Program-made: the position numbers and the translations under genes
The notes under the pieces: model-generated
The model's input: only the letters and a program-made list of their open reading frames with translations
The model's database searches: none
What the model was told of the DNA's origin: nothing
Shown: one piece after another, positions 1 to 64,000 of the stretch
Numbering within the stretch: position 1 is the stretch's first letter
How the letters are laid out: every line of letters begins with the position of its first letter
NCBI GenBank assembly: GCA_012729785.1
Contig: JAAYCL010000044.1
Span: forward strand, 58,793-122,792
Origin: Chlamydiota bacterium
Lineage (GTDB): Bacteria; Auribacterota; Tritonobacteria; UBA1439
Direction of reading: 5' to 3'
DNA: 64,000 nucleotides

Positions 1-1641
1 ACCAACCACGCCGACGGGGCGTACGGCGGTCTCTTCACGGCGGCACTGGCGAGCGGCGCCTTCGCGGAACGCGATGTCGAAACGCTCGTCGAAACGGCGC
101 TCGCGAAACTGCCCCCCTCCTGCGACTACGCGGAGGCCGTGCGGGACGTCATCGCATGGCATCGGGAGGAACCCGGCGACTGGAAGAAGACGCGGGAGCG
201 GATCCGGAGTAAGTGGCAGGTGGAGAGGGGGCACAGGGACGAGTCGGCGGTGGTCAACGGCGCGGCCGTCGTGACGGCGCTGCTCTATGGCGGCGGTGAT
301 TTCGATACAACCGTCAGGATAGGGACAATGGCGGGGTGGGATACCGATTGCAACGCGGCGTCGGCGGGGGGGATCCTCGGGATCATCCTCGGTGCCAAAG
401 GGATCCCGCCACAATGGAACATCTTCCACGACCGCTACAAGAATATCTCGCTTCGAAACCTCCCGATGTGGATGACGATCACGGGGCTCGCCGAGTGGAC
501 CGCCGCGCTCGGGGAGAGGACGATTGCCGCGCACGGCGGGCGGCTCGACGGCGACCGCCTCGTGATCCCGCGGAGGAAGCCGGCCACCCCGTGTGCGGCG
601 GGGACGTCCGTGCCCGGCGGTCCGCGCCGGGATGAGGAGTGGAATCCCCTCCGCGTCGAGAAGCTCGCGCTCGACCTTCGGCTCTGGAATCCCGATCTGG
701 ATCTTTGGAACTGCATCGCCGACGGGACGACGGGTCTGAGCCGGGAGTTCAAGGGGAAACGGCACGTCTTCAGGACGGTCCCGGGCCCGACGCAGGGGCC
801 GTGCGTGCTGATCTTTCCGGACGTCGCCCCTCCAGATGGGCGAGAGGAGATTTTGCTGGAGATCTCCGCGTGCAGCGGCGACGCCCCCTGGGACCTCTCC
901 GTGGCGGCGGGGGAGAGGGAATTGGGGCGCGTCAGAGTGGGGAAGGAAGCCCCGGCGGGGTTTCGGGCGACCACGATTGTGCCGCGCCGCGGCGAGGATA
1001 TCATCCTGTACCCGGCGGAGGACGGCTCCACCTACCTCGACCAGAAGCTCACCCGCCTCGCCCAGCCGTCGCCGTCATTCAACCCGGCGGCGAAACCCGT
1101 CCCGCTCCGCATCCGCTCCGCGCAGAACAATGTGAACCTCTTCAGATATGGCGGGAAGTGCCCTCCGGGCAAGCCCGAGATACGCGCGTACTACATCCTC
1201 ACGGAGTGGACGGACAGCCCCTATCCCGTCGCCTGGCTCTCCCCCGGCGACCCACATCCGTACGGCTGCTACTGGCCGAAGGAACACGTCCCCGACCTCC
1301 CCCTCCAGGAGCCCAAGCAGATCAAGTTGAGGATACAGGCCGAAGAGGAACTTCCCGCCATACCCGAGGGGGGAAAGTTCGTCCTCGTGCACGATGAGGG
1401 CAACGCGACGGTGATCTCGCTTCCGCGGGTATCCACGAAGCCGACGCCGTGGCACCGGCTGCGCTTCGATCTCACGCCGTACCTGGCGTTGCGGCCGCGG
1501 GTCGAGGTCCGGAGCACGCCGGCCGTCGGGGAAGGGAGGGGGGAGGCGTTCTGGGAGTACGTCAGGATTGTCAGGAGGCCCGTCTCCACCGTGGACGGCG
1601 GCGCAAACGGTCAAACCCCTTCCGACCGCCGGCAGAGGTAG
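1..1641 (+). CDS. ADP-ribosylglycohydrolase family protein (5' truncated)
   Basis: The open frame runs in from the left edge, so the N-terminus is missing. The first ~180 visible residues match the C-terminal half of the ADP-ribosylglycohydrolase (ARH/DraG) fold. The key signature is GWDTDCNAASAGG around position 335-380, whose Asp/Thr/Asp residues bind the di-metal centre in this family. Known members remove ADP-ribose from proteins or small molecules; the substrate here is unknown. A further ~350 residues, rich in beta-type sequence, follow the hydrolase domain and I do not recognise them; such appended regions often bind carbohydrate, but that is a guess. The last 31 bases overlap the convergent radical SAM gene. 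Family call is firm, specific function is not. Confidence 0.8.
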   Translation, partial: TNHADGAYGGLFTAALASGAFAERDVETLVETALAKLPPSCDYAEAVRDVIAWHREEPGDWKKTRERIRSKWQVERGHRDESAVVNGAAVVTALLYGGGDFDTTVRIGTMAGWDTDCNAASAGGILGIILGAKGIPPQWNIFHDRYKNISLRNLPMWMTITGLAEWTAALGERTIAAHGGRLDGDRLVIPRRKPATPCAAGTSVPGGPRRDEEWNPLRVEKLALDLRLWNPDLDLWNCIADGTTGLSREFKGKRHVFRTVPGPTQGPCVLIFPDVAPPDGREEILLEISACSGDAPWDLSVAAGERELGRVRVGKEAPAGFRATTIVPRRGEDIILYPAEDGSTYLDQKLTRLAQPSPSFNPAAKPVPLRIRSAQNNVNLFRYGGKCPPGKPEIRAYYILTEWTDSPYPVAWLSPGDPHPYGCYWPKEHVPDLPLQEPKQIKLRIQAEEELPAIPEGGKFVLVHDEGNATVISLPRVSTKPTPWHRLRFDLTPYLALRPRVEVRSTPAVGEGRGEAFWEYVRIVRRPVSTVDGGANGQTPSDRRQR

Positions 1642-2705
1642 CAGACGCCGGCCCTCTCCCCGATCTGCGCGAGCCGTGCCCGGGTGCAGATCGCACGCGC
1701 GCTCGTGTAGAAGTCGTTGTTCCAGATGGCGCCGAAGCGCTCCTTCCGAAGATCGCCGAAGACGGCCTGCGGAAAGTTCGGGTAGTAGCAGCAGGGCGAG
1801 ACGCTCCCGTCGCAGTTGATCGACGCCGATCGGTACAGCCAGGGACAGACCCGTTTGGCCCGCTCCGCGCGCAGGTCGACGCCCGCCTCCAGGTCATACT
1901 GGCGGTAGCGGGGGATCGTGGAGACCCACTTCTCGAGCAGGTCCCTCCTCGACGGATCGATGTTCCCGACGGGGGTGAAGGTCAGGTAATCCACCCCGAT
2001 CTCCCGCGCCGTTTTTCGGGCAAGGTCGATCTGGTGTTCGTTGTGCCGCATCACGATGAACTTCCACTCCACCAGCGGCGCGCGGCGGCGGAGCCGCCGC
2101 TTCTTCTCCACGATCCGCACGATGTTCTCCCTGACGAGCCCGAAGTCCCCGCCGACGCGAAACTCCGCGTACGCCTGCTGATCCGCCCCGTCGAGCGAGA
2201 CCTCCAGGTAGTCGAGGCCCGACTCGACGACCTCCTCCGCGAAGCCGTCCTTTGCGATGTTCAGGTTGGAGCTGATCATGGTGCCGAGGTTTCGTTCCCG
2301 CGCGTACCGTATCATCCGAAAGATGTCCGCGGCGAGGAACGGTTCCCCCTGCCCGTAGAGAAGGACGCAGAAGAGAAAGGGGGCGAGCTCGTCGATGAGC
2401 TGCGCGTACAGGTCGAACGGCATCGAGCCGAGCACCGCCTTCTCCGCGCCCTTCACCTGGCAGTAGCCGGTGACCTGGGGGCAGAGCGGGCAGCGCAGAT
2501 TGCAGCGGTTCGTCGGCTCCACCTTGATGAAGTACGGGAGACCGCGGAGCGTGCGCCTCCGCAGCAGCATCTCCGCCTCCACGAGGGCGATGTTGCGCAG
2601 CTTGGCGGGGGTCATGTGGCGCAGCGCGAGCCGGAGGAGGACCTTCAGCTTCCGCACGTCCTCCTGGACGTTCAACTGCACCGGATTCAATCGGTGTATC
2701 CGCAT
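1611..2705 (-). CDS. Radical SAM/SPASM domain protein
   Basis: A 364-residue radical SAM enzyme. The [4Fe-4S] cluster motif CxxxCxxC is C68, C72 and C75 (TNRCNLRCPLC). The C-terminal region has the Cys pattern of a SPASM auxiliary cluster domain (CPWLY, NCDGSVSPCCYYP, then CYLC at the end). There is no B12-binding domain. It is the last gene of a five-gene minus-strand operon and follows a B12-type radical SAM gene by 24 bases. SPASM proteins modify peptides, sugars or cofactors; no peptide precursor is visible nearby, so a glycan or lipid substrate is more likely here. The start is an ATG with only a weak ribosome site. Confidence 0.85.
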   Translation of the reverse strand: MRIHRLNPVQLNVQEDVRKLKVLLRLALRHMTPAKLRNIALVEAEMLLRRRTLRGLPYFIKVEPTNRCNLRCPLCPQVTGYCQVKGAEKAVLGSMPFDLYAQLIDELAPFLFCVLLYGQGEPFLAADIFRMIRYARERNLGTMISSNLNIAKDGFAEEVVESGLDYLEVSLDGADQQAYAEFRVGGDFGLVRENIVRIVEKKRRLRRRAPLVEWKFIVMRHNEHQIDLARKTAREIGVDYLTFTPVGNIDPSRRDLLEKWVSTIPRYRQYDLEAGVDLRAERAKRVCPWLYRSASINCDGSVSPCCYYPNFPQAVFGDLRKERFGAIWNNDFYTSARAICTRARLAQIGERAGVCYLCRRSEGV

Positions 2706-2729
2706 GGGGCGTGCCCGGCGCCGTCCGCC

Positions 2730-4145
2730 TTAGATCCTTCGCAGGTAGAGGAGGCCCTTCAGGAGGACGACGATGTCGTTGAGCGATCGGATCCGGCGGA
2801 TCGAGCGCCAGATGTAGCGGGGGCGGATGTAGAAGCGGCGGTACGCCCGACGGTACATTCTTCGCGCGTCCGCGGCCGTGAAGCCATCGGTCTCGTAGTG
2901 GGGCGTCGCGCCGAGAAAATCGAGCTTCGTGACGTCATCGCCGATGAGCGACCGGCCGTGTTTCTTCACCCACGTCCAGAGCGCCGTTCCCGGGAGCGGC
3001 GTGCTCATGGTGAACTGCGCGTAGGTCGGGTCGAGCCGTATGGCGAAGTCGATGGTTTTGCGCATCGTCTCGACCGTGTCGAACGGGTGGCCGATCATGA
3101 AGAAGCCGATCGTCTCCATCCCCGCCCTCTTCGCCGCGGCGAAGGCCCGTTCGACCTGCGCCGTGGTGATCTCCTTGCCGATTTTCCTGAGGACCTCGTC
3201 GTCCCCGGACTCGATGCCGAAGGCGACCTCGTAGCAGCCCGCCCGCTTCATCATTTTCAGCAGCTCGTCGTCGATGAGGTCCACGCGCGTCCCGTTCCCG
3301 AGACGCCAGGCGAAACGGAGGCCGCTCGCGGACACGCGGTCGCAGAATTCCGCGACCCGGTTCCGGTCCAGCGTGAAGGCGTCGTCCAGGATCGATATCT
3401 CCTCCACCCTGAAGCGCTCCACGAGCTCCCGCACCTCCCCCATGACGTTGTCCATGCTCCGGTACCGGAGGTTCCTGCCGAAGGGGCGGAAGCAGAACAT
3501 GCACTTGCCGGGACATCCCCTGCTCGTCACGAGCGTGGCAAAACGCTTCCTCCCGGTGTGGATCGTCTGATAGCGGTCGAGGGGGAGGAGGTGACGGGCC
3601 GGGAACGGGATCGAATCCAGGTCGCGGATGAGCGGCCGGTCGGGGGTGTGCACGACCTCCCCCTTGTCCCTGAAGGAGATGCCCGGGACATCGCGCCAGC
3701 CCGCCGTTCCCCGCCCCAGACGCGCCATCAGATCCAGGATGGTCTCCTCTCCCTCGCCGCGCACGCATATATCCGCCCCTCCGCGCTCGAGCGCCTCCTC
3801 GGGGGCGATCGTGGGGTGCGGGCCTCCGAAGATGAGGAGCGGCGGGCGGGGGAGGGCCTTCACGCCGTCGGCGAGTTCGCGGGCCGCCGCGAGCATGGAG
3901 GTCATCATTGTGGCGCCGACGGCGGCGGGCTGTTTCTCTCGGACGACGGCGAGGATATCCTTCAGGGACATCCCGAGCCCGTTGGCGTCGAGGAGCTCGA
4001 ACGGGATGCCGGATCGCTCGAGCACCGCGGCCACGTACGCCAGGCCCAGGGGCGCCTCGGCGCAGCCGGCGTGGTAGAACGGGATGTTAACGAGGAACAA
4101 CCCCGGCGTGCCGCCTGCCGCAGCCCCGTGTCCGTTTCGGGTCAT
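2730..4145 (-). CDS. B12-binding domain radical SAM protein
   Basis: A 471-residue class B radical SAM enzyme. Residues ~15-140 form a Rossmann-like cobalamin-binding domain with the GGPHPT loop near residue 108 and the RGEGEE motif near 129. The radical SAM core follows, with C211, C215 and C218 (CPGKCMFC). The tail has a FYIRPRY motif before a basic amphipathic helix, shared with several other rSAMs in this window. Known members methylate or rearrange unactivated carbon in lipids, bacteriochlorophyll and antibiotics. The frame is open further upstream, but homology begins at the ATG used here, which has a GAAGG ribosome site. A 119-base gap with a 13-base direct repeat separates it from the glycosyltransferase gene upstream. 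Confidence 0.88.
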   Translation of the reverse strand: MTRNGHGAAAGGTPGLFLVNIPFYHAGCAEAPLGLAYVAAVLERSGIPFELLDANGLGMSLKDILAVVREKQPAAVGATMMTSMLAAARELADGVKALPRPPLLIFGGPHPTIAPEEALERGGADICVRGEGEETILDLMARLGRGTAGWRDVPGISFRDKGEVVHTPDRPLIRDLDSIPFPARHLLPLDRYQTIHTGRKRFATLVTSRGCPGKCMFCFRPFGRNLRYRSMDNVMGEVRELVERFRVEEISILDDAFTLDRNRVAEFCDRVSASGLRFAWRLGNGTRVDLIDDELLKMMKRAGCYEVAFGIESGDDEVLRKIGKEITTAQVERAFAAAKRAGMETIGFFMIGHPFDTVETMRKTIDFAIRLDPTYAQFTMSTPLPGTALWTWVKKHGRSLIGDDVTKLDFLGATPHYETDGFTAADARRMYRRAYRRFYIRPRYIWRSIRRIRSLNDIVVLLKGLLYLRRI

Positions 4146-4207
4146 GGAGAGTGCCTTCGCGACGTCGTTGGACAGCCATGGTATCCGCTTCGAACGCAAT
4201 CCGCAAG

Positions 4208-4235
4208 TGCATTGTCCCGGCTTGCATTGTCCCGG
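4208..4235. repeat. 13-bp direct repeat between two operon genes
   Basis: The 13-mer TGCATTGTCCCGG occurs at 4208-4220 and again at 4223-4235. The pair sits in the gap between a glycosyltransferase stop and the start of the downstream radical SAM gene on the minus strand. Such a pair could be an operator or a replication slip; nothing else in the sequence decides. Confidence 0.5.
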
Positions 4236-4264
4236 GTCGACGCATCCCCATCGATGGGAACTGC

Positions 4265-5290
4265 TCAATCGTTGCGGCGTTTCCCCGCGAGGATCTTCGA
4301 GAACCCCTCGATTTCGCCGACCCCGTAGCCGAGGTGCGTGAGAAGGAGGGCGGCGAAGACGAGGGGGATGCGGGCGGGGCGACGCGCCCGGATGGAGGCG
4401 AGGCAGGCCGTAACGGCCATCGCGGGGAGGTAGACGAGGGGGAGAAGAAGCGGGCGCCAGAGGAGCCCCAGCGGCGAGAAGGCGAGGCCGAGGAGGAGGA
4501 GGAGGGGGGCGAGGTAGTGGAGGTTCAGCATCGCGGGCTCCCGGACGAGGAGCACCCCGCGCGCCCTGCCGTAGCGCCGCATGTTGCGCCACCAGGAGAG
4601 GGGGGTCGACCGGTACCGGTGATAGACGACCGGGAGGGGGGAATAGAGAAGTTTTCTTCCCGAGGTGAGGATGCGGTAGGAGAAATCGGCATCCTCCCCC
4701 TCGTTTTCTAGGCGGTCGTCGAAAAAGCCGATGCGATCGAAGAGACCCCGCTCGTAGATGACGTTCAACGAGGGGAGGTCGTCGACGAATCTCTCCCGAG
4801 GGTGGCACATCCCCGTCACCCGGCCGCCGCTCCCGACCCAGGTGTTGAGGGCGAGTTTCAGCGCTTCCACGAACGGGGGGCTCCCCTCGGGGATGAGGCT
4901 GGGGCCGCCGACCGCGGCGACACGCGCGTCCCTCTCCCGCGCCTCGCGGAATACCGCCGCGAGGGAGGAAAGCCACCGGGGAGCGGCGACGCAGTCGGCG
5001 TCGATGAAGGCGACGAATGGGGCGCGGGATTCCCGTACGCCGGTGTTGCGGGCGACGGCCGTCCCCTTTCTCGGTTCGACGACGACGCGGATGCACGGGT
5101 GGCGCAGGGCGCGGGCGCGGGCGATCTCCAGGGTGCCGTCGCTGGAATCCCCGTCCACCACGATCACCTCGAAGGAGCCCGAAGAAAACTCCTGTCCCGC
5201 GACGGAATCCAGGCACGCGGCGATGTTGTTTCGCTCGTTATAGCAGACGACGACCACGGAGAGATCGAGCGCGCGGGGCGTGTCGGTCAC
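4265..5290 (-). CDS. Glycosyltransferase family 2, membrane-anchored
   Basis: A 341-residue GT2 (GT-A fold) enzyme. The N-terminal strand and CYNERNN nucleotide-binding motif lie near residues 11-23, the VVDGDSSDG motif near 45, and the metal-binding FIDADC motif near 95. The C-terminal ~80 residues are hydrophobic and should give two or three membrane segments. The start is a GTG with a strong GGGAGGG ribosome site six bases upstream. The gene follows a B12-rSAM gene by about 20 bases in the same operon. It probably adds a sugar to a lipid-linked acceptor at the inner face of the membrane; donor and acceptor cannot be read from the sequence. Confidence 0.88.
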   Translation of the reverse strand: MTDTPRALDLSVVVVCYNERNNIAACLDSVAGQEFSSGSFEVIVVDGDSSDGTLEIARARALRHPCIRVVVEPRKGTAVARNTGVRESRAPFVAFIDADCVAAPRWLSSLAAVFREARERDARVAAVGGPSLIPEGSPPFVEALKLALNTWVGSGGRVTGMCHPRERFVDDLPSLNVIYERGLFDRIGFFDDRLENEGEDADFSYRILTSGRKLLYSPLPVVYHRYRSTPLSWWRNMRRYGRARGVLLVREPAMLNLHYLAPLLLLLGLAFSPLGLLWRPLLLPLVYLPAMAVTACLASIRARRPARIPLVFAALLLTHLGYGVGEIEGFSKILAGKRRND

Positions 5291-5309
5291 GGCTGCCCTC
5301 CCTGCCCGG

Positions 5310-6767
5310 TCAGCGGCGCCGCCTCAGGCCGCGCGCGAGGTACGCGGCGTAGCGCCGGGCCGACCGCAGATTCCTTCTCCCCTCCGACGGCCTGAGGGCC
5401 GACTGGACGAGCTTACGGGCGAGGTAACGAGGGTTGAAGTGGTAGGAGCGGTACGCCCGTTCGCAGAACCGCTCCATCTCCTCCATCGAGATGCCGGGGA
5501 GCGACAGCGGACTCGCGTGGGAGAGGGAGGGGCTCATCCACTTCGAATAGTCCTCGGTCAGCAGGTAGCCGTGCGCCTTCGCCCACGCGTACGCCTCGGT
5601 CCCCGGGTAGACGATGAGCGGGTAGAACTGGAAGCTGTCGCAGGCCAGCTCCTTCGCGAAGCGGAGGCTCTCCGCCATCGTCTCCCGCGTCTCGCCGGGG
5701 TTTCCGACCATGATGCAGCCGTGGACGAGGATACCCGCCCGGCGCGCGTTTTTCACGAAGGCGCGGGACTGTTCCAGACGCAGCCCCTTCTTCATCCTGT
5801 TCAGGAGCTCCTGGCTCCCGCTCTCGAACCCGACGGTCACCAGCCGGCACCCGGCCTCCTTCATGGCGGCGAGCGTCTCGTACTCCAGGTCCGCGCGCAC
5901 GTTCGTGTACCATTTCAGCCGGTTCCTCTGCCCGACGAGGAGCTCGCAGATCCTCCGCGCCCTCCCGCGATCCACGGTGAACGTGTCGTCCTCGAGGCCG
6001 ATCTCCCGGGCCTCGGGGAGATTCGCCGCGATGAAGGCGAACTCGGCGGCCACGTTCTCCGGGCTTCGAGGACGGAACCTCCGCCCGTGAAACGTCTGGG
6101 GGTAGACGCAGAAGAAGCAGCGCTGCGGGCAGCCGCGCGCGCTTATGATCTGGACGACCGGGTAGTCCGCGGCGGCGAAGTAGTAGTCGCGGATATCGAG
6201 GTGTTTCCGGTAGGTTTCGCTGACGAACGGGAGCTCGTCGAGATCTTCGATGAGGGGGCGGGGGGCCGTGCGGAGGCAGATGCCGCCCCGCCGTATGCAG
6301 AGGCCGGCCACCCCCGCCGGATCGCCGCCGGCCTTCAGACGGCGCGCGAGGTCGCGGAGCGTGTAGTCGTATTCCCCGAGCGCGACGGCGTCGACCCGGG
6401 GGGCGAGCGCGAGCGTCTCCTCGGGGAGGGCGGTGGGGTGCGTGCCCGTCAGGACGACGAACGCGCGGGGGAGGGTCTCCTTGAGGGACTCGGCCACCTC
6501 CGCGTCGTTGTAGATGCTGGGGGTGCTGGTGTCGCAGACGACGATGTCGGGGGAGAAGTCCGCGGCCCGCGAGAGAACCTCCCCCCGCGCGAAGCCCCGG
6601 GCGGGGGCGTCGAGGAGCAGGCAGTCGAAGCCGTCCTTTTCCAGCACACCGGTCGCCGCGGCGAGCCAGAACGGGTAGTAGAGCGTCCCACCCTTCGTCA
6701 CCGCGGGGCTTCGTTGCGACCTGGAGAACCGCGGGTGGAATGGGGGGTTCAGCACCAGCACCTTCAG
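5310..6767 (-). CDS. B12-binding domain radical SAM protein (CTG start)
   Basis: A 485-residue class B radical SAM protein. The cobalamin domain covers residues ~1-145, with GTHPT near 108. The cluster cysteines are C213, C217 and C220 (CPQRCFFC). The tail carries HFNPRYLARK, a variant of the tail motif found in its paralogues, and ends in a very basic stretch. The natural N-terminus (KVLVLNPPFHP) starts at CTG 6767-6765, which overlaps the TGA of the upstream gene as CTGA. GGAGG at 6780-6776 is eight bases upstream. No ATG fits; GTG at 6761 is the only other candidate and would remove two residues of the first beta strand. Function beyond the family is unknown. Confidence 0.86.
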   Translation of the reverse strand: MKVLVLNPPFHPRFSRSQRSPAVTKGGTLYYPFWLAAATGVLEKDGFDCLLLDAPARGFARGEVLSRAADFSPDIVVCDTSTPSIYNDAEVAESLKETLPRAFVVLTGTHPTALPEETLALAPRVDAVALGEYDYTLRDLARRLKAGGDPAGVAGLCIRRGGICLRTAPRPLIEDLDELPFVSETYRKHLDIRDYYFAAADYPVVQIISARGCPQRCFFCVYPQTFHGRRFRPRSPENVAAEFAFIAANLPEAREIGLEDDTFTVDRGRARRICELLVGQRNRLKWYTNVRADLEYETLAAMKEAGCRLVTVGFESGSQELLNRMKKGLRLEQSRAFVKNARRAGILVHGCIMVGNPGETRETMAESLRFAKELACDSFQFYPLIVYPGTEAYAWAKAHGYLLTEDYSKWMSPSLSHASPLSLPGISMEEMERFCERAYRSYHFNPRYLARKLVQSALRPSEGRRNLRSARRYAAYLARGLRRRR

Positions 6768-7939
6768 AGCTGGCCCCTCCGTTTCATGTCGAGCATGCTG
6801 AGGAAGAACGAGGAGAAGAAGGTCTGGATGCCGATGATCATCAGGGCCGCCGCAAGCGCGGCCCTGTTGAGCTCCACGACGGTGATGCTGAAACGGACCT
6901 TCACCGCGGTGTGGAAGACATACGCGTCGATGCCGAAGCCGACGAGGAATACGACGCTGCCGAGCAGCAGGCCTCTCTCCAGACTGAAGCGGCGGTAGAA
7001 GCGCGTGATGAACCGTGCGTCGTCCTCGAACTGCGCCTCGTAGGAGTAGGTCTTCGCGTACAGGCCGAGCAGGATGATCTGGAAACCCAGGATGGCCAGG
7101 ACGGTTCCAGCGAGCGAAAAGTGGGTCCCGTAGCCGTGGCCGCCGATCCAGACAAGGCCGCCGGTGAGCCCGAGGAGCGGGATGAAACCGAGGGCCATGA
7201 AGACCGCCCCGGGGACGAAGAACAGGTAGGTGGGGCTGTACATCAGCATGAAGCGCAGGTGGCGGTAGCCGTCGCTGAAGGTCCTGAGGTGGGGCCTCCC
7301 GCTGCGCCCGTCCCGGTGGAGGGTGATCGGTATCTCGGCGATCCGCATCTTGGCCTTGCACGCCTTCACGATCATCTCGGAGGCGAACTCCATACCGACG
7401 GTTTTGAGGCGGAGCCTGCGGTACGCCTCCTTGGTGAGCGAGCGCATGCCGCAGTGGGCGTCGGAGACGCGGCCGCCGAAGAAAAGCCGCAGCATCCAGG
7501 ACAGCACCGGATTACCGAGGTACCGGTGGAGCCAGGGCATCGCCCCCGGTTCGATGGAGCCCTTGAACCGGGAGCCCATGACCATGTCGAATCCCTGCTG
7601 CAACGGGGTGACGAAGCGCCCGACCTCCGACCAGTCGTAGCTGTCGTCGGAGTCGGCCATGACGATGTGCCTTCCGCGCGCCTCATCCAGCCCTCGGAGG
7701 TAGGCGCTTCCGTACCCCTTGACCGGCTCGCGGACCACGCGGGCTCCGCGCGCGGCGGCGATCTCCGCGGATCGGTCGGTGGAGCCGTTGTCGACGACGA
7801 TGACCTCCCAGGGCAGGTTCAGGCGCGTGAGGGCGCGCACCGCCTTCTCCACGCATGTCCCGATGGTCTCCTCCTCGTTCAGGCACGGCATGACCGCGGA
7901 GACCTCAATTTCGCCACGCCTTCCTGCGTCGCTGTTCAA
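6764..7939 (-). CDS. Glycosyltransferase family 2 with C-terminal membrane domain (DPM1/GtrB-like)
   Basis: A 391-residue protein. The GT2 domain shows MPCLNEEE near residue 17, VVDNGSTD near 50 and the MADSDDSYD metal site near 93. About 230 residues in, hydrophobic segments begin and continue to the end (roughly four helices). This layout is that of polyprenyl-phosphate glycosyltransferases that load a sugar on a lipid carrier at the membrane. The start is TTG at 7939-7937; an internal ATG lies inside the first strand and is too late. It is the first gene of the minus-strand operon, divergent from the SGNH hydrolase gene across about 270 bases. Confidence 0.87.
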   Translation of the reverse strand: MNSDAGRRGEIEVSAVMPCLNEEETIGTCVEKAVRALTRLNLPWEVIVVDNGSTDRSAEIAAARGARVVREPVKGYGSAYLRGLDEARGRHIVMADSDDSYDWSEVGRFVTPLQQGFDMVMGSRFKGSIEPGAMPWLHRYLGNPVLSWMLRLFFGGRVSDAHCGMRSLTKEAYRRLRLKTVGMEFASEMIVKACKAKMRIAEIPITLHRDGRSGRPHLRTFSDGYRHLRFMLMYSPTYLFFVPGAVFMALGFIPLLGLTGGLVWIGGHGYGTHFSLAGTVLAILGFQIILLGLYAKTYSYEAQFEDDARFITRFYRRFSLERGLLLGSVVFLVGFGIDAYVFHTAVKVRFSITVVELNRAALAAALMIIGIQTFFSSFFLSMLDMKRRGQL

Positions 7940-8122
7940 TGGCGTTCTCGCTTTCTGTGCGCACGGCGCCGCCCGCGTGCCCGCCGACCCCGTCGCACAA
8001 AGATACTACAAACGGCGGCGCGGCGCAATGCGGATAAGGCCATGACGGGGTTCCGGGAATGCCCTCTCCACGCCTGTGGCACGCGGTCGCCATATCACGC
8101 GGCGTCATGTCGCGCGGCGTCA

Positions 8123-8151
8123 TTGACAGGGCGTTCTTGTGTGCGCAATAA
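8123..8151 (+). promoter_or_regulatory. Putative sigma70-type promoter
   Basis: TTGACA at 8123-8128, a 17-base spacer, then CAATAA at 8146-8151 (or AATAAT one base later). It lies about 57 bases before the SGNH hydrolase ATG, in the divergent gap. The -35 box is a perfect consensus match; the -10 box is imperfect. It would drive the 8.2-19.7 kb operon. Confidence 0.6.
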
Positions 8152-8208
8152 TGCTGTCTTTGGGCGTGTTCTCCCGGCGCGCATGAGAGGCACGAGGAGT
8201 CTCCGTTG

Positions 8209-9453
8209 ATGGGCAGGCGGGCAAGAAGAACGGCGATCTCGTGCGCCTGCGTTCTCCTCCTCTACTTCGTCTGCGAACTGGTCTCCGTTGCCGGCATGCG
8301 GCTCGCCGATCTCAGGCGCGGGTATAGGCTGGAGTTCGGGGTGCCCGTGCTTGATGAGGAGCGGATGCGGGAGCTCCGGGCGCTGCTCGCGTCCGGGGAC
8401 GGCGCCCGCGGCATGATCGTGCACGACCCCGACCTGGGATGGAGACTCCGGCCCGGGTATTCGGGGGGGGGGCAGCGCACCAACGCCGCCGGCCTCGTGG
8501 CGACCCGGGAATACGATCAACGCCCCGCCCCGGGAACGGCGAGGATCGCGGCGTTCGGCGACTCGTTCACGCAGTGCGTCGTGCCGAACGAGGCGACCTG
8601 GGAACAACTGCTCGAGGAATCCTGCCGGGGCATAGAGGTGTTGAATTTCGGCGTCAGCGCCTACGGCCCCGACCAGGCGTACCTCCGCTACGCGCGCGAG
8701 GGGCGGAAGTATCATCCGGGGATCGTGCTCATCGGCTATATGACGGAGAACCTCGCGCGGCTGGTCAATGTCTTCAGGCCGTACGCGGACCCGATGAATG
8801 CCCCCCTCGCGAAGCCCCGGTTCACGCGTGCGGAGGGGCCCCTCGAACTGGTCCCGAACCCCCTGGCTGACAGGAATGCCCTCATGGAGCTCCTGTCGTT
8901 GAACGAAAACCCCGCGCTCCGGGACCGCCTCGGCCGGCACGATAACTACTACCGGAGGTATTATTACCGGCGTCCCCCGCGGCTGGTGCGCTATTCGCCG
9001 CTCGCGCGGCTCGCCTTCAGCGTTTTTCTGGTGGGGGACTGGAAGCTGCGGGACCTGACCATGACGAACATCCACGCCGCGGACGGCCGCTACAACACCG
9101 GGTCGGAGGCGTACCGCCTCCTCGAAGCGCTGCTGCTCCAATGGACGGGGGAGATCGTGCGCGACGGCGCCGTTCCGGTCGTGCTCGTCTTTCCGCAACG
9201 ATCCGACATCGAGCGGTGGCGCGGGGGAGAGGGGATGAAGCAGTACGAGCCGCTCCTTGAGTTTTTGCAGGGGGCGCGGATCGCCTGCATCGATCTTATG
9301 GATGCGTTCCCGCCCCGCGAGACGGCCGAGGCGTTCACCGCGGATGGCCACTACAGCGCGCTCGGCAACCGCCTCGTCGCCGCCCGTGTCGGCGAGGCGC
9401 TGGTGCGCCGGGGGCTTGTCGCGGGGCCGTGCCAAGGGATGGGGATGCCGTGA
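8209..9453 (+). CDS. SGNH/GDSL hydrolase-like membrane-anchored protein
   Basis: A 414-residue protein with one hydrophobic N-terminal segment (residues ~9-30) preceded by arginines, so it is likely anchored with its catalytic domain outside. GDSF at ~117-120 gives the nucleophile Ser of block I. NFGVSAYGPDQ near 145 fits the Gly block. DGHYS near the C-terminus supplies the Asp-His pair of block V. This subtype, with a TNAAGL motif before GDSF, acts in exopolysaccharide acetylation or deacetylation in known cases. ATG 8209 is chosen because GAGGAG lies nine bases upstream; a TTG three bases earlier is possible. The next gene overlaps its stop by four bases. Confidence 0.82.
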   Translation: MGRRARRTAISCACVLLLYFVCELVSVAGMRLADLRRGYRLEFGVPVLDEERMRELRALLASGDGARGMIVHDPDLGWRLRPGYSGGGQRTNAAGLVATREYDQRPAPGTARIAAFGDSFTQCVVPNEATWEQLLEESCRGIEVLNFGVSAYGPDQAYLRYAREGRKYHPGIVLIGYMTENLARLVNVFRPYADPMNAPLAKPRFTRAEGPLELVPNPLADRNALMELLSLNENPALRDRLGRHDNYYRRYYYRRPPRLVRYSPLARLAFSVFLVGDWKLRDLTMTNIHAADGRYNTGSEAYRLLEALLLQWTGEIVRDGAVPVVLVFPQRSDIERWRGGEGMKQYEPLLEFLQGARIACIDLMDAFPPRETAEAFTADGHYSALGNRLVAARVGEALVRRGLVAGPCQGMGMP

Positions 9454-11132
9454 CGAAGGCCGGCGCACAACTCACGATGCTCCTCCTCACCGTCGTCGTC
9501 GGGGCGGCGATCCTGGCGCCGTATGTGGGGTACCAGGATGTTTTGGACCAGTCGGATCGCGGGCGGGACCTCTACTGCTTCAAGAAGACGATGGACGGCG
9601 CAACGGTCTACAGGGACTACTGGTGGATTTACGGGCCGGCCATGCCGTACTACTACAGCTTGTTCTACCGGGCGATGGGCGTGAGCGTGCGGAGCGTGCT
9701 GGCCGGACAGTGCGTCCTGCTGCTCCTCTGCGGCGTCCTGATCTTCCTGACGGCGGCGCTTTTCGTTTCGCCGGGCTGCGCCTGTCTCGCCTCGGTCGTC
9801 TTCTGGGTGTATTACCCGGATTTTCCCCACACCTACGTCTATACGGGCGCCGTCGCCTGCATGCTGCTCGCCCTCTACTTCCTTGTCCGTTACATCCGCC
9901 GCCCGGGGCTCCCGTCCCTCCTCCTCTGCGCCGCGGCCGCGGCGGTCGCCGGCATGGTCAAGCTCAATATCGGGGCGGCCCTCTTCTGCGCCTCGCTCGC
10001 CGCCGCCTTTGTCGCGGACCTCCTGCGGGAGGGGCTCTGCGGCCTCGGGGGCAGGCTGCGGCGCTACGCCGCCTCCGCCTCCCTCTTCGGCGGGGGGATT
10101 GTCCTCGGCTACCTGCCGTTCACCCGGGGGTTGCCGGGGGTCGTCAGGTCCCAGTCGTTCCCCTTCTCGAACCCGCAGCGCTCCTCCCTGCCGCCGCTCC
10201 TCCCCCGCCTCCGGGGAATCGCGGAGATCGCCGCCGAGCAGTTTTCTCTGGACTGGCGCTACCCCCTCCTGCTCGCGGTGTGCCTGGCGTGTCTCGCGCG
10301 GGGGCTCTGGCTGATCGCGCGGAACAGGCCGATTGCCGCGCCCCGTTCCGAGCTCGGCGCCGCGATGATCGCCTTTCTGCTCATCGCCCTCTTCTCGATT
10401 CACGAATACTTCATGAACATCTTTGCGATTTACTATCAGCTGATCTGGGCCTTCCCCCCCCTCTACCTCCTCTTCGTCCTCGCCGTGTGGACGGGAACGC
10501 GCGGCCTCCCCGCTCTTGCGCGCCGGGCGGTCGCGGCACTGGTCGTTGTCTGCGCGGCGACGAGCCTCGCCTCGACCGCGCAAACGATACGGCGCTCCAT
10601 GGTCCCCGCGCAGCACCTGGGATTCGCGAGGGGCGGGGTGTACCTGAACCCCGCCAACAATCCGCCGGAGTGGCTCGCGACCGTCCGGGGCGCCGTGGAT
10701 TATCTGATGCGCAACGTCGGGAAAGATGAGAAGATAGCCGCGTTTCCCTACGATACCCTTTACTGCTTCCTGAGTGAGCGCGACAGCGCCATCCGCCAGC
10801 AGGAGATTCTGGCGCTGAGCCATCCCACCGAGGAGCAGGAGCGGGAGATCATCGCGTCGATGGAGCGGCAGAACGTGAGGTGGGCGGTGCTCTCCAACCT
10901 GTATCGCACCACGGAGCCCGGGAAGGGCGCCGGCTTCGGCCTCGTCTGCTGCCGCACGCTTAGCGGGTATCTCGAGGAGCATTTCGACATCGCGTCGGTT
11001 TTCGGGCCGTGGCGCACCGACCCGCCGTGGTGGATCGAGGGGCACGGGGTGGCGATTCTCCGGAGAAGGGAAATCCCCGGCAGGGAGACGCTCTTCTGGT
11101 GGGGGAGCGCAAGGAGGGTGACGGTAAAATGA
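9450..11132 (+). CDS. GT-C-like (GT39-type) multispanning glycosyltransferase
   Basis: A 560-residue integral membrane protein with about ten hydrophobic helices. The first large loop has an Asp-rich stretch (DQSDRGRD) followed by a YRDYWWIYGP motif, as in GT39/ArnT-like enzymes, where a loop Asp is catalytic. Such enzymes use polyprenyl-phosphate sugars as donors on the outer face of the membrane. The last ~130 residues are soluble. The GTG start forms a GTGA overlap with the SGNH gene; an in-frame GTG 21 bases earlier is an alternative. The stop overlaps the next start as ATGA, so the three genes are translationally coupled. Confidence 0.75.
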   Translation: MTKAGAQLTMLLLTVVVGAAILAPYVGYQDVLDQSDRGRDLYCFKKTMDGATVYRDYWWIYGPAMPYYYSLFYRAMGVSVRSVLAGQCVLLLLCGVLIFLTAALFVSPGCACLASVVFWVYYPDFPHTYVYTGAVACMLLALYFLVRYIRRPGLPSLLLCAAAAAVAGMVKLNIGAALFCASLAAAFVADLLREGLCGLGGRLRRYAASASLFGGGIVLGYLPFTRGLPGVVRSQSFPFSNPQRSSLPPLLPRLRGIAEIAAEQFSLDWRYPLLLAVCLACLARGLWLIARNRPIAAPRSELGAAMIAFLLIALFSIHEYFMNIFAIYYQLIWAFPPLYLLFVLAVWTGTRGLPALARRAVAALVVVCAATSLASTAQTIRRSMVPAQHLGFARGGVYLNPANNPPEWLATVRGAVDYLMRNVGKDEKIAAFPYDTLYCFLSERDSAIRQQEILALSHPTEEQEREIIASMERQNVRWAVLSNLYRTTEPGKGAGFGLVCCRTLSGYLEEHFDIASVFGPWRTDPPWWIEGHGVAILRRREIPGRETLFWWGSARRVTVK

Positions 11133-12247
11133 AGGTGCTGATACGCCCCGCCCGCTACGACGCCATCGGCGGCCCTATCGAGGAGATCCTCGACTCGTTT
11201 TCGCTTCGATGGAAGGGGGCGCGGGTCCTCGTCAAGCCGAACGTGCTCGGGCCGTGGACCGCGGATGCGGGCGTCACCACGCACCCGTCCGTGGTCGCGG
11301 CGCTCGTGCGCGCCCTTGCGGCGCGCGGCGTTGGGAAAATCATGGTGGGGGACAACCCCGGTCTTCGCGGCTACGCTGAGAACGAGCGCTGCTTCAGGAC
11401 CTGCGGTCTGATGGAGGCGGCGGGGGGGCAGTACGTCAACCTTGGGAGGAGCCCGGTCAAGGTGAAATTCAACTCCCGCTATGCCTCCGAGGTCACCGTC
11501 TCGAAGGAGGTGCTCGACTGCGATATCCTCGTCTCGGTCCCCAAGTTCAAGACGCACGCCCTCACCATGCTCACGGGCGCGGTGAAGAACACCTACGGCT
11601 ACATCGTGGGGGCGGAGAAGGCGCTCCTTCACGCCGCGGCGACCTCCCCCGAGAGGTTCGGCGAGGTCGTGGCGGATGTCTACGCCGTGCGCCCCCCGGA
11701 CCTGTCGATCATGGACGCGGTGGTCTGCATGGAGGGGAAGGGGCCGTCGGGCGGGGCGCTTCGGCAGGCGGGGAAGCTGATCGCCTCGGATAACGCCGTC
11801 TGCCTCGACGCCGTGATGTGCTCCATGGCGGGCGTCGCGCCCGAGAAGATCCCCACGCTCAGGATCGCCCACGCGCGCGGGTTCGGGGAGATCGACCTCT
11901 CGAAAATCGAGGTGGATGGCCCTCTCGAACCGATCAGGGATTTCTCGATGCCGGGCACCTTCACGGCCGGACTCTTCGGATACATCATCCATCGTTTCGT
12001 CTTCCCCCGGCTCCGCACGAAGCCGCGGTTCAATATGCGCACATGCACCAGGTGCAAGGCCTGCTACGAGCTGTGCCCCGTGAAGGCGATCTCCTGGGAC
12101 GACGGGCCGGTGCTCAAGCGGGAGAAATGCATCTCCTGCTTCTGCTGCATGGAGAGCTGCCCCTCCAACGCCGTGGAGCTGAGGGGCGTGCTCTACAAGG
12201 TCAGGGATGCCCTGACGAAAAGGACCGCCGGCGGCCCCTGCGGGTGA
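11129..12247 (+). CDS. DUF362 protein with two C-terminal [4Fe-4S] ferredoxin clusters
   Basis: A 372-residue protein. Residues ~1-290 match the DUF362 family (KPNVLGP near 37, VSVPKFKTHA near 136, the family's conserved core). The last ~70 residues form a bacterial-type ferredoxin with two CxxCxxCxxxCP motifs (C306/309/312/316 and C334/337/340/344). Biochemical roles of DUF362 proteins are poorly known; the ferredoxin part implies electron transfer. AAGGAGG stands 11 bases before the ATG. The position directly before a B12-rSAM gene makes a role as electron donor to the radical SAM enzymes an attractive inference. Confidence 0.85.
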   Translation: MKVLIRPARYDAIGGPIEEILDSFSLRWKGARVLVKPNVLGPWTADAGVTTHPSVVAALVRALAARGVGKIMVGDNPGLRGYAENERCFRTCGLMEAAGGQYVNLGRSPVKVKFNSRYASEVTVSKEVLDCDILVSVPKFKTHALTMLTGAVKNTYGYIVGAEKALLHAAATSPERFGEVVADVYAVRPPDLSIMDAVVCMEGKGPSGGALRQAGKLIASDNAVCLDAVMCSMAGVAPEKIPTLRIAHARGFGEIDLSKIEVDGPLEPIRDFSMPGTFTAGLFGYIIHRFVFPRLRTKPRFNMRTCTRCKACYELCPVKAISWDDGPVLKREKCISCFCCMESCPSNAVELRGVLYKVRDALTKRTAGGPCG

Positions 12248-12336
12248 GCGCATCGGCTGGGCCCGGTTCACCCTGCGCCACCGGGAGACGCATCAGAAGA
12301 GCCGGTGCCCGGGTAGCGCATGGTCCCCCAAACGAA

Positions 12337-13803
12337 ATGAAGATTCTTTTGCTGCAGCCGAGATTTACCTATTCGCGCTATATGCAGATCGCAGTGGAGA
12401 TGCCGCTGGGCCTCTGCTCCCTCGCGGCGGTCGCCCGGCAGCGCGGCCACACGGTGGTGATTGTCGACTGTCTCGCGGAGGGGGTTGCGAACGCGGTGAG
12501 GGAGGGTGACCTCACCACCTACGGCCTCCCGGATGAGGAGATCGAAAGAAGAATCAACGAGTTCCACCCCGACCTGGTCGGAGTGAGCTGCCTCTTCAGC
12601 GCGCAGTACGGGAACGCACGCCGGCTCTGCGAGCTCACGAAACGCGTGGCGCCGCGCGCCATCACGGTGATGGGCGGGATGCACCCCACGGTCAAGCCCC
12701 GCGAGGTTCTGTCCGAGGAGTCGGTGGATTTCATCTTCCAGGGCGAGTCCGACATCACCTTCTCCGACTTCGCCGACGCCCTGGAGCGCGGAGACGGGTA
12801 CGGCGACATCGACGGTCTCGGCTACAAGCGGGATGGGGTCCTCGTGATCAACAGGAAGGAGCACTTCATCGCGGACCTCGACGCCCTCCCGTTCCCCGCC
12901 AGGGATCTGCTGAAGGTCGACTGCTACTACCGGGCGGCGCGGGCACACGGCTTTGTCTTGACGCACAGTAAGAACATGAATCTGATCACCAGCCGCGGCT
13001 GCCCGGCGCGGTGCATCTTCTGCACCATCTTCCTCGTATGGGGAAGGCGGTTCAGGGCGCGGAGCCCCGAGAACGTCCTCGCGGAGCTCGAGCAGATGAA
13101 ACGGGATTTCGGGGTCCGGCACGTGCAGTTTGAGGACGACAACCTGACATACGACATCGGCCGCGCAAAGAGGATCTTCAGGGGGATGATCGACCGGCGT
13201 CTGGGCCTCGCGTGGAACACCCCCAACGGTGTCGCGCTCTGGTCGCTGGACGAGGAGGCGCTCGATCTGATGAAACGGGCCGGGTGCTACTACGTCAAGT
13301 TTGCCATCGAATCCGGGAACCAGCGGGTGCTCTCCCGGGTGATAAAGAAGCCCCAGGACCTTGCGCGCGCCCGGCGACTCATCGAGTATGCGCGCTCCCT
13401 GGGGATGATGGTCGGCTCGTTCTTTGTGGTGGGCCTCCCCGGGGAGACGAGGGAGGAGATGCAGGATTCGTTCGACTTCCGGTACACGACACGGCTGGAC
13501 TACACCGTCTACATCGCCGCCAAACCGGAGCACGGGACCGAGCTCCGGCGGCTGTGCGAAGAAAAGGGGTATCTCCGGAAGCACACCGACCTGGAACTCG
13601 AGGGGGGCGAGGGGTTCATCGAGACGCCGGAGTTTACGCCCGAGTGGCTCAGAAACAAGATCGCACGGGAAAACAAGCGATACCTGCGCTTCCTCATCAC
13701 ACACCAGCCGGGCACCCTCCTCTCGCTCGGGTGGCTTATCTTCAAGCGGGACCCGCTGATCGTCGTGAAACACCTTGCGCACACGCTGGGGTTGACAAGA
13801 TGA
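12337..13803 (+). CDS. B12-binding domain radical SAM protein
   Basis: A 488-residue class B radical SAM enzyme. The cobalamin-binding domain spans ~1-150 (GGMHPT near 113, FQGESD near 134) and the cluster cysteines are C222, C226 and C229 (CPARCIFC). The conserved IESGN motif of the rSAM core lies near 325. The tail lacks the FYxRPxY motif of its paralogues. It is 89 bases downstream of the DUF362 gene on the same strand. The frame is open further upstream, but the ATG used here begins exactly at the first beta strand (KILLLQPRF), as in the family. Product unknown. Confidence 0.87.
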   Translation: MKILLLQPRFTYSRYMQIAVEMPLGLCSLAAVARQRGHTVVIVDCLAEGVANAVREGDLTTYGLPDEEIERRINEFHPDLVGVSCLFSAQYGNARRLCELTKRVAPRAITVMGGMHPTVKPREVLSEESVDFIFQGESDITFSDFADALERGDGYGDIDGLGYKRDGVLVINRKEHFIADLDALPFPARDLLKVDCYYRAARAHGFVLTHSKNMNLITSRGCPARCIFCTIFLVWGRRFRARSPENVLAELEQMKRDFGVRHVQFEDDNLTYDIGRAKRIFRGMIDRRLGLAWNTPNGVALWSLDEEALDLMKRAGCYYVKFAIESGNQRVLSRVIKKPQDLARARRLIEYARSLGMMVGSFFVVGLPGETREEMQDSFDFRYTTRLDYTVYIAAKPEHGTELRRLCEEKGYLRKHTDLELEGGEGFIETPEFTPEWLRNKIARENKRYLRFLITHQPGTLLSLGWLIFKRDPLIVVKHLAHTLGLTR

Positions 13804-13918
13804 CGCCGCACCGTGAGAGAATGAGGCTCCGTCGCGGCTTTTGCCGCGGGTGCCTCCCCCGGCGCGATCGAGGAGGCACGGCGGTCTGGGCGGCCGTTGC
13901 GCCTGGAGGGTGGACTCG

Positions 13919-15040
13919 ATGAACGAGTGTGTCCTGCACCGGCCCGGAGCCGGGGGCGAGGTGGCCGTCGTCGCCGCGCGCAAGGCGTGCCGTTACCACC
14001 GGCCCGGGGAGTCGTATCCGGCCGTTCGGATGACGCCGGACGGGCTCTGTCCATTTGCGTTCCATCTCCTCTATCCCGACTGCCTTGCCATGCTGAGCAG
14101 GGGAAGATACCCGGTGGAGGGGGGGAGGGAGATTTGCCGCCTCCAGTGCCCGTTCGCGGGCGAGGGGGTCGAGTTCGGCGTGTTCCGGATCCCGCGGAAA
14201 CGGACCTTTTTCGGGAAACTGGAACTCCTCGCCAGGAAGACCGCGGACCTCTTCACGCCGGTCGAACTGCTCGAATACGGTATCGCCATCGAGGTGACCA
14301 AGGCGGGCGCCGGTTGTCCACATAAGTACCGGGCGGGGGACATGTTCGAGATGAACATCAAGGGGAAGAAGGAACTGTGTCCCGCGGCATTCTACACGAT
14401 CTTGCCCTTTTATCCGGCCGCGCCCCATGGGGAGAAGGGGGCGGGCCTCTGCATCTCGTGCGCCGACTACTGCACGGATATCGTCTTCTCCCTCGGCGGC
14501 GGGGATCCCGGATCCTTCTTCGGGGAATGCGATGCGTACGGGGACATCGCGGTGCGGGTGGAGGGGGCGCGCGGGGGAGGAACGGGGAGCCCGCGGGAAG
14601 GAACCGAATATCCCGTGAACGCCCTCATCGACGCGATGCGCATCCCCTGCTTTTCCGCGCTCGCGGCCGCATTCCCCTATATGCGCACGCTGGAGCGCGG
14701 GGGCTCGCTCGGGTTTCTCACCCGCGACAGGGATGCGGCGGGGATCCAGTGCCCGAACCCGTCGGTTCGCGTGCGGATGTTCGTCCGCCGGGACCGGGCG
14801 ACAGGAAGCTTTCGGCTGGACGTGCACGGCCGCGACGGCGTCTGCCCGAAAAATCTCCAACCGGGCAGGAGCTATCCGCTGCCGCCGCTGGAGGGGGGGG
14901 CGCTCCCCCTTCGGCTCCTCGCGACTCTCTATCCGTATATCATGCGTCTGAAAGCGGATGCCGCCGGGGCGCCGCGCACGGTGCGCTGTCCGGTCGAAGC
15001 CGGCGCGGCGGATGTGCGGGTATTCCGGGGGAGGGGATAG
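13919..15040 (+). CDS. Four-repeat TIGR04076-like cysteine-rich protein
   Basis: A 373-residue protein with 16 cysteines that I read as four divergent copies of the small TIGR04076 domain (normally one domain of about 80-90 residues). Unit 1 is ~15-100, with a GLCPFAFHLLYP core. Unit 2 is ~118-205, with AGCPHKYRAGDMF followed by ELCPAAFYTILPF and looks most canonical. Unit 3 is ~215-290 and unit 4 is ~290-370 (DGVCPKNLQPGRSYPL, then LLATLYPYI). The family's function is not known. GGAGG ten bases upstream supports the ATG. The stop codon abuts the ATG of the next radical SAM gene with no spacer, so the two are surely co-translated. Domain assignment is by eye. Confidence 0.72.
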   Translation: MNECVLHRPGAGGEVAVVAARKACRYHRPGESYPAVRMTPDGLCPFAFHLLYPDCLAMLSRGRYPVEGGREICRLQCPFAGEGVEFGVFRIPRKRTFFGKLELLARKTADLFTPVELLEYGIAIEVTKAGAGCPHKYRAGDMFEMNIKGKKELCPAAFYTILPFYPAAPHGEKGAGLCISCADYCTDIVFSLGGGDPGSFFGECDAYGDIAVRVEGARGGGTGSPREGTEYPVNALIDAMRIPCFSALAAAFPYMRTLERGGSLGFLTRDRDAAGIQCPNPSVRVRMFVRRDRATGSFRLDVHGRDGVCPKNLQPGRSYPLPPLEGGALPLRLLATLYPYIMRLKADAAGAPRTVRCPVEAGAADVRVFRGRG

Positions 15041-16102
15041 ATGGCCGTGAAAGGGTCTCTCATCAGGCACGTTCGCACCTTTGGGGCGATCCTGAGATCG
15101 CGCCTGCTGCACAGGCGGATACCGGTGATTGCGAATATCCTGATCACGAATCGGTGCAACCTCCGGTGCTTCTACTGCTACCCAGATTCGTTCAACCGCG
15201 CCCTTGAGGACATGCCGCTCGCCGACTTCAAGAGGATCATCGACCTTGTGCACGCGAAAGGCTCCCGCGTGGTCGTCCTGCTGGGCGGGGAGCCGCTGAT
15301 CAGGAAGGATATCGGGGAGTTCATCGGCTACGTGCGCGCGAAAGGGATGGCGTGCGAGGTCGTGACGAACGGATTCTTCGTCCCGCAGCGCCTCGACGCC
15401 CTGAAGAACGCGGACAGCGTCTGCGTGAGCATCGACGGCGACGAGGAGGCGAACGACAAGAACCGCGGGAAGGGCAGCTTCCGGAAGGCGATGGAGGCGA
15501 TCGAGCTGCTCCAGGCGAGCGGGATCCACACAAGGATCAAGGCGGTGATCACGAGGAACAACCTCCGCTCCATCGACTTCTTGGCCCGCCTCGCGCGGGA
15601 GAGGGGGATGGTGCTGATGGCGATCATCCCGACGACCTATGAAGACAGGGTCTATCCGGATGGCGTCGCCGCGCAGTGGTTGAGCCAGGAGGAGTACCGC
15701 GCCTTCGTCATAAAGCTGATCGGGCTCAAGAAGGACGGCTACCCGATCTTCCACTCCTACCGCGCCCTGCGCTACTGCAGGGACTGGCCCTACCCGTACG
15801 ACGAGATCGTAACGGGGAAGCGCCTGAAGAACGGCGCGCGGGCTATCCCGTGCACGGCATGGGAGTACGGCATATTCATCGACGTGGACGGAAGGTTCTT
15901 CATGTCGTGCCTTAAGACGTTCGACATCCAGGGGAGGAAGATTCTGGAAACCGATTTCGACGACTGGTGGATATCGCAGCGGCGCTTCGGCTGCACCACC
16001 TGCGCCCTGCTGCCGAACATCGAGAAGTCGCTCGTCTACAACATGCATCCGGGGGCGCTGTGGAACATGGTGCGGATGGCCCTCTGGCGCGGGGGCCGGT
16101 GA
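15041..16102 (+). CDS. Radical SAM protein with SPASM-like C-terminus
   Basis: A 353-residue enzyme with the cluster motif at C39, C43 and C46 (CNLRCFYC) and a GGEPL motif near 86 that binds SAM. The C-terminal region has scattered cysteines (IPCTAWEYG, FMSCLK, GCTTC) like a reduced SPASM domain. The final segment (NIEKSLVYNMHPGALW) resembles the ends of the rSAM genes at 28.5 and 31.0 kb, so these three form a subfamily. It directly follows the four-repeat TIGR04076 gene, which may be its partner or substrate carrier. No B12 domain is present. Confidence 0.84.
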   Translation: MAVKGSLIRHVRTFGAILRSRLLHRRIPVIANILITNRCNLRCFYCYPDSFNRALEDMPLADFKRIIDLVHAKGSRVVVLLGGEPLIRKDIGEFIGYVRAKGMACEVVTNGFFVPQRLDALKNADSVCVSIDGDEEANDKNRGKGSFRKAMEAIELLQASGIHTRIKAVITRNNLRSIDFLARLARERGMVLMAIIPTTYEDRVYPDGVAAQWLSQEEYRAFVIKLIGLKKDGYPIFHSYRALRYCRDWPYPYDEIVTGKRLKNGARAIPCTAWEYGIFIDVDGRFFMSCLKTFDIQGRKILETDFDDWWISQRRFGCTTCALLPNIEKSLVYNMHPGALWNMVRMALWRGGR

Positions 16103-16127
16103 TCGCCGCGTGGAGGGCATCGTCGCC

Positions 16128-18137
16128 GTGAAAAGAGCACTCGTCGTCATCGCGCTGGCTGTTCTCGCCGCGCCGGTGGCCTATAATGTCGCCACGTCGT
16201 ATGTCGGGGATGAAGATCTCTGGCGCCTCGCGCGCAGTCTGGAGTTGACGCTCAAGGACGCCCTCCTGCAGAGCAACTACCATGTCCCTGGCTGGAAGCA
16301 TTTTCGGCCGACGCAGTACGCCGCGTTTTTCCTGCTCGCCCGCCTCTTCGGGAGGGCCGCATGGGCGTACCATCTCTCGTTCTTCTCCGTCCATGTCCTC
16401 AGCGCGGTCTTCCTCTATCTCCTGACCCTCCGGTTGACGCACAACAGGGTGTGCGCCCTTGTCGCAGGCACCCTGTTCGCCTTCCATCAGGCCAACACGG
16501 AGATCCTGTGCGTGCTCGCATCCTTTCATTACCTGCTGTTGGTTTTTTTCTCCATCCTCACCCTGTTCTTTCTCGCGCGGCATCTCGATCGGGGTCGCAT
16601 GTCGGATCATGCGCTCTCGGTCCTGTGGTGCATCCTCGGGCTCCTCTCCGACACCCCGGGGGTCATTCTCATGCCGTTCGTGCTCCTGCTGGCGGAGTTG
16701 TTCTACCCCGCCAAACTGACCCTGCGGAGAAGGATTTGGCTGTACTCGAGCTACGCGGTCCCTGTGTGCGCCTTTGTATTCGTCCGCCGGCTGCTGGTAC
16801 CCGCCCCCCTGGTCGGGGCGAGCCATATCGCCGACGTTTCGCATATCATTGCGAACTGCCGCATGATCGTCCGCGCCGTCTTCCTGCCGTACGACACCAT
16901 GTGTCACCCCCCGTATGGGGGCGTCTTCCTGGCGTTCTCCGTTTTAATCGGGTGCGCGTATGCAGGCGCCTTCCTTCCGTTCATCCGCCGGGGCGGGCTG
17001 CGCAACAAGCTCTTTCTCTTCTCCGCTATCTGTTTCTCTCTCTACGTGCTCAGCGCGGGCAACTTCTTCGGGCACGAGAGGATGTGCAGTATGGCAATCC
17101 CGTTCTACGCGCTCCTTATGGCATCGCTGTTCTGCAACGGCTATGAGGACACTGGACGGCTGTATAGATTCGCCACGAGTGCTCTCTCTGCAATGCTCAT
17201 GCTGAACAACTACTCCCTTCTGCTTTTGAGGACACATGACTGGGCCAGGGCGGGACAGATAAACAAGAAGGTGATGGAGATCTTCGTCCGCGGCTCGGAT
17301 GAGGCCGCAGGCAGGAAGATCCATACCGTCGGCTTCCACGAGGTCCGGCTCTGGTTCCTTCGGGGGAAGCCGATCGTCGGTGATGCGGGCGAGATGTACC
17401 GCTGGTGCCATTGGTGGAACGGGAAGGATCGCGCGCTCGATGAGACCTATTTCAGGGAGTGGAGCGGCTACCCGGAGATTCTCCGTGCGTACGCGTACGG
17501 TCGGGGGGTGGTGAGGGACGATGATCTGATCGTCGCGCTTGAAAAGCGGAAGGAATACGGCGTCTACTCGTTCGCCGTGAGGGCCGACCGCGCCGAGAAC
17601 GCCCTTGTCGGCCGGCGGAAGCACGTCAAGGCGCCGCGCGAGTCGTCCCCCATCAGGGTCAACTTCCAATGCTTCAACACCCTCTCCATCCCGATGGAGG
17701 GTTTCGAGATCGACGAGGGGAGGAGCTACCAGCCCTGGCGGGGGTATGGATGGGACGGGGAGTTCATCGGGAGGGACGGCATCTGGGACAAGTGGACCGT
17801 GGTGGATATCGACCGCAGGAGCGTTTCGGAGCACCTCAGGGACACGTACGTGTTCACCGACAGGGGGAAGGCCACCTGGACTATTGACCTCGACAACGGC
17901 CCCTATCGCGTGGATCTCGGATGGTGCGATCCGATCTTCCGGAGAGGCCCGCAACGCGTGGCGATCGAGGGGAAGGTTGTAGCGAGCGCCGGGCCGCTGG
18001 AGAGGGACACCCTGTTCTCCGTCGAGAACGTCCCCGTGGAGGTGCGCGACGGGAACCTGACCATGGAACTTATGCCCATGCCGCCGGCATCGAGCGCCAT
18101 CATCAACTACATCATCATAAGAAAAGGCGCCGAGTAG
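16128..18137 (+). CDS. GT-C-like multispanning membrane protein with C-terminal soluble domain
   Basis: A 669-residue protein. About ten hydrophobic helices fill residues 1-400. The first loop carries GDEDLWR, an acidic motif where GT-C glycosyltransferases hold their catalytic carboxylates, and FRPTQY shortly after. The last ~270 residues look soluble and probably face outward; I do not recognise the domain. GTG 16128 is preferred because GGAGGG lies 10 bases upstream; GTG 16110 is possible. The gene lies 25 bases after the radical SAM gene and 59 bases before the PurH-like gene. A glycosyltransferase role is inferred from topology and context. Confidence 0.65.
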   Translation: MKRALVVIALAVLAAPVAYNVATSYVGDEDLWRLARSLELTLKDALLQSNYHVPGWKHFRPTQYAAFFLLARLFGRAAWAYHLSFFSVHVLSAVFLYLLTLRLTHNRVCALVAGTLFAFHQANTEILCVLASFHYLLLVFFSILTLFFLARHLDRGRMSDHALSVLWCILGLLSDTPGVILMPFVLLLAELFYPAKLTLRRRIWLYSSYAVPVCAFVFVRRLLVPAPLVGASHIADVSHIIANCRMIVRAVFLPYDTMCHPPYGGVFLAFSVLIGCAYAGAFLPFIRRGGLRNKLFLFSAICFSLYVLSAGNFFGHERMCSMAIPFYALLMASLFCNGYEDTGRLYRFATSALSAMLMLNNYSLLLLRTHDWARAGQINKKVMEIFVRGSDEAAGRKIHTVGFHEVRLWFLRGKPIVGDAGEMYRWCHWWNGKDRALDETYFREWSGYPEILRAYAYGRGVVRDDDLIVALEKRKEYGVYSFAVRADRAENALVGRRKHVKAPRESSPIRVNFQCFNTLSIPMEGFEIDEGRSYQPWRGYGWDGEFIGRDGIWDKWTVVDIDRRSVSEHLRDTYVFTDRGKATWTIDLDNGPYRVDLGWCDPIFRRGPQRVAIEGKVVASAGPLERDTLFSVENVPVEVRDGNLTMELMPMPPASSAIINYIIIRKGAE

Positions 18138-18196
18138 GTGCGGCGCGGACCGGATATGCGCCCGTTGAAACTTGTTCAGAACGCGAGGCGGACACA

Positions 18197-19735
18197 GTGA
18201 CCGGACCCATCGCGCTCTTCTCCGTCAGCGACCTTCGAAATATCGCCGAATTCGGAACAATATTCATCAAGAACGGTTGGCGGGTGGTGGCCACGCCGGA
18301 CGCCTACGGCGCCCTCAGGACCGCCGGCATCCCCGCGGTCTGCATCGACGAGTTCACGGGCACCGTGGAACGGTACTCGTTTCCCCCCACGCTCCATCCG
18401 AAGGTGGAGGCGGCGCTGACCGCGCCGGGATCGGGGGAGCGCATAGAACTCGTGTACGACATCCCGTATCCCCTCGCGCAGGGGAACGACGTGGGCGGGA
18501 TGACGCTGCTCGCGCTGGCGGTGAAGGGGGGGCGCATCGCCGTGTCGGCGCACGAGGATATGGCCCGTGTCGCGGCGATGGTGAAGGAGCGCGGCGCCGT
18601 CCGCGCCGACGAGCGGGAGCGCCTCGCCGCGAAGGCGCTGCGTCTCATCGAAGGCCACTATGGCGCCCTTCTCGACCGAACGGAAATACCTCCTCGCGCC
18701 GGCATCCGCGGCGTCGAGCAGACGCGGCTCGCCCACGGTGAGAACCCCTACCAGGAACCCGCCTCCCTGTTCGCCGCATGCCCCGGCAACGACGACCCGC
18801 TCGCCCTGCATCGGTTCGAACGGATTTCCGGAGAGACGCCGTGTTTCACCAACATGGCCGACCTCGACAGTGTCGTCGCCACCCTGTGCCGTCTCGCCGG
18901 GGCCTACCGGCGGCTCGGCGGCGGCCTCCCGCACATCGCCGTGGCGGCCAAGCACGGCAACGCCTGCGGCCTGTCGGCGGACCGGACGGACCCGCTCGAG
19001 GCCATCGAGGGGGCGCTCTGGGGCGACCCGGCGGCGGTCTGGGGGGGGGAGGTCGTCGTCACCTTCGAACTGGACGGCGCGCGCGCCGAGCGTCTCCTGC
19101 GGAGCGCGCGGAGAGGGGAACTCCACGGGAGCCCCGGCTGGATGCTCGACGTCGTCGCCGCCCCGGCGTTCTCGGGCGATGCGGTCGAGATTCTCGGGAA
19201 GAGGGCGCGGCGGAAGCTGTTTCTGAACCCCGCCCTCGCCGATCCACCCCCCCCGGCGGACCGTTGGAGCTATCGGGGCGTCAGGGGCGGCTTCCTCAGG
19301 CAGCCGCACCCGTCCTACCTTCTCGACCTCGGCGAGTTGGAGTGGCCCTCGGGGATGTTCGACGCGGCGTCGCTCGACGACCTTCTCATCGCCTGGGCGG
19401 CCGCGTACACCTCGAATCACGGAGGGAACGAGGTGGCGCTCTCCGCAAACCGGGCGCTCATCGGCGTCGGCGGAGGCCCCTCCACCGTCGCGGCAACCGA
19501 GACCGCCGTCGCGCGGGCGCATGCGCACGGGCACGCCACGGCGGGCGCGGCGTTCGCCGCCGACGCCTTCTTCCCGTTCACCGATGCGCCGCGGCTCCTC
19601 GCCGCGGCGGGGTGCGCCTGCGGCCTCGTCCCCCGGGGCGGGCAAAACGAGGGGGAGGTCCGCTCCTTCTTCTCCACGCACGGCGTCAGGGTCGGCTATC
19701 TCCCGGAGCGGTGCCGGGGATTCTGCAGGCACTAG
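18197..19735 (+). CDS. purH: Divergent PurH-like protein (AICAR transformylase / IMP cyclohydrolase family)
   Basis: A 512-residue protein that matches PurH end to end. The N-terminal cyclohydrolase-like part has LFSVSDLRNI (1-17) and TLHPKV near 65. The transformylase part has GENPYQ near 181, the catalytic Lys-His pair in AKHGNACG (K252/H253), SNHGGNEVALSANRALIG, DAFFPF and a terminal FCRH. PurH catalyses the last two steps of IMP synthesis. Here the VKTLHP motif has become PPTLHP, so the lysine before TLH is lost, and the N-terminal domain is shorter; the cyclohydrolase may be inactive. GTG start with GAGG nine bases upstream. Its neighbours are glycan genes, not purine genes. Confidence 0.78.
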   Translation: MTGPIALFSVSDLRNIAEFGTIFIKNGWRVVATPDAYGALRTAGIPAVCIDEFTGTVERYSFPPTLHPKVEAALTAPGSGERIELVYDIPYPLAQGNDVGGMTLLALAVKGGRIAVSAHEDMARVAAMVKERGAVRADERERLAAKALRLIEGHYGALLDRTEIPPRAGIRGVEQTRLAHGENPYQEPASLFAACPGNDDPLALHRFERISGETPCFTNMADLDSVVATLCRLAGAYRRLGGGLPHIAVAAKHGNACGLSADRTDPLEAIEGALWGDPAAVWGGEVVVTFELDGARAERLLRSARRGELHGSPGWMLDVVAAPAFSGDAVEILGKRARRKLFLNPALADPPPPADRWSYRGVRGGFLRQPHPSYLLDLGELEWPSGMFDAASLDDLLIAWAAAYTSNHGGNEVALSANRALIGVGGGPSTVAATETAVARAHAHGHATAGAAFAADAFFPFTDAPRLLAAAGCACGLVPRGGQNEGEVRSFFSTHGVRVGYLPERCRGFCRH

Positions 19736-19764
19736 GGACGGGGTGGCGGGTGGCGCGAGGTAGA

Positions 19765-19773
19765 TGCTATACT
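19765..19773 (+). promoter_or_regulatory. Putative extended -10 promoter
   Basis: TGCTATACT fits the extended -10 form TGnTATAAT and lies about 22 bases before the epimerase ATG, in the short gap after the PurH-like gene. No -35 box is visible, as expected for this type. It would start the nucleotide-sugar operon. Confidence 0.45.
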
Positions 19774-19794
19774 TGCGCGTCCGGAGGGTTGATC

Positions 19795-20730
19795 ATGATG
19801 AAGGTTCTCTTGACCGGGGGGGCGGGGTATATCGGCTCGGTGCTCACCGGGCGCCTTCTCGCGCGCGGGATGGACGTCGCCGTCGTGGACAAGCTCATCT
19901 ACCGCCAGACCAGCCTGCTTCAGTACTTCGACAACCCGCGCTTCTCCTTCGTCAACGGCGACGTGCGGGACGAGCGGCTGATGCGGGACCTCGTCCGGGA
20001 CAGGGACGTCATCCTCCCCCTCGCGGCCATTGTGGGCGCGCCTGCCTGCGCGCGGGACCCGGAGTCGAGCACGTCCATCAATCTGCACGCGGTGGCGATG
20101 CTCGCCAAGATCAGTTCCGCGGGCCAGGCGGTGATCTACCCCACCACGAACAGCGGCTACGGGACGACCTCCGGCGAGGAGTTCTGCACCGAGGAGACCC
20201 CGCTCGCCCCCATCTCCCTCTACGGCAGGGACAAGGTGGAGGCGGAGCGGATCCTGCTCGAGCGGGGCAATGCCGTCACGCTGCGCTTCGCGACCGTCTT
20301 CGGCGTGTCGCCGCGGATGCGGCTGGACCTCCTGGTCAACGACTTCACCTTCCGCGCGGTGCGGGATCGCTTCCTGGTGATCTTCGAGAAGCAGTTCAAG
20401 CGCAACTTCCTGCACGTCCTGGACGCCGCGGACTGCTTCGTCTTCTGCATCGAACAGTTCGCGCAGATGAAGGGCGAACCGTACAACGTCGGCCTCAACG
20501 AGGCGAACATCTCCAAGGAGGAGCTCGCCCTCGCGATCAAGAGGCGGGTCCCCGAACTGTACATCCACTTCGCGGAGGTCGGCTCGGACCCCGACAAGAG
20601 AAACTACGTCGTCTCGAACGACAAGATCAACAGGAAGGGGTTTGTGGCGTCCCACGGCCTGGACGAGGGCATCCGGCAGCTCATCCGGGCGTACGCGATG
20701 ATCGGGAAATCCGAGATGTACAACTGCTGA
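19795..20730 (+). CDS. NAD-dependent epimerase/dehydratase (extended SDR)
   Basis: A 311-residue SDR protein. The Rossmann GGAGYIGS motif is at 8-15. The catalytic Tyr-x3-Lys is Y143/K147 (LYGRDK), with the partner Thr/Ser in PTTNSGYG near 117. Known relatives act on nucleotide sugars or UDP-hexoses as epimerases or dehydratases. GGAGG seven bases upstream supports the first of two adjacent ATGs. It opens an operon with two more SDR genes, an NTP transferase and an HddA-like kinase, so a GDP- or dTDP-sugar is the likely substrate. The exact reaction cannot be assigned. Confidence 0.85.
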   Translation: MMKVLLTGGAGYIGSVLTGRLLARGMDVAVVDKLIYRQTSLLQYFDNPRFSFVNGDVRDERLMRDLVRDRDVILPLAAIVGAPACARDPESSTSINLHAVAMLAKISSAGQAVIYPTTNSGYGTTSGEEFCTEETPLAPISLYGRDKVEAERILLERGNAVTLRFATVFGVSPRMRLDLLVNDFTFRAVRDRFLVIFEKQFKRNFLHVLDAADCFVFCIEQFAQMKGEPYNVGLNEANISKEELALAIKRRVPELYIHFAEVGSDPDKRNYVVSNDKINRKGFVASHGLDEGIRQLIRAYAMIGKSEMYNC

Positions 20731-20744
20731 AGGCGGGGGGAACG

Positions 20745-21710
20745 ATGGCCGATCGGATGGATCTGAGAGGGAAGAGGATCCTCGTGGCGGGCGCGGACGG
20801 TTTTCTCGCGCACCACGTGCTCGCGGAACTCGAGAAGCGGGGGGCGCGCGACGTCGTTCAAGCGGACCGGCGCGACTGCGACCTCCGCGAGCAGGCCGAT
20901 GTCCGCCGGCTTCTCGCGGAGGCGAAACCGCAGGTCGTGGTGAATCTCGCCGGCCTCGTGGGCGGGATCCTGGTGAACACCCAGCGGCCCGCCGAGTTCT
21001 TCTACGACAATCTGACGGCGGGCACCCTGCTGATGCACGAATCGTGGCGGGCGGGGGTGGAGAAGTACGCGGCCTGCATGTGCGGCTGCTCCTATCCGGA
21101 CACGGGTTCTCCGCTGATCTCCGAGGCGATGCTCTGGGACGGCCCCCCGCAGCGGAACTCGGCCCCGTACGGAAGCGCCAAGCGTCTCCTCCCCGTGCAG
21201 GCGGAGGCATACCGGCGCCAGTACGGGTTCCGCGCGATTGTCCTCGTCCCGGGAAACATCTACGGTCCCCACGAGAACTTCAGTCTCAACGACGCGCACG
21301 TCATCCCCTCCCTCATCAGGAAGTTCTACGAGGCGCGGAGGGGCGGGGCGCCCCGGGTCACGGTCTGGGGGTCGGGGAGCCCCGTCCGCGACTTCGTCTA
21401 TGCCGGCGACGCCGCGGAGGCGATCGTCCTCGCCCTGGAGACGTACGACGGGGCCGAGATCGTCAACATCTCCTCCGGCACCGCGACCTCGGTGCGGGAG
21501 CTCGTACAACTCATCGCCGAACTGTTCAATTACCGGGGGGAGATCGTCTGGGATGCCTCCAAGCCCGACGGGCAGGCGCGCAAGATCTTCGACACCGCCC
21601 GGATGCGCCTCCTCCTCGGCTACGAGTGCAGGACTACGCTACGCGAGGGGCTGGAAAAGACCATCGCCTGGCTCGAGGAGAACTATCCGCGGGGGACCGT
21701 GCGGCTGTGA
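20745..21710 (+). CDS. GDP-L-fucose synthase-like SDR (epimerase/reductase)
   Basis: A 321-residue extended SDR. The dinucleotide motif is GADGFLA (16-22), degenerate from GxxGxxG. LAGLVGGILVN near 68 and CMCGCSYP near 111 match the GDP-4-keto-6-deoxymannose 3,5-epimerase-reductase (Fcl/WcaG) family. The catalytic pair is Y142/K146. In heptose pathways such proteins reduce or epimerise GDP-4-keto sugars. It starts 15 bases after the previous stop, with a GGGGGG ribosome site. The stop overlaps the next GTG start (GTGA). The cysteine-rich CMCGC stretch matches the active-site region of that family. Confidence 0.82.
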   Translation: MADRMDLRGKRILVAGADGFLAHHVLAELEKRGARDVVQADRRDCDLREQADVRRLLAEAKPQVVVNLAGLVGGILVNTQRPAEFFYDNLTAGTLLMHESWRAGVEKYAACMCGCSYPDTGSPLISEAMLWDGPPQRNSAPYGSAKRLLPVQAEAYRRQYGFRAIVLVPGNIYGPHENFSLNDAHVIPSLIRKFYEARRGGAPRVTVWGSGSPVRDFVYAGDAAEAIVLALETYDGAEIVNISSGTATSVRELVQLIAELFNYRGEIVWDASKPDGQARKIFDTARMRLLLGYECRTTLREGLEKTIAWLEENYPRGTVRL

Positions 21711-22468
21711 TCCTCATCCTCGGCGCGCGGGGGTTCGTCGGCTCGGCGTTCTGCGCGGCGTGCGCGGCGGCGGGTCTGGATTTCCAGGGAGTGGACCTCG
21801 ACGACTACGACGGCGCGCGCGGCGCCCGCTGCGATCTGTTGATCAACGCCGACGGGAACTCGAAGAAGTATCTCGCCGAGAAGGAACCGGCTCGGGACTT
21901 CCGGCTCTCCGTCTTGAGCGTAATGGACAGCATCGCGGATTTCTCCTTCCGCAGGTATCTCTATATCTCGTCCACGGCGGTCTATCCCGACCCGTCCGAT
22001 CCGCGGCGCACCGCCGAAGACGCCGTCCTCGACCCTGCCGCGCAGTCCCGCTACGGCTTCCACAAGCGCCTCGCCGAGGAGCTGGTCGTGAAATACTGTC
22101 CCGACTGGCTCATCCTCCGGCTCGGCGGGATGGTGGGGGAGGGGATGCGCAAGGGGCCTATCCACGACATCCTGACGGGGGCGCCGCTTTGGGTCGGCAC
22201 CAAGTCGAGGTTTCAGTTCATCCACACGCGCGACGTGGCCCGCATCGCCCTTCGGATGCTCGCGGAGGGGAGCGGACAAGAGATCTTCAATGTCTGCGGA
22301 AGGGGGACCGTCACGCTCGCCGAGGTGCAGGGGATGGCGGGCCTCGCGGGGGAGAACGACCTGCCCGCCGAGGTATGGGACGTCAATACGGACAAGGCCC
22401 ATCGCCGCTTCGGCCTCCCCTCGACGGAGGATACGGTGCGCGCCTTCATCGCGCGGCGGCGGTCGTGA
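21707..22468 (+). CDS. NAD-dependent epimerase/dehydratase (short SDR)
   Basis: A 253-residue SDR, shorter than the usual ~300 residues. It has GARGFVG at 6-12, ISSTAVYP near 88, and the catalytic pair Y116/K120 (YGFHK). It starts at a GTG that overlaps the previous stop codon. It ends in TGATG with the nucleotidyltransferase gene. The substrate is probably the same nucleotide sugar handled by the two SDR enzymes before it. Reduction of a 4-keto intermediate is one option, but nothing in the sequence settles this. Confidence 0.82.
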   Translation: MILILGARGFVGSAFCAACAAAGLDFQGVDLDDYDGARGARCDLLINADGNSKKYLAEKEPARDFRLSVLSVMDSIADFSFRRYLYISSTAVYPDPSDPRRTAEDAVLDPAAQSRYGFHKRLAEELVVKYCPDWLILRLGGMVGEGMRKGPIHDILTGAPLWVGTKSRFQFIHTRDVARIALRMLAEGSGQEIFNVCGRGTVTLAEVQGMAGLAGENDLPAEVWDVNTDKAHRRFGLPSTEDTVRAFIARRRS

Positions 22469-23331
22469 TGCAGCCCCAAAGGGGGGATAAAGGGAAGAAA
22501 CGCGCCGCGGGGAATACGCCCCGATCCTCCCCCCCGCGAGGAGGGTCCGGAAAGGCCGCGCCTGGCCGTTCCGCGTCCGGGGTATACCCATTTTTCCGGA
22601 ATGATGTTATCATCCTCGCCGGAGGTTTCGGCAGAAGGCTCGCAGGGGCGCTCGGCGGACTCCCCAAGCCGATGGTCGAGGTCGCGGGGCGGCCGTTCCT
22701 CGAGTGGGTGCTTCTGTACCTGCGGCGCTTCGGTTTCCTGTCGTTTGTCTTCTCCACCGGCTACCGCCGCGAGTCGGTGCGGGGGTTCTTCGGCGACGGG
22801 AGACGCTGGGGCGTCGAAATCGAGTACGCCGAGGAGGATGCGCCGCGGGGGACCGCGGGGGCGCTCCATCTGGCCGTCGCCGCCACGCGTTCCGCCGACC
22901 TCCTCGTGCTGAACGGCGATTCGCTGTGTTTGTGCGATTTGGGCGAGTTGTATCGGTTCCACCAGTCCCGCGGCGGGGAGGCGACGATCTGCTGCGTCCG
23001 TGTCCGGGACGCCTCCCGGTACGGCGCCGTGGTTTTCGACGAGACGGGTATGATCACGCGCTTCGCCGAGAAGGGATGCCCGGGCGGCGGCTGGATCAAC
23101 GCGGGGATCTACTGGATGCGGAGGGGGTTCATCGAGGGGATGCGGGGGCGCGCGCCCCTCTCGCTCGAGCAGGACATCCTCCCGTGTCGAACGGGGCGGG
23201 GGCTGTACGCGTACCGCGCGAACGACCCGTTCATGGACATCGGCACGCACGAGGCGCTCGCGCGCGCGCCCGGATTTGTGAAGAGAAACAATCTGCCGCG
23301 CCTTGCGCGTGCTACCGAGGGGGATGCATGA
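22468..23331 (+). CDS. Sugar-phosphate nucleotidyltransferase (HddC-like)
   Basis: A 287-residue protein. From residue 47 it is a standard NTP transferase: LAGGFGRRL signature near 50, KPM near 67 and LNGDSL near 149. The next gene is an HddA-like kinase, which points to D-glycero-alpha-D-manno-heptose-1-phosphate guanylyltransferase (HddC). The first 45 residues are an odd Arg/Pro/Gly/Ser-rich extension. There is no other ATG, GTG or TTG in frame before the catalytic domain, so either the extension is real or a rare start codon is used. The start overlaps the previous stop (TGATG) and the stop overlaps the kinase start (ATGA). Confidence 0.8.
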   Translation: MQPQRGDKGKKRAAGNTPRSSPPRGGSGKAAPGRSASGVYPFFRNDVIILAGGFGRRLAGALGGLPKPMVEVAGRPFLEWVLLYLRRFGFLSFVFSTGYRRESVRGFFGDGRRWGVEIEYAEEDAPRGTAGALHLAVAATRSADLLVLNGDSLCLCDLGELYRFHQSRGGEATICCVRVRDASRYGAVVFDETGMITRFAEKGCPGGGWINAGIYWMRRGFIEGMRGRAPLSLEQDILPCRTGRGLYAYRANDPFMDIGTHEALARAPGFVKRNNLPRLARATEGDA

Positions 23332-24317
23332 TCATCTCGCGAACGCCCGTCCGGGTGAGCTTCCTCGGGGGGGGCTCCGACTACCCGGAGTACTGCCGGG
23401 ACCATATCGGGATGACCCTGTGCGCCACGATAGACAAGTACTCGTACATCACGGTCAACGCGCTGAGCGGCTTCTTCGATCACAGCATCCGCATCAGCTA
23501 CTCCAGAACGGAGCTCGCGAAAAAACTCGACGAGATCCAACACCCGTCCGTCAGGGAGTGCCTGCGCAGCATGGGGATCGAGAAGGGGATCGAGGTCCAC
23601 TACGTCGGGGACCTCCCCGCGCGCACGGGGCTGGGCTCGTCGTCGTCGTTCACCGTGGGGCTGCTCCATGCCCTCTACGCCCACAAGGGGCGGATGGTCG
23701 AGAAGCGCCGCCTCGCCGAGGAGGCGGTACGGGTCGAACGGGAGATGATCGGGGAGAGGGTCGGTCTCCAGGACCAGTACGCGTGCGCCTTCGGAGGGTT
23801 CCTTCACCTGTCGTTCCGCCGGGGGACGGAGGCGGAGGTGCGGCACCTGACGCTGGCGCCGCAGCGGGTCAAGGCGATACAGGACAGGCTGCTCCTCTTC
23901 TACACGGGCCTCCAGCGGACCGCCCACGAGATCCTCGGGGAGCAGATGGAGAAGACCGAGAGAGGTGACGTGGACCGGCAACTCGAGGCGCTCGCCGCGC
24001 TCGTCCCCCGCGGGGCCTCGATCCTCTGCGAGAGCGACGACCTCTCGGAGTTCGGCGCGCTGCTCCACGAGAACTGGATGCTGAAGCGGGAGCTGTCGAG
24101 CGCCATCACCAACAAAACGATCGATGACTGCTACGAGGCGGCCCGGGCGGCGGGCGCCCTCGGCGGCAAGCTGTGCGGCGCGGGCGGGGGAGGGTTCATC
24201 CTCCTCTACGTGGAGCCGTATAACCAGGAAAAGGTCCGCAGGGCTTTGCGATCCCTCCTGGAGGTCCAGTTCTCGTTCGAGACCGAGGGAAGCACGATCA
24301 TCTTCTACAGGCCGTAA
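23328..24317 (+). CDS. hddA: D-glycero-alpha-D-manno-heptose-7-phosphate kinase-like GHMP kinase
   Basis: A 329-residue GHMP kinase that matches HddA in length and motifs. The N-terminus RTPVRVSFLGGGSDYPEY is the HddA type. The ATP-binding PARTGLGSSSSFT lies at 98-109 and the C-terminal GHMP motif KLCGAGGGGF near 285. HddA phosphorylates heptose-7-phosphate at C1 to feed GDP-heptose synthesis. With the preceding guanylyltransferase-like gene it supplies two of the four known steps; the isomerase (GmhA) and phosphatase (GmhB) are not in this window. The ATG overlaps the previous stop. A related sugar-1-kinase activity cannot be excluded. Confidence 0.8.
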   Translation: MIISRTPVRVSFLGGGSDYPEYCRDHIGMTLCATIDKYSYITVNALSGFFDHSIRISYSRTELAKKLDEIQHPSVRECLRSMGIEKGIEVHYVGDLPARTGLGSSSSFTVGLLHALYAHKGRMVEKRRLAEEAVRVEREMIGERVGLQDQYACAFGGFLHLSFRRGTEAEVRHLTLAPQRVKAIQDRLLLFYTGLQRTAHEILGEQMEKTERGDVDRQLEALAALVPRGASILCESDDLSEFGALLHENWMLKRELSSAITNKTIDDCYEAARAAGALGGKLCGAGGGGFILLYVEPYNQEKVRRALRSLLEVQFSFETEGSTIIFYRP

Positions 24318-24331
24318 CGCGGAAGGCGGAT

Positions 24332-25063
24332 ATGGCAGCCAAACCGGCGTTGAGCGTCATCATCTCCTGTTTCAATGAGGAGGAGAGCATCGGGGAGTGC
24401 CTGCGGAGGACGATGCAGGCCGTCCCCGACGCCGAGATCCTCGTCATCCACGGCGGGAGCGACAAAACCGCCGACATCGCCGAGGAGATGGCCCGCGGGA
24501 ACCCGAAGATCACGGTCATCCGGAACCTCGACGACCGGGGAAAGGGGCACGCGATCAAGGTGGGGATCAGGCGGTCGTCCGCCGACGTGATGGTGCAGTT
24601 CGACGCCGACCTCCAGTTCATGCCCGAGGAGATACCGAAGGTCGTCCGGCCGATCCTCGCCGGCGAGGCGGATTTCTCGTTCGGCGCGCGCTTCATGAAG
24701 GAGTCCGACGTGGAGCGGTACGACTTCAGCTTCTTCCGTGTGATGGGCAACCGCATCGTGAACCGATACGTCAACCTCCTGACCCGGCAGCGGTTCTGCG
24801 ACATCACGACCGGATTCAAGGCGTGGACGCGGGACGCGATCGAAAGCGTCGCCTTCAAGGACGACCGGTTTATCTACGAGGCGGAGATCGCGGTCAGGGC
24901 GGGGCTCGCGGGGCGCCGGTTCGCCATGGTGCCGATCACCTACTTCAACCGATACGGCGGCATCTCGGGACACGGGCGCGGGTGGAAGGAGCCGGTGAGC
25001 ATCATCTGGACCGGCGTCAAGATCCTGATCTTCTCCACGCTGATACGCCTCTCCCTCTGGTGA
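24332..25063 (+). CDS. Glycosyltransferase family 2 (DPM1-like)
   Basis: A 243-residue soluble GT2 enzyme. It has IISCFNEEESI near 10, the VIHGGSDKT motif near 40 and the metal site QFDADLQF near 88. It lacks a C-terminal membrane domain, like DPM1-type polyprenyl-phosphate sugar transferases. It starts 14 bases after the HddA-like gene with a GGAAGG ribosome site, so it may use the sugar made by this operon. It is the last intact gene before a decayed membrane-protein gene. Donor and acceptor are not assignable. Confidence 0.85.
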   Translation: MAAKPALSVIISCFNEEESIGECLRRTMQAVPDAEILVIHGGSDKTADIAEEMARGNPKITVIRNLDDRGKGHAIKVGIRRSSADVMVQFDADLQFMPEEIPKVVRPILAGEADFSFGARFMKESDVERYDFSFFRVMGNRIVNRYVNLLTRQRFCDITTGFKAWTRDAIESVAFKDDRFIYEAEIAVRAGLAGRRFAMVPITYFNRYGGISGHGRGWKEPVSIIWTGVKILIFSTLIRLSLW

Positions 25064-25153
25064 ACGGCTCGGGGGGCGCGGGCATGCGCGCCGCCGCAAC
25101 CTCAACGGCGGCGTCTTGCTCGACGGGGTGGTGCGAGGTCCCGTTCCTCATAG

Positions 25154-25771
25154 CTGTTCTCATCCGCGCTCGTCGCGCTCTTTTTCTTCCTGTGCCTCTC
25201 CGGCATGCTGCGTCACGAGATGTGGAGGGACGAGCTCCAGGCGTGGATGATCGCACGGGACAGCGCGACGCCGGCCGAGCTGCTGCGCAATGCCCGCCAT
25301 GAAAGCCATCCGGCCCTCTGGCACGTTCCCCTCTACGGCGTCTCGCGGGCGACCCGCGATCCGCGGGGGATGCAATTATTGCACCTGTGCATCGCCACGG
25401 GTGCGGTGTGCCTTTTCGTGCGCGCCGCGCCCTTTTCCCGGGTACAGAAAGTCTTGTGCGCCCTCGGCTACTTCCCCCTCTTCGAGTACGGGATCATCAG
25501 TCGGAGCTACTCCCTCGGGATGGCGCTGCTATTCCTCTTCTGCGCGCTCTGCTGCATGCGCGCGGACATCATCTGGATCGCCTGTACGCTGGCCCTCCTG
25601 TGCCAGACGAATCTCATCGGCCTCCTCCTCGCCGTATGCGCCGCGGTGTAGTATGTGCTCGGTCGGGTGCGCGGCGAGCGGCGTTGCGGCGCCTGGATCC
25701 GGGTATCCCCCGCGTTGACGCGCATTTCGCTCCGTCGGGCGCGCGCCATATCCGCCGTTCACACCCCCCCG
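25154..25771 (+). pseudogene. Truncated remnant of a GT-C-like membrane protein
   Basis: The reading frame 25154-25651 encodes a first hydrophobic segment, then EMWRDELQAWMIARDS and further helices. These align with the first ~170 residues of the intact gene at 44.56-46.09 kb (EAWRDEAQGWLIARDS, then GYYVLYEYG against GYFPLFEYG here). A TAG at 25649-25651 interrupts the frame, yet weak similarity continues for ~40 codons (YVLGRVRGERR). The remaining two thirds are missing and the region runs into the convergent gene. The proper start is also lost: a TAG at 25151 lies just before the first helix. I read it as a nonsense- and deletion-killed paralogue. Confidence 0.72.
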
Positions 25772-27975
25772 TAGACCTCCAGTTCCGCGATGGTCCAGGG
25801 GTAGAGGTTGTCCATCCGGGTGAGGGTCATCCGGATGTAGCGCGCCTTCACGGCGGGGAAGGAGATCCGGAAGAGCTTCTCCCCCGGGTCCGCGATCAGC
25901 CGCTGCGTGAAATCCAGGTACGCCCCCCCGTAGTCGACGGGCGTCCATCTCCTGCCATCGTTCGAGATCTCCACGCGGGGGTTCTTGGGGCACTCGTTCG
26001 CGCTCTTGAGGATCATCCCGATCCCGGCGATCTTTTCGCTACGCCCAAGGTCAAGCTGGAAGAAGAGGCCTGCAACCTGGTTGTGCCGCGTCGACCATGC
26101 CGTCTCCTCCCTGCCGTTGATGGCCAGGGAGGCATCCGACGGGTGCGGGTACGCCGTCGCCGTCCATCCGTGGCGGGGAAGGGGGGCGCCCGGGGGGATC
26201 GCGGGGGCGGAAGGGCCCGGGAGGATCTCGTAGAGGCGGTCGCCGCCGGCCTTCACCCTGAGGGCCAGTTCGCCACCGAAGCGGTCGAGGCGGTCGAGCG
26301 TCGCGCGCCAGTCGTAGGCCGCCTCGGGATGGGCGCGAACAAGCTGCCACTGCCACTCCAGGCGCGGGAGTCTCCCCACGTGCAGGACGACGTAGCGGAC
26401 GCCGAGGGAGCGCAGGATGTCGATGGTCTCCCGCGAGGGGAAGCGCTTCATCTGGTCGGCGATGATCTTGTACTCGGGGTAGGCGAACGCCGTCTGGCCG
26501 TTGACGATTCGCCTCCCGTGGAAGGCGGCCCAGTACATCGCGGCGGTATCGAGACCCAACGCCCCCCCGATCTCCTCGGGTTCCCAGGGCATCGGGAGTT
26601 CGATGACGGGAGCGGTGTCGCGTTGCGCCATCAACCATCGGTATACCGCGGGGGGGTCCCGGGGCACGCAATAGAACGGTTCACCCCACGTGGTGGGGGG
26701 GTAGCTGGCATATTCGATGGTCAGAATCGCGAGGAGCCCGGCGCCGAGCACGCCCCGACGGCAGAGACGGGCCGACTGGAGCCGGTCGGCCAGCCACTGC
26801 ACGCCGAAGCCGGCCATGACGCAGACGTAAATAAGCACGACCATCCCCAGCCCCCCGAGCGTCCTCAGCGCCGGGAAAAAACGATAGACGAGCATGGAGG
26901 GCCCGGGGCAGAGCTTCACCCCCGGCGTGAGACATATCCACGGCCCGAGCGAGAGCAGAAAGGCGGCGAGGCAGATGGCGAGCGCGAGCGGGGGCATGTA
27001 CGCGGGGAGGAAACGCGCCGTCTTCCGGGCGGCAAAGAAACCGATGGCGGCGAGGATCCACGCCGCCGCGCCGAAGAAGTTGACCTGCCGGGCGTTCAAC
27101 GAGAATCCCGCGGTAGCCCTGCCGTAGAGGATGTTCCCCGGAGACGGCGAGAGATAACTCGAGATCGCGGGGCATATCTCCTGCACCGTCTCGGCGTCCC
27201 AGGCGACCCGCTCCTCGCCCATCCCCTTCCTGATCGCACGCAGGGGGGCCGTCGCCGCAGCCAGGCAGAGGGCGAGGAGGGCGAGCATGGCGGCGGCCCT
27301 CGCGAGCCCGCCGGGGCCGAGTCGTTTGAGATTGGCGAGGAGGCCGAAGGCGAGCACGGGAAAGAAGGCGAGGCCCAGGTAGAGCCCCCCCACCATGTCG
27401 GAGAGGCACTGGACGAGGTACAGCGCGAGAGAGCCGGCGAGGAGCGTGAAGCCGGGCGCCCCGCCGCGGGAAAGGCGTTCAGAGAATTTGAAGAGGAGAA
27501 GGATGGCGAAGACGACCCAGTAGTTCGTCACGAACGGGGTGTATTGGAAGTTGGCGGTCCTGACCGGACAGAAGCCGAATATGGCCCCCGAGACGATGGC
27601 CGGGAGCTCCCCGCCGGTGAGATGGCGCACAAGGATGTACATCGCGAAAGCGTCGAGGGCGAGGGTGAGGAGATGGAGGATGTTGTAGGAGCCCACCGGG
27701 CTCCGGGTGAGCGCGTAGAGCGGGATGTACGCGAGCCCGACCATGTAGTTGTGAAAGACGGAGGGAAGCGTTTGTCGATGCGGATGGTAAAACGGTGCAT
27801 CGAAGAGGTCCCGGGGATGCCGGAGGACGTTGGCCCTGAAAAACTGGAGCACGGATGCGAACATGAGCGTGTCGAAGTCGTTGTCGAGCGCCGTGTCCAA
27901 ATGGAGCGGCAGCGGCCAGGAGAATCCGACCGCGAGCACGATGAACACGCACAGGATGGCGAATAACCTCATCAT
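25759..27975 (-). CDS. Multispanning membrane protein with C-terminal F5/8 type C (discoidin) domain
   Basis: A 738-residue protein. About eleven hydrophobic helices fill residues ~1-440, with an acidic first loop (DNDFDTLMF) as in GT-C glycosyltransferases. A soluble region follows. The last ~140 residues form a discoidin-like/CBM32 domain: WTATAYPHPSDASLAINGRE, WSTRHNQVAGLFFQLDLG and a closing IAELEVYG motif. Such domains bind carbohydrate or phospholipid, so the protein may act on or be held at an outer glycan. The ATG at 27975 begins MMRLFAILCVF with AAGGGG close upstream; an in-frame ATG 57 bases earlier lacks a ribosome site. Catalytic role is inferred. Confidence 0.75.
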   Translation of the reverse strand: MMRLFAILCVFIVLAVGFSWPLPLHLDTALDNDFDTLMFASVLQFFRANVLRHPRDLFDAPFYHPHRQTLPSVFHNYMVGLAYIPLYALTRSPVGSYNILHLLTLALDAFAMYILVRHLTGGELPAIVSGAIFGFCPVRTANFQYTPFVTNYWVVFAILLLFKFSERLSRGGAPGFTLLAGSLALYLVQCLSDMVGGLYLGLAFFPVLAFGLLANLKRLGPGGLARAAAMLALLALCLAAATAPLRAIRKGMGEERVAWDAETVQEICPAISSYLSPSPGNILYGRATAGFSLNARQVNFFGAAAWILAAIGFFAARKTARFLPAYMPPLALAICLAAFLLSLGPWICLTPGVKLCPGPSMLVYRFFPALRTLGGLGMVVLIYVCVMAGFGVQWLADRLQSARLCRRGVLGAGLLAILTIEYASYPPTTWGEPFYCVPRDPPAVYRWLMAQRDTAPVIELPMPWEPEEIGGALGLDTAAMYWAAFHGRRIVNGQTAFAYPEYKIIADQMKRFPSRETIDILRSLGVRYVVLHVGRLPRLEWQWQLVRAHPEAAYDWRATLDRLDRFGGELALRVKAGGDRLYEILPGPSAPAIPPGAPLPRHGWTATAYPHPSDASLAINGREETAWSTRHNQVAGLFFQLDLGRSEKIAGIGMILKSANECPKNPRVEISNDGRRWTPVDYGGAYLDFTQRLIADPGEKLFRISFPAVKARYIRMTLTRMDNLYPWTIAELEVYGGV

Positions 27976-28150
27976 ATACCCCTTGATGCAGTGCCGGTCC
28001 GCCGCGCGCGGAAACGAGAAAACGACGCGCATCGCCCGCGGGGGAATGGCGCACCTGTTTTCCCGGAATGTCTCTCGCAGATGATGGTGAGGCGCCCCTG
28101 CGGCGGTCTCCGCCCGCAGAAGTTAATCAAGAAACGGAGGGCAAGTCAAT

Positions 28151-28174
28151 CTGCGACAGCGTCTGCGACAGCGT
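28151..28174. repeat. Tandem duplication of a 12-mer
   Basis: CTGCGACAGCGT occurs twice head to tail (28151-28162 and 28163-28174) in the divergent intergenic region. It may be a simple slippage product. Confidence 0.6.
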
Positions 28175-28366
28175 CAATGCGCGGCATGAACACGAAACAC
28201 AACCGCCGCTGCAAAAGCGATATCCGGCGGCCTGCGCAGTCGCCCGCGGATTCAGGATTTGCACTTTCAGCGTGTTTGTTCTTTAGTATACTTGCCCCCG
28301 CGCTGCGTCGCCGTCGGGTGCCCCGCTCGTGTGATACGGCAGCGCTAAATCCGGCTTGGCCCCGGT

Positions 28367-28395
28367 TTGTCTAACTTCTCTGCCGCGAGTATACT
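28367..28395 (+). promoter_or_regulatory. Putative sigma70-type promoter for the long rSAM operon
   Basis: TTGTCT (28367-28372), a 17-base spacer and TATACT (28390-28395); a perfect TATAAT follows immediately at 28395-28400. It lies about 140 bases before the first gene of the operon, leaving a leader that contains a hairpin. Confidence 0.62.
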
Positions 28396-28488
28396 ATAAT
28401 CGTTTTCGCATCCTTGCGTGCACACCGGCGCAGTGGCGTTTTTGTAAACTTTTGCGCGGCGCGCCGGACTGCAAGGAGAAGAAGAAGC

Positions 28489-28510
28489 CCCGCCACCCTC
28501 TGATGGCGGG
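28489..28510 (+). other. Leader hairpin
   Basis: CCCGCCA (28489-28495) pairs with TGGCGGG (28504-28510) around an 8-base loop. It lies in the predicted leader, 24 bases before the ATG used for the first gene. There is no T-run, so it is not a classical terminator; it could affect translation initiation. Confidence 0.4.
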
Positions 28511-28533
28511 CGTTGCATAACACGTTCTTGTCC

Positions 28534-29592
28534 ATGAAGATACGGCATTTATTTCGGGCGGGAAAGGCTGTTCTTGAGGAGCGCCTCCTGGGCAGGCGGC
28601 GGCCGCTGGCGGTCTGGATCGACATCACCAACCGCTGTCCCGCCGGCTGCGCCTACTGCGACATCTCCAAGAGCGGGAAGAAGGACATGCCGCTCGAGGG
28701 GCTCCTGCGCATCATGGACGAACTCGCGGCTATGGGGTGCGTGCGTCTTCACCTCACCGGCGGCGACCCCCTCATCAGGGACGATATCGGAGAGATCATC
28801 GGGCGCGGGAAAGGAATGGGATTCCTCGTGACCCTTTCCGTCCGCGAACACTTCGTCCGGAGGCGGCTCGAGGCCCTGAAGAACGCCGATATGGTGTTCC
28901 TGAGCTTCGAAGGGCTGAAGGATGTCCACGAGGAGCTCAAAGGTAGGGGGAGCTTCCCCCTGCTCCTGGATGCGTTCAAGGCGCTCAGGGAGCGCGGGAT
29001 ACGCACGCTCACCACCACGACGCTCACCAGGCGCAACAGGGAGTTCATCCCGTTCATCCTCGAAACCGCCCGGAACTACGGCTTCGTCACCAACTTCCAG
29101 TGCCTTCACTATCCGCTGGGGGCGGCGGGAGGGGGGGGGTTCCGCCGGGAGCACCCGCTGGCGGAACTGCTCCTCGACGAGGAGGAACACCGCCGCATCG
29201 GGAACGAGCTCATCGCCCTGAAACGCTCCGGTGCGCCGATCGCCGACTCGGAGATGTGTCTCAGGCGCATCTTCATCGACTGGGAGGATCACCGCGCGAT
29301 TTTTCTCCCGCGCCGGCCCCCGGGGCACCCGCCGTGCCGGGCGGGCCGGCTCTTCTGCCAGATCGACGTGGAGGGGATCGTCTACCCGTGCGGATCCACT
29401 TTCGAACGGGCCCGGAAGGAGCTCTACCTGAACGCCCTCGAGGTCGGGATGCGCAAGGCGTTCCGCGCCCTCCCCGAAAGCTCCTGCGCGGCGTGCGTGC
29501 AGGCGTGCCACGTGGAGCTCAACCTGCTCCTGTCGCTGAATCCGGGAACGATCATGCACTGGTGCCGGCAGCTCATCGGAAAGAGGATATGA
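28534..29592 (+). CDS. Radical SAM protein with SPASM-like C-terminus
   Basis: A 352-residue enzyme. The cluster motif is at C35, C39 and C42 (CPAGCAYC) and the SAM-binding LTGGDPL near 76. The C-terminus has LFCQIDVEGIVYPC and CAACVQACHVE, a reduced SPASM-like cysteine set shared with the rSAM genes at 15.0 and 31.0 kb. It is the first gene of the long plus-strand operon. No clear ribosome site is present; in-frame TTGs at 28513 and 28528 are alternative starts. The stop overlaps the next ATG (ATGA). Confidence 0.83.
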   Translation: MKIRHLFRAGKAVLEERLLGRRRPLAVWIDITNRCPAGCAYCDISKSGKKDMPLEGLLRIMDELAAMGCVRLHLTGGDPLIRDDIGEIIGRGKGMGFLVTLSVREHFVRRRLEALKNADMVFLSFEGLKDVHEELKGRGSFPLLLDAFKALRERGIRTLTTTTLTRRNREFIPFILETARNYGFVTNFQCLHYPLGAAGGGGFRREHPLAELLLDEEEHRRIGNELIALKRSGAPIADSEMCLRRIFIDWEDHRAIFLPRRPPGHPPCRAGRLFCQIDVEGIVYPCGSTFERARKELYLNALEVGMRKAFRALPESSCAACVQACHVELNLLLSLNPGTIMHWCRQLIGKRI

Positions 29593-31022
29593 ACGGTTCC
29601 GGGAAGCGGAAAAGGGGGCGGGTGGCGCTCGTCAACCTGCCGCAGGTCGTTCCCGACCTGATGTACACCCCGCGCGTGAGGAAGGCCTACACGGACACGG
29701 CGCAGATACTCCCCAACCTCAGCCTCGCCTACCTCGCGGGGCACCTGGAGAAGTCTGGGTTCGAGGTCTGCTACGTCGAGGCGTTCGCCCTCCGGCTCTC
29801 CGCGGAGGAGATCGTCCGGCGGCTCCGAGAATTCGATCCGATCGCGGTGGGGTATAACCTGATCACGGAGACGTTCCTCGAGTCGCTCGCCTACATCGAG
29901 CGGATCAAGCAGGCGTTTCCCGTCCCGGTCATCGTCGGGGGGATGCACCTCTCCCTCTACCCCCGCGAGACCCTCTCCCACGAATGCATCGACTACGGAA
30001 TCGTCGGCGAGGGGTGGAGAAGTTTCCCCCAACTGCTCCATGCGATCGCCCAGGGAGGGCGGGACGTCGGCGGCATCGACGGTCTGGTACGGAGGGACGA
30101 CGGAGGGGTGACCTGCGTTCCCCCGACCGCCGACAGCGTCCCGCTCGACCGGGTCCCGTTCCCGGCGCGCCACCTGCTGCCCAACGAGGCCTACTCGTGC
30201 GTGATGTCGAAGCGCCACCCTGTGACGGTGATGATCTCCAGCTACGGCTGCCCGTTCAAGTGCGCCTACTGCGACGTGGGCACCATCCGCCACCAGATGC
30301 GCAGCGCCGAGAGCGTTATCGCCGAGATGGAGGAGTGCAGGAAGCGGCACGGGATCCGCGAGATATGGTTCCAGGACGAGACGTTCACGCTCAACCCCGG
30401 GCGCGTCCAGGCCATCTGCGAGGCGATCCGCCGGAAGAAGCTCGACGTCACCTGGTCGGTGCGGACGCGCGCGGATCTCGTCTCGCCTGACATGCTCGCG
30501 TCGATGAAGGCCGCCGGCTGCTTTAAGATGCACTTCGGCGTCGAATCCGCCGACCCCGACGTGCTCTCCCGCCTCGGGCGCTCGATGTCCATCGAGCGGA
30601 TGCGGGAGGCGTTCTCCTGGGCGCGGGAGGCCGGCATCTCCACGCTCGCGTTCTTCATGATAGGAAACCCCGGGGAGGACCGTCCCGCCCTCAAGCGCTC
30701 CATCCGGTTCGCGAAAACGATCCCCTGCGACTTCATCCAGGTGAACAAGTTGACCCCGTGCCCCCCCTCGCGACTGTACAGCCAGGTGGTGAAGGAGACG
30801 GGGAGGGACTTCTGGGCGGAGTACACCCTCGGCAGACGCGGGGCGATCGCGGAGATGGGGAACTACTTTTCCGTCTTCCCCCCTGGCGAGCTCGACCGCC
30901 GGCAGAAACAATTCTTCAGGGCGTTTTACTACCGGCCCTCGTACGTGGCCCGCAGGCTCCTCGCTGTCCGCTCGTGGCACGAGTTCGCGACGCTCGCCAG
31001 GGCGGCTCTCTCGATCCGATAG
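29589..31022 (+). CDS. B12-binding domain radical SAM protein
   Basis: A 477-residue class B radical SAM enzyme. The cobalamin domain (~10-155) has VGGMHLS near 117 and IVGEG near 138. The cluster cysteines are C221, C225 and C228 (CPFKCAYC). The tail contains FYYRPSYVARRL, the motif shared by seven rSAMs of this window. It is coupled to the preceding SPASM gene by an ATGA overlap and followed after six bases by another SPASM rSAM gene. Function within the family is unknown. Confidence 0.88.
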   Translation: MNGSGKRKRGRVALVNLPQVVPDLMYTPRVRKAYTDTAQILPNLSLAYLAGHLEKSGFEVCYVEAFALRLSAEEIVRRLREFDPIAVGYNLITETFLESLAYIERIKQAFPVPVIVGGMHLSLYPRETLSHECIDYGIVGEGWRSFPQLLHAIAQGGRDVGGIDGLVRRDDGGVTCVPPTADSVPLDRVPFPARHLLPNEAYSCVMSKRHPVTVMISSYGCPFKCAYCDVGTIRHQMRSAESVIAEMEECRKRHGIREIWFQDETFTLNPGRVQAICEAIRRKKLDVTWSVRTRADLVSPDMLASMKAAGCFKMHFGVESADPDVLSRLGRSMSIERMREAFSWAREAGISTLAFFMIGNPGEDRPALKRSIRFAKTIPCDFIQVNKLTPCPPSRLYSQVVKETGRDFWAEYTLGRRGAIAEMGNYFSVFPPGELDRRQKQFFRAFYYRPSYVARRLLAVRSWHEFATLARAALSIR

Positions 31023-31028
31023 GCGCCG

Positions 31029-32120
31029 ATGAGGAAAAAGTACTCCCGTGTGCTCATCCGCCGGTTGCGCTCCGGCCGCCCGCTCCGGGCGTTCCGACAG
31101 GCGGTGAACGCCCTCGCCGTGATCGGGTCGGCCTGGAGGGGGAGGACGTTCTGCGCCCCGATCTCGGCCACCCTCGCGCTCACCTACCGCTGCACCCAGC
31201 GCTGTGCGATGTGTAACTTCCCGCAGCGGGTGCGAAGGGGTGCCGAAGAGATCCCCGGAGAGAGGGCGAAGGAGATCATCGGGGAACTGGCCAGGATGGG
31301 GGCGTACGGCGTCTCCTTCTACGGCGGCGAGCCGCTTTTGAGGAGCGACATCGTCGAGCTCGCGGCGGTCGCCCACCGCGCGGGGCTGACCGTGCACATA
31401 CCCACCAACGGGATGCTGCTGACGGACTCCGTTGCGCGCGCGCTCGTCGAAGCCGGCGTCGATCTGATCACCCTCTCGATGGACGGGGCGACGCCGGAGA
31501 TGCACGACCGGCAGCGCGGCGTGCCGGGCGCCTTTGCACGCCTGGGCGAGGCCGTCCGCAACGTCCTCTCCGCCCGGCGCCTGCTCGGCCGGGGCTGCCA
31601 CTGCGCCCTCGCGGCCACGCTCACCGAGGGGAACGTTGATGACGTCGCGGGGATCGTGAATGCCGCCCGCCGGCTCGGGGCGGACACCCTCTCGGTTTTC
31701 GAGGCGCAGGATCTCGGCGGCCTGTCGCAACCGTCCGCGGCGGAACGGGCGGCGTCGCTGCTGCGCGCCAACGAGCGGTTGCGCGAAGAGAAGATGCGTC
31801 TGCCCGACTTCATCGACAACTCCGAGGCGTACCTCGACTACTGCAGGCGGCTCTTCTCGGGGGAGAGGCCCGTTCTCAGGTGTTTCGCCCCGTACACCGA
31901 CATCTTCATCGACGCGTATGAGGACGTCTACGCGTGCAACTATTTCTTCGGGATGGCGCAGCCGGTCGGGAACCTGGGAGGGGGGAGTGTGCGGGAGTTC
32001 TGGCGCTCAACTGCGTATGATTCCGCGCGGAGGGAGCTGAAGGGCTGCGCCGCGTGCAACTACATGTGCCATCGGGAACTGAGCCTCATGTTCAACAGGG
32101 CGTCCCCGTCCGCCGTATGA
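31029..32120 (+). CDS. Radical SAM protein with SPASM-like C-terminus
   Basis: A 363-residue enzyme with the cluster motif at C55, C59 and C62 (CTQRCAMC), FYGGEPLL near 97 and PTNGMLL near 125. The C-terminal cysteines (RCFAPYTDIFID, YACNYFF, CAACNYMCHRE) form a reduced SPASM set. The CHREL ending pairs it with the 28.5 kb gene (CHVEL). A short basic N-terminal helix precedes the core. Together with its neighbours it forms an alternating series of SPASM and B12 radical SAM genes. Confidence 0.84.
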   Translation: MRKKYSRVLIRRLRSGRPLRAFRQAVNALAVIGSAWRGRTFCAPISATLALTYRCTQRCAMCNFPQRVRRGAEEIPGERAKEIIGELARMGAYGVSFYGGEPLLRSDIVELAAVAHRAGLTVHIPTNGMLLTDSVARALVEAGVDLITLSMDGATPEMHDRQRGVPGAFARLGEAVRNVLSARRLLGRGCHCALAATLTEGNVDDVAGIVNAARRLGADTLSVFEAQDLGGLSQPSAAERAASLLRANERLREEKMRLPDFIDNSEAYLDYCRRLFSGERPVLRCFAPYTDIFIDAYEDVYACNYFFGMAQPVGNLGGGSVREFWRSTAYDSARRELKGCAACNYMCHRELSLMFNRASPSAV

Positions 32121-32126
32121 TACAAT
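32118..32126 (+). promoter_or_regulatory. Possible extended -10 element
   Basis: TGATACAAT fits TGnTATAAT with one mismatch and begins in the stop codon of the preceding gene, 26 bases before the next ATG. There is no matching -35 box. It may be an internal operon promoter. Confidence 0.3.
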
Positions 32127-32151
32127 ATCGTGTTCCCGTACAGCCATTCCG

Positions 32152-33525
32152 ATGAAGATCGCGCTCGTTTTCCCGCGGTTGAATTCTAGGTCGGGGGACC
32201 CGCCCCTCGGGCTTGGGTACCTCGCCTCCAACCTGCCCGCAGACCTCGGGGCGCGGGTGACCCTCGTGGACGGGACGTTCCTCAAATCGGCGGAGGAATT
32301 TCACGCCAGGCTCGAAGAGACTCGCCCCGACCTCGCGGGCATCTACTTCGACACGATGAGCTACGAACGCGGGATCGAGGCTGCCAGGCGGGCGAGGGCG
32401 ATGGGGGCGTTCGTGGTGGCCGGGGGCCCGCACGCGACGGTCCTCCCCGAGACACTCGTGGATCATGCGGACATCGTGGTGCTGGGCGAGGGTGAGCGGA
32501 CCTTCGCCGAGGTCGTCCGGGCCTCGGCGTCCCGCGATCTGAAGGGGGTACGGGGCATCTGCTACCGGGAGGGAGGCCGGATCGTCACGAGCGCACCCCG
32601 CGAGCCGGTCGCGGATTTGGACGCCTTGGAGTTCCCGGACCGGCGCCTGTTCGATATGGAGAGGTACACGGCGACCTGGCACTACCTCGACATCCTCGGG
32701 ATGAAGATCAGGGGGACGACGGTCGTCGCCTCCCGGGGCTGCCCCTTCCGGTGCACCTACTGCCAGCCCACGCTGGTGAAGCTGTTCGGCAGCCGGCTGA
32801 GGATGCGGAGCCCGTCGAACATCGTCGCGGAGATCGCGGGGCTGAAGCAAGACCACGGCATCAGGGGGATCTTCTTCCACGACGACACGCTGACGGCGAA
32901 CCGGCGCTGGCTCGAGGAGCTCTGCGACCGCCTCATCGCGGACCGGCTCGATATCCTGTGGGCGTGCAACACGCGGGCCGACATCACCGATGACGCGACG
33001 TTCCGGAAGATGCACGAGGCGGGCGTCCGGTATCTCCACATCGGCGCCGAGTCGGGCAGCCAGCGGATACTCGACGACGTCTACAAAAAGCGGATACGCC
33101 TCGAGAACATCAAGACGACCATCGCCGCGGCGAGGCGGGCGGGGATCAGGGCGGGCTGCTTTTTCATGCTCGGCGCCCCGACGGAGACAAGGGAGGAGCT
33201 CCGCAGGACCATACGATTCGCCTCCTCGCTCGACATAGACGAGGCGACGTTCAACATCGCTACCCCCCTCCCCGGGACATACCTGTTCGACATGGTGACG
33301 GAGCTCGGCTACAAAATCAGCGACAACTACACGGATTTCAACTACTATTCACGCAGGGCGTTCGAGGACCCGAACATAGACACCCGGACGCTGAAGAGAT
33401 TCCAGCGGAAGGCCCTCTTCAGCTTCTACCTGCGGCCCCGGCGCTGGGGGTACATCCTGCGGCATTTCGTGTCGCCCGGGGGCATCCCGAAGCTCGTCAC
33501 CAAGGTCAGGAGATTCTTCCGATGA
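32152..33525 (+). CDS. B12-binding domain radical SAM protein
   Basis: A 457-residue class B radical SAM enzyme. GGPHAT near 91 and LGEGE near 111 mark the cobalamin domain. The cluster cysteines are C197, C201 and C204 (CPFRCTYC). The HDDTL motif near 244 and GAESGS near 302 are standard core motifs. The tail shows FYLRPRRWGYIL, a variant of the shared FYxRPxY motif. No strong ribosome site precedes the ATG. Its stop overlaps the next ATG, the first of three such coupled junctions. Confidence 0.88.
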   Translation: MKIALVFPRLNSRSGDPPLGLGYLASNLPADLGARVTLVDGTFLKSAEEFHARLEETRPDLAGIYFDTMSYERGIEAARRARAMGAFVVAGGPHATVLPETLVDHADIVVLGEGERTFAEVVRASASRDLKGVRGICYREGGRIVTSAPREPVADLDALEFPDRRLFDMERYTATWHYLDILGMKIRGTTVVASRGCPFRCTYCQPTLVKLFGSRLRMRSPSNIVAEIAGLKQDHGIRGIFFHDDTLTANRRWLEELCDRLIADRLDILWACNTRADITDDATFRKMHEAGVRYLHIGAESGSQRILDDVYKKRIRLENIKTTIAAARRAGIRAGCFFMLGAPTETREELRRTIRFASSLDIDEATFNIATPLPGTYLFDMVTELGYKISDNYTDFNYYSRRAFEDPNIDTRTLKRFQRKALFSFYLRPRRWGYILRHFVSPGGIPKLVTKVRRFFR

Positions 33526-34967
33526 AGGTTAAGTTCGTCAACGCAACCCTCGGGGGCGACTACAGCGCGCTCGACATCGCCATCACCTGCCTGGCCACCT
33601 ACCTGAACGAGAGGACGCCGCATCGCGCCACGATTACGGACCTGACGTTCAGGCGGAGGGTGTGGAAAGAAAAGCTGCTGGCCGACATCGACCGGGATGC
33701 GCCGGACCTGATCGGCATCTCCGCCAACACGATGTACATGCAGTACGTGAAGGAGGTCATCGCGCACATCGCGCGGCACCGCAACCTCCCGGTTATCCTC
33801 GGCGGCTACCACGCGTCGCTCAAACCCGAGGAGACGCTCTCGCTTCCCGGCGTGGACGCCCTTTTCATCGGAGACGGGGAGCTCACCCTCGCCGACTATC
33901 TAAACCGCCTCGAGGGGGGCGGGGACGTCTCGCAGATCCCCGGCGTCTGGACGAAGCGCAACGGAACCATCGTCAAGACCGGCCGGGGGTGTTTCATCAA
34001 GGAGATCGACAGTCTCCCGATCCCCAACTGGGACCTCTGGGAGGATCTGGACCTCTACTTCTACTTCCTGGGGATGCTCTACATCATCGGCACGCGCGGC
34101 TGCCCGTTCAAGTGCACCTACTGCGACGCGCACGGCATCTCGGAGGCGGTGGAGGGGCAGTACTACCGGGTGCGGGACCCGGTCAGCTACGCGCAGGAGA
34201 TCGCCTTTCAGTGGGAGAAATATAAGCACCGGAACATGCGGCTCGCCCAGCTCTTCGACCAGATCCCCACCGCCAGCATCGCGTGGCTGCGTCCGTTCTG
34301 CGAGTCCTACATGCAGACGAGCGCCTGGGGAAAACTGCGGTACAGCATGTTCGCCCGCATCGACCAGCTCGACGAGGAGAAGCTGGAGCTGCTGGGCAAG
34401 TCGGGGTGCGCCCTCCTGCGCGTCGGGATCGAGTCCGGGAACGACTTCATCCGCAACGAGGTCTACGGCAAGCATATCTCCCGGGAGAAGATTAAGGAGA
34501 TCTTCAGGATCGCCAAGGCGAACGGCATCGGCTTCACGGCGTTCAACATCCTCGGGGGCCCCGCCGAAACCCCGGCGACGCTGCGGGACACCATCCGGCT
34601 CGCCATGGAGCTCGACGCGAACCGGACCGCCTTTTTCATCTACAAGCCGTTCACCGAGGAGGGATGCCGGCAGATCTACCAGTACGGCGGATGGATAGAC
34701 GATGCGCGGTGGAAGGCGGCCGACAACATCACCTTCGGCGCCGTGGTCGAATCGAAGAAGCTAAGGGTCAGGACGGTGGAACGGTACCAGAAAATCGCCT
34801 ACTTCCTCACCTTCGGCAGACGCCTGCTCAGGATGATCCTGCGCCAGAAGCTACGGTACTTCAGGAACCTCTTCGTCTACCTCCGGCGGGGGTGGCGGTA
34901 CGGCCTGCACTTCGGCTACACGATGATCTACTACCACATCTACGGCTACGACAACGTCGACAAATGA
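33522..34967 (+). CDS. B12-binding domain radical SAM protein
   Basis: A 481-residue class B radical SAM enzyme. GGYHAS near 94 and GDGE near 117 mark the cobalamin domain; the cluster cysteines are C194, C198 and C201 (CPFKCTYC). The last ~60 residues are basic and aromatic (LRYFRNLFVYLRRGWRYG), ending in an unusual Tyr-rich GYTMIYYHIYGY, unlike the FYxRPxY tail of its paralogues. It is coupled by ATGA at both ends, so it is translated together with the rSAM genes on each side. Confidence 0.87.
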   Translation: MKVKFVNATLGGDYSALDIAITCLATYLNERTPHRATITDLTFRRRVWKEKLLADIDRDAPDLIGISANTMYMQYVKEVIAHIARHRNLPVILGGYHASLKPEETLSLPGVDALFIGDGELTLADYLNRLEGGGDVSQIPGVWTKRNGTIVKTGRGCFIKEIDSLPIPNWDLWEDLDLYFYFLGMLYIIGTRGCPFKCTYCDAHGISEAVEGQYYRVRDPVSYAQEIAFQWEKYKHRNMRLAQLFDQIPTASIAWLRPFCESYMQTSAWGKLRYSMFARIDQLDEEKLELLGKSGCALLRVGIESGNDFIRNEVYGKHISREKIKEIFRIAKANGIGFTAFNILGGPAETPATLRDTIRLAMELDANRTAFFIYKPFTEEGCRQIYQYGGWIDDARWKAADNITFGAVVESKKLRVRTVERYQKIAYFLTFGRRLLRMILRQKLRYFRNLFVYLRRGWRYGLHFGYTMIYYHIYGYDNVDK

Positions 34968-36388
34968 GGATTGCCTTCGTCCACAGCTTCCCCCAGGAAT
35001 ACCACGGCATCATGTACCTCGCCGCGGCGCTCAAGGCCGCGGGGCACGAGTGCGAGGTGTTCGTCACCTCGCTCGAGAAGAACATCCTCGGGGAGCTCGC
35101 CCGTTTCGCCCCCCGCCTCGTGGGTTTCTCCTGCACCACCGGCGAGCACCTCGCGATGGCGCGCCTTGCCGGACGGGTCAGGCGGGAGCTCGGCGCGATG
35201 ACCGTCTTCGGCGGAGCGCACGCGACCGTCTGCCCCGAGATCGTCGAGCACGAGGGCGTGGACGCCGTCTGCGTCGGGGAGGGGGAGGACGCCCTCTGCG
35301 AGCTCGCGGCGGTCCTGGAGCGGAACGGAGAGATCGCCGAAATCAGGAACCTTTGGGTCAAGCGCGGCGGCGCCGTGGTGAAGAACGAACCCAGGCCGCT
35401 GCGGGAGGATCTCGAGAGCCTCCCCCGGCCCGACTGGTCCCTGTACTACAAGTACCGGTTCCTCCGCGAGAAGACGACGAAGACGTTCATCGGGAGCCGT
35501 GGGTGCCCGTTCCGCTGCACCTTCTGCACGGACCCGTATTTCCAGTCGCTCTACCGCGGGAAGGGGAGGTACCTCAGGATGCGGGCTCCGCGGAGCTTCG
35601 CCGCGGAGATACGGGAGCAGAAGGAGATCCTGCGCTTCGACACGGTCACCTTCGACGACGAGGTCTTCGTCTGGAACAGGGACTGGCTGCGCGAGTTCCT
35701 CCCTCTCTATCGCAGGGAGGTCGGCCTCCCGTTCTTCTGCGGCGTCAGGGCGGACACCCTGACCGAGGAGATCGTGGGCGAGTTGCGCGAGGCCGGCTGC
35801 TACGGGATGTCGTTCGGCGTCGAGAGCGGGAGCGAATTCGTCCGGAACGAAATAGGGGGGAAGGGGATCAGCAACGAGCAGATCGTCTCGGCGGCCCGGT
35901 GGGTGAAGGCGCGGGGGATCATTTTGAGGACGACCAGCATGTTCTGCATGCCGGGCGAGACCCCCGCGCGGGCCTGGGAGACCGTGCGCCTCAACGTCGA
36001 CTGCCGGGTCGACCACCCGTTCGCCTACGTCTACCAGCCCCTCCCGAAGACCGGGATGTACGACTACGCCAAGGCGCGCGGCTACCTCGGCGACGGGTTC
36101 AACTTCGACCGGCTCGAGCCGCTCCACCTCGGCGACAATCCTTTGCGGCTGGAGAGGAAGGGGGAAATCCTGAACATCCAGAAGCTCTTTTACCTCGCGG
36201 TCCGCCACCCGCGCCTCATCCCCCTGCTGCGGCTCCTCGTGAAACTCCCCCCGAACCCGCTCTTCAACGGAATCTTCAAGATCTGCCTGGTGAGGAACTA
36301 CTCGCGCTACAAGAAACTGGGCCTGCGCAAGACCCTCGCGATCGCCCTGAAGACGCGCGGTATCGCGCAGGAGGTCGAACCGCTATGA
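34964..36388 (+). CDS. B12-binding domain radical SAM protein
   Basis: A 474-residue class B radical SAM enzyme. GGAHAT near 83 and VGEGED near 104 are in the cobalamin domain, and C181, C185 and C188 (CPFRCTFC) bind the cluster. The tail has RHPRLIPLLRLLVKLP, which resembles the tail of the B12-rSAM at 41.1-42.6 kb, so these two are close paralogues. The ATG lies inside the previous stop and the stop overlaps the next ATG, placing it between an rSAM and a FAD oxidoreductase in one coupled unit. Confidence 0.88.
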   Translation: MRIAFVHSFPQEYHGIMYLAAALKAAGHECEVFVTSLEKNILGELARFAPRLVGFSCTTGEHLAMARLAGRVRRELGAMTVFGGAHATVCPEIVEHEGVDAVCVGEGEDALCELAAVLERNGEIAEIRNLWVKRGGAVVKNEPRPLREDLESLPRPDWSLYYKYRFLREKTTKTFIGSRGCPFRCTFCTDPYFQSLYRGKGRYLRMRAPRSFAAEIREQKEILRFDTVTFDDEVFVWNRDWLREFLPLYRREVGLPFFCGVRADTLTEEIVGELREAGCYGMSFGVESGSEFVRNEIGGKGISNEQIVSAARWVKARGIILRTTSMFCMPGETPARAWETVRLNVDCRVDHPFAYVYQPLPKTGMYDYAKARGYLGDGFNFDRLEPLHLGDNPLRLERKGEILNIQKLFYLAVRHPRLIPLLRLLVKLPPNPLFNGIFKICLVRNYSRYKKLGLRKTLAIALKTRGIAQEVEPL

Positions 36389-37665
36389 CGGTTGAACGGT
36401 GCGACGCGATCGTGCTCGGGGGAGGGCCCGCCGGCCTCGCCGCCGCGGATCGTCTGGCGGAGGGGGGGATGCGGGTCGTCCTTCTCGAGGCGGACACGGA
36501 GCTCGGCGGCCTGGCGAAATCGTTCCGGCAGGACGGGAAGTGGATCCCGATCACCTACCACCACGTCATGGGGATCGACACCGCCACCCACCGGTTCCTG
36601 AAAAGGTTCGGTTTGTGGGAATCGATGGTCTGGAAGAGCATCAAGGTCGTCTTCTGGTTCCACGGGAAGGCGTACCCGCTCGTGCAGCCGTGGCACATCC
36701 TCGGCTTCGCCCCGCTCACCCCCCTGGAACGGCTCCGCCTCGTCCGTTTCGGCGTGGTCTGCTATTTCAAGAAGAACTGGCACGCGTTCGACGCGGTCAG
36801 GAGCGACGAATGGATCGAGCGGATGCTCGGCGGGAGGGCGCGGAAGGCGATCTTCGAGCCGCTCGCCGAGATGGAGTTCGGGACGCCCCTCTCCGCGGTG
36901 AGCAGCGGCTGGCTCGGCTACCGCCTCCACGAGAGCGCCCGGAACAGGTCCAGCTACGGCTACCCGTCCAAGGACCTGAAGGCGCTCATCGACGGGATCG
37001 CCGCGGCCGTCGAGAAGAAGGGCGGGCGCATCATGCGGGGGGTCGAGGCGGTCCGGGTGGGGCGGGGGACGGTGGAGGCCGTCGGCCCGAACGGGACGCG
37101 GCACCGCCTGGAGTCGCCGAGGATCGTCAGCGCCGTCCCGCCGGAGATACTGCTGCGCATACACGAGGAGCCGGGGCGGCTGGATCCGGAACTCTCCACG
37201 ATCCGCTACCGCCCCCTCATCTGCATGTGCTTCGGCTCGCGCCACCTCATCTCGCCGCACTACTGGAACGTCTTCATGGAGCCGGTCCTCCGTTTCGGGG
37301 GCATCTTCAACCACACCGCCCTCTTCCCGGAGGGGGGGGCGCACGGGGAATATGTCTACTACCTGTTCAGCTACGCCGACGAGGAATCCCCCCTCTACCG
37401 GACCTCCGAGGAGGAACTCGCGGCGATCTACCTCGAGGACATCCGCACCGTCTGCCCGAAATTCGACTATCTTTGGCGGAGGATATTCAAGATACCGTAC
37501 AGCACGCCCCGGTACGGCCTCGGGTACAAAAACCCGCCCGTCGAGAGCGTCTACCCCGGCCTCTTCTTCGCCGGTGTGTACCGCAGGTACCCCTGCACCA
37601 GGACGATGCACACGGCGCTGCTGAGCGGCTGCGAGACGGCGGCGGCGGTTCTGAAGAAGGGGTGA
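36385..37665 (+). CDS. FAD-dependent oxidoreductase (protoporphyrinogen oxidase / UDP-galactopyranose mutase-like)
   Basis: A 426-residue flavoprotein. The FAD-binding GGGPAGLAAADRL is at 12-24 and the following LLEADTELGG near 35 binds the ribose. The C-terminus has LFFAGVYRRYP, the second FAD contact of the amine oxidase/PPOX superfamily. It could be a desaturase, oxidase or mutase of a sugar or lipid intermediate. It is coupled by ATGA to the upstream B12-rSAM gene and precedes a polyprenyl-phosphate mannosyltransferase by four bases. The 52.5 kb gene has a similar architecture. Confidence 0.8.
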   Translation: MTVERCDAIVLGGGPAGLAAADRLAEGGMRVVLLEADTELGGLAKSFRQDGKWIPITYHHVMGIDTATHRFLKRFGLWESMVWKSIKVVFWFHGKAYPLVQPWHILGFAPLTPLERLRLVRFGVVCYFKKNWHAFDAVRSDEWIERMLGGRARKAIFEPLAEMEFGTPLSAVSSGWLGYRLHESARNRSSYGYPSKDLKALIDGIAAAVEKKGGRIMRGVEAVRVGRGTVEAVGPNGTRHRLESPRIVSAVPPEILLRIHEEPGRLDPELSTIRYRPLICMCFGSRHLISPHYWNVFMEPVLRFGGIFNHTALFPEGGAHGEYVYYLFSYADEESPLYRTSEEELAAIYLEDIRTVCPKFDYLWRRIFKIPYSTPRYGLGYKNPPVESVYPGLFFAGVYRRYPCTRTMHTALLSGCETAAAVLKKG

Positions 37666-37669
37666 GCGG

Positions 37670-38425
37670 ATGGAACGGCCCCCGCCTGCGCCGTCGAATG
37701 TGCCGCCGGGGAAACGGATCCTGATCGTCATCCCCGTCTACAACGAGCGGGAGAACATCGTCGGCCTGCTTGACCAGCTCCTCGCCATCCCGCCCGCCCT
37801 CGACGTCCTCCTCATCGAGGACAACTCCCCGGACGGCACGGGGGCGGTCGTGGACGCCTACAGCCGGGAGAATCCCCGCGTCGCGGTCATACACCGGCCC
37901 GGAAAACTCGGCCTCGGCACCGCCTACGTCCGCGGGTTCGCCTACGCCATCGGGAACGGGTACGACTACGTCATCGAGATGGACGCCGACAACTCCCACG
38001 ACCCCAAGTACATAGCCCCGTTCATCGAGGCGATCGAGGGATACGACCTCGTGATCGGCTCCCGTTATCTGAAGGGGGTGAGCTCGGTCAACTGGCCGTT
38101 CTGGCGCCTCGTGATGAGCTACCTCGCCAACAAGTACGTGCGCTTCGTGTCGGGGATGCCGTACACCGACTGCACCGGGGGCTACAAGATCATCTCCCGC
38201 CGTGCGCTCGAGGCGATCGACCTCCGCGAGGTGAAGTCCAACTCCTTTTCGTTCCAGTTCGAGCTTCTCTACCGGATGCACGCGAAGGGGATGCGGATCA
38301 GGGAGATTCCCATCATCTTCTACGAGCGCGCCATCGGGAAGTCCAAGATGGACAAGAAGACGTTCTTCGAGGCGCTTTTGAAGGTAATCCAGCTCCGCCT
38401 GAAGCGTGCGCGTGGGCGGCTCTGA
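37670..38425 (+). CDS. Polyprenol monophosphomannose synthase (DPM1-like GT2)
   Basis: A 251-residue GT2 protein of the dolichol-phosphate mannose synthase type without membrane domain. Signature motifs are YNERENI near 24, EDNSPDGTG near 49, RPGKLGLGTAYVRGF near 75 and EMDADNSHDP near 103. The C-terminal KSKMDKKTFFEAL is typical. It transfers mannose or a related sugar from GDP-mannose to polyprenyl phosphate, providing the donor for GT-C membrane enzymes. It closes the long plus-strand operon, four bases after the FAD oxidoreductase gene. A second copy of the family lies at 55.0-55.9 kb. Confidence 0.9.
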   Translation: MERPPPAPSNVPPGKRILIVIPVYNERENIVGLLDQLLAIPPALDVLLIEDNSPDGTGAVVDAYSRENPRVAVIHRPGKLGLGTAYVRGFAYAIGNGYDYVIEMDADNSHDPKYIAPFIEAIEGYDLVIGSRYLKGVSSVNWPFWRLVMSYLANKYVRFVSGMPYTDCTGGYKIISRRALEAIDLREVKSNSFSFQFELLYRMHAKGMRIREIPIIFYERAIGKSKMDKKTFFEALLKVIQLRLKRARGRL

Positions 38426-38428
38426 GAG

Positions 38429-39039
38429 ATGAAGACGCCGTCCTCTTCGCGCGAAAAGGCTTTTCGTGGCGCGCGTCCCGCGCCGAAACGCTTGCTGAAG
38501 ACGCTCGGCGAGGTCGCGGCAATCCTCGGGATAGCTCTCCTCGTGGTGTTCCTCTTCTTGCATGTGCCCATGAACGCCGATTCATATGTTCCCTACACCA
38601 ACCTCGCGTGGGAGCACTTCATGTCCATGTCGATTGGGGCGTGGAGTACATCAAGGCGCTCTACGGGAACCGGGACCAGTGCAACGTGGCGGCGTGGCCG
38701 ATGGATTCCGACGAGGTCGTGCGGAGGGTGTGCGACATCTGCCGGCAGACAGGCAGAACGCCGATGTTCATACGGATGAAGGAGCGGTCAGGCACCGACC
38801 TCGCGTTTTTGAAGAGGAACTTCTGGGGGCTCGTGCCGATGCAACTCGACTGCGATGCCGGCGCGTGGGAGATCTGGTGCCGGCCCGTGAGAAGGTGGAG
38901 GAGATACTCGCACGGGGGATACGGCGCGGCCCCCGGGACCGCACACTACCCGCGCAGCCGGTACTTCAGGAGCGCGCAGAAGATCCTCGGCACGTCCCGC
39001 CAACTTATCTTCTTTCCCTGGTCGAAGCGCCGCGGGTAG
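38429..39039 (+). pseudogene. Internally deleted and frameshifted membrane protein gene
   Basis: The 5' end (38429 to ~38615) matches the start of the intact gene at 42.86 kb: LGEVAAILGIALLVV and SYVPYTNLAW against LGEATAILGISLLVV and TYLPYSNLAW. The 3' part, in another frame from ~38610, matches its C-terminus: VDWGVEYIKALYG, QCNVAAWPMDS and PMFIRMKE against VDWGTYSIKALYG, QCNVWVWPVDS and PMFIRMKE. About 415 codons in between are gone and the two parts are out of frame. The 3' end overlaps the convergent glycosyltransferase gene. Confidence 0.82.
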
Positions 39040-39650
39040 TACCTGACGGGGACCTCATGGATGCGGTGCCCGCGCTTGAGGAGCTTGGCCGCGATTTCCA
39101 CCTCGATGCCGAAGCCGTCGGATTTGATGTCGAGTGACCGGAAGATGTCCGTTCTGATGAGTTTGTAGCCGATCATGACGTCCGTGACGGTGGCGGTGAA
39201 GAGGACGTTGACCAAGAAATTGAGGGCGAGCCCCGCGAGGAACACCGCCCTGTCGGCCGACGATCCCTGGACGGCGTGGTGGTAGTCGTAGTTGATCATC
39301 CGGGTCCCGAAGACGACGTCCGAGACCCCCTCCCGCACGGGCTCCAGCAAAAAACGATAGTCGTCGGGGTCGAGCTCCAGATCGGCGTCCTGGATGATGA
39401 CGTAGTCGCCGGTCGCGTGCGCGAGGCCGGTCCGTATCGCCGCCCCCTTTCCGCTGTTGCGCTCGTGGCGGACGATCGTCGCCTTCCCCTGCAGCGCATC
39501 GCGGGCGAGATCCCCGGAGCCGTCGGTCGAGCAGTCGTCCACGACGATGAGTTCCTTCTCGGCGGGGATCTGCACCGCGAGGACCTTCCGCGCGATATCG
39601 AGGATCGTGCTTTTCTCGTTGTAGCAGGGGATGATGATGCTGAGTTTCAT
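38946..39650 (-). CDS. Glycosyltransferase family 2 (DPM1-like)
   Basis: A 234-residue GT2 enzyme with [11 protein letters not shown] near 6, [10 protein letters not shown] near 36 and [10 protein letters not shown] near 85 as metal site. A hydrophobic stretch near 135-160 may touch the membrane. The C-terminal [13 protein letters not shown] is common in bacterial DPM1-like enzymes that load sugars on polyprenyl phosphate. It is the last gene of a four-gene minus-strand operon, seven bases after the deacetylase gene. The specific sugar is unknown. Confidence 0.87.
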
Positions 39651-39657
39651 CGGTTCC

Positions 39658-40380
39658 TTACGCGCCGAAATCGACCGAGAGGGCCAGCCCCTCGGCGCCG
39701 CGCAGTTGTTCGGCTATTGTAACCGTCCTGAGCCCGCAGTCAAGGATAAGCTCCCGGGTGACGGGCCCGTAACGCGTCCCGAGGAAACCGTACGGATGCA
39801 CGCAGAGGACCCTCCCGGGGAGAAGGTGGGGGCGGAGGGCGTCTGCGATTTCTTCAGGGCCGGGCTCGTGCAGGATCAGGGGGACGTCCATAAAGGCGAT
39901 GCACCGCTCCATCGGGTCCAGCCGGGCGGCGGAGCAGAGCAGCGACGAGGAGTAGGCGATCCCCAGGCGCCTCAAAACGGGGTAGCAGCCGGGGGCCATG
40001 GCGAGGTTCGGCGCGCGGTAGCCGCTGAACGAGATGCCGGCGCGCCGGAAGGCGGCGATGCAGCGTTGCAGGTCGGTCTCAAACCGCGCGGGCGTCATCC
40101 GGTTTGGCGAGAGGTGATGGTATCCGTGGAGGCCGATCTCGCAGCCGAGCCCCTGCATCCTCAGCGCCCAGCCGGTGTTCTTCTCGATGAACGATCCCGT
40201 CGCAAAGACCGTTATCCGCAGGCCGTTTCGAACGAGTCCCTCCAGGTAGGCGCGTGTCGTCGCCGCGTCGCATCTCGTCGCGCACCTGTAGAATCGGAGC
40301 AGGGCGCTCGGAGCGGACAGGCCGCCCGAGGTTCGCCAGACATTCAGGCCGGCATGCCATTTCTCGCGAAGAGTGCTCAC
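39658..40380 (-). CDS. Polysaccharide deacetylase-like (NodB homology) protein
   Basis: A 240-residue protein. Motif 2 is HGYHH (His-x3-His, metal ligands) in [11 protein letters not shown], and motif 3 is [15 protein letters not shown] near 55 is the usual strand after motif 1. The TFDDG motif 1, which holds the catalytic base and a metal ligand, is not visible: in its place is RCDAATT, with a single Asp. It may be a deacetylase with altered chemistry or a binding protein. GTG start. Between the methyltransferase and GT2 genes in a tight operon. Confidence 0.74.
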
Positions 40381-40381
40381 G

Positions 40382-41104
40382 TCAGTCTCGAGTGCGAGGC
40401 GCGCAGGCCGTCCGCGCGCATACGACGACGATCTCCTCGGCCATCCGGCGCAGGCGGAGCTTCTCGATCGCCGTCAGGGGGAGCCGTATCAGGGGGCTCC
40501 TGAAGGCATAGCCTATGTGGACGCGGTGGTGCTCCAGGACGGCGTATCCGCTCCGGGTCACCATCTCCTTCAGCGCCCTGAGCGAGTAGGTCCTGTGGAT
40601 ATCGGGCATCCGGTCATTCTCGAGCATCCTGAAGACGAACCGGAAGAGCGGGTCGAGGAACCGCTTGATGAGGGCGGGCAGCGATGTTGCGCTGGGCACG
40701 ATGAGGATGAGGAGCCCATCCGCGGCGAGGACCCTGTGCGCCTCCTTCAACATCTCTCCGGGGTGGGGGAGGCAGTGGAACGTCCCGATGCTGAAGATGC
40801 CCCCCAGGGAACCGGTTTGGAAAGGCAGGCATTCCGCCGAGGCGACCACCCGATGCCCGCAGGCGAGCCTCAACGCCCCGGCCGATATGTCGAGTCCGAC
40901 GGGCGTGCACGATCCCTTGAGCCTCGACAGGTAGTCGCCGGTGCCGCAGCCGATGTCAAGGACGATCCTCCCGGCCAACCGGTCCTTCAGGATACGGGCG
41001 ATCGTCTCCTGGTAGCGGGGGTGGCGGAACCACTTGTCTTTCGACAGCTTCCACAGCCGCTCCCACTCTTCCGCCACGCCGCCGAGATCAGCATTCTTCC
41101 GCAT
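40382..41104 (-). CDS. Class I SAM-dependent methyltransferase
   Basis: A 240-residue methyltransferase. The SAM-binding VLDIGCGTGDYL lies near 48, the acidic GLDIS near 70 and the post-motif FSIGTFHCLPHP near 103. It belongs to the broad UbiE/methyltransferase-11 group. The C-terminal part is basic. The ATG at 41104 is used here; a TTG nine bases upstream is also in frame. It overlaps the end of the B12-rSAM gene by 17 bases, so both are co-translated. Substrate unknown. Confidence 0.85.
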   Translation of the reverse strand: MRKNADLGGVAEEWERLWKLSKDKWFRHPRYQETIARILKDRLAGRIVLDIGCGTGDYLSRLKGSCTPVGLDISAGALRLACGHRVVASAECLPFQTGSLGGIFSIGTFHCLPHPGEMLKEAHRVLAADGLLILIVPSATSLPALIKRFLDPLFRFVFRMLENDRMPDIHRTYSLRALKEMVTRSGYAVLEHHRVHIGYAFRSPLIRLPLTAIEKLRLRRMAEEIVVVCARTACAPRTRD

Positions 41105-42566
41105 CTTTTTCAATCCCCGGGAGATATGAGAATATCCGCTTGATGTACTGCGGCAGGTCGCGGTAGGAAGAAGAGGTCGTCGCGAGGCGGAACCTGTACG
41201 AGAGCCCGTGCCAGGCCCAGAACATATAGGTGTAGAGCTTCAGGAGGGGGAGGCGGATCAGGAGCCTGGTCAGCCTGCGGAGGATGAACGGGTGGCTGAC
41301 GGTGATCCCCCACAGCTTGTGGAGCTTCGCAATCTGCATGGTGACCTTCGGATCCCCGAAATCAAGGACCGAGTAGTTCCTGGTGAAAAACTTCTCTCTC
41401 GATCCGGCATCCTGCGGCCTGTAATAGCCGTGGGCGACGACGTAGTCGTGAATGGGCGTCTTCGGGTACGGGTAGAGAATGTTGGCGAGGGCGAAGGTCG
41501 GCCTCAACGTGATCTCGAAGTCCATCGTGCGGAAGGCGTTCTCGAGGGGGTCCTTGACGGGGAGCCCGATGAGGCAGTCCACCTGGAACTTGATCTTGTG
41601 CGCGTGAAGGATGCGCGCGGCCTCCGTGATCTCCTTTCGCGTGGGCACCCGCTTCAGTATCTCCCTGTTGACGTCGTCGTCGGCCGTCTCGAGCGCCATC
41701 TCGATATACGAGACGCCCGCCTTCTTCAGCAGGCGGATCTTCTCGTCCGTGACCAGGTTCGGGATGAAGTTCACGATGAACGGCAGCCCGACCTGCCGCG
41801 GCAGCTTGTCGGCGAACTCCTCGAGCCACTCGACGCTGTGGAGGAGGAAGTTGTCGTCGTAGATGCTGAGGAGTTCCGTGGGGTACCGGTGCCTGACCTC
41901 GTTCACCTCCGCGATGAAGTTGTCCACGGAGCGGGTCCTGACCCCGCCGCCCTTGCCCCGGTACATCTCGTTGAACGCCTTGTTGAAGCAGTACGCGCAC
42001 TGGTACGGGCAGCCCCGTATGGTGAAGAACGTCTTGATCCTGTCCCTCTCCAGGAGCCTGTCCCTCGAGTAGATGAGCTCCCTGTCCGGGAAGGGGATCT
42101 CGTCGAGATTCTCCACCAGCGGGCGGGGGGGGGTGCACCGATACTCCCCGTCACGACGCACGCAGAGGTTCGGAATGGCGTCGACGGGCTTCCCCTGCTC
42201 GACGGCCGAGACGAGGTCCAGCATCGCCTCCTCCCCTTCGCCGATGCACCCCGCGTCCAGGCATTCGTTCAGCACGACCTCGGGGGAGAAGGTGGGGTGG
42301 GGGCCCCCGATCAGGGAGAAGAAGGTGCGGTGCCTCTTCAGGGTGTCGAGGAGGGAGAGGTAGTAGTTGTGTTCTCCCGTCATCGCGCTGACCGCGACGA
42401 TCTCCGGGGCGATGGCATCCACCTTCCTGAGGATCTCGTCGCGCGTGAGCGCGCCGGTGATGAGGAGATCGACCGCCTTGCCGCGCTTCTTCAGAGCGCC
42501 GATGAGGTACATCAACCCCATCCGCTCGTACACCATGGTCTCTTTCAGGAGGAAGAGGGTCTTCAT
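41088..42566 (-). CDS. B12-binding domain radical SAM protein
   Basis: A 492-residue class B radical SAM enzyme. GGPHPT near 87 and GEGEEA near 109 are in the cobalamin domain; C186, C190 and C193 (CPYQCAYC) bind the cluster. The tail has HPFILRRLTRLLIRLP, the same type as the rSAM at 35.0-36.4 kb. It is the first gene of a four-gene operon with a methyltransferase, a NodB-like protein and a GT2. The start is placed where homology begins; the frame stays open to an ATG at 42674, which would add 36 unusual residues. Confidence 0.86.
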   Translation of the reverse strand: MKTLFLLKETMVYERMGLMYLIGALKKRGKAVDLLITGALTRDEILRKVDAIAPEIVAVSAMTGEHNYYLSLLDTLKRHRTFFSLIGGPHPTFSPEVVLNECLDAGCIGEGEEAMLDLVSAVEQGKPVDAIPNLCVRRDGEYRCTPPRPLVENLDEIPFPDRELIYSRDRLLERDRIKTFFTIRGCPYQCAYCFNKAFNEMYRGKGGGVRTRSVDNFIAEVNEVRHRYPTELLSIYDDNFLLHSVEWLEEFADKLPRQVGLPFIVNFIPNLVTDEKIRLLKKAGVSYIEMALETADDDVNREILKRVPTRKEITEAARILHAHKIKFQVDCLIGLPVKDPLENAFRTMDFEITLRPTFALANILYPYPKTPIHDYVVAHGYYRPQDAGSREKFFTRNYSVLDFGDPKVTMQIAKLHKLWGITVSHPFILRRLTRLLIRLPLLKLYTYMFWAWHGLSYRFRLATTSSSYRDLPQYIKRIFSYLPGIEKDAEEC

Positions 42567-42649
42567 TGCGTGGTGCGGGGCGCCGAAGGTGCGCACGCGA
42601 AGATAGTAGCACATCTCGGCGAATACGGAAGCACTTCCTTTGGCCCGTT

Positions 42650-42671
42650 GCCGCCCCTGGAAGGGGGCGGC
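42650..42671. other. GC-rich inverted repeat
   Basis: GCCGCCCC (42650-42657) and GGGGCGGC (42664-42671) form a perfect 8-bp stem with a 6-base loop in the divergent gap between a minus-strand rSAM gene and a plus-strand membrane protein. No T-run follows. It could be a leader structure or operator. Confidence 0.5.
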
Positions 42672-42858
42672 CATTTAAGGCTCCCTATTCGGCGGTCGTT
42701 GGTATATCATCGTGTGCCGCGCGGGAGAGATGCGCCGCACGCGTGCGTATCTCATCGGCTGCATAACGAGGGGGGCCGGCGGCACCGTGGAGTATCCGAT
42801 GCGATCTGCATGCAGCGCGAACACTCACCCAAAGCAGCCGACGCAGCAGGGTTCCCCG

Positions 42859-44568
42859 ATGAAGACCACCCCCCGGCGTCGGCCGCTCCTCAAGGCGCTC
42901 GGCGAGGCCACGGCAATCCTTGGGATATCGCTCCTCGTGGTGCATCTCTGTTCCCCTCTCCCCCACAACATCGATACCTACCTTCCCTACAGCAACCTCG
43001 CCTGGTGGTATTACCCGCTGAACAAGCTGGATCCATTGACGCGCTATTATGACCTGGCCTTATTCCCGAATTTCAAGTCCCTGATGCCGTCCTCGTCCCC
43101 GGATCTTCTTGTCAGGATATGGAATTCGATTCCGTTCATGGACACCTATCTGCCGCTGCGTGCGTTCGCGTATATCGGGAGCCTGCCGTCGCTCTTGTAT
43201 TTCCCGTTCTTCCTCGCGTGGCCTTCGCCACACTCATTGAGATTCCTCGGGCTCATCGCTCTCGCACTCCAGGCACTGCTGATCTGCAGGATCGTTCGTT
43301 ACGATGTGCTCAAGTGTTTTCTGATTCTCCTCGTTTCCATGCCCTATTCCCTGCTGCATTTCACGGATTATGGGCCCACCGTATTCCCGCTCACCCTCAT
43401 CTATCTCATCGTATACATGATCGGGAAGTGGCTGAAGGCAGTGGGCGATGAGGCCGCTCTCGGCCTTGTCTACCCTCCGGCAATCGGGGGGCTCGTCTTC
43501 GCGGGGATATGGATCAAGCTCTCTTTCATCTTCTACGTGCCGGTCATCGCCCTTTTCATCCTCTGCTACGCCATCGAGCAAAGGCCGCGCATGGCCATTC
43601 CCGGGGTTCGCGGGCGGTTTCTCCGTCACTGCGGCATCCTGGTCGTCACGGCTGGTGTGCTGACCGGCACCCTGCTGAATGCAACGGACAGGGTGCCGGG
43701 GGGGCACTATTACCAAATCGCCTGGCGGATCACGCAAACCGCCCTTGCGGACGGCAACTACACCTACAGAATCACGCAGCATTGCGCAGATCTGTTGAGG
43801 CTATTTTTAAATCCCTTGAAGGGCGCCAGCATGATCTGCGACGTGACTCACACGGTAACGCCTAGCGGCGTCATGCTGTGCGGTGTTATCATCACGCTGC
43901 TGGCATACGGGGCAGTGAGGCTGCGCATTCTCAAGAGGGATGTCCGCTTTGTCGCCGTCAATGCGCTGGCATTCACTCTGGTTCTGGGCGTGCTCATTTC
44001 GTCCCCTGTCGCGGTCGCATTCCACCATCTGATTATGGCATATCCGTTCCTGGTGCTGGCCCTCTTTTCCGTCTTCTCGGAACTGCGCGGCGACAGGATA
44101 GTCTCCGCGCTCCTCGTGCTCTTCCTCGCGTTGAACCTCTGGCAGTACTGCGGGCTCTTCGGCATGGACCGCCGTGAGTGGGTGCGCCCCGGGACTGTCA
44201 CGAATTATGAATGCCTGGGAGAAGCGCTGGATTCGCACACACGCGGGTACGTCTTCTGCCATGTGGATTGGGGGACCTACAGCATCAAGGCGCTCTACGG
44301 CAGGAAGGACCAGTGTAACGTCTGGGTGTGGCCCGTGGATTCCATGGAAACCGTGCAGAGGGTCCGCGACATGTGTCGGAAGACCGGGAGAAGGCCGATG
44401 TTCATACGGATGAAGGAGAACTCGAGCACCGATCTTGAATTCCTCATGCGCCATTTCCCTGGGCTCGTCCCGATGAGGCTCGACTGCGATGCGGGCGCAT
44501 GGGGGATCTGGTATCAGCCTCCGGGCCCGAAGGCGCCGCCCCCGGGGATATATCCACCATGCGCCTGA
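42859..44568 (+). CDS. Multispanning membrane protein (GT-C-like, unassigned)
   Basis: A 569-residue protein with a basic N-terminus, then about ten hydrophobic helices to residue ~450, and a soluble C-terminal domain of ~120 residues. The loop after the first helix holds NIDTYLPYSNLAW. I do not recognise the family; the topology and company suggest a lipid-linked sugar transferase. The ATG has AGGG seven bases upstream, and the decayed paralogue at 38.4 kb begins at the same residue, which supports this start over in-frame codons upstream. The next gene overlaps its 3' end by ten bases. Confidence 0.72.
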   Translation: MKTTPRRRPLLKALGEATAILGISLLVVHLCSPLPHNIDTYLPYSNLAWWYYPLNKLDPLTRYYDLALFPNFKSLMPSSSPDLLVRIWNSIPFMDTYLPLRAFAYIGSLPSLLYFPFFLAWPSPHSLRFLGLIALALQALLICRIVRYDVLKCFLILLVSMPYSLLHFTDYGPTVFPLTLIYLIVYMIGKWLKAVGDEAALGLVYPPAIGGLVFAGIWIKLSFIFYVPVIALFILCYAIEQRPRMAIPGVRGRFLRHCGILVVTAGVLTGTLLNATDRVPGGHYYQIAWRITQTALADGNYTYRITQHCADLLRLFLNPLKGASMICDVTHTVTPSGVMLCGVIITLLAYGAVRLRILKRDVRFVAVNALAFTLVLGVLISSPVAVAFHHLIMAYPFLVLALFSVFSELRGDRIVSALLVLFLALNLWQYCGLFGMDRREWVRPGTVTNYECLGEALDSHTRGYVFCHVDWGTYSIKALYGRKDQCNVWVWPVDSMETVQRVRDMCRKTGRRPMFIRMKENSSTDLEFLMRHFPGLVPMRLDCDAGAWGIWYQPPGPKAPPPGIYPPCA

Positions 44569-46085
44569 AGGCGGAATATGCATATATAGCGATTTTCGCC
44601 CTGCTCTCCCTGCTCATGCTCTTCAATCATGAGGCATGGAGGGACGAGGCGCAGGGCTGGCTCATCGCGCGGGACAGCCCGAGCTTCTTCTCCGTCGTTC
44701 AACAGATGGGTCGTGAGGGGACCCCGGGGCTCTGGTTCTATCTGGCCTACCCGCTTGCCAAGTCCGGGCTCCCGTTCCGGGCGGGGCAGTTCGCCAACGT
44801 TCTCGTCATCCTGTGCGCCGCCGTCGTCTTCATCCGGTGCGCGCCCTTCCCCCTGTATCAGAGGGTACTGTTCATATTCGGCTACTACGTGCTGTACGAA
44901 TACGGCGCGATCACGAGGACGTACGGCCTCTCCGTCCTGTGCATCCTGGCGGCCGCGGCGTTCTACAAGGATCGTTTCAAGAGGCCGATCGCCTATTCCG
45001 TCCCGATCCTGCTCCTGGCCAACACCAACGTGCACGGCATCATCCTCGCCGCGGTGCTGGCCGGGGCGTACCTTTTCGAGGCGATGGCGTCAGGGGAACT
45101 CCGCCGTGCAAGGGCCGTCAGGATCTCTCTCCTCATCATGGCGCTGGGGTTAACCCTGGCGATGTGCCAGACCATATCCCGCGAAGCGCGCGCCGACCAG
45201 TGGGTGGGCTGGCATTGGGAGCTGTCGCATCTGAAGATCCGCGAACTGCTGTATGCGATCCAGCTCGCGTTCCTGCCGGTCTCGGGCCCCGGCGTCAACT
45301 TCTGGGGCTCCGTGCTCGTGCGGTACCCCGCGTGCGTCTTCGTCGCCGTCCCGCTGGCCGCCGCGTCAGTGGCGGCGCTGTGGGGGAGACGGATCCCCCT
45401 GGCGATCTACCTCTGCTCCTCCATCGGCCTGCTGGGCCTCTTCTGGCTGAAGTATCCTGGCGCCCGAAGGCATATCGGCCTCATCTACATGGCATGGATC
45501 TTTTCCCTGTGGGCGCTGGAGAGTGGCCGGGAATCTCCGTCGCACGCACCCAGATCCCTCCCCGGGACTGTGCGGGCGTGCCTCGTGACGCTACTGCTGT
45601 CCCTGCAGCTCGCCGGATCCGCCCAGGCGGTCTACTATGAGCTGCGTCACGATTTCTCTCCCGCCAGACGGGTGGCCGGGTATCTCGAGGAGCACGGATA
45701 CCTTGGGGACGACGTTTTCATCGCGGCGTTCCCCTCGACCAAGGCCCAGGCGGTGGCGCTGTACCTGCCGAAGCCCTATTCGCGGATCTTCCAGGTCGAG
45801 TGCGAACGGTTCGGCAGCTATACCGCGCATACGAAGGAGTTCATGCGCAACCAGGCGGCCCTGCGGATCGAGGATGTCGTGCGCAGGGTCGACAGGGGGA
45901 TGCAAGGCGGACACTACCGCGCGGCGGTGCTCATCCTGAGCGAGAAAACGGACGGCGACGAGAACTTCGCCGGAAGGTATGAATTGATCGCATCCTTCGA
46001 GGAGCACATCGCGGAGGACGAGCGGATGTACATCTATGGGCTTACATCACCGCCCACCGAAGGGGGGCCACCCGCACGACCATAG
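44559..46085 (+). CDS. GT-C-like multispanning membrane protein (WRDE family)
   Basis: A 508-residue protein with about ten hydrophobic helices. The first loop has NHEAWRDEAQGWLIARDS, with paired acidic residues in the place of the GT-C catalytic loop. The last ~120 residues are soluble. Two decayed relatives occur in the window (25.2 and 47.8 kb). It is coupled to the preceding membrane protein gene by a ten-base overlap. The 3' end overlaps the convergent gene by 52 bases, which is long. Sugar transfer from a polyprenyl carrier is inferred from the topology. Confidence 0.74.
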   Translation: MRLKAEYAYIAIFALLSLLMLFNHEAWRDEAQGWLIARDSPSFFSVVQQMGREGTPGLWFYLAYPLAKSGLPFRAGQFANVLVILCAAVVFIRCAPFPLYQRVLFIFGYYVLYEYGAITRTYGLSVLCILAAAAFYKDRFKRPIAYSVPILLLANTNVHGIILAAVLAGAYLFEAMASGELRRARAVRISLLIMALGLTLAMCQTISREARADQWVGWHWELSHLKIRELLYAIQLAFLPVSGPGVNFWGSVLVRYPACVFVAVPLAAASVAALWGRRIPLAIYLCSSIGLLGLFWLKYPGARRHIGLIYMAWIFSLWALESGRESPSHAPRSLPGTVRACLVTLLLSLQLAGSAQAVYYELRHDFSPARRVAGYLEEHGYLGDDVFIAAFPSTKAQAVALYLPKPYSRIFQVECERFGSYTAHTKEFMRNQAALRIEDVVRRVDRGMQGGHYRAAVLILSEKTDGDENFAGRYELIASFEEHIAEDERMYIYGLTSPPTEGGPPARP

Positions 46086-47779
46086 CGCACCGAGCGCAGA
46101 CCGGCAGATCTCCTTGTACGCCGGCTGCGGGGACGAAGATGCTTGAATTCATAGCGCTGATTCTTCGTGTCAGGGCCGCCAACGCGGCGGGGGTCTTCGG
46201 AAACTTTCACAAGGACATAGCGCGGGCTTTGGTACACGATGTTGCCGAATGAGAGGAAAGGGCCAAGCGCGCGATCTGTGCCGCTGTCCCTTCTCCTGTC
46301 CACCAGAATATAGTCGACGCTGTATTTCCGGAGAATCCTCATCCGCTCCTCCTCGCCAGTCGCGGCGTCAAAGAAGAGGACGGCGTCCTTTATTCTCGCG
46401 CGGTTGTCCATCAAGGGCACGGGCTTGTCGTAGGCGACGACCTTGCCTCCCAATGCCGGGACCATGAGGCTTGTCTCGATGTCCGACAAAACCACGTCAT
46501 CTTGTTCCACGCATGTGGAGAGAAACAGCAGATCGGAATAGTTGCTGCCGCGCCCCGGCATATACTGCAGGACGAAGCGCAGGCCCTGCATCGGAAGCAT
46601 GGGGGACGTGAGATACAGGTACGCGAGGAGAAGGATGGCGACGCTGGCCTTCTTGTGCGTTTCCGCCCGCGCAACCGATGTCGCGAGCGCCATCTGGAGA
46701 AGCAAGACGATGTAGAAAATGACCCTCCCGTAAATGTACGAGCCGGAGAGGACACCGTAGACATAGATGCAGACGAGGAACGCGAACAAGATGACGAGGG
46801 GGTCGCGCCGGTCCCTCCTCAGGCGGCCGAAGAGGGGGAACAGCCCGATCAGCGCGGGCAGCGTCCGCTGCGCCACCTTCTCGTACAGGTCGTAGTTGTC
46901 CTCGTGGAAGGACGTGGCCTTCACTATGAAGATGTCGATGCATGAGTAGTATGGGTAGGCGAGTGCGGCAAGGAGTGTGGCGGCGAGGGCTCCCGCAAGC
47001 ATTGCCATCAGCCTCACGTCGCGGCATTTCCCTGCGCCGATGGTGAACGCCCAAAGCCCCGCGAACAGGACCAGCGCGGTGGTCGGGTGGGTCAGCACCA
47101 CGGTCGGGATGGTGAGATACAGCGGGATGAACCATGTCAGGCGCGCACCCCGCAGGATTCGAAGGTATATCGCGAACGAGAGGAACGTGAGCGCGGCCGA
47201 GAAGGTCGACGGGTAAGGAAGGACGTACCCGAGCACGTTCATGTGCAAGAATCCGCTGAAGAACCACGGGGGGGGGCCCCACAGGAACAGCATGAAGAGG
47301 AGGGTGTAGAAAGAGGTCTTCTCCGCCTCCTCCTCGACGCACGATCCTATGAAGATCCTCAGGGAGACGAGGAGCAGGATCAGGTTCATGATGCCCGCCG
47401 CGGTCAGACCCTCGATCAGACCGAGACCGGCGACCCGGGAGACGATGGCGACGGAGAGCAGGTAGGGCGAGTATAACATGTGCGGGGTGTCCGCCAGATA
47501 CATCGAATGGCGCGGGGAAAAGGGCCGACTGGCGAGTTCGCGCACGCAGGCCGCGTGTTCCCAGAAGTCGCCCTTCCACACCCAGTTCGAGATGTGGGAG
47601 AACATGAGGAGCGCGACCGCCGCCGACAGGATCGCGTACCGGTTCCTGGAGATACATTCAAGCCGATGGTTCAACGGGTGCCCCGCCGTTGCGGTTGAGG
47701 CCGCTGCGGAAGAACGCGCGATCGCGTTTTCCGTATCCCCCGGGAATGTCGAGCAGCGGGCAATTCGATGACCGCACAC
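46034..47779 (-). CDS. Multispanning membrane protein, paralogue of the 50.0-51.7 kb gene
   Basis: A 581-residue protein with about eleven helices. It aligns well with the gene at 50.0-51.7 kb: GDFWEHAACVRELA against GDFWVHVACVRELA, EKTSFYTLLFMLFLWG against EKTAFYTLLFMLFLWG, GYVLPYPSTF and SFHEDNYDLY in both. The GDFW acidic loop after the first helix fits GT-C enzymes. The GTG start gives a ~45-residue N-terminal extension compared with the paralogue, and no better start exists in frame. The C-terminal ~45 residues are basic and overlap the convergent gene, so the original stop may have been lost. Confidence 0.7.
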   Translation of the reverse strand: MCGHRIARCSTFPGDTENAIARSSAAASTATAGHPLNHRLECISRNRYAILSAAVALLMFSHISNWVWKGDFWEHAACVRELASRPFSPRHSMYLADTPHMLYSPYLLSVAIVSRVAGLGLIEGLTAAGIMNLILLLVSLRIFIGSCVEEEAEKTSFYTLLFMLFLWGPPPWFFSGFLHMNVLGYVLPYPSTFSAALTFLSFAIYLRILRGARLTWFIPLYLTIPTVVLTHPTTALVLFAGLWAFTIGAGKCRDVRLMAMLAGALAATLLAALAYPYYSCIDIFIVKATSFHEDNYDLYEKVAQRTLPALIGLFPLFGRLRRDRRDPLVILFAFLVCIYVYGVLSGSYIYGRVIFYIVLLLQMALATSVARAETHKKASVAILLLAYLYLTSPMLPMQGLRFVLQYMPGRGSNYSDLLFLSTCVEQDDVVLSDIETSLMVPALGGKVVAYDKPVPLMDNRARIKDAVLFFDAATGEEERMRILRKYSVDYILVDRRRDSGTDRALGPFLSFGNIVYQSPRYVLVKVSEDPRRVGGPDTKNQRYEFKHLRPRSRRTRRSAGLRSVRYGRAGGPPSVGGDVSP

Positions 47780-47814
47780 CCCGTAGTGTAGTACAGCACA
47801 CCCATCTGCGCTAG

Positions 47815-47990
47815 TGTGTCGGGCGTCGCTCCATGCCGAGTGCGGCGCTGTGGGGGGGAGACGGATCCCCCCGGCGATCTACCTCTGCTCCTCCATCGGC
47901 CCGCTGGGCCGCTTCTGGTTGATGTACCCTAGCGCCCGAAGGCACATCGGGTTCATATACATTTCGTGAATCTTCTCGCTGTGGGCGGCG
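47815..47990 (+). pseudogene. Short degenerate fragment of the WRDE-family membrane protein gene
   Basis: About 150 bases from ~47840 align base by base with ~45370-45525 of the intact gene: both read GCGGCGCTGTGGGGG, then GACGGATCCCCC, GCGATCTACCTCTGCTCC and GCCCGAAGGCA. The copy has extra G residues in the G-run (frameshift) and in-frame TAG and TGA codons where the parent has TGG/GGC-type codons. It lies between two minus-strand membrane protein genes. Confidence 0.85.
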
Positions 47991-49980
47991 GAATGTTATC
48001 GGAACACCCCGCCGGCGCCCGAGGGGCGAGGTTCGCCGGCGAGCCGTGGTGCATCTCAACCAGCACGAAGGTCAGCATGAAGGGGGCCAACTCGAACAGG
48101 TAGTAGCCGAACCGGTATTCCGGCGAGGGCATCGACAGCAGCAGGGACAGCGTGTTCGCAGCCAGGGGGATATACACGAGCATCAATCCGCGTTCCCCCT
48201 TGATCGCGATGTAGCCGAACAGCAGGACCAGCACCATGGAGTAGATCCCCAGCCTGAAGAACAGCTCGTTGTACTTCTCCAGGAATTCGAAAAGGCGCCG
48301 CCCCGGCACGCATGTGTACGCCGGGACGCCGTATTCCCTCATGTCCTTGACGTAGCTGTAGACTATGCTGTCTATCTGGAAATCGGTGTCGGTTATGCTC
48401 CATAGAATGCTCGTTTTATTCAATCTGTCGCCCACGACATAGGCGGGATACTTCAGCAGATTCCTGCCGTACACCGCAAGCACGTCCGCCGGGCGCAGCC
48501 TGCTCGCGTTGGTGACGAAAAGAAGGTCGTTGTCGACCAGATACTTGAACACGGTGTATTTCTGGTACTGCTGTATCCATGTCTCGATGGGCATAACGCT
48601 TTCCATCAGCGCCAGCGTCCCGGTATCCGTCCGATCAAGCGGACGAGTGGAATAGACGCCGTCCTTCGCCAGAGCGCCGAGAGGAGACAGGAAGGTGGTA
48701 TATCCAGCGGCCCGCTGATTGGGGATCACGCCGAGCGCTTTGGGTATCACCTTGAGGACGGCTAGTTCCGCCGCGAGGACAAGGGTGATGATGGCGGCCA
48801 TGGCGAAGGCTCCCCTTCCGCCCCGGCGCGGGGAGGATTTCAGGCACAGGGCAAGGCAGGCGCCGACCGTGGACAGCGCGCAGATCCCCACGATGAAGCC
48901 GTTGTGCCGCATGCTCCAGACAAGGGCGGTGGAAACGGCGAACGCGACGGCATTGCTTGGGCGGGCGAAGTAATTCTCTCTCCCCACCGCGATCCTTGCG
49001 AACTGTAGTGTCAGGAACGTCAATGCCAGGGTGTACAGCACATCCTTCCACAGCGTGATGTTGAGGATGGCGTGGAATGGCGCGACTGAGAATAGGATGA
49101 GCAGACCATACAGGTATGTCCTGCGCGCACCCCTCTGGAGCAGGAATGTTCCCCACGACGCATAGACGAGCGCCGAGAGCGCGATCTGCAGAAGGGGGAG
49201 CACCACGGGGGAGGGGTATGCCCTGCTGAGCAACCGGATGATGAGGGTATGCAGGTACGGGTGCCAATCTGAAAGCGGCATCCTGCCCGTCGCCTGTTTC
49301 CACTGGACGGATGAGTCCGGCGACATCAGGCCGGGCCTGTACATGGCAAGATAGGCCAGCCCCGCGGCCAGCCCGATGGCGAAGAGGAGGAGGAAGTCCC
49401 GACGCCGGCGGGAGGTCGCCCCCCCGCGGACGAGCCGCCCCAGGGCGTCGAACAGCGCGAACGCCGACCCTGCCCATGGGATGAACCAGACCGCCGTCAG
49501 CGCGACGGAGAGGAGGGATTTCGCGCCGACGAGCACCCTCCAGCCGGGAAGGAAGAGGGAGCTGCTCGTCGAGGCCGTGAGGTACAGCAGGAGGAGGACG
49601 AAAACGCACGCCGCCCTCACCCGCCGCGTCTTACTCCCCTGCCGGAGGTAATCCAGGGAGAAACCGCGCCGCGCGACGATGAGGGAGAGGGCGCAGATGG
49701 CCGGGAGGTACACCCTCCCCAGCAGGGGGTGTTTCCCCACCACGGGTATGTTGAGCGACTCCGCGACGCGGCACAGCACGTACGTCGCGATCAGGTACAC
49801 GGCCGGCTGCCCGCGGTACCGCCGGCGCACGCCGCACGCCGCCTGGCCGATCACCAGCGCGGAAAGGCCAAGCCAGCGCAGCGCTGCGCCGGGCGCGGCG
49901 AGCGCAAGAAGCGCGGCGAGCGCGGAGGTGCAGTAGTAGAGCACCTCGCTGAGCCTGTAGGGGCTTCGGGCATGGTCCAT
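47953..49980 (-). CDS. Large multispanning membrane protein (DUF6020-like)
   Basis: A 675-residue protein with about twelve helices. The loop motif SPDSSVQWKQATG followed by LSDWHPYLHTLIIRL matches a family of large bacterial membrane proteins with a conserved Asp...Gln...HP loop (DUF6020-like), thought to act on cell-surface glycans. A long soluble part (~430-570) precedes the last helices. GGGAGGA lies six bases upstream of the ATG, a strong ribosome site. It starts 40 bases after the membrane protein gene upstream on the same strand. The C-terminal ~30 residues after the last helix are low in similarity to anything. Confidence 0.7.
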   Translation of the reverse strand: MDHARSPYRLSEVLYYCTSALAALLALAAPGAALRWLGLSALVIGQAACGVRRRYRGQPAVYLIATYVLCRVAESLNIPVVGKHPLLGRVYLPAICALSLIVARRGFSLDYLRQGSKTRRVRAACVFVLLLLYLTASTSSSLFLPGWRVLVGAKSLLSVALTAVWFIPWAGSAFALFDALGRLVRGGATSRRRRDFLLLFAIGLAAGLAYLAMYRPGLMSPDSSVQWKQATGRMPLSDWHPYLHTLIIRLLSRAYPSPVVLPLLQIALSALVYASWGTFLLQRGARRTYLYGLLILFSVAPFHAILNITLWKDVLYTLALTFLTLQFARIAVGRENYFARPSNAVAFAVSTALVWSMRHNGFIVGICALSTVGACLALCLKSSPRRGGRGAFAMAAIITLVLAAELAVLKVIPKALGVIPNQRAAGYTTFLSPLGALAKDGVYSTRPLDRTDTGTLALMESVMPIETWIQQYQKYTVFKYLVDNDLLFVTNASRLRPADVLAVYGRNLLKYPAYVVGDRLNKTSILWSITDTDFQIDSIVYSYVKDMREYGVPAYTCVPGRRLFEFLEKYNELFFRLGIYSMVLVLLFGYIAIKGERGLMLVYIPLAANTLSLLLSMPSPEYRFGYYLFELAPFMLTFVLVEMHHGSPANLAPRAPAGCSDNIPPPTARRFTKCI

Positions 49981-50020
49981 GACGATCCTCCCTCGGGGAG
50001 GCAAGGCGGGGCTGCAGCCC

Positions 50021-51679
50021 TCAACCCGAGACGGCCCGTGCAATACGCGCGCAGGGCCTGCGCACCAGTGCCTTATAGCAGGCAGAGAGCGCGTTCGCAA
50101 AACGGCGGAAGAGGGAAACCCTGTCTCGGTTCACGAAGACCGGCCTCCCCTCGTCGACCCTGATGAGGGAATAGGCCGGGCTACGGTACGCGAGTTCGCC
50201 GAACGGCGCTACGGCGGCGAGAGTGCGGCCGGCCTCCCGCCGCTCCATGTTAATCAGGAGGTGGGTCACGTGATACTTCCGTATGATGTCCACCCGGTCG
50301 TTGTCGGAGGCCTCGTCTCCGAGGAAAAAACTGACGGCGCGCCCTCTCTCCAGTTTGCCGAGCCCATGCAGGGACGGATTGTCGTAGGCGACCACCTTGC
50401 CCCCGAAAGCCGGGACGTAGAAGCTTGTCCTGATATCCGACAGGATCACGTCGTACTGCCGTGTATAACGCGAGAGAAACAACAGGTTGGAGTAGTTGCT
50501 GTCGCGGCCCGGTCTGTACTGGGCCATCGAGGAGAAAGCGCGCGTCGGCAGCAGCGGCGCCGCGAGATACAGGTACGCGACGAGCAACAGGAGCCCCCTC
50601 CAGTCCCTCCGTGTCTCCGCGCCGGCCACCCACGCGGCGAGGGCCATCTGGAGGAGCAGGACGATGTAGAAGACGACCCTCCCGTAGGTGTACGAGCCGG
50701 AGAGGGCACCGTAGACATAGATGCAGACGAGAAAGAGAAAGAAAAGCACAAGAGGATCAAAACGGTCCCTCCTCATCCGGCCCACGAGAGGGATTGCACC
50801 GATCAGCAAAGGCAATGTCCGCGGTAGTATGTTCATGTATAGATCATAGTTATCCTCATGAAAGGATCCGGCCTTCGCGAGGAATAGATCGATACAAGAG
50901 AAATACGGATAGATGAGGGCGACGAGTATGGAGAATGCAAACGCGCCCGCAAGCACCGACAGTATTGTTACGTCATGCCATTTCTTGAATCCGATGGTGA
51001 ACGCGCCAAGCCCTGCATAGAACACTATGGCCGTCGTCGGGTGAGTCAGGAGTAACATCGGGCAGATCAAGAAATAGAGCGACAACCATGCCAGGTGCGC
51101 GCCCTTCAAGACATGGATATATAGCGCGAAGGAAAAGAAGATGAGCGCCGCGGTGAATGTCGAGGGATACGGCAGGACGTATCCAAGCGCGTCCATGTGG
51201 AAAAAACCGCTCCAAAACCATGGGGGTGCCCCCCACAGGAACAGCATGAACAGCAGGGTGTAGAAGGCGGTCTTCTCCACGTCTTTGGTGATGTATGACG
51301 AAACAAACAGTCTCAGGGAGATGAGCAGCAGAAGAAGGTTGATAACACCCGCTACCGCCAGGCATGTAATCGCGTCCGTTTTTGTCGCCCGGGAACAAAG
51401 GGCGATGAACAGCGTGTAGGGGGTATAGAAATCACATGGTTCATTGGCCAAGAGTATCGGATTGTGCGGGGAAAGGGGATTGGCCGCAAGTTCCCGTACG
51501 CAGGCGACATGTACCCAGAAATCACCTTCCCACCTTTTGTTTGAGAGGTGGGAGAGCATCAAAAGGATGATCAGGAGGGAGAGGATCGCATATCGATTCC
51601 CGGAGATGAAGGAGCGCAACGCATTCAGGCGGCGCCCCGCCCCTATGCGCCGCAGCACTACCGGGTATTTTATGCGCAT
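50021..51679 (-). CDS. Multispanning membrane protein, paralogue of the 46.0-47.8 kb gene
   Basis: A 552-residue protein with about eleven helices and an acidic GDFWVH loop after the first one. It shares long stretches with the 46.0-47.8 kb gene, including GSYTYGRVVFYIVLLLQMAL against GSYIYGRVIFYIVLLLQMAL. The region after the helices (~400-552) is soluble and less conserved. The ATG at 51679 is used; a TTG two codons upstream is possible. A sigma70-like promoter lies about 75 bases upstream. Its AT content is higher than that of the neighbouring metabolic genes. A GT-C role is inferred. Confidence 0.74.
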   Translation of the reverse strand: MRIKYPVVLRRIGAGRRLNALRSFISGNRYAILSLLIILLMLSHLSNKRWEGDFWVHVACVRELAANPLSPHNPILLANEPCDFYTPYTLFIALCSRATKTDAITCLAVAGVINLLLLLISLRLFVSSYITKDVEKTAFYTLLFMLFLWGAPPWFWSGFFHMDALGYVLPYPSTFTAALIFFSFALYIHVLKGAHLAWLSLYFLICPMLLLTHPTTAIVFYAGLGAFTIGFKKWHDVTILSVLAGAFAFSILVALIYPYFSCIDLFLAKAGSFHEDNYDLYMNILPRTLPLLIGAIPLVGRMRRDRFDPLVLFFLFLVCIYVYGALSGSYTYGRVVFYIVLLLQMALAAWVAGAETRRDWRGLLLLVAYLYLAAPLLPTRAFSSMAQYRPGRDSNYSNLLFLSRYTRQYDVILSDIRTSFYVPAFGGKVVAYDNPSLHGLGKLERGRAVSFFLGDEASDNDRVDIIRKYHVTHLLINMERREAGRTLAAVAPFGELAYRSPAYSLIRVDEGRPVFVNRDRVSLFRRFANALSACYKALVRRPCARIARAVSG

Positions 51680-51981
51680 TTTCAAACAACCAAGGCCTTA
51701 TAGCCGTTGAAGCGGGCGGCGGATGATTCAGTTCGCTGCGTAGTATGATTGGAGTATATTTCACCATCCATCGCCCGACAAGCACTTTCCCCCCCACTCC
51801 TAAATAGCAGTTCTCGCCGCCGCGGCATCGGTCTTGTGTCATCGGTCTTGTTGACAAATGAATGCCGGATAGGTACCCTTGACGCTGCATCCCGCCGGAA
51901 GATGCGCGTCCCCCGGATTACCGCGCGCCGCGTTGCGGGGGAAGCCGGCGCGGGGAGAGGGGGGCGCAAGGAGCCCGGACA
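51680..51981. other. Intergenic region with a minus-strand promoter
   Basis: About 300 bases without a credible gene, less GC-rich on its left half. Apart from the promoter reading left (51753-51781) and the ribosome site of the GNAT gene on the right end, I see nothing definable. Confidence 0.6.
51753..51781 (-). promoter_or_regulatory. Putative sigma70-type promoter
   Basis: On the minus strand TTGTCG (51781-51776), a 17-base spacer and TATACT (51758-51753), about 75 bases before the ATG of the membrane protein gene. It has the same layout as the promoters at 28367 and 57662. Confidence 0.6.
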
Positions 51982-52455
51982 GTGACCACACTCGCCTTCC
52001 GACGCATCACCGGCAAAGACGCCCGTTCCTTCGCCGCGCTGAGGAACGCGGACGACACCTGGAACTGGTTTTTCTCGAAGCGGCGCTTCACCGAGGAAGA
52101 GGTGCGGCGGTGGATCGCTTCCCTCGACCCCGACCGAGACGAGGTCTATATGGTCGAGGGGGGGGGGATGACGGTCGGCACCTGCTCGCTCTACGGCATC
52201 GACCGGTCGAAGAAAAGCGCGGAGATTGGACGGATCATCGTCGCCGCCCCTTTCCGGCGTAGGGGGATGGGCGGGATCATGCTCCGGGAGATGATCGGCC
52301 GGGGCCGCTCCCTCGGCCTCGAGCTGCTCCACGCCGGCATCATGCGGGAGAACACGGCGTCCCGCCGGCTCTTTTCGAAATGCGGGTTCGTGGAGGCCGC
52401 CGGCGGCTCCCCGGGGGCGGTGCGCTACGAACTGCGCGCCGGGGGCGGGCGATGA
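51982..52455 (+). CDS. GNAT family N-acetyltransferase
   Basis: A 157-residue GNAT enzyme. The acetyl-CoA-binding motif A is AAPFRRRGMGGIMLREM (~88-104, R/Q-x-x-G-x-G/A form), and motif B is ASRRLFSKCGFVEA near 127. The pattern resembles sugar N-acetyltransferases such as PseH more than ribosomal ones. GTG start with AAGGAG eight bases upstream. It precedes a FAD oxidoreductase and a DegT-type sugar aminotransferase gene, so acetylation of an amino sugar made by the latter is the likely role. Confidence 0.82.
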   Translation: MTTLAFRRITGKDARSFAALRNADDTWNWFFSKRRFTEEEVRRWIASLDPDRDEVYMVEGGGMTVGTCSLYGIDRSKKSAEIGRIIVAAPFRRRGMGGIMLREMIGRGRSLGLELLHAGIMRENTASRRLFSKCGFVEAAGGSPGAVRYELRAGGGR

Positions 52456-52510
52456 CGCGCCCCGCTCCCGCTCCGGTCCTCCTTCGCCACCGCGCGGACA
52501 ACGGTTTCCA

Positions 52511-53929
52511 ATGATGAACAGCGTGCGGGAAACGGATCTGGCGATCATCGGCGGCGGCATCAGCGGCCTGGGGGCGGCGCTCGCCGCAGCGGAGTCCGGC
52601 ATGACGAGCCTGCTCCTTGAGAAGGAGGAGCGGGTCGGCGGGCTGTGGGGATCGGAGTACCGGAACGGGTTCATCTTCGATCACGGCGTCCACGGCCTCT
52701 ACGCCGCGGGACCCGATATGGAGTCCGCCGTCGCCCGGATGAAGCTCATCGTGGGGGATATCTTCGTCGAGGCGGACAAGAAGACGGAGATCCTCTTCCG
52801 CGGCCGCCTGGTGCGCTACCCCCTCCAGCCCGGCCAGTTCTTCACCGCGTACGGCGTCGAGGGGCTGCTCTGGGCGTTGACGCTCGTTATCGCGCGCCTC
52901 CGCGTCACGGTCACCGGCGACGCCTGGATGCGGAGTTTCCGCGATTACGCCGTCGGGAACTTCGGTCCGCTCCTCTACCGGATATACTTCGAGCCGTATC
53001 TCAAGAAGGTCTGGGGGATCGACCCGGCGCATCTCGATCTCGAATCCGTGGCGCGGCGCGTCAAGCGAATACGCATCAGGACGTTCCTCCAGCAGCAGAT
53101 GCGGCACGCGCTCGGGATGAAGGGGCGGCAGACGTACGACGGACTCCAGCCGCTCCGCATCGTCTATCCGCGGCACGGCGCGCAGCGCGTGGTGGATGCG
53201 GTCCGGGAGCGCGCGGAGGGGCGGGGGGCGCGCATCGTGAGCGGCGCGGAGGTCGCCGGGCTGCGCCTGGAGGGGGATCGCTACCTCCTGACCGTCGCGC
53301 GGGGGGGGGCGGCGGGGGAGTACGTTGCGCGCTCCGTCGTCTCGACGTTGCCCATCCCGGACCTGCTGGGGCTCCTGTGCCCGCGGCCGGACACCGCGAT
53401 GGAGGAGACGATACGGTCGCTCCGCTACAGGGCGCTCCGCCTGCTGAACATCATGCTCGACTGCGAGCGGGTGTTCGAGGCGCAGTGGACCTACTTTCAG
53501 GGCGACGAATTCTCCTTCAGCCGCATCAACGAGTACAAGAATCTCTCCCCCGACTTCTGTCCCCCTGGGAAGACCAGCCTTTCCATCGAGTTCAACTGCT
53601 CCGTCGGCGACCGGCTCTGGTCCATGCAGGACGGCGAGCTGTTCGACCTGGCGATCCGCGAACTGGACCAGCCGGTCGGCGGGAGGACGGATGTCGGCGG
53701 GATCATCCGCGCGCGGCAGATGGGGTACTTCAGCGCGCGGTTCGCGCACGCCTATCCGCTGATGGAGACCGGGACGCCGGCGCACCTCGAGAGGGCGCGC
53801 GCGTTCCTGGCGCGCTTCCCGCGGCTGAGGTCCATCGGCAGGCAGGGGCAGTTCCGCTACATGAACGGAGACGAATGCTTCCGGGCGGCGGCCGATGCGG
53901 TGGCGGCGTTGAGAAACGAGGAGAATTGA
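52511..53929 (+). CDS. FAD-dependent oxidoreductase (protoporphyrinogen oxidase / UDP-galactopyranose mutase-like)
   Basis: A 472-residue flavoprotein. The dinucleotide motif is IIGGGISGLGAAL (12-24), followed by LLLEKEERVGGLWGS and FDHGVHGLY, the conserved loop of the amine-oxidase/UGM-like group. VSTLPIPDLL near 280 is another family landmark. It may oxidise or rearrange a sugar or lipid intermediate. Its stop codon overlaps the ATG of the aminotransferase gene. The 36.4 kb gene has the same general architecture, giving the window two members. Confidence 0.8.
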   Translation: MMNSVRETDLAIIGGGISGLGAALAAAESGMTSLLLEKEERVGGLWGSEYRNGFIFDHGVHGLYAAGPDMESAVARMKLIVGDIFVEADKKTEILFRGRLVRYPLQPGQFFTAYGVEGLLWALTLVIARLRVTVTGDAWMRSFRDYAVGNFGPLLYRIYFEPYLKKVWGIDPAHLDLESVARRVKRIRIRTFLQQQMRHALGMKGRQTYDGLQPLRIVYPRHGAQRVVDAVRERAEGRGARIVSGAEVAGLRLEGDRYLLTVARGGAAGEYVARSVVSTLPIPDLLGLLCPRPDTAMEETIRSLRYRALRLLNIMLDCERVFEAQWTYFQGDEFSFSRINEYKNLSPDFCPPGKTSLSIEFNCSVGDRLWSMQDGELFDLAIRELDQPVGGRTDVGGIIRARQMGYFSARFAHAYPLMETGTPAHLERARAFLARFPRLRSIGRQGQFRYMNGDECFRAAADAVAALRNEEN

Positions 53930-55050
53930 TGAAAGAACCGATCCAGTTGTTCCGCCCGGAGCTGGGCGCAGAGGAACTCGAGGCGGTCCGGCAGGTCTTC
54001 GAATCGAAATGGCTTGGACTCGGACCGAAAACGGCGGAGTTCGAGAAGGCGTTTGCGAGCTATATCGGCGCCGGGCACGTGGTCGGCACGAACTCCTGCA
54101 CGGCCGCGCTCGAACTGGCCGTGAAGCTGCTCGATCCGTCGCCGGGCGACGAGATTTTGGTGCCGGCGATCACGTTTGTCTCCACCGCGCACGTGGTGGT
54201 CTACAATCGATGCCGCCCGGTGTTCGTCGACGTCGATCCCGCGACGCTCAATATCTCCCCCGAGGATTTGCGCCGCAAGATCACCTCCAAGACCCGCGCC
54301 ATCGTCCTGGTCCACTACTCCGGCCGCCCCGCCGAAATGGACGCCATTCTCGAGATCGCGGGGGATATCCCGGTCATCGAGGATTGCGCGCACGCGACCG
54401 GCGCGTTCTACCGCGGGAGGCACGTCGGTTCGTTCGGGAGGTTCGGCTGCTTCAGCTTCCACGCGGTCAAGAACCTCACGATGGGGGAGGGCGGCGCGAT
54501 CACGATGGGCGATCTGGAGTCGGCGCAACGCGCCAAGAGATTGCGGTGGCTCGGCATTGACAAGGGAACCTGGGACCGCACGCCGGACAACAAGTCGTAC
54601 TGGTGGGAGTACAACGTGGACGAGATCGGCCTCAAGTGCCACCCGAACGACATCCTGGCTGCCATCGGCCTCGTTCAGCTCGGCAAACTGAAACGGATGA
54701 ACGACCGCCGCCGGGAGATCGTCGCGCGGTATCGCCGGGCCTTTGCCGACCTGCCGTGGCTTGAGATGCCCCCGGACGACGACGAGGTCCATCGCTCCGC
54801 GTGGCACATCTGCGCGATCCGCTGCCGCGGTGTCGACAGGGACAACCTGAGCGTCTACCTGAGGGAGAAACAGATCTTCACCGGGGTCCACTACAAGCCG
54901 ATACACCTGTACCGCTGTTACGGTTGGCAGCCCCCCCTGCCGGTGGCCGAAGCGGTCTTCCCGCGGCTCCTCTCGCTGCCGAACCACTCCGTGCTCACCG
55001 ACGCGGAGGTGGAGCGGATCATCGACGCGGTCGTGGCGTATCCCTGCTGA
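53929..55050 (+). CDS. DegT/DnrJ/EryC1/StrS family aminotransferase
   Basis: A 373-residue PLP enzyme of the sugar aminotransferase family, full length. PLP contacts are visible: GTNSCTAALELA near 53, IEDCAHATGA near 149 and the Schiff-base lysine in FSFHAVKNLTMGEGG near 180. The C-terminal HYKPIHLYRCY is typical. It would convert a keto nucleotide sugar to an amino sugar, which the upstream GNAT could acetylate. Start by ATG overlapping the previous stop. The 3' end overlaps the convergent mannosyltransferase gene by 32 bases. Confidence 0.9.
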   Translation: MKEPIQLFRPELGAEELEAVRQVFESKWLGLGPKTAEFEKAFASYIGAGHVVGTNSCTAALELAVKLLDPSPGDEILVPAITFVSTAHVVVYNRCRPVFVDVDPATLNISPEDLRRKITSKTRAIVLVHYSGRPAEMDAILEIAGDIPVIEDCAHATGAFYRGRHVGSFGRFGCFSFHAVKNLTMGEGGAITMGDLESAQRAKRLRWLGIDKGTWDRTPDNKSYWWEYNVDEIGLKCHPNDILAAIGLVQLGKLKRMNDRRREIVARYRRAFADLPWLEMPPDDDEVHRSAWHICAIRCRGVDRDNLSVYLREKQIFTGVHYKPIHLYRCYGWQPPLPVAEAVFPRLLSLPNHSVLTDAEVERIIDAVVAYPC

Positions 55051-55876
55051 ACGCGTTCAGGGGCGGAGAGCGCCACGCACGGGGCCGGCTCCTCGCGCCG
55101 GTGAGGGGGCCTACGGACGAACGCGAACGCCGGGGACGCGCGGCGGGGCAGAGCGCCGGATGCCCGAAGGGGTCAGACGGAAGAGAACCGGAGCTTCCAT
55201 ACCACAAGACCGCCTCGAGAAACACCCGCTTGCTCATCTTCGACTTCCCGCGCGTGCGATCGGCGAAGACGATAGGTATCTCGGCGATGCGGACCCCCTT
55301 CTCCCAGCTCCTGAACTTGGTCTCGATTTCGAACGAGTACCCTTCGGAGCGGATGCGCTCGGGCCGTATCGCCCGGATGACTTCGACGCAAAATCCATTG
55401 AACCCGCAGGTGGCGTCGTGGAGAGGCATTCCGGTGATCAGGCGCGTGTATAGGCTGCCGCCGCGGCTAAGCGCAAGCAGGTAGGGAGGCCAGTTCTCCA
55501 CCCCGCCCCCCGTGATGTAGCGTGTCCCCACCACCACGTCATGCGTCTCGAACTTTCCGAGGAACTCGGGCAGGTCGCGGGTATGGTGCGAGTAATCCGC
55601 GTCCATGGTGATGACCCGCGCATAGCCGCGCGCCAGGGCGTGCTGGAAACCCGCCACGTAGGCTGTTCCCAGGCCGAGCTTGCCGGGTCGGTGCAGCACG
55701 GAAACCTCCGGGTGCCGCGAGGCGAGGTCGTCCGCAATACGGCCGGTGCCGTCGGGAGAGTTGTCGTTGACGATGAGAATGTCGAGACCAAGGCCGAGGG
55801 AGAGGATCTCTTCGACGAGCGGGGGGATATCCTCCCGCTCGTTGTAGGTCCCCATGATCACAGGGGTTGTGTGCAT
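55019..55876 (-). CDS. Polyprenol monophosphomannose synthase (DPM1-like GT2)
   Basis: A 285-residue protein. Residues 1-235 are a complete DPM1-like GT2: GTYNEREDI near 9, NDNSPDGTG near 38, RPGKLGLGTAYVAGF near 68 and TMDADYSHH near 97, and KSKMSKRVFLEA near 220. The last ~50 residues are a Pro/Arg/Ser-rich tail with no family match that runs into the convergent aminotransferase gene. The ancestral stop has probably been lost. It likely charges polyprenyl phosphate with a sugar for the GT-C enzymes nearby. Confidence 0.86.
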   Translation of the reverse strand: MHTTPVIMGTYNEREDIPPLVEEILSLGLGLDILIVNDNSPDGTGRIADDLASRHPEVSVLHRPGKLGLGTAYVAGFQHALARGYARVITMDADYSHHTRDLPEFLGKFETHDVVVGTRYITGGGVENWPPYLLALSRGGSLYTRLITGMPLHDATCGFNGFCVEVIRAIRPERIRSEGYSFEIETKFRSWEKGVRIAEIPIVFADRTRGKSKMSKRVFLEAVLWYGSSGSLPSDPFGHPALCPAARPRRSRSSVGPLTGARSRPRAWRSPPLNAFSRDTPRPRR

Positions 55877-56124
55877 GCGCGTTCGCCCCGAGAGGTCGTG
55901 AGGTGTGCGGCTGCAGCGTACTTGAGCGTGGGGCGGGATGCAACATGACTCGCCGCGACCCTCGGGACGCCGGGGAGGCCGGACGAGACTGGCGGAGCCG
56001 TGGCACGCGGGGATGACGCGCGTTCCTCTACCGGGCTGCGCGATCCCGAACCACGCCGGAGGATGGAGGGAAGGGGAAAGGCTGCCCCTTGTCTACGCGG
56101 TCCGGGCCGCCCGGAGAGCGCTTT

Positions 56125-57567
56125 TCAAGGAGTGCGGCGGAGGGGCGTGCCTCGTGCACGGAGGGATTTGGAGAACGCGTAGGCGATTTTGATGTAATAC
56201 GCGAATTCCCTCATGCTGCGTATCCTGGCGATTCTGGACAGCACGTACCCCGGGGTATAGTAGAAATCGCGCATTATCTTGTTCTGCCAGGCGACAAGCT
56301 CTTCAGCCGAAAGGGCGTGCGTGCGCCAATTCGGGGTTTGACCGTAGATGACGTATTTGTTCCAGTCGGTTTCATTGACCAGCCCGCGTTCATTCATTAT
56401 CGTCCAAACTTCGGTGCCGGGATACGGCACGCAGAACAGGACGGCAAGTATGGTCGGCTTGATCCTCTTGATCAGATCGACCGTCGCGCGGATATCTTCA
56501 ACGGTCTCGTCGGGATGCACGCCTATGAGGAAATCTGCTTCGATATTCGTGATCCCGGCTTCGTGGGTTGCCTTCATCCCCTGTATGATCTGTTCAACCG
56601 TGATCCCTTTCTTGATCAGCTTTAATATCCTCGGGCTGCCCGATTCTATCCCGTACACAATCCCTTCACAGCCGCTTTTCTTCATATAGTGCAACATATC
56701 GGCATTGACGTTGTTGATGCGCGCGAGGCAGTTCCACGTCACGTGGTGTCTTTTGAAGATATCGCAGATCTTGTACACGCGGTCCGGGATGCTCGTGAAA
56801 TTGTCGTCTACGAGGGAGATATGCTCCGCCCCGTACTTCTTGACACATTCCTCTATTTCAGCTTCGACATACCCGATGCTATGAAATCTCAGGGCGTTGG
56901 TATGTAGGATCCTCGAGGCGCAAAAGATGCATTTCCCGGGACACCCGCGGGAAGTGAACATCTCGGAGATCCGCATGAAGCCCCTGGAGAACCCGCGCTG
57001 CGTATGTCCACGGTTATACAAATCCTGTTTCAGCAAGTCGCGCGCCGGGAAGGGTATCTGATCGATATCGGTGATGAGCGGCTCGAGATCGTTTTTTATG
57101 ATTTCTCCGTGTTTCCGGTACACGATCGATTTCAAATCCGATATATCCGCGCCCGCATCAATTACCCCGCAGAGTTCGGCGAACGGTCTCTCTCCCTCGC
57201 CGATGATCCCGATATCAAAGCAGTCGAACTCCCTCATCGTGCCTTCGGGGAGAGTGGAAACGTGGATGCCGCCGATGACGGTCCGGATTTCTGGGTACGC
57301 CCGTTTGATGATTGACGCAAGCGCCGCGCACTGCTTGATCGTGGGCGTGAATCCGCTGAATCCCGCGACCTCGATGCGGTTGTCTTTCAGGCGCGTCAGG
57401 AACTCGCGTTCGTTGAACGTCTCGGCGCTGTAATCCCAGATCTGGACAGTGCACTGCGGCTTCGCGGCCCTCAAGTAGGCGGCGACGTAGCACGCATTCA
57501 GTGGCTGCTGCACGCCCAGATAGTCAACCCTGTTCAATGGGGGGGGTATGATGATGGCGACATTCAT
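56125..57567 (-). CDS. B12-binding domain radical SAM protein
   Basis: A 480-residue class B radical SAM enzyme. The cobalamin domain has GGIHVS near 99 and IIGEGE near 121. The cluster cysteines are C209, C213 and C216 (CPGKCIFC), and the core shows VYGIESGS near 305. The tail has FYYTPGYVLSRI, the shared FYxRPxY type. Base composition is visibly less GC-rich than most of the window, with more A/T-ending codons, as for the genes at 59.8-62.4 kb; recent acquisition is possible. The start is ATG at the first strand (NVAIIIPPP). Confidence 0.88.
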   Translation of the reverse strand: MNVAIIIPPPLNRVDYLGVQQPLNACYVAAYLRAAKPQCTVQIWDYSAETFNEREFLTRLKDNRIEVAGFSGFTPTIKQCAALASIIKRAYPEIRTVIGGIHVSTLPEGTMREFDCFDIGIIGEGERPFAELCGVIDAGADISDLKSIVYRKHGEIIKNDLEPLITDIDQIPFPARDLLKQDLYNRGHTQRGFSRGFMRISEMFTSRGCPGKCIFCASRILHTNALRFHSIGYVEAEIEECVKKYGAEHISLVDDNFTSIPDRVYKICDIFKRHHVTWNCLARINNVNADMLHYMKKSGCEGIVYGIESGSPRILKLIKKGITVEQIIQGMKATHEAGITNIEADFLIGVHPDETVEDIRATVDLIKRIKPTILAVLFCVPYPGTEVWTIMNERGLVNETDWNKYVIYGQTPNWRTHALSAEELVAWQNKIMRDFYYTPGYVLSRIARIRSMREFAYYIKIAYAFSKSLRARGTPLRRTP

Positions 57568-57661
57568 GGACTGTCTGCACTTCTCCCAGCCGGGCAATCG
57601 TCTGATGGACGCCTATGGATGTTGCCGCATGAACGCGATCGCGCGCCGATGGCGTACGGTA

Positions 57662-57690
57662 TTGTCCCCTTGCGTCCCTTGGTATATAAT
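57662..57690 (+). promoter_or_regulatory. Putative sigma70-type promoter
   Basis: TTGTCC (57662-57667), a 17-base spacer and a perfect TATAAT (57685-57690), 57 bases before the ATG of the GT87-like gene. This is the strongest promoter match in the window. Confidence 0.72.
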
Positions 57691-57746
57691 CCGTCATCGC
57701 CGAAGGGAAGAACTCAGCGCGTGCTCTTCCCTCCGAGGGGGAAGTT

Positions 57747-59129
57747 ATGGAACAGGGAAAGTATACCTATTCGACCTTCGCCTGTATATTCGTTATTTTA
57801 ATCGCCCTGCTTAACTTCGGACGCGTCATCGTGCCGGACTATGGAGCCCATAGCTACCGGCCCGGCCTCGTCTTCCCCCCGGATAACATCATCGGCGCGG
57901 ATTTCCAGAGCTATAACTACATGGCATTGCGCGTCCGCTACGGCATGCCCCTCTATGAGGAATTGGATCGCAGCGATCCGCGCCAATCGGCGCTCGATGC
58001 GCACTACCGGGTGCTGCTCGGCCCGCTCCCCGATGCACTCAAGGACTGGATGGTCAGGGTACAGGCGCTCCCCTGGAACCACCCCCCCGTTTCCGCGCGC
58101 CTCTTCGTCCCGTTCACCTTCCTGCTCCATCCCTGGGCGTACAGGGTGTATCTCGGCCTCCTCATCGCCGCGCTTTTCCTGGCCCTGGCGCTTCTCAGCG
58201 GATATGCACGACACAGGGCGCACTATTGGGCGATCTGCTCCGCGCTGGTCGCGTTCTCGTATCCGTTGCGGTTCGAGCTTGAAAGGGGGGCCAGCGAGGC
58301 GCTTGTCCTTCTCCTGGTGACGTCTGCCTTCGTCGTATGGCGGGGCGGGCGGCACGCGGTGGCGGCGGGGGCGCTCATTGCCCTTGCGGCGCATGTGAAG
58401 ATGTATCCCCTTATCTTCCTCTACTACTTCATCCTGAAGAAGGAATGGCGTGCGTGTCTGTCGATCATCGTCACCGCGCTCATCCTCATTGTGGCGAGCG
58501 CCCTGGTTTCACGAGAGGGAACGGCCGCGGGGTTCGCCCAGTACTGGAAGCTATACCGCTTCGTGAAGGATGTCTACATCCCCGGGGACACGTGGGTGTT
58601 CGCGGGGAATCATTCCACGTACAGTTTCATGAGCTATCTGCTTCAGAAGCGCGCCCTCCCGACGGCGTTTCTGCTCCGCCTCTCGGGCATCGTCAATTGC
58701 GCGCTCCTCGCGTGCGTTTCGTTTTCGATCGTCGCACGGAAGGCGCGCGACACGCTCTCCTATCTCGCGGATTTCTGTCTTGTGATGATAGTGATGACCG
58801 TCACCCCCCCGGCCGCCAACGACTATTCGCTCGTGATGTTCTACTTTGTGTTCGCCTCGTGCATCGTCATGTTTGAGAACCTCGATTTTCAGTTTCTTCG
58901 GACGAGGGCGCTCTTTTTGGCTTTCAGCATGAGCGCCGCACTGATCTTTCTGTCCACCCTGCAGTTTCCGATCATCTTGGGCCCCTCCGGCGGCTATATG
59001 CCCAAGCTCTGGCTCTTGAGCAACAAATGGCCCCTGGTGATAATTCTCGGGGGTACCATCTGGCTTGTGCGGGGGGAACTCTTGCGCCGTCCCGGCGCTT
59101 CCGTGACCTCCGGACGGGTCCTGACATGA
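57747..59129 (+). CDS. Glycosyltransferase family 87-like (DUF2029) membrane protein
   Basis: A 460-residue integral membrane protein with about ten helices. GADFQSYNYMALRVRYGMPLY in the first loop carries the conserved Asp of GT87 (PimE-type) polyprenyl-phosphate-mannose-dependent transferases, followed by the NHPPVSARL motif. GNHSTYSFMSYL near 285 is another family feature. These enzymes add a hexose outside the membrane. GGGGGAAG precedes the ATG closely and a consensus promoter lies upstream. It is the first gene of the last plus-strand group. Confidence 0.82.
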   Translation: MEQGKYTYSTFACIFVILIALLNFGRVIVPDYGAHSYRPGLVFPPDNIIGADFQSYNYMALRVRYGMPLYEELDRSDPRQSALDAHYRVLLGPLPDALKDWMVRVQALPWNHPPVSARLFVPFTFLLHPWAYRVYLGLLIAALFLALALLSGYARHRAHYWAICSALVAFSYPLRFELERGASEALVLLLVTSAFVVWRGGRHAVAAGALIALAAHVKMYPLIFLYYFILKKEWRACLSIIVTALILIVASALVSREGTAAGFAQYWKLYRFVKDVYIPGDTWVFAGNHSTYSFMSYLLQKRALPTAFLLRLSGIVNCALLACVSFSIVARKARDTLSYLADFCLVMIVMTVTPPAANDYSLVMFYFVFASCIVMFENLDFQFLRTRALFLAFSMSAALIFLSTLQFPIILGPSGGYMPKLWLLSNKWPLVIILGGTIWLVRGELLRRPGASVTSGRVLT

Positions 59130-59241
59130 GAAGTGCCGCCCAAGGCACCGGGGCGCCGTTCGGAACGCACGCGGAGCCGTGGTCGGGCCGTCATCGACCG
59201 AACCGCAAGAAGGGCTTCGCCGTCCCCATCAAGTGTCGTCT

Positions 59242-60054
59242 ATGACGAACATCACCGAGCGGCGAAAGAGCGAGGAGCTCTTCTTCGACCACTACGCGGG
59301 CGAGGTCGGTATCGAAGAGCTGGCGAGACTACCCCTCTTCAGCCGGTGGGCCTTCGAGAACCTGTACGCGGCGGAGGTGATGGGGGATCTCAAGGGGCGC
59401 CGCGTCCTCGATCTTGGCTGCGGCTGGGGAGAGGATGCGGTATGGTTCGCGGAGCAGGGGGCGTGCACGGTCGGGGTAGATGTATCCCCCCAGATGCTTT
59501 TTCTCGCGAGGGAACTTGCCTCCCGCAGAGGAGTGGGAGGGCAGGTATCGTTTGTAAGGGCTGCCGCTGAATCCCTCCCCTTTGGCAACGAGAGCTTTAG
59601 CGCGGTATTCGGCCGGGGGACGCTCCACCACGTCGATCTTTCAGGGACTCTCGGTGAGGTGTATCGCATATTGAAGCCCGGCGGGATTGCCGTATTTTCC
59701 GAGCCGCTGGCGGATAACCCGATCCTCAGCGTATACCGTAACTTAAACCGGTCCATACGCACCCCGATGGAAAAGCCTATTCGCTATCGCGATCTTGCGC
59801 GTATTAGCGCCGCCTTCGACTCGTTCGATCACATGGAGTTCAAGCTTGTTACCATGGTGGTGCTTGCGTGGTACTATATGAAATCGAAGTTATCGGGCTC
59901 ATTTCACACGGGATGGTTCCGTGACCTTGATTACGGTTTTGCGTGCAGGAGAAGCTACTCTTGCGTGCAGAAAATGGATAGCGTGATTCTTCGTCTTTTT
60001 CCGTGCCTTGGGCGCTGGTGCTGGCTGACCGTAATGGTCGGCCGGAAACGGTGA
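59242..60054 (+). CDS. Class I SAM-dependent methyltransferase
   Basis: A 270-residue methyltransferase. VLDLGCGWGEDAVWF near 51 is SAM-binding motif I, VGVDVSP near 75 motif II, and FGRGTLHHVD near 121 the post-motif region. KPGGIAVFSEPL near 143 is motif III. It belongs to the methyltransferase-11 group that acts on lipids, quinones and small molecules. No clear ribosome site; upstream in-frame codons give a tail without homology, so the ATG at the start of MTNITERRK is used. The 3' half is less GC-rich. Confidence 0.84.
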   Translation: MTNITERRKSEELFFDHYAGEVGIEELARLPLFSRWAFENLYAAEVMGDLKGRRVLDLGCGWGEDAVWFAEQGACTVGVDVSPQMLFLARELASRRGVGGQVSFVRAAAESLPFGNESFSAVFGRGTLHHVDLSGTLGEVYRILKPGGIAVFSEPLADNPILSVYRNLNRSIRTPMEKPIRYRDLARISAAFDSFDHMEFKLVTMVVLAWYYMKSKLSGSFHTGWFRDLDYGFACRRSYSCVQKMDSVILRLFPCLGRWCWLTVMVGRKR

Positions 60055-60122
60055 CCGGCCGGAGTACTAGGCGACAATCCCGGTCCATCGGCGGTTCATA
60101 ACCTGCTCGGGAGCGATTGGGC

Positions 60123-61523
60123 GTGAAGATACTTCTAGTTGTCCCCGTGCGAGAAGAGAAGATCGCGTACTATGTCACCCCTCCCCTCGGGCTCGGCTAT
60201 CTCGCCACATCCCTTCGTCGTGCGGGGCACGAGGTTGACATTCTGGACTGCATCAGGCTCCGGCTTGACTTTTCGGGTTTCAAGGAGGCGGTAAGATCTC
60301 GACAGCCGGACCTCGTGGGTTTCCAAACGTTCTCGTCGGATATGATATCTGTGCGCAGAAGCGCCGAGATCGTCAAGGGCCTGCGTCCGGACATAGTCAC
60401 GGTCGTGGGGGGCCCTCATCCCTCGGGCGATCCCGCGGGCACGATGGGCTTTCTCCCTCACGTTGATTATGCGTTTCATGGGGAAGGGGAGGTCGGCCTG
60501 CCGGTTTTCGTGAACTACCTCGAGGGTCGCGGGAAAGCGATCGGCCTGCCGGAGAACGCTATCCCCGGCCTGATCTGGCGGCGGGACTCCCGGGTGGAGC
60601 GCAACCCGCCCGCCTTTATTGAGGATTTGGATTCCCTCGGCATGCCGTCGTGGGACATTCTCCGACCGCAGGATTATCCCCCCGCGCCCCACAGCGTTAT
60701 CTACAAAAGCTATCCCATTGCCCCCGTCATGATCACAAGGGGATGCCCATTCCCATGTACATTCTGCGCCGCACACACCATCAATGGGAGGAAGATGCGC
60801 CGTCGCAGTGTCCCGCGCGTCCTTGATGAGATCGAACTCCTCCATACGGCCCACGGAGTCAACGAAATTCAGATCATCGATGACAACTTCACCATTGACA
60901 GGGAGTATGTGCATCGTTTTTGCAGCGGCCTCATCGAAAGGCGGCTGACGGTGGACTGGTGTTGCCCCAATGGCGTCAGGTTGGATACCTTGGATGAGGA
61001 GTTGCTGCGCGACATGAAAAGGGCGGGCGCGTATCGCATCGCCGTCGGCATCGAGTCCGGATCCCAGAGGATCCTGGACCATATGAAGAAGCAGCAGAAA
61101 AAGGAGATGGTGAGGGAAAAGGTCGCGCTCATACGCAAGGTCGGCCTGAGGCCCCATGGGTTCTTCATCCTCGGCTATCCCGAGGAAACAGTGAACGATA
61201 TCAGGCAAACGATAGCCTTTGCGTGTGAGCTGGATCTGGAAACAGCAGGATTCAGCCTTTTCTTGCCCTTGGTGGGAACCGAGACATATAATGTCCTTGC
61301 ATCGCAGGGCCGCATCATGTCCGACACGTGGGGAGACTTTATCACTTCGAGAGTGGTGTACGCCCCCGAGGGTATTACACCGGGGCAATTGAAACGGTTG
61401 CAGCGCACGGCATTTTTTCGGTTCTATTTGAGACCGAAATATCTCGTGAGATTTGCGAGGAGCATCAGCTCCGTACAGAATCTCAAGTACCTCGCCAAGA
61501 GGGCATTGTCATACCTGTTCTGA
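60123..61523 (+). CDS. B12-binding domain radical SAM protein
   Basis: A 466-residue class B radical SAM enzyme. GGPHPS near 96 and HGEGE near 119 mark the cobalamin domain, C208, C212 and C215 (CPFPCTFC) the cluster site, and IESGS near 307 the core. The tail is FYLRPKYLVRFAR, the shared type. GTG 60123 is preferred: GGGAG lies ten bases upstream and the next residues form the first strand; an in-frame TTG is six bases earlier. Base composition is lower in GC than the radical SAM genes at 28-36 kb. Confidence 0.88.
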   Translation: MKILLVVPVREEKIAYYVTPPLGLGYLATSLRRAGHEVDILDCIRLRLDFSGFKEAVRSRQPDLVGFQTFSSDMISVRRSAEIVKGLRPDIVTVVGGPHPSGDPAGTMGFLPHVDYAFHGEGEVGLPVFVNYLEGRGKAIGLPENAIPGLIWRRDSRVERNPPAFIEDLDSLGMPSWDILRPQDYPPAPHSVIYKSYPIAPVMITRGCPFPCTFCAAHTINGRKMRRRSVPRVLDEIELLHTAHGVNEIQIIDDNFTIDREYVHRFCSGLIERRLTVDWCCPNGVRLDTLDEELLRDMKRAGAYRIAVGIESGSQRILDHMKKQQKKEMVREKVALIRKVGLRPHGFFILGYPEETVNDIRQTIAFACELDLETAGFSLFLPLVGTETYNVLASQGRIMSDTWGDFITSRVVYAPEGITPGQLKRLQRTAFFRFYLRPKYLVRFARSISSVQNLKYLAKRALSYLF

Positions 61524-61582
61524 CGCAGGGGGATGACGGGGGCAGCGCCCCGTGCGGCGGGGAAACACTAATCGGCGGCGTT

Positions 61583-62380
61583 ATGACATGCGGGAACGAT
61601 AGACTCCAATCGATCAGCGCGTTCTTCCCCGCCTTCAACGAGGAAGAGAACATACGGCATGTGATCAATAGCGCTCTCTCGGTCCTCTCGGGAATCGCGG
61701 ATGAGTATGAAGTTGTCATCATACTGTACGAGGGCTCCACGGATAACACGGGGGATATCGTCCGCGAGATGATGCAGTGTGACCCGCACGTCAGGCTCAT
61801 CCTGCAACCGCGAGCGGAGCGAGGCTATGGGATAGCCATGAGGATGGGGTACGAGAACGCGCGGCATGACACTGTTTTCTATTCGGATGCCGACAGGCAG
61901 TTTGATCTCAGCGACTTATGCAAGGTGTTCCGGCTCATCCGTCACGTGGACCTGGTGGTGGGGTATCGCCGGTCACGGCAGGATCCGATCACGAGAATTT
62001 TTGTGGCGAAGATCTACAATCTTATGATGAAGATTGTGTTCGGATTGGAGCAACGCGACGTGGACTGCGCCTTCAAGCTCTGTCGCAAGAGTATTTTTGA
62101 AAAGGTCTCGCTGAAATGTCGGACGGGACTGTCGGACACCGAGCTATTGGTCAAGGCGCGCCTTGCGGGGTACGAGATTATCGAGGTCGGCGTCGATCAT
62201 TTTCCAAGAATCGCCGGGGGCACCTATTTTGAGATCGGCAAGGGGAAGTTTTTCAATATTCCGAAGCCCGGAGTGGTACTAGCTATTCTCAAGGAAATGG
62301 TTGGGCTGTGGAGGGAAGTTTCTCCTTCCCTTCGCCGCTTCAGGGAAGAACAAAAAAAACGCTTGATGCAACAGCCCTAG
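61583..62380 (+). CDS. Glycosyltransferase family 2 (DPM1-like)
   Basis: A 265-residue GT2 enzyme with FFPAFNEEENI near 14, the LYEGSTDNTGD motif near 49 and YSDADRQFD as the metal site near 100. The usual VVDDGS motif is replaced by ILYEGS, an uncommon variant. Lys- and Arg-rich C-terminus; no membrane segment beyond a hydrophobic patch near 145. It starts 60 bases after the radical SAM gene and probably uses the same pathway. Donor unknown. Confidence 0.85.
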   Translation: MTCGNDRLQSISAFFPAFNEEENIRHVINSALSVLSGIADEYEVVIILYEGSTDNTGDIVREMMQCDPHVRLILQPRAERGYGIAMRMGYENARHDTVFYSDADRQFDLSDLCKVFRLIRHVDLVVGYRRSRQDPITRIFVAKIYNLMMKIVFGLEQRDVDCAFKLCRKSIFEKVSLKCRTGLSDTELLVKARLAGYEIIEVGVDHFPRIAGGTYFEIGKGKFFNIPKPGVVLAILKEMVGLWREVSPSLRRFREEQKKRLMQQP

Positions 62381-62443
62381 GTTATCCCCCTCCACCAGTA
62401 CCTGCGGTATGATGGCGAACCGCACGGCTCAACGGAGCGCAAC

Positions 62444-63892
62444 GTGAAAGCGCTTGTTCTCATCCCCTCATCGGAGTACGCCGACAACGTCGTCAGGGAT
62501 GTCCTCTACGGCTGCTGGTGCAAGGGGAGGCGCATCGGCGGGGGCTCCGTGCCGCCGCTCAACGCCCTCACCCTCGCCACGATCCTCAAGAACGACGGCG
62601 TCGTGGTCGAGCTCCGCGACGCCATCGAGCAGCGGCTGTCGTTCGAGGAGCTCGCCCGCGGCATCGAGGGATTCGACGTCGCCCTCGTCCTCTCCTCCTC
62701 GATGACGATCGACGAGGACGCCGTTGCGGTCCGGAGGCTCAAGGAGAGGAACCCGGCGCTCACGGCGATATTCTACGGCTCCCACCCCTCCTTCATGCCC
62801 CGGCAGTGCCTCGAGAACCCCGCGATCGACATCATCGTGAGGATGGAGCCGGACCTGATCATCAGGGACCTCCTGCGCGCCCTTCGGAAAGGGGATGGGA
62901 GCTGGAAGGGGGTGAGGGGGATCGGCTACAGGGAAGGCAACGAAATCGTGCTGAACGAGGACTACCCGTTCATGGACGATATGGAGGAGATCCCGATCGC
63001 CGACCGGACGCTCCTCCCCCCCGGCGCGACCTACTTCAACCCGATCGTCAAGCGCCACCCGTATACCACGAGTTGCACCTCCCGCGGTTGCCCCGGACTG
63101 TGCACCTTCTGCACGGCGCCCGCCTTCGCGGGGAAGAAGATACGTTCCTGGAGCGTGGACAGGGTGATCGAGGAGCTGCGGTACCTCGTCGGCCTCGGCT
63201 ACCGGGAGGTGTACTACCGGGACGAGACGTTCACCTTCAGCCGGGCGAGGGTGCGGGAGATCTGCGGGCGGATCGTCCGGGAGGGACTGGATATCAGCTG
63301 GATATGCAACGTCCGCGTGGGGAGCGCGGACCTCGAGATCCTCCGGGCGATGAAGGAGGCCGGGTGCCACCTCATCAAGGTCGGGATGGAATCGGGGGCC
63401 CAGGAGGTCCTCGACCGCTCGAAGAAGCATATCAGGGTCGAGCAGACCCGCGAGCTCTTCGCCTGGGCCCACGCGGCCGGCCTCGACACCCACGCCCACC
63501 TGATGTTCGGCATGCCCGGGGAGACCGGAGAGACGCTCGATCGCACCATCGCCTTCATCAAGGAGATCGACCCCACCACCATCGACATCGGGATATGCTC
63601 CCCCTATCCCGGCTCGGAGCTCTTCAGGGAGCTGCTCCGCGAGCACCCGGAGCTCGGCGACGAGAACCGGTTGAGTTTGAAGGACCTCCACACGGCGGGG
63701 ACCTACAACGAGTGGTACACCTCGGTCTCCAGGGCCGGCCTCGAGCGCTACATCCGGAGGGCGTACCGCGAGTACTACCTGCGGCCGGGCTACCTGCTGC
63801 GGTGGCTGGGGAGGATGAAGGGTCCGGAAGACATCGCCCGCATCATCCGCGGCGGCGCCAATGTGATACGGTTCAGCCTGTTCGGGGACTGA
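62444..63892 (+). CDS. B12-binding domain radical SAM protein
   Basis: A 482-residue class B radical SAM enzyme. The cobalamin domain has YGSHPS near 111 instead of the usual GGxHxS loop and MEPD in place of GEGE near 134, so it is a divergent subtype. The cluster cysteines are C216, C220 and C223 (CPGLCTFC), and the core has YRDETF near 247 and GMESGA near 310. The tail is YYLRPGYLLRWL, the shared type. GTG start with GGAG seven bases upstream. It returns to the high-GC composition of the rest of the window. Confidence 0.87.
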   Translation: MKALVLIPSSEYADNVVRDVLYGCWCKGRRIGGGSVPPLNALTLATILKNDGVVVELRDAIEQRLSFEELARGIEGFDVALVLSSSMTIDEDAVAVRRLKERNPALTAIFYGSHPSFMPRQCLENPAIDIIVRMEPDLIIRDLLRALRKGDGSWKGVRGIGYREGNEIVLNEDYPFMDDMEEIPIADRTLLPPGATYFNPIVKRHPYTTSCTSRGCPGLCTFCTAPAFAGKKIRSWSVDRVIEELRYLVGLGYREVYYRDETFTFSRARVREICGRIVREGLDISWICNVRVGSADLEILRAMKEAGCHLIKVGMESGAQEVLDRSKKHIRVEQTRELFAWAHAAGLDTHAHLMFGMPGETGETLDRTIAFIKEIDPTTIDIGICSPYPGSELFRELLREHPELGDENRLSLKDLHTAGTYNEWYTSVSRAGLERYIRRAYREYYLRPGYLLRWLGRMKGPEDIARIIRGGANVIRFSLFGD

Positions 63893-63944
63893 GATGGGCC
63901 CGCAGACGTCCGTTTCCCCTGCGGCGGGCGGCGAGGCGTGCGGG

Positions 63945-64000
63945 CTATCCCTCCTCCCGCACCTCCATCCTGCCCAGGATATCGTCATGCGAGATCCGGT
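63945..64000 (-). CDS. Possible C-terminal end of a minus-strand gene (partial)
   Basis: In one minus-strand frame the last 17 codons before a TAG read RISHDDILGRMEVREEG, a balanced, protein-like composition. The plus strand is also open here from an ATG at 63894 but gives a low-quality peptide. The right edge cuts the feature, so it cannot be assigned. Confidence 0.3.
   Translation of the reverse strand, partial: RISHDDILGRMEVREEG

Follow-up and report, generated by a model that had tools for sequence, protein, structure and literature searches.

The 64-kb stretch of DNA analysed here (the window) lies within an island of genes that probably serves the biosynthesis and export of surface polysaccharide, whose sugars would be modified by cobalamin-type radical SAM enzymes. 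The product may be an O-antigen or a capsule, and possibly more than one is made. The host bacterium is a relative of Candidatus Auribacterota, with a genome of 2585 kb at 96.6% completeness. The whole island spans at least 109 kb, of which the window represents about 60%, and its upstream limit lies at about 14 kb on the contig (C44). Its genes encode an ABC exporter of the polysaccharide type and a Wzx-type flippase, along with many GT2, GT4 and GT-C proteins, sugar-nucleotide enzymes and methyltransferases, and Pfam matches place glycan-type genes throughout the window and beyond its edge. The interleaving with glycan genes described in the sequence-only reading is thus real, and the glycan context reaches beyond the window.

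Radical SAM enzymes and their glycan context

Fifteen PF04055 domains exceed the cut-off in the window, each in a complete open reading frame with a CxxxCxxC site, and in eleven of these proteins PF02310 also exceeds its Pfam cut-off (42.0-83.0 bits against 32.1), as expected of the class-B type. The earlier counts of fifteen and eleven were therefore correct, as was the range 1611-63892, since the first gene occupies 1611-2681 and the last 62444-63892. All eleven class-B proteins have an N-terminal B12-binding Rossmann domain and a CxxxCxxC radical SAM domain. The GGxHxS/T loop, said to be present in most, is intact in nine of the eleven, with the variants GTHPT in g5 and GSHPS in g49; G-x-H and CxxxCxxC are retained in all, and all eleven may bind cobalamin. 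The other four had been called SPASM-type, which holds for g2 and g25 by Pfam match, while g12 and g23 have a radical SAM core with no SPASM match. The window, with 64 of 2585 kb (2.5% of the sequence), holds 15 of the 58 radical SAM domains of the genome, where 1.4 would be expected (binomial P ~1e-11, assuming independence of genes), and 11 of its 21 class-B copies, a figure obtained from 23 genomic B12-binding matches minus two with no adjoining radical SAM match. Scanning the window for Rfam families and tRNAs gave no match. The genes are as follows (strand in brackets, scores in bits).

g2, 1611..2681 (-): radical SAM with SPASM (PF04055 43.9, PF13186 46.5; G003 orthologue 76%)
g3, 2730..4100 (-): class-B radical SAM (PF02310 75.0, PF04055 90.9; G003 orthologue 84%)
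g4, 4265..5290 (-): GT2 glycosyltransferase, partner of g5 (PF00535)
g5, 5310..6767 (-): class-B radical SAM, AprD4/HpnJ-like (PF02310 58, PF04055 85.7); start at 6701 by the gene caller, near 6767 by homologues
g6, 6764..7891 (-): GT2 with C-terminal membrane helices (PF00535; hydropathy)
g7, 8209..9453 (+): SGNH/AlgX-like, candidate O-acyltransferase (AlgX 24.7, below the cut-off of 26.5)
g8, 9477..11132 (+): multi-pass membrane protein of about 9 helices, weakly PMT_2-like (GT-C; PF13231 20.1, below cut-off)
g9, 11099..12247 (+): DUF362 with 4Fe-4S ferredoxin, candidate electron donor (PF04015, PF00037)
g10, 12337..13803 (+): class-B radical SAM (PF02310 83.0, PF04055 83.7; reciprocal match 43% in G002)
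g11, 13919..15040 (+): TIGR04076 domain in three stretches (71.9 against a cut-off of 33)
g12, 15041..16102 (+): radical SAM (PF04055 91.1; G003 orthologue 84%)
g13, 16110..18137 (+): multi-pass membrane protein of about 7 helices, GT-C-like, no Pfam match
g14, 18197..19735 (+): PurH-like paralogue, candidate formyltransferase (PF01808 106)
g15-g19, 19795..24317 (+): sugar-nucleotide block with three SDR epimerase/dehydratase-like proteins, an HddC-like nucleotidyltransferase and an HddA-like kinase (Pfam)
g20, 24332..25063 (+): GT2 of DPM1-like size (PF00535)
g22, 25759..28032 (-): multi-pass membrane protein of about 7 helices with F5/8C domain (PF00754)
g23, 28534..29592 (+): radical SAM (PF04055 74.6)
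g24, 29589..31022 (+): class-B radical SAM (PF04055 96.9, PF02310 71.3; 71% in G004)
g25, 31029..32120 (+): radical SAM with SPASM (PF04055 80.2, PF13186 25.7)
g26, 32152..33525 (+): class-B radical SAM (PF04055 90.1, PF02310 52.8)
g27, 33522..34967 (+): class-B radical SAM (PF02310 63.0, PF04055 63.2; 85% in G003)
g28, 34964..36388 (+): class-B radical SAM (PF02310 69.7, PF04055 68.8)
g29, 36385..37665 (+): FAD amine-oxidase fold (PF01593)
g30, 37700..38425 (+): GT2 of DPM1-like size (PF00535)
g31, g32 and g33, 38946..41104 (-): GT2 (PF00535), polysaccharide deacetylase (PF01522) and methyltransferase (PF08241/PF13489)
g34, 41088..42614 (-): class-B radical SAM (PF04055 77.8, PF02310 57.9)
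g35-g39, 42859..51679 (.): five multi-pass membrane proteins, putatively GT-C-like (7-12 hydrophobic segments each)
g41 and g42, 52511..55050 (+): UDP-galactopyranose-mutase-like FAD protein (PF01593, PF03275) and DegT aminotransferase (PF01041 370.7)
g44, 56125..57567 (-): class-B radical SAM (PF04055 79.8, PF02310 72.3)
g45, 57747..59129 (+): GT87 glycosyltransferase (PF09594 80.4)
g46, 59242..60054 (+): SAM-dependent methyltransferase (PF08241 83.1)
g47, 60123..61523 (+): class-B radical SAM (PF04055 86.8, PF02310 76.7)
g48, 61583..62380 (+): GT2 (PF00535 77)
g49, 62444..63892 (+): class-B radical SAM (PF04055 85.5, PF02310 42.0; 83% in G003)

In Solidesulfovibrio a DUF362 homologue adjoins class-B radical SAM genes. 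The PurH-like g14 retains the KHxNxCG motif, and a separate canonical PurH is encoded on contig C20. For g35-g39 there was no Pfam or NCBIfam match, and the AlphaFold model of g36, the one modelled, was poor (pLDDT 42, from an alignment of three sequences), and for this reason we infer the GT-C label of membrane proteins lacking a family match only tentatively.

Upstream of the window, on the same contig, two further genes bear on the role of the island.

C44:43099-43959: ABC-2 permease (ABC2_membrane)
C44:43964-46264: ABC ATPase with a long C-terminal extension

This pair (C44:43099-46264, 12.5-15.7 kb upstream of the window) has a GT4 gene close by, and the same upstream stretch contains PMT_2 proteins, GT4s and a Polysacc_synt (Wzx-type) flippase. 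An ABC-2 permease and an ABC ATPase thus occur together with glycosyltransferases, as in surface polysaccharide loci with an ABC exporter, and the surface-glycan theme proposed from the window is strengthened. The arrangement is like that of Wzm/Wzt O-antigen or capsule loci, where an ABC-2 permease and a long-extension ATPase stand beside GT4 genes; however, the number of radical SAM and GT-C-type genes in the present island is unusually high. Within islands, class-B genes lie beside GT2 or membrane genes no more often than under shuffled gene order (P 0.4-0.8), and because adjacency does not exceed shuffling, a pairing of one radical SAM enzyme with one GT2 or GT-C gene was rejected.

Kinship of the class-B proteins and conservation of the island

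Pairwise identity among the eleven proteins is only 22-34%, and in the tree they occupy eleven separate clades, no two being sisters. Eight of them have their own orthologue in another genus, at 68-85% identity, while no close orthologue of g10, g44 or g47 was found in G003. Recent local tandem duplication was rejected because the tree has no sister pairs and eight proteins have their own orthologue in another genus. Judging from their sequences, the eleven are old, separately kept lineages, and the term "paralogues" used for them earlier stands in the superfamily sense only. From genus to genus the orthologues are well preserved, yet the copies in the window are so little alike; each lineage has therefore probably been retained to serve its own reaction or substrate. 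No radical SAM protein of the window reached an NCBIfam family cut-off, and the eleven fell short of those for BchE, HpnR, ladderane, PhpK, TsrM, KedN5, AprD4 and the other NCBIfam class-B subfamilies. The sequence-only reading had held that assignment of each enzyme to a distinct housekeeping family would speak against it; the clades are indeed distinct, yet no housekeeping family was matched at its cut-off.

Nearly the whole neighbourhood is syntenic in a sister genus, and synteny with G001 and G003 is near complete. Loss of the neighbourhood in relatives, also named as contrary evidence, is not what we observed, as it is kept in a second genus. Similar islands occur in other genera of the same family, with 13 full-length class-B proteins in G004 and 18 in G003 (up to 18 in 113 kb). 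In G004 a homologue of g23 (65%) adjoins homologues of g24 and g25, and a block of ABC ATPase, SPASM radical SAM and GT4 recurs near three class-B genes on contig C86 of G006, from another family of the same class. Dense class-B clusters are found also in Omnitrophota, Patescibacteria, Chloroflexota and others. In the open-access literature we found no report of class-B radical SAM islands in O-antigen, polysaccharide or Auribacterota contexts.

It is a serious possibility, although we would not put it at even chances, that the island is a mosaic of several glycan loci, for different glycans or for variants swapped between lineages. Every radical SAM enzyme would then have a sugar of its own to tailor, and no single heavily tailored molecule would exist. 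Within the family the theme is constant but the genes present vary from genus to genus, three class-B proteins (g10, g44, g47) have no close counterpart in G003, shortened and relic membrane-protein genes suggest turnover, and an ABC-type exporter occurs together with a Wzx-type flippase, although one glycan usually uses either the one or the other. However, gene order in most of the window matches that of G003, with identities of 60-87%, and its gene set has therefore been held together.

Candidate activities and other possible products

The structure model of g5 (pLDDT 87) has as closest solved fold AprD4 (PDB 6fd2; Z 35.8, next entry 28.3; 425 aligned residues, 27% identity), and AprD4 is also the best PDB sequence match of both g5 and g47. 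AprD4 is a radical SAM 1,2-diol dehydratase of apramycin biosynthesis that acts on a sugar-bearing substrate, the sugar part of the antibiotic. The settings differ, an antibiotic cluster for AprD4 and glycan synthesis for g5, and AprD4 lacks the GxHP loop in its aligned B12-like domain, whereas G-x-H is present in all g5-family members examined. The model places g5 nearest to this sugar dehydratase; 1,2-diol dehydration of a sugar would be a candidate activity. Loci of the g5 clade, including those of homologues in other phyla, tend to contain a GT2 like g4: 14 of 29 do so, compared with 4 of 49 among the other loci (P=1.4e-4).

A link of g5 to heptose was also considered, as it is present in Chloroflexota and Magnetococcales, and it was rejected because it does not reach significance when all loci are taken together (5 of 29 loci of the g5 clade have HddA/HddC neighbours, as do 3 of 49 others; P=0.14). 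In the window, HddA and HddC are among the leading NCBIfam matches, below cut-off, of g19 (132.7 against 600) and the nucleotidyltransferase (115.6 against 300), and the best PDB match of g19 is a heptose kinase.

The g5 model also aligns along its full length with OxsB, TsrM and TokK, class 1 cobalamin-dependent radical SAM enzymes (PMC13331322), and the window proteins have the domain order of that class, a Rossmann B12-binding domain at the N terminus and the radical SAM domain after it. However, all eleven are far from the named subfamilies, and they are only predicted to use cobalamin. The same architecture is found in TIGR04295 (B12_rSAM_oligo), against which g3 scores 101.9 bits, far below the cut-off of 400; here, in contrast, eleven different lineages share one island. 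We take "oligo" in that name to refer to oligosaccharide loci.

Over nearly the full model, g5 matches HpnJ (TIGR03471) at 373.5 bits, below the cut-off of 577.6; HpnJ, a radical SAM enzyme of the hopanoid side chain, depends on cobalamin but does not act as a methylase, according to PMC13142503. For several class-B members HpnJ ranks first or high among the matches, which could suggest a glycolipid or lipid product whose chains are the substrate of the radical SAM enzymes, as in ladderane, hopanoid and tetraether pathways. The C-terminal tails of the class-B proteins are rich in Lys/Arg, their last 60 residues having a net charge of +4 to +13. Such tails would fit work at a membrane surface and agree with the polysaccharide reading favoured here as well as with a lipid product. 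A g5 homologue of Solidesulfovibrio accompanied by AMP-binding and lipid-A-type acyltransferase genes also agrees with a lipid product. We nevertheless regard it as unlikely: fatty-acid, polyketide and terpene genes were not found in the window, and all NCBIfam lipid models score far below cut-off. A hopanoid pathway was rejected, since no PF13249 match, and hence no squalene-hopene cyclase, was found in the 96.6% complete genome.

RiPP loci often contain B12-type and SPASM-type radical SAM enzymes; both types are present here, and RiPP models are among the sub-threshold matches. A locus for peptide maturation is however very improbable and was rejected, as neither precursor nor recognition domain was found in the window: Pfam showed no PqqD/RRE domain there, nor a peptidase or a transporter of RiPP type, and among the short ORFs between genes no conserved, independent precursor was recognised. 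Those conserved stretches of the gaps that were traced abut genes for membrane proteins or the beginning of an adjacent gene. We give even less credit to P-methylation of phosphonate glycans, although NF038361, the model for the Sden_1168 P-methyltransferase, is the one that g10 and g47 match best (254 and 192 bits). Both scores are far below the cut-off of 575, and this proposal was rejected because no PEP mutase was found in the genome.

Proposed pathway and its meaning

For the favoured reading, a surface polysaccharide with radical-modified sugars, we propose the following working. Sugar donors would be made by g15-g19, g41 and g42, possibly with a heptose-type kinase and nucleotidyltransferase among them. 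Cytoplasmic GT2 and GT4 enzymes would build the chain on a lipid carrier, while DPM1-like GT2s may load polyprenyl phosphate with single sugars. The eleven class-B and four other radical SAM enzymes could then modify carbons of sugar or carrier that ordinary enzymes do not reach, by C-methylation, deoxygenation or rearrangement of ring or skeleton, with the ferredoxin-like g9 as possible electron source. Methyltransferases and the acyl- and formyl-transfer candidates would add conventional groups. Finally, the Wzm/Wzt-like ABC exporter and the Wzx-type flippase would move the material out, and outside the cell GT-C-type membrane enzymes may add lipid-linked sugars.

Few cobalamin-type radical SAM enzymes have a known substrate. 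More than 80,000 sequences of this type are predicted, most of them presumed to be methylases (PMC13142503). Islands of this kind gather as many as 18 lineages in a single biosynthetic context and point to a candidate substrate class, lipid-linked or nucleotide-linked sugars, which can be tested. The genome has four cobalamin riboswitches. No CobS was found in it, which means that cobalamin must be taken up from outside or obtained in some other way; the surface coat of this bacterium may thus depend on the cobalamin of its neighbours. Since dense class-B clusters extend to several other phyla, we advance, as a conjecture, that candidate-phylum bacteria make a whole undescribed class of radical-tailored glycans, with many carbons altered by dedicated cobalamin radical enzymes whose chemistries lie outside every named subfamily. 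If true, this would give access to a new range of chemistry, that of C-modified surface sugars made by uncultured bacteria.

Radical SAM genes and their glycan surroundings

The source genome (2.59 Mb, 45 contigs, 96.6% complete) contains 58 radical SAM domains above cut-off, as found by a profile search of its contigs, and 15 of these fall in the window (C44:58793-122792; C44 is contig JAAYCL010000044.1), whose right edge is the contig end. An even spread would put 1.4 there (binomial P ~1e-11, a sign of strong clustering only, genes of the same island not being independent). Gene calling on the window gave 49 genes (g1-g49, in order), 15 of them with CxxxCxxC; Pfam assigned a radical SAM domain to all 15 and a B12-binding domain to 11, always above cut-off, and the counts of the sequence-only reading were therefore borne out. 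The 11 are here called class-B (g3, g5, g10, g24, g26, g27, g28, g34, g44, g47, g49). The remaining four had been described as SPASM-type, which Pfam bears out for g2 and g25; g12 and g23 are radical SAM proteins with no SPASM domain in Pfam.

Glycan-related genes of the window, from Pfam
g4, g6, g20, g30, g31, g43, g48: GT2 enzymes
g15-g19: SDR epimerases, sugar nucleotidyltransferase, GHMP kinase
g32: polysaccharide deacetylase
g33, g46: methyltransferases
g40: GNAT
g41: galactopyranose-mutase-like FAD protein
g42: DegT aminotransferase
g45: GT87

Nine window proteins of 460-757 residues each show 7-12 hydrophobic segments; except for g45, their GT-C matches are weak or none, and the structure model of a GT-C candidate was of poor quality. 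Upstream of the window C44 keeps the same theme, with an ABC-2 permease, an ABC ATPase with a C-terminal extension, a SPASM radical SAM protein, a GT4, PMT_2 proteins, a Polysacc_synt flippase and two further class-B genes (C44:14015 and C44:40227), so that the island covers at least C44:14-122.8 kb. Inside islands, class-B genes showed no preferential adjacency to GT2 or membrane genes.

Some further genes deserve mention:
18197-19735 (g14): divergent PurH-like protein beside radical SAM g12
11099-12247 (g9): DUF362-ferredoxin
13919-15040 (g11): three TIGR04076 stretches
25205-25651 (g21) and 38426-38945: fragments akin to multi-pass membrane proteins g36 and g35

Canonical PurH is encoded elsewhere, on contig C20, and g14, which retains KHxNxCG, could be an amino-sugar formyltransferase. 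Both g9 and g11 flank radical SAM genes and possibly form an electron-supply module; DUF362 also adjoins class-B genes in Solidesulfovibrio. The fragments are apparently truncated or relic genes, which suggests turnover within the island.

Diversity and conservation of the class-B proteins

We built a tree of 109 class-B proteins (a quick search with SH-aLRT only, containing several long branches). The 11 window proteins, seen beforehand as paralogues of one locus, resolve into separate lineages, none of them over a curated NCBIfam family cut-off. Since their pairwise identity is 22-34%, no two are sisters and nine (not g10 and g44) have orthologues of other genomes beside them in groups with strong support, the set is old and diverse and does not stem from a local burst of copying.

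The gene neighbourhood, proposed earlier as a check, is conserved: most window genes have reciprocal best matches, in largely collinear order, in two relatives of the same family, CALLYX (G001; same genus, fragmented) and JAQUPF (G003, STD1_218; another genus). Close G003 orthologues (68-85%) exist for 8 of the 11 class-B proteins, g47 has a reciprocal match of 40% only, and g10 and g44 have none there. Full-length class-B genes number 18 in the island fetched from G003 (113 kb) and 13 in that of another relative, G004 (about 72 kb). Among 29 genomes, B12-binding matches per genome were 10-30 in the six from the source's own family and in a seventh from its class, and 2-22 in other families of the phylum. 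In one genome of the phylum (G011, contig C19 near 392490) such a match lies within a giant single ORF with a reported length of 28,618 aa.

Cobalamin and the putative substrate of g5

The G-x-H loop is intact in all 11 window class-B proteins, unlike AprD4, the radical SAM 1,2-diol dehydratase of apramycin biosynthesis, which lacks it in the alignment; each of the 11 would be expected to use cobalamin. CobS was not found in the 96.6% complete genome, and cobalamin is therefore likely imported or salvaged. The genome has four cobalamin riboswitches and two more proteins with a B12-binding domain but no accompanying radical SAM match. Riboswitches at three loci on contigs C13 and C16 lie near genes whose products are apparently secreted and bear signal peptides, and their neighbours are not limited to obvious transporters, a matter of proximity only, irrespective of relative orientation.

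The best-resolved member is g5, with homologues (42-60% identity) in Chloroflexota, Magnetococcales, Gastranaerophilales, Aegiribacteria/Fermentibacteria, Solidesulfovibrio and others. Its AlphaFold model (pLDDT 87) is closest to AprD4 (Z 35.8), well ahead of MgmA (28.3), OxsB (27.7) and TsrM (27.3). A g4-like GT2 is present in 14/29 g5-clade loci vs 4/49 other loci (P=1.4e-4). HddA/HddC-like genes (heptose-type kinase/nucleotidyltransferase) adjoin the g5 homologue in three Chloroflexota and two Magnetococcales loci, an association not significant over all loci (P=0.14), and they are accompanied by a GmhA-like gene in the one Chloroflexota locus checked (L067). In the same-family Candidatus Auribacterota MAG (G002, JAPLCW), the g5 homologue (L021:1366-3612, contig C215; 748 aa) has a C-terminal SAM-methyltransferase-like region fused on, which would tie radical to ordinary methyl-transfer chemistry. 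Taken together, the data on g5 point to a sugar or lipid-sugar as its substrate.

Wider distribution and significance of the island

Three pathways were considered and rejected: hopanoid (SHC not found in the genome), phosphonate (PEP mutase not found in the genome) and RiPP (precursor not found among short ORFs in the window's gaps). Among loci fetched around g5-like genes, other dense class-B clusters were seen, with 8 genes in about 17 kb (L095), 6 in L099, 6 in an Omnitrophota locus (L103) and 5 in L128; these four, with 5-8 class-B genes in about 20 kb, belong to unrelated lineages. The phenomenon is therefore not confined to the family of the source genome. We found no description of such islands in the open-access papers searched, which does not prove that none exists. 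The window belongs to a real, conserved, radical-SAM-rich surface-glycan island, in which the radical chemistry would follow from family membership, while export and glycan assembly are well supported by gene content.
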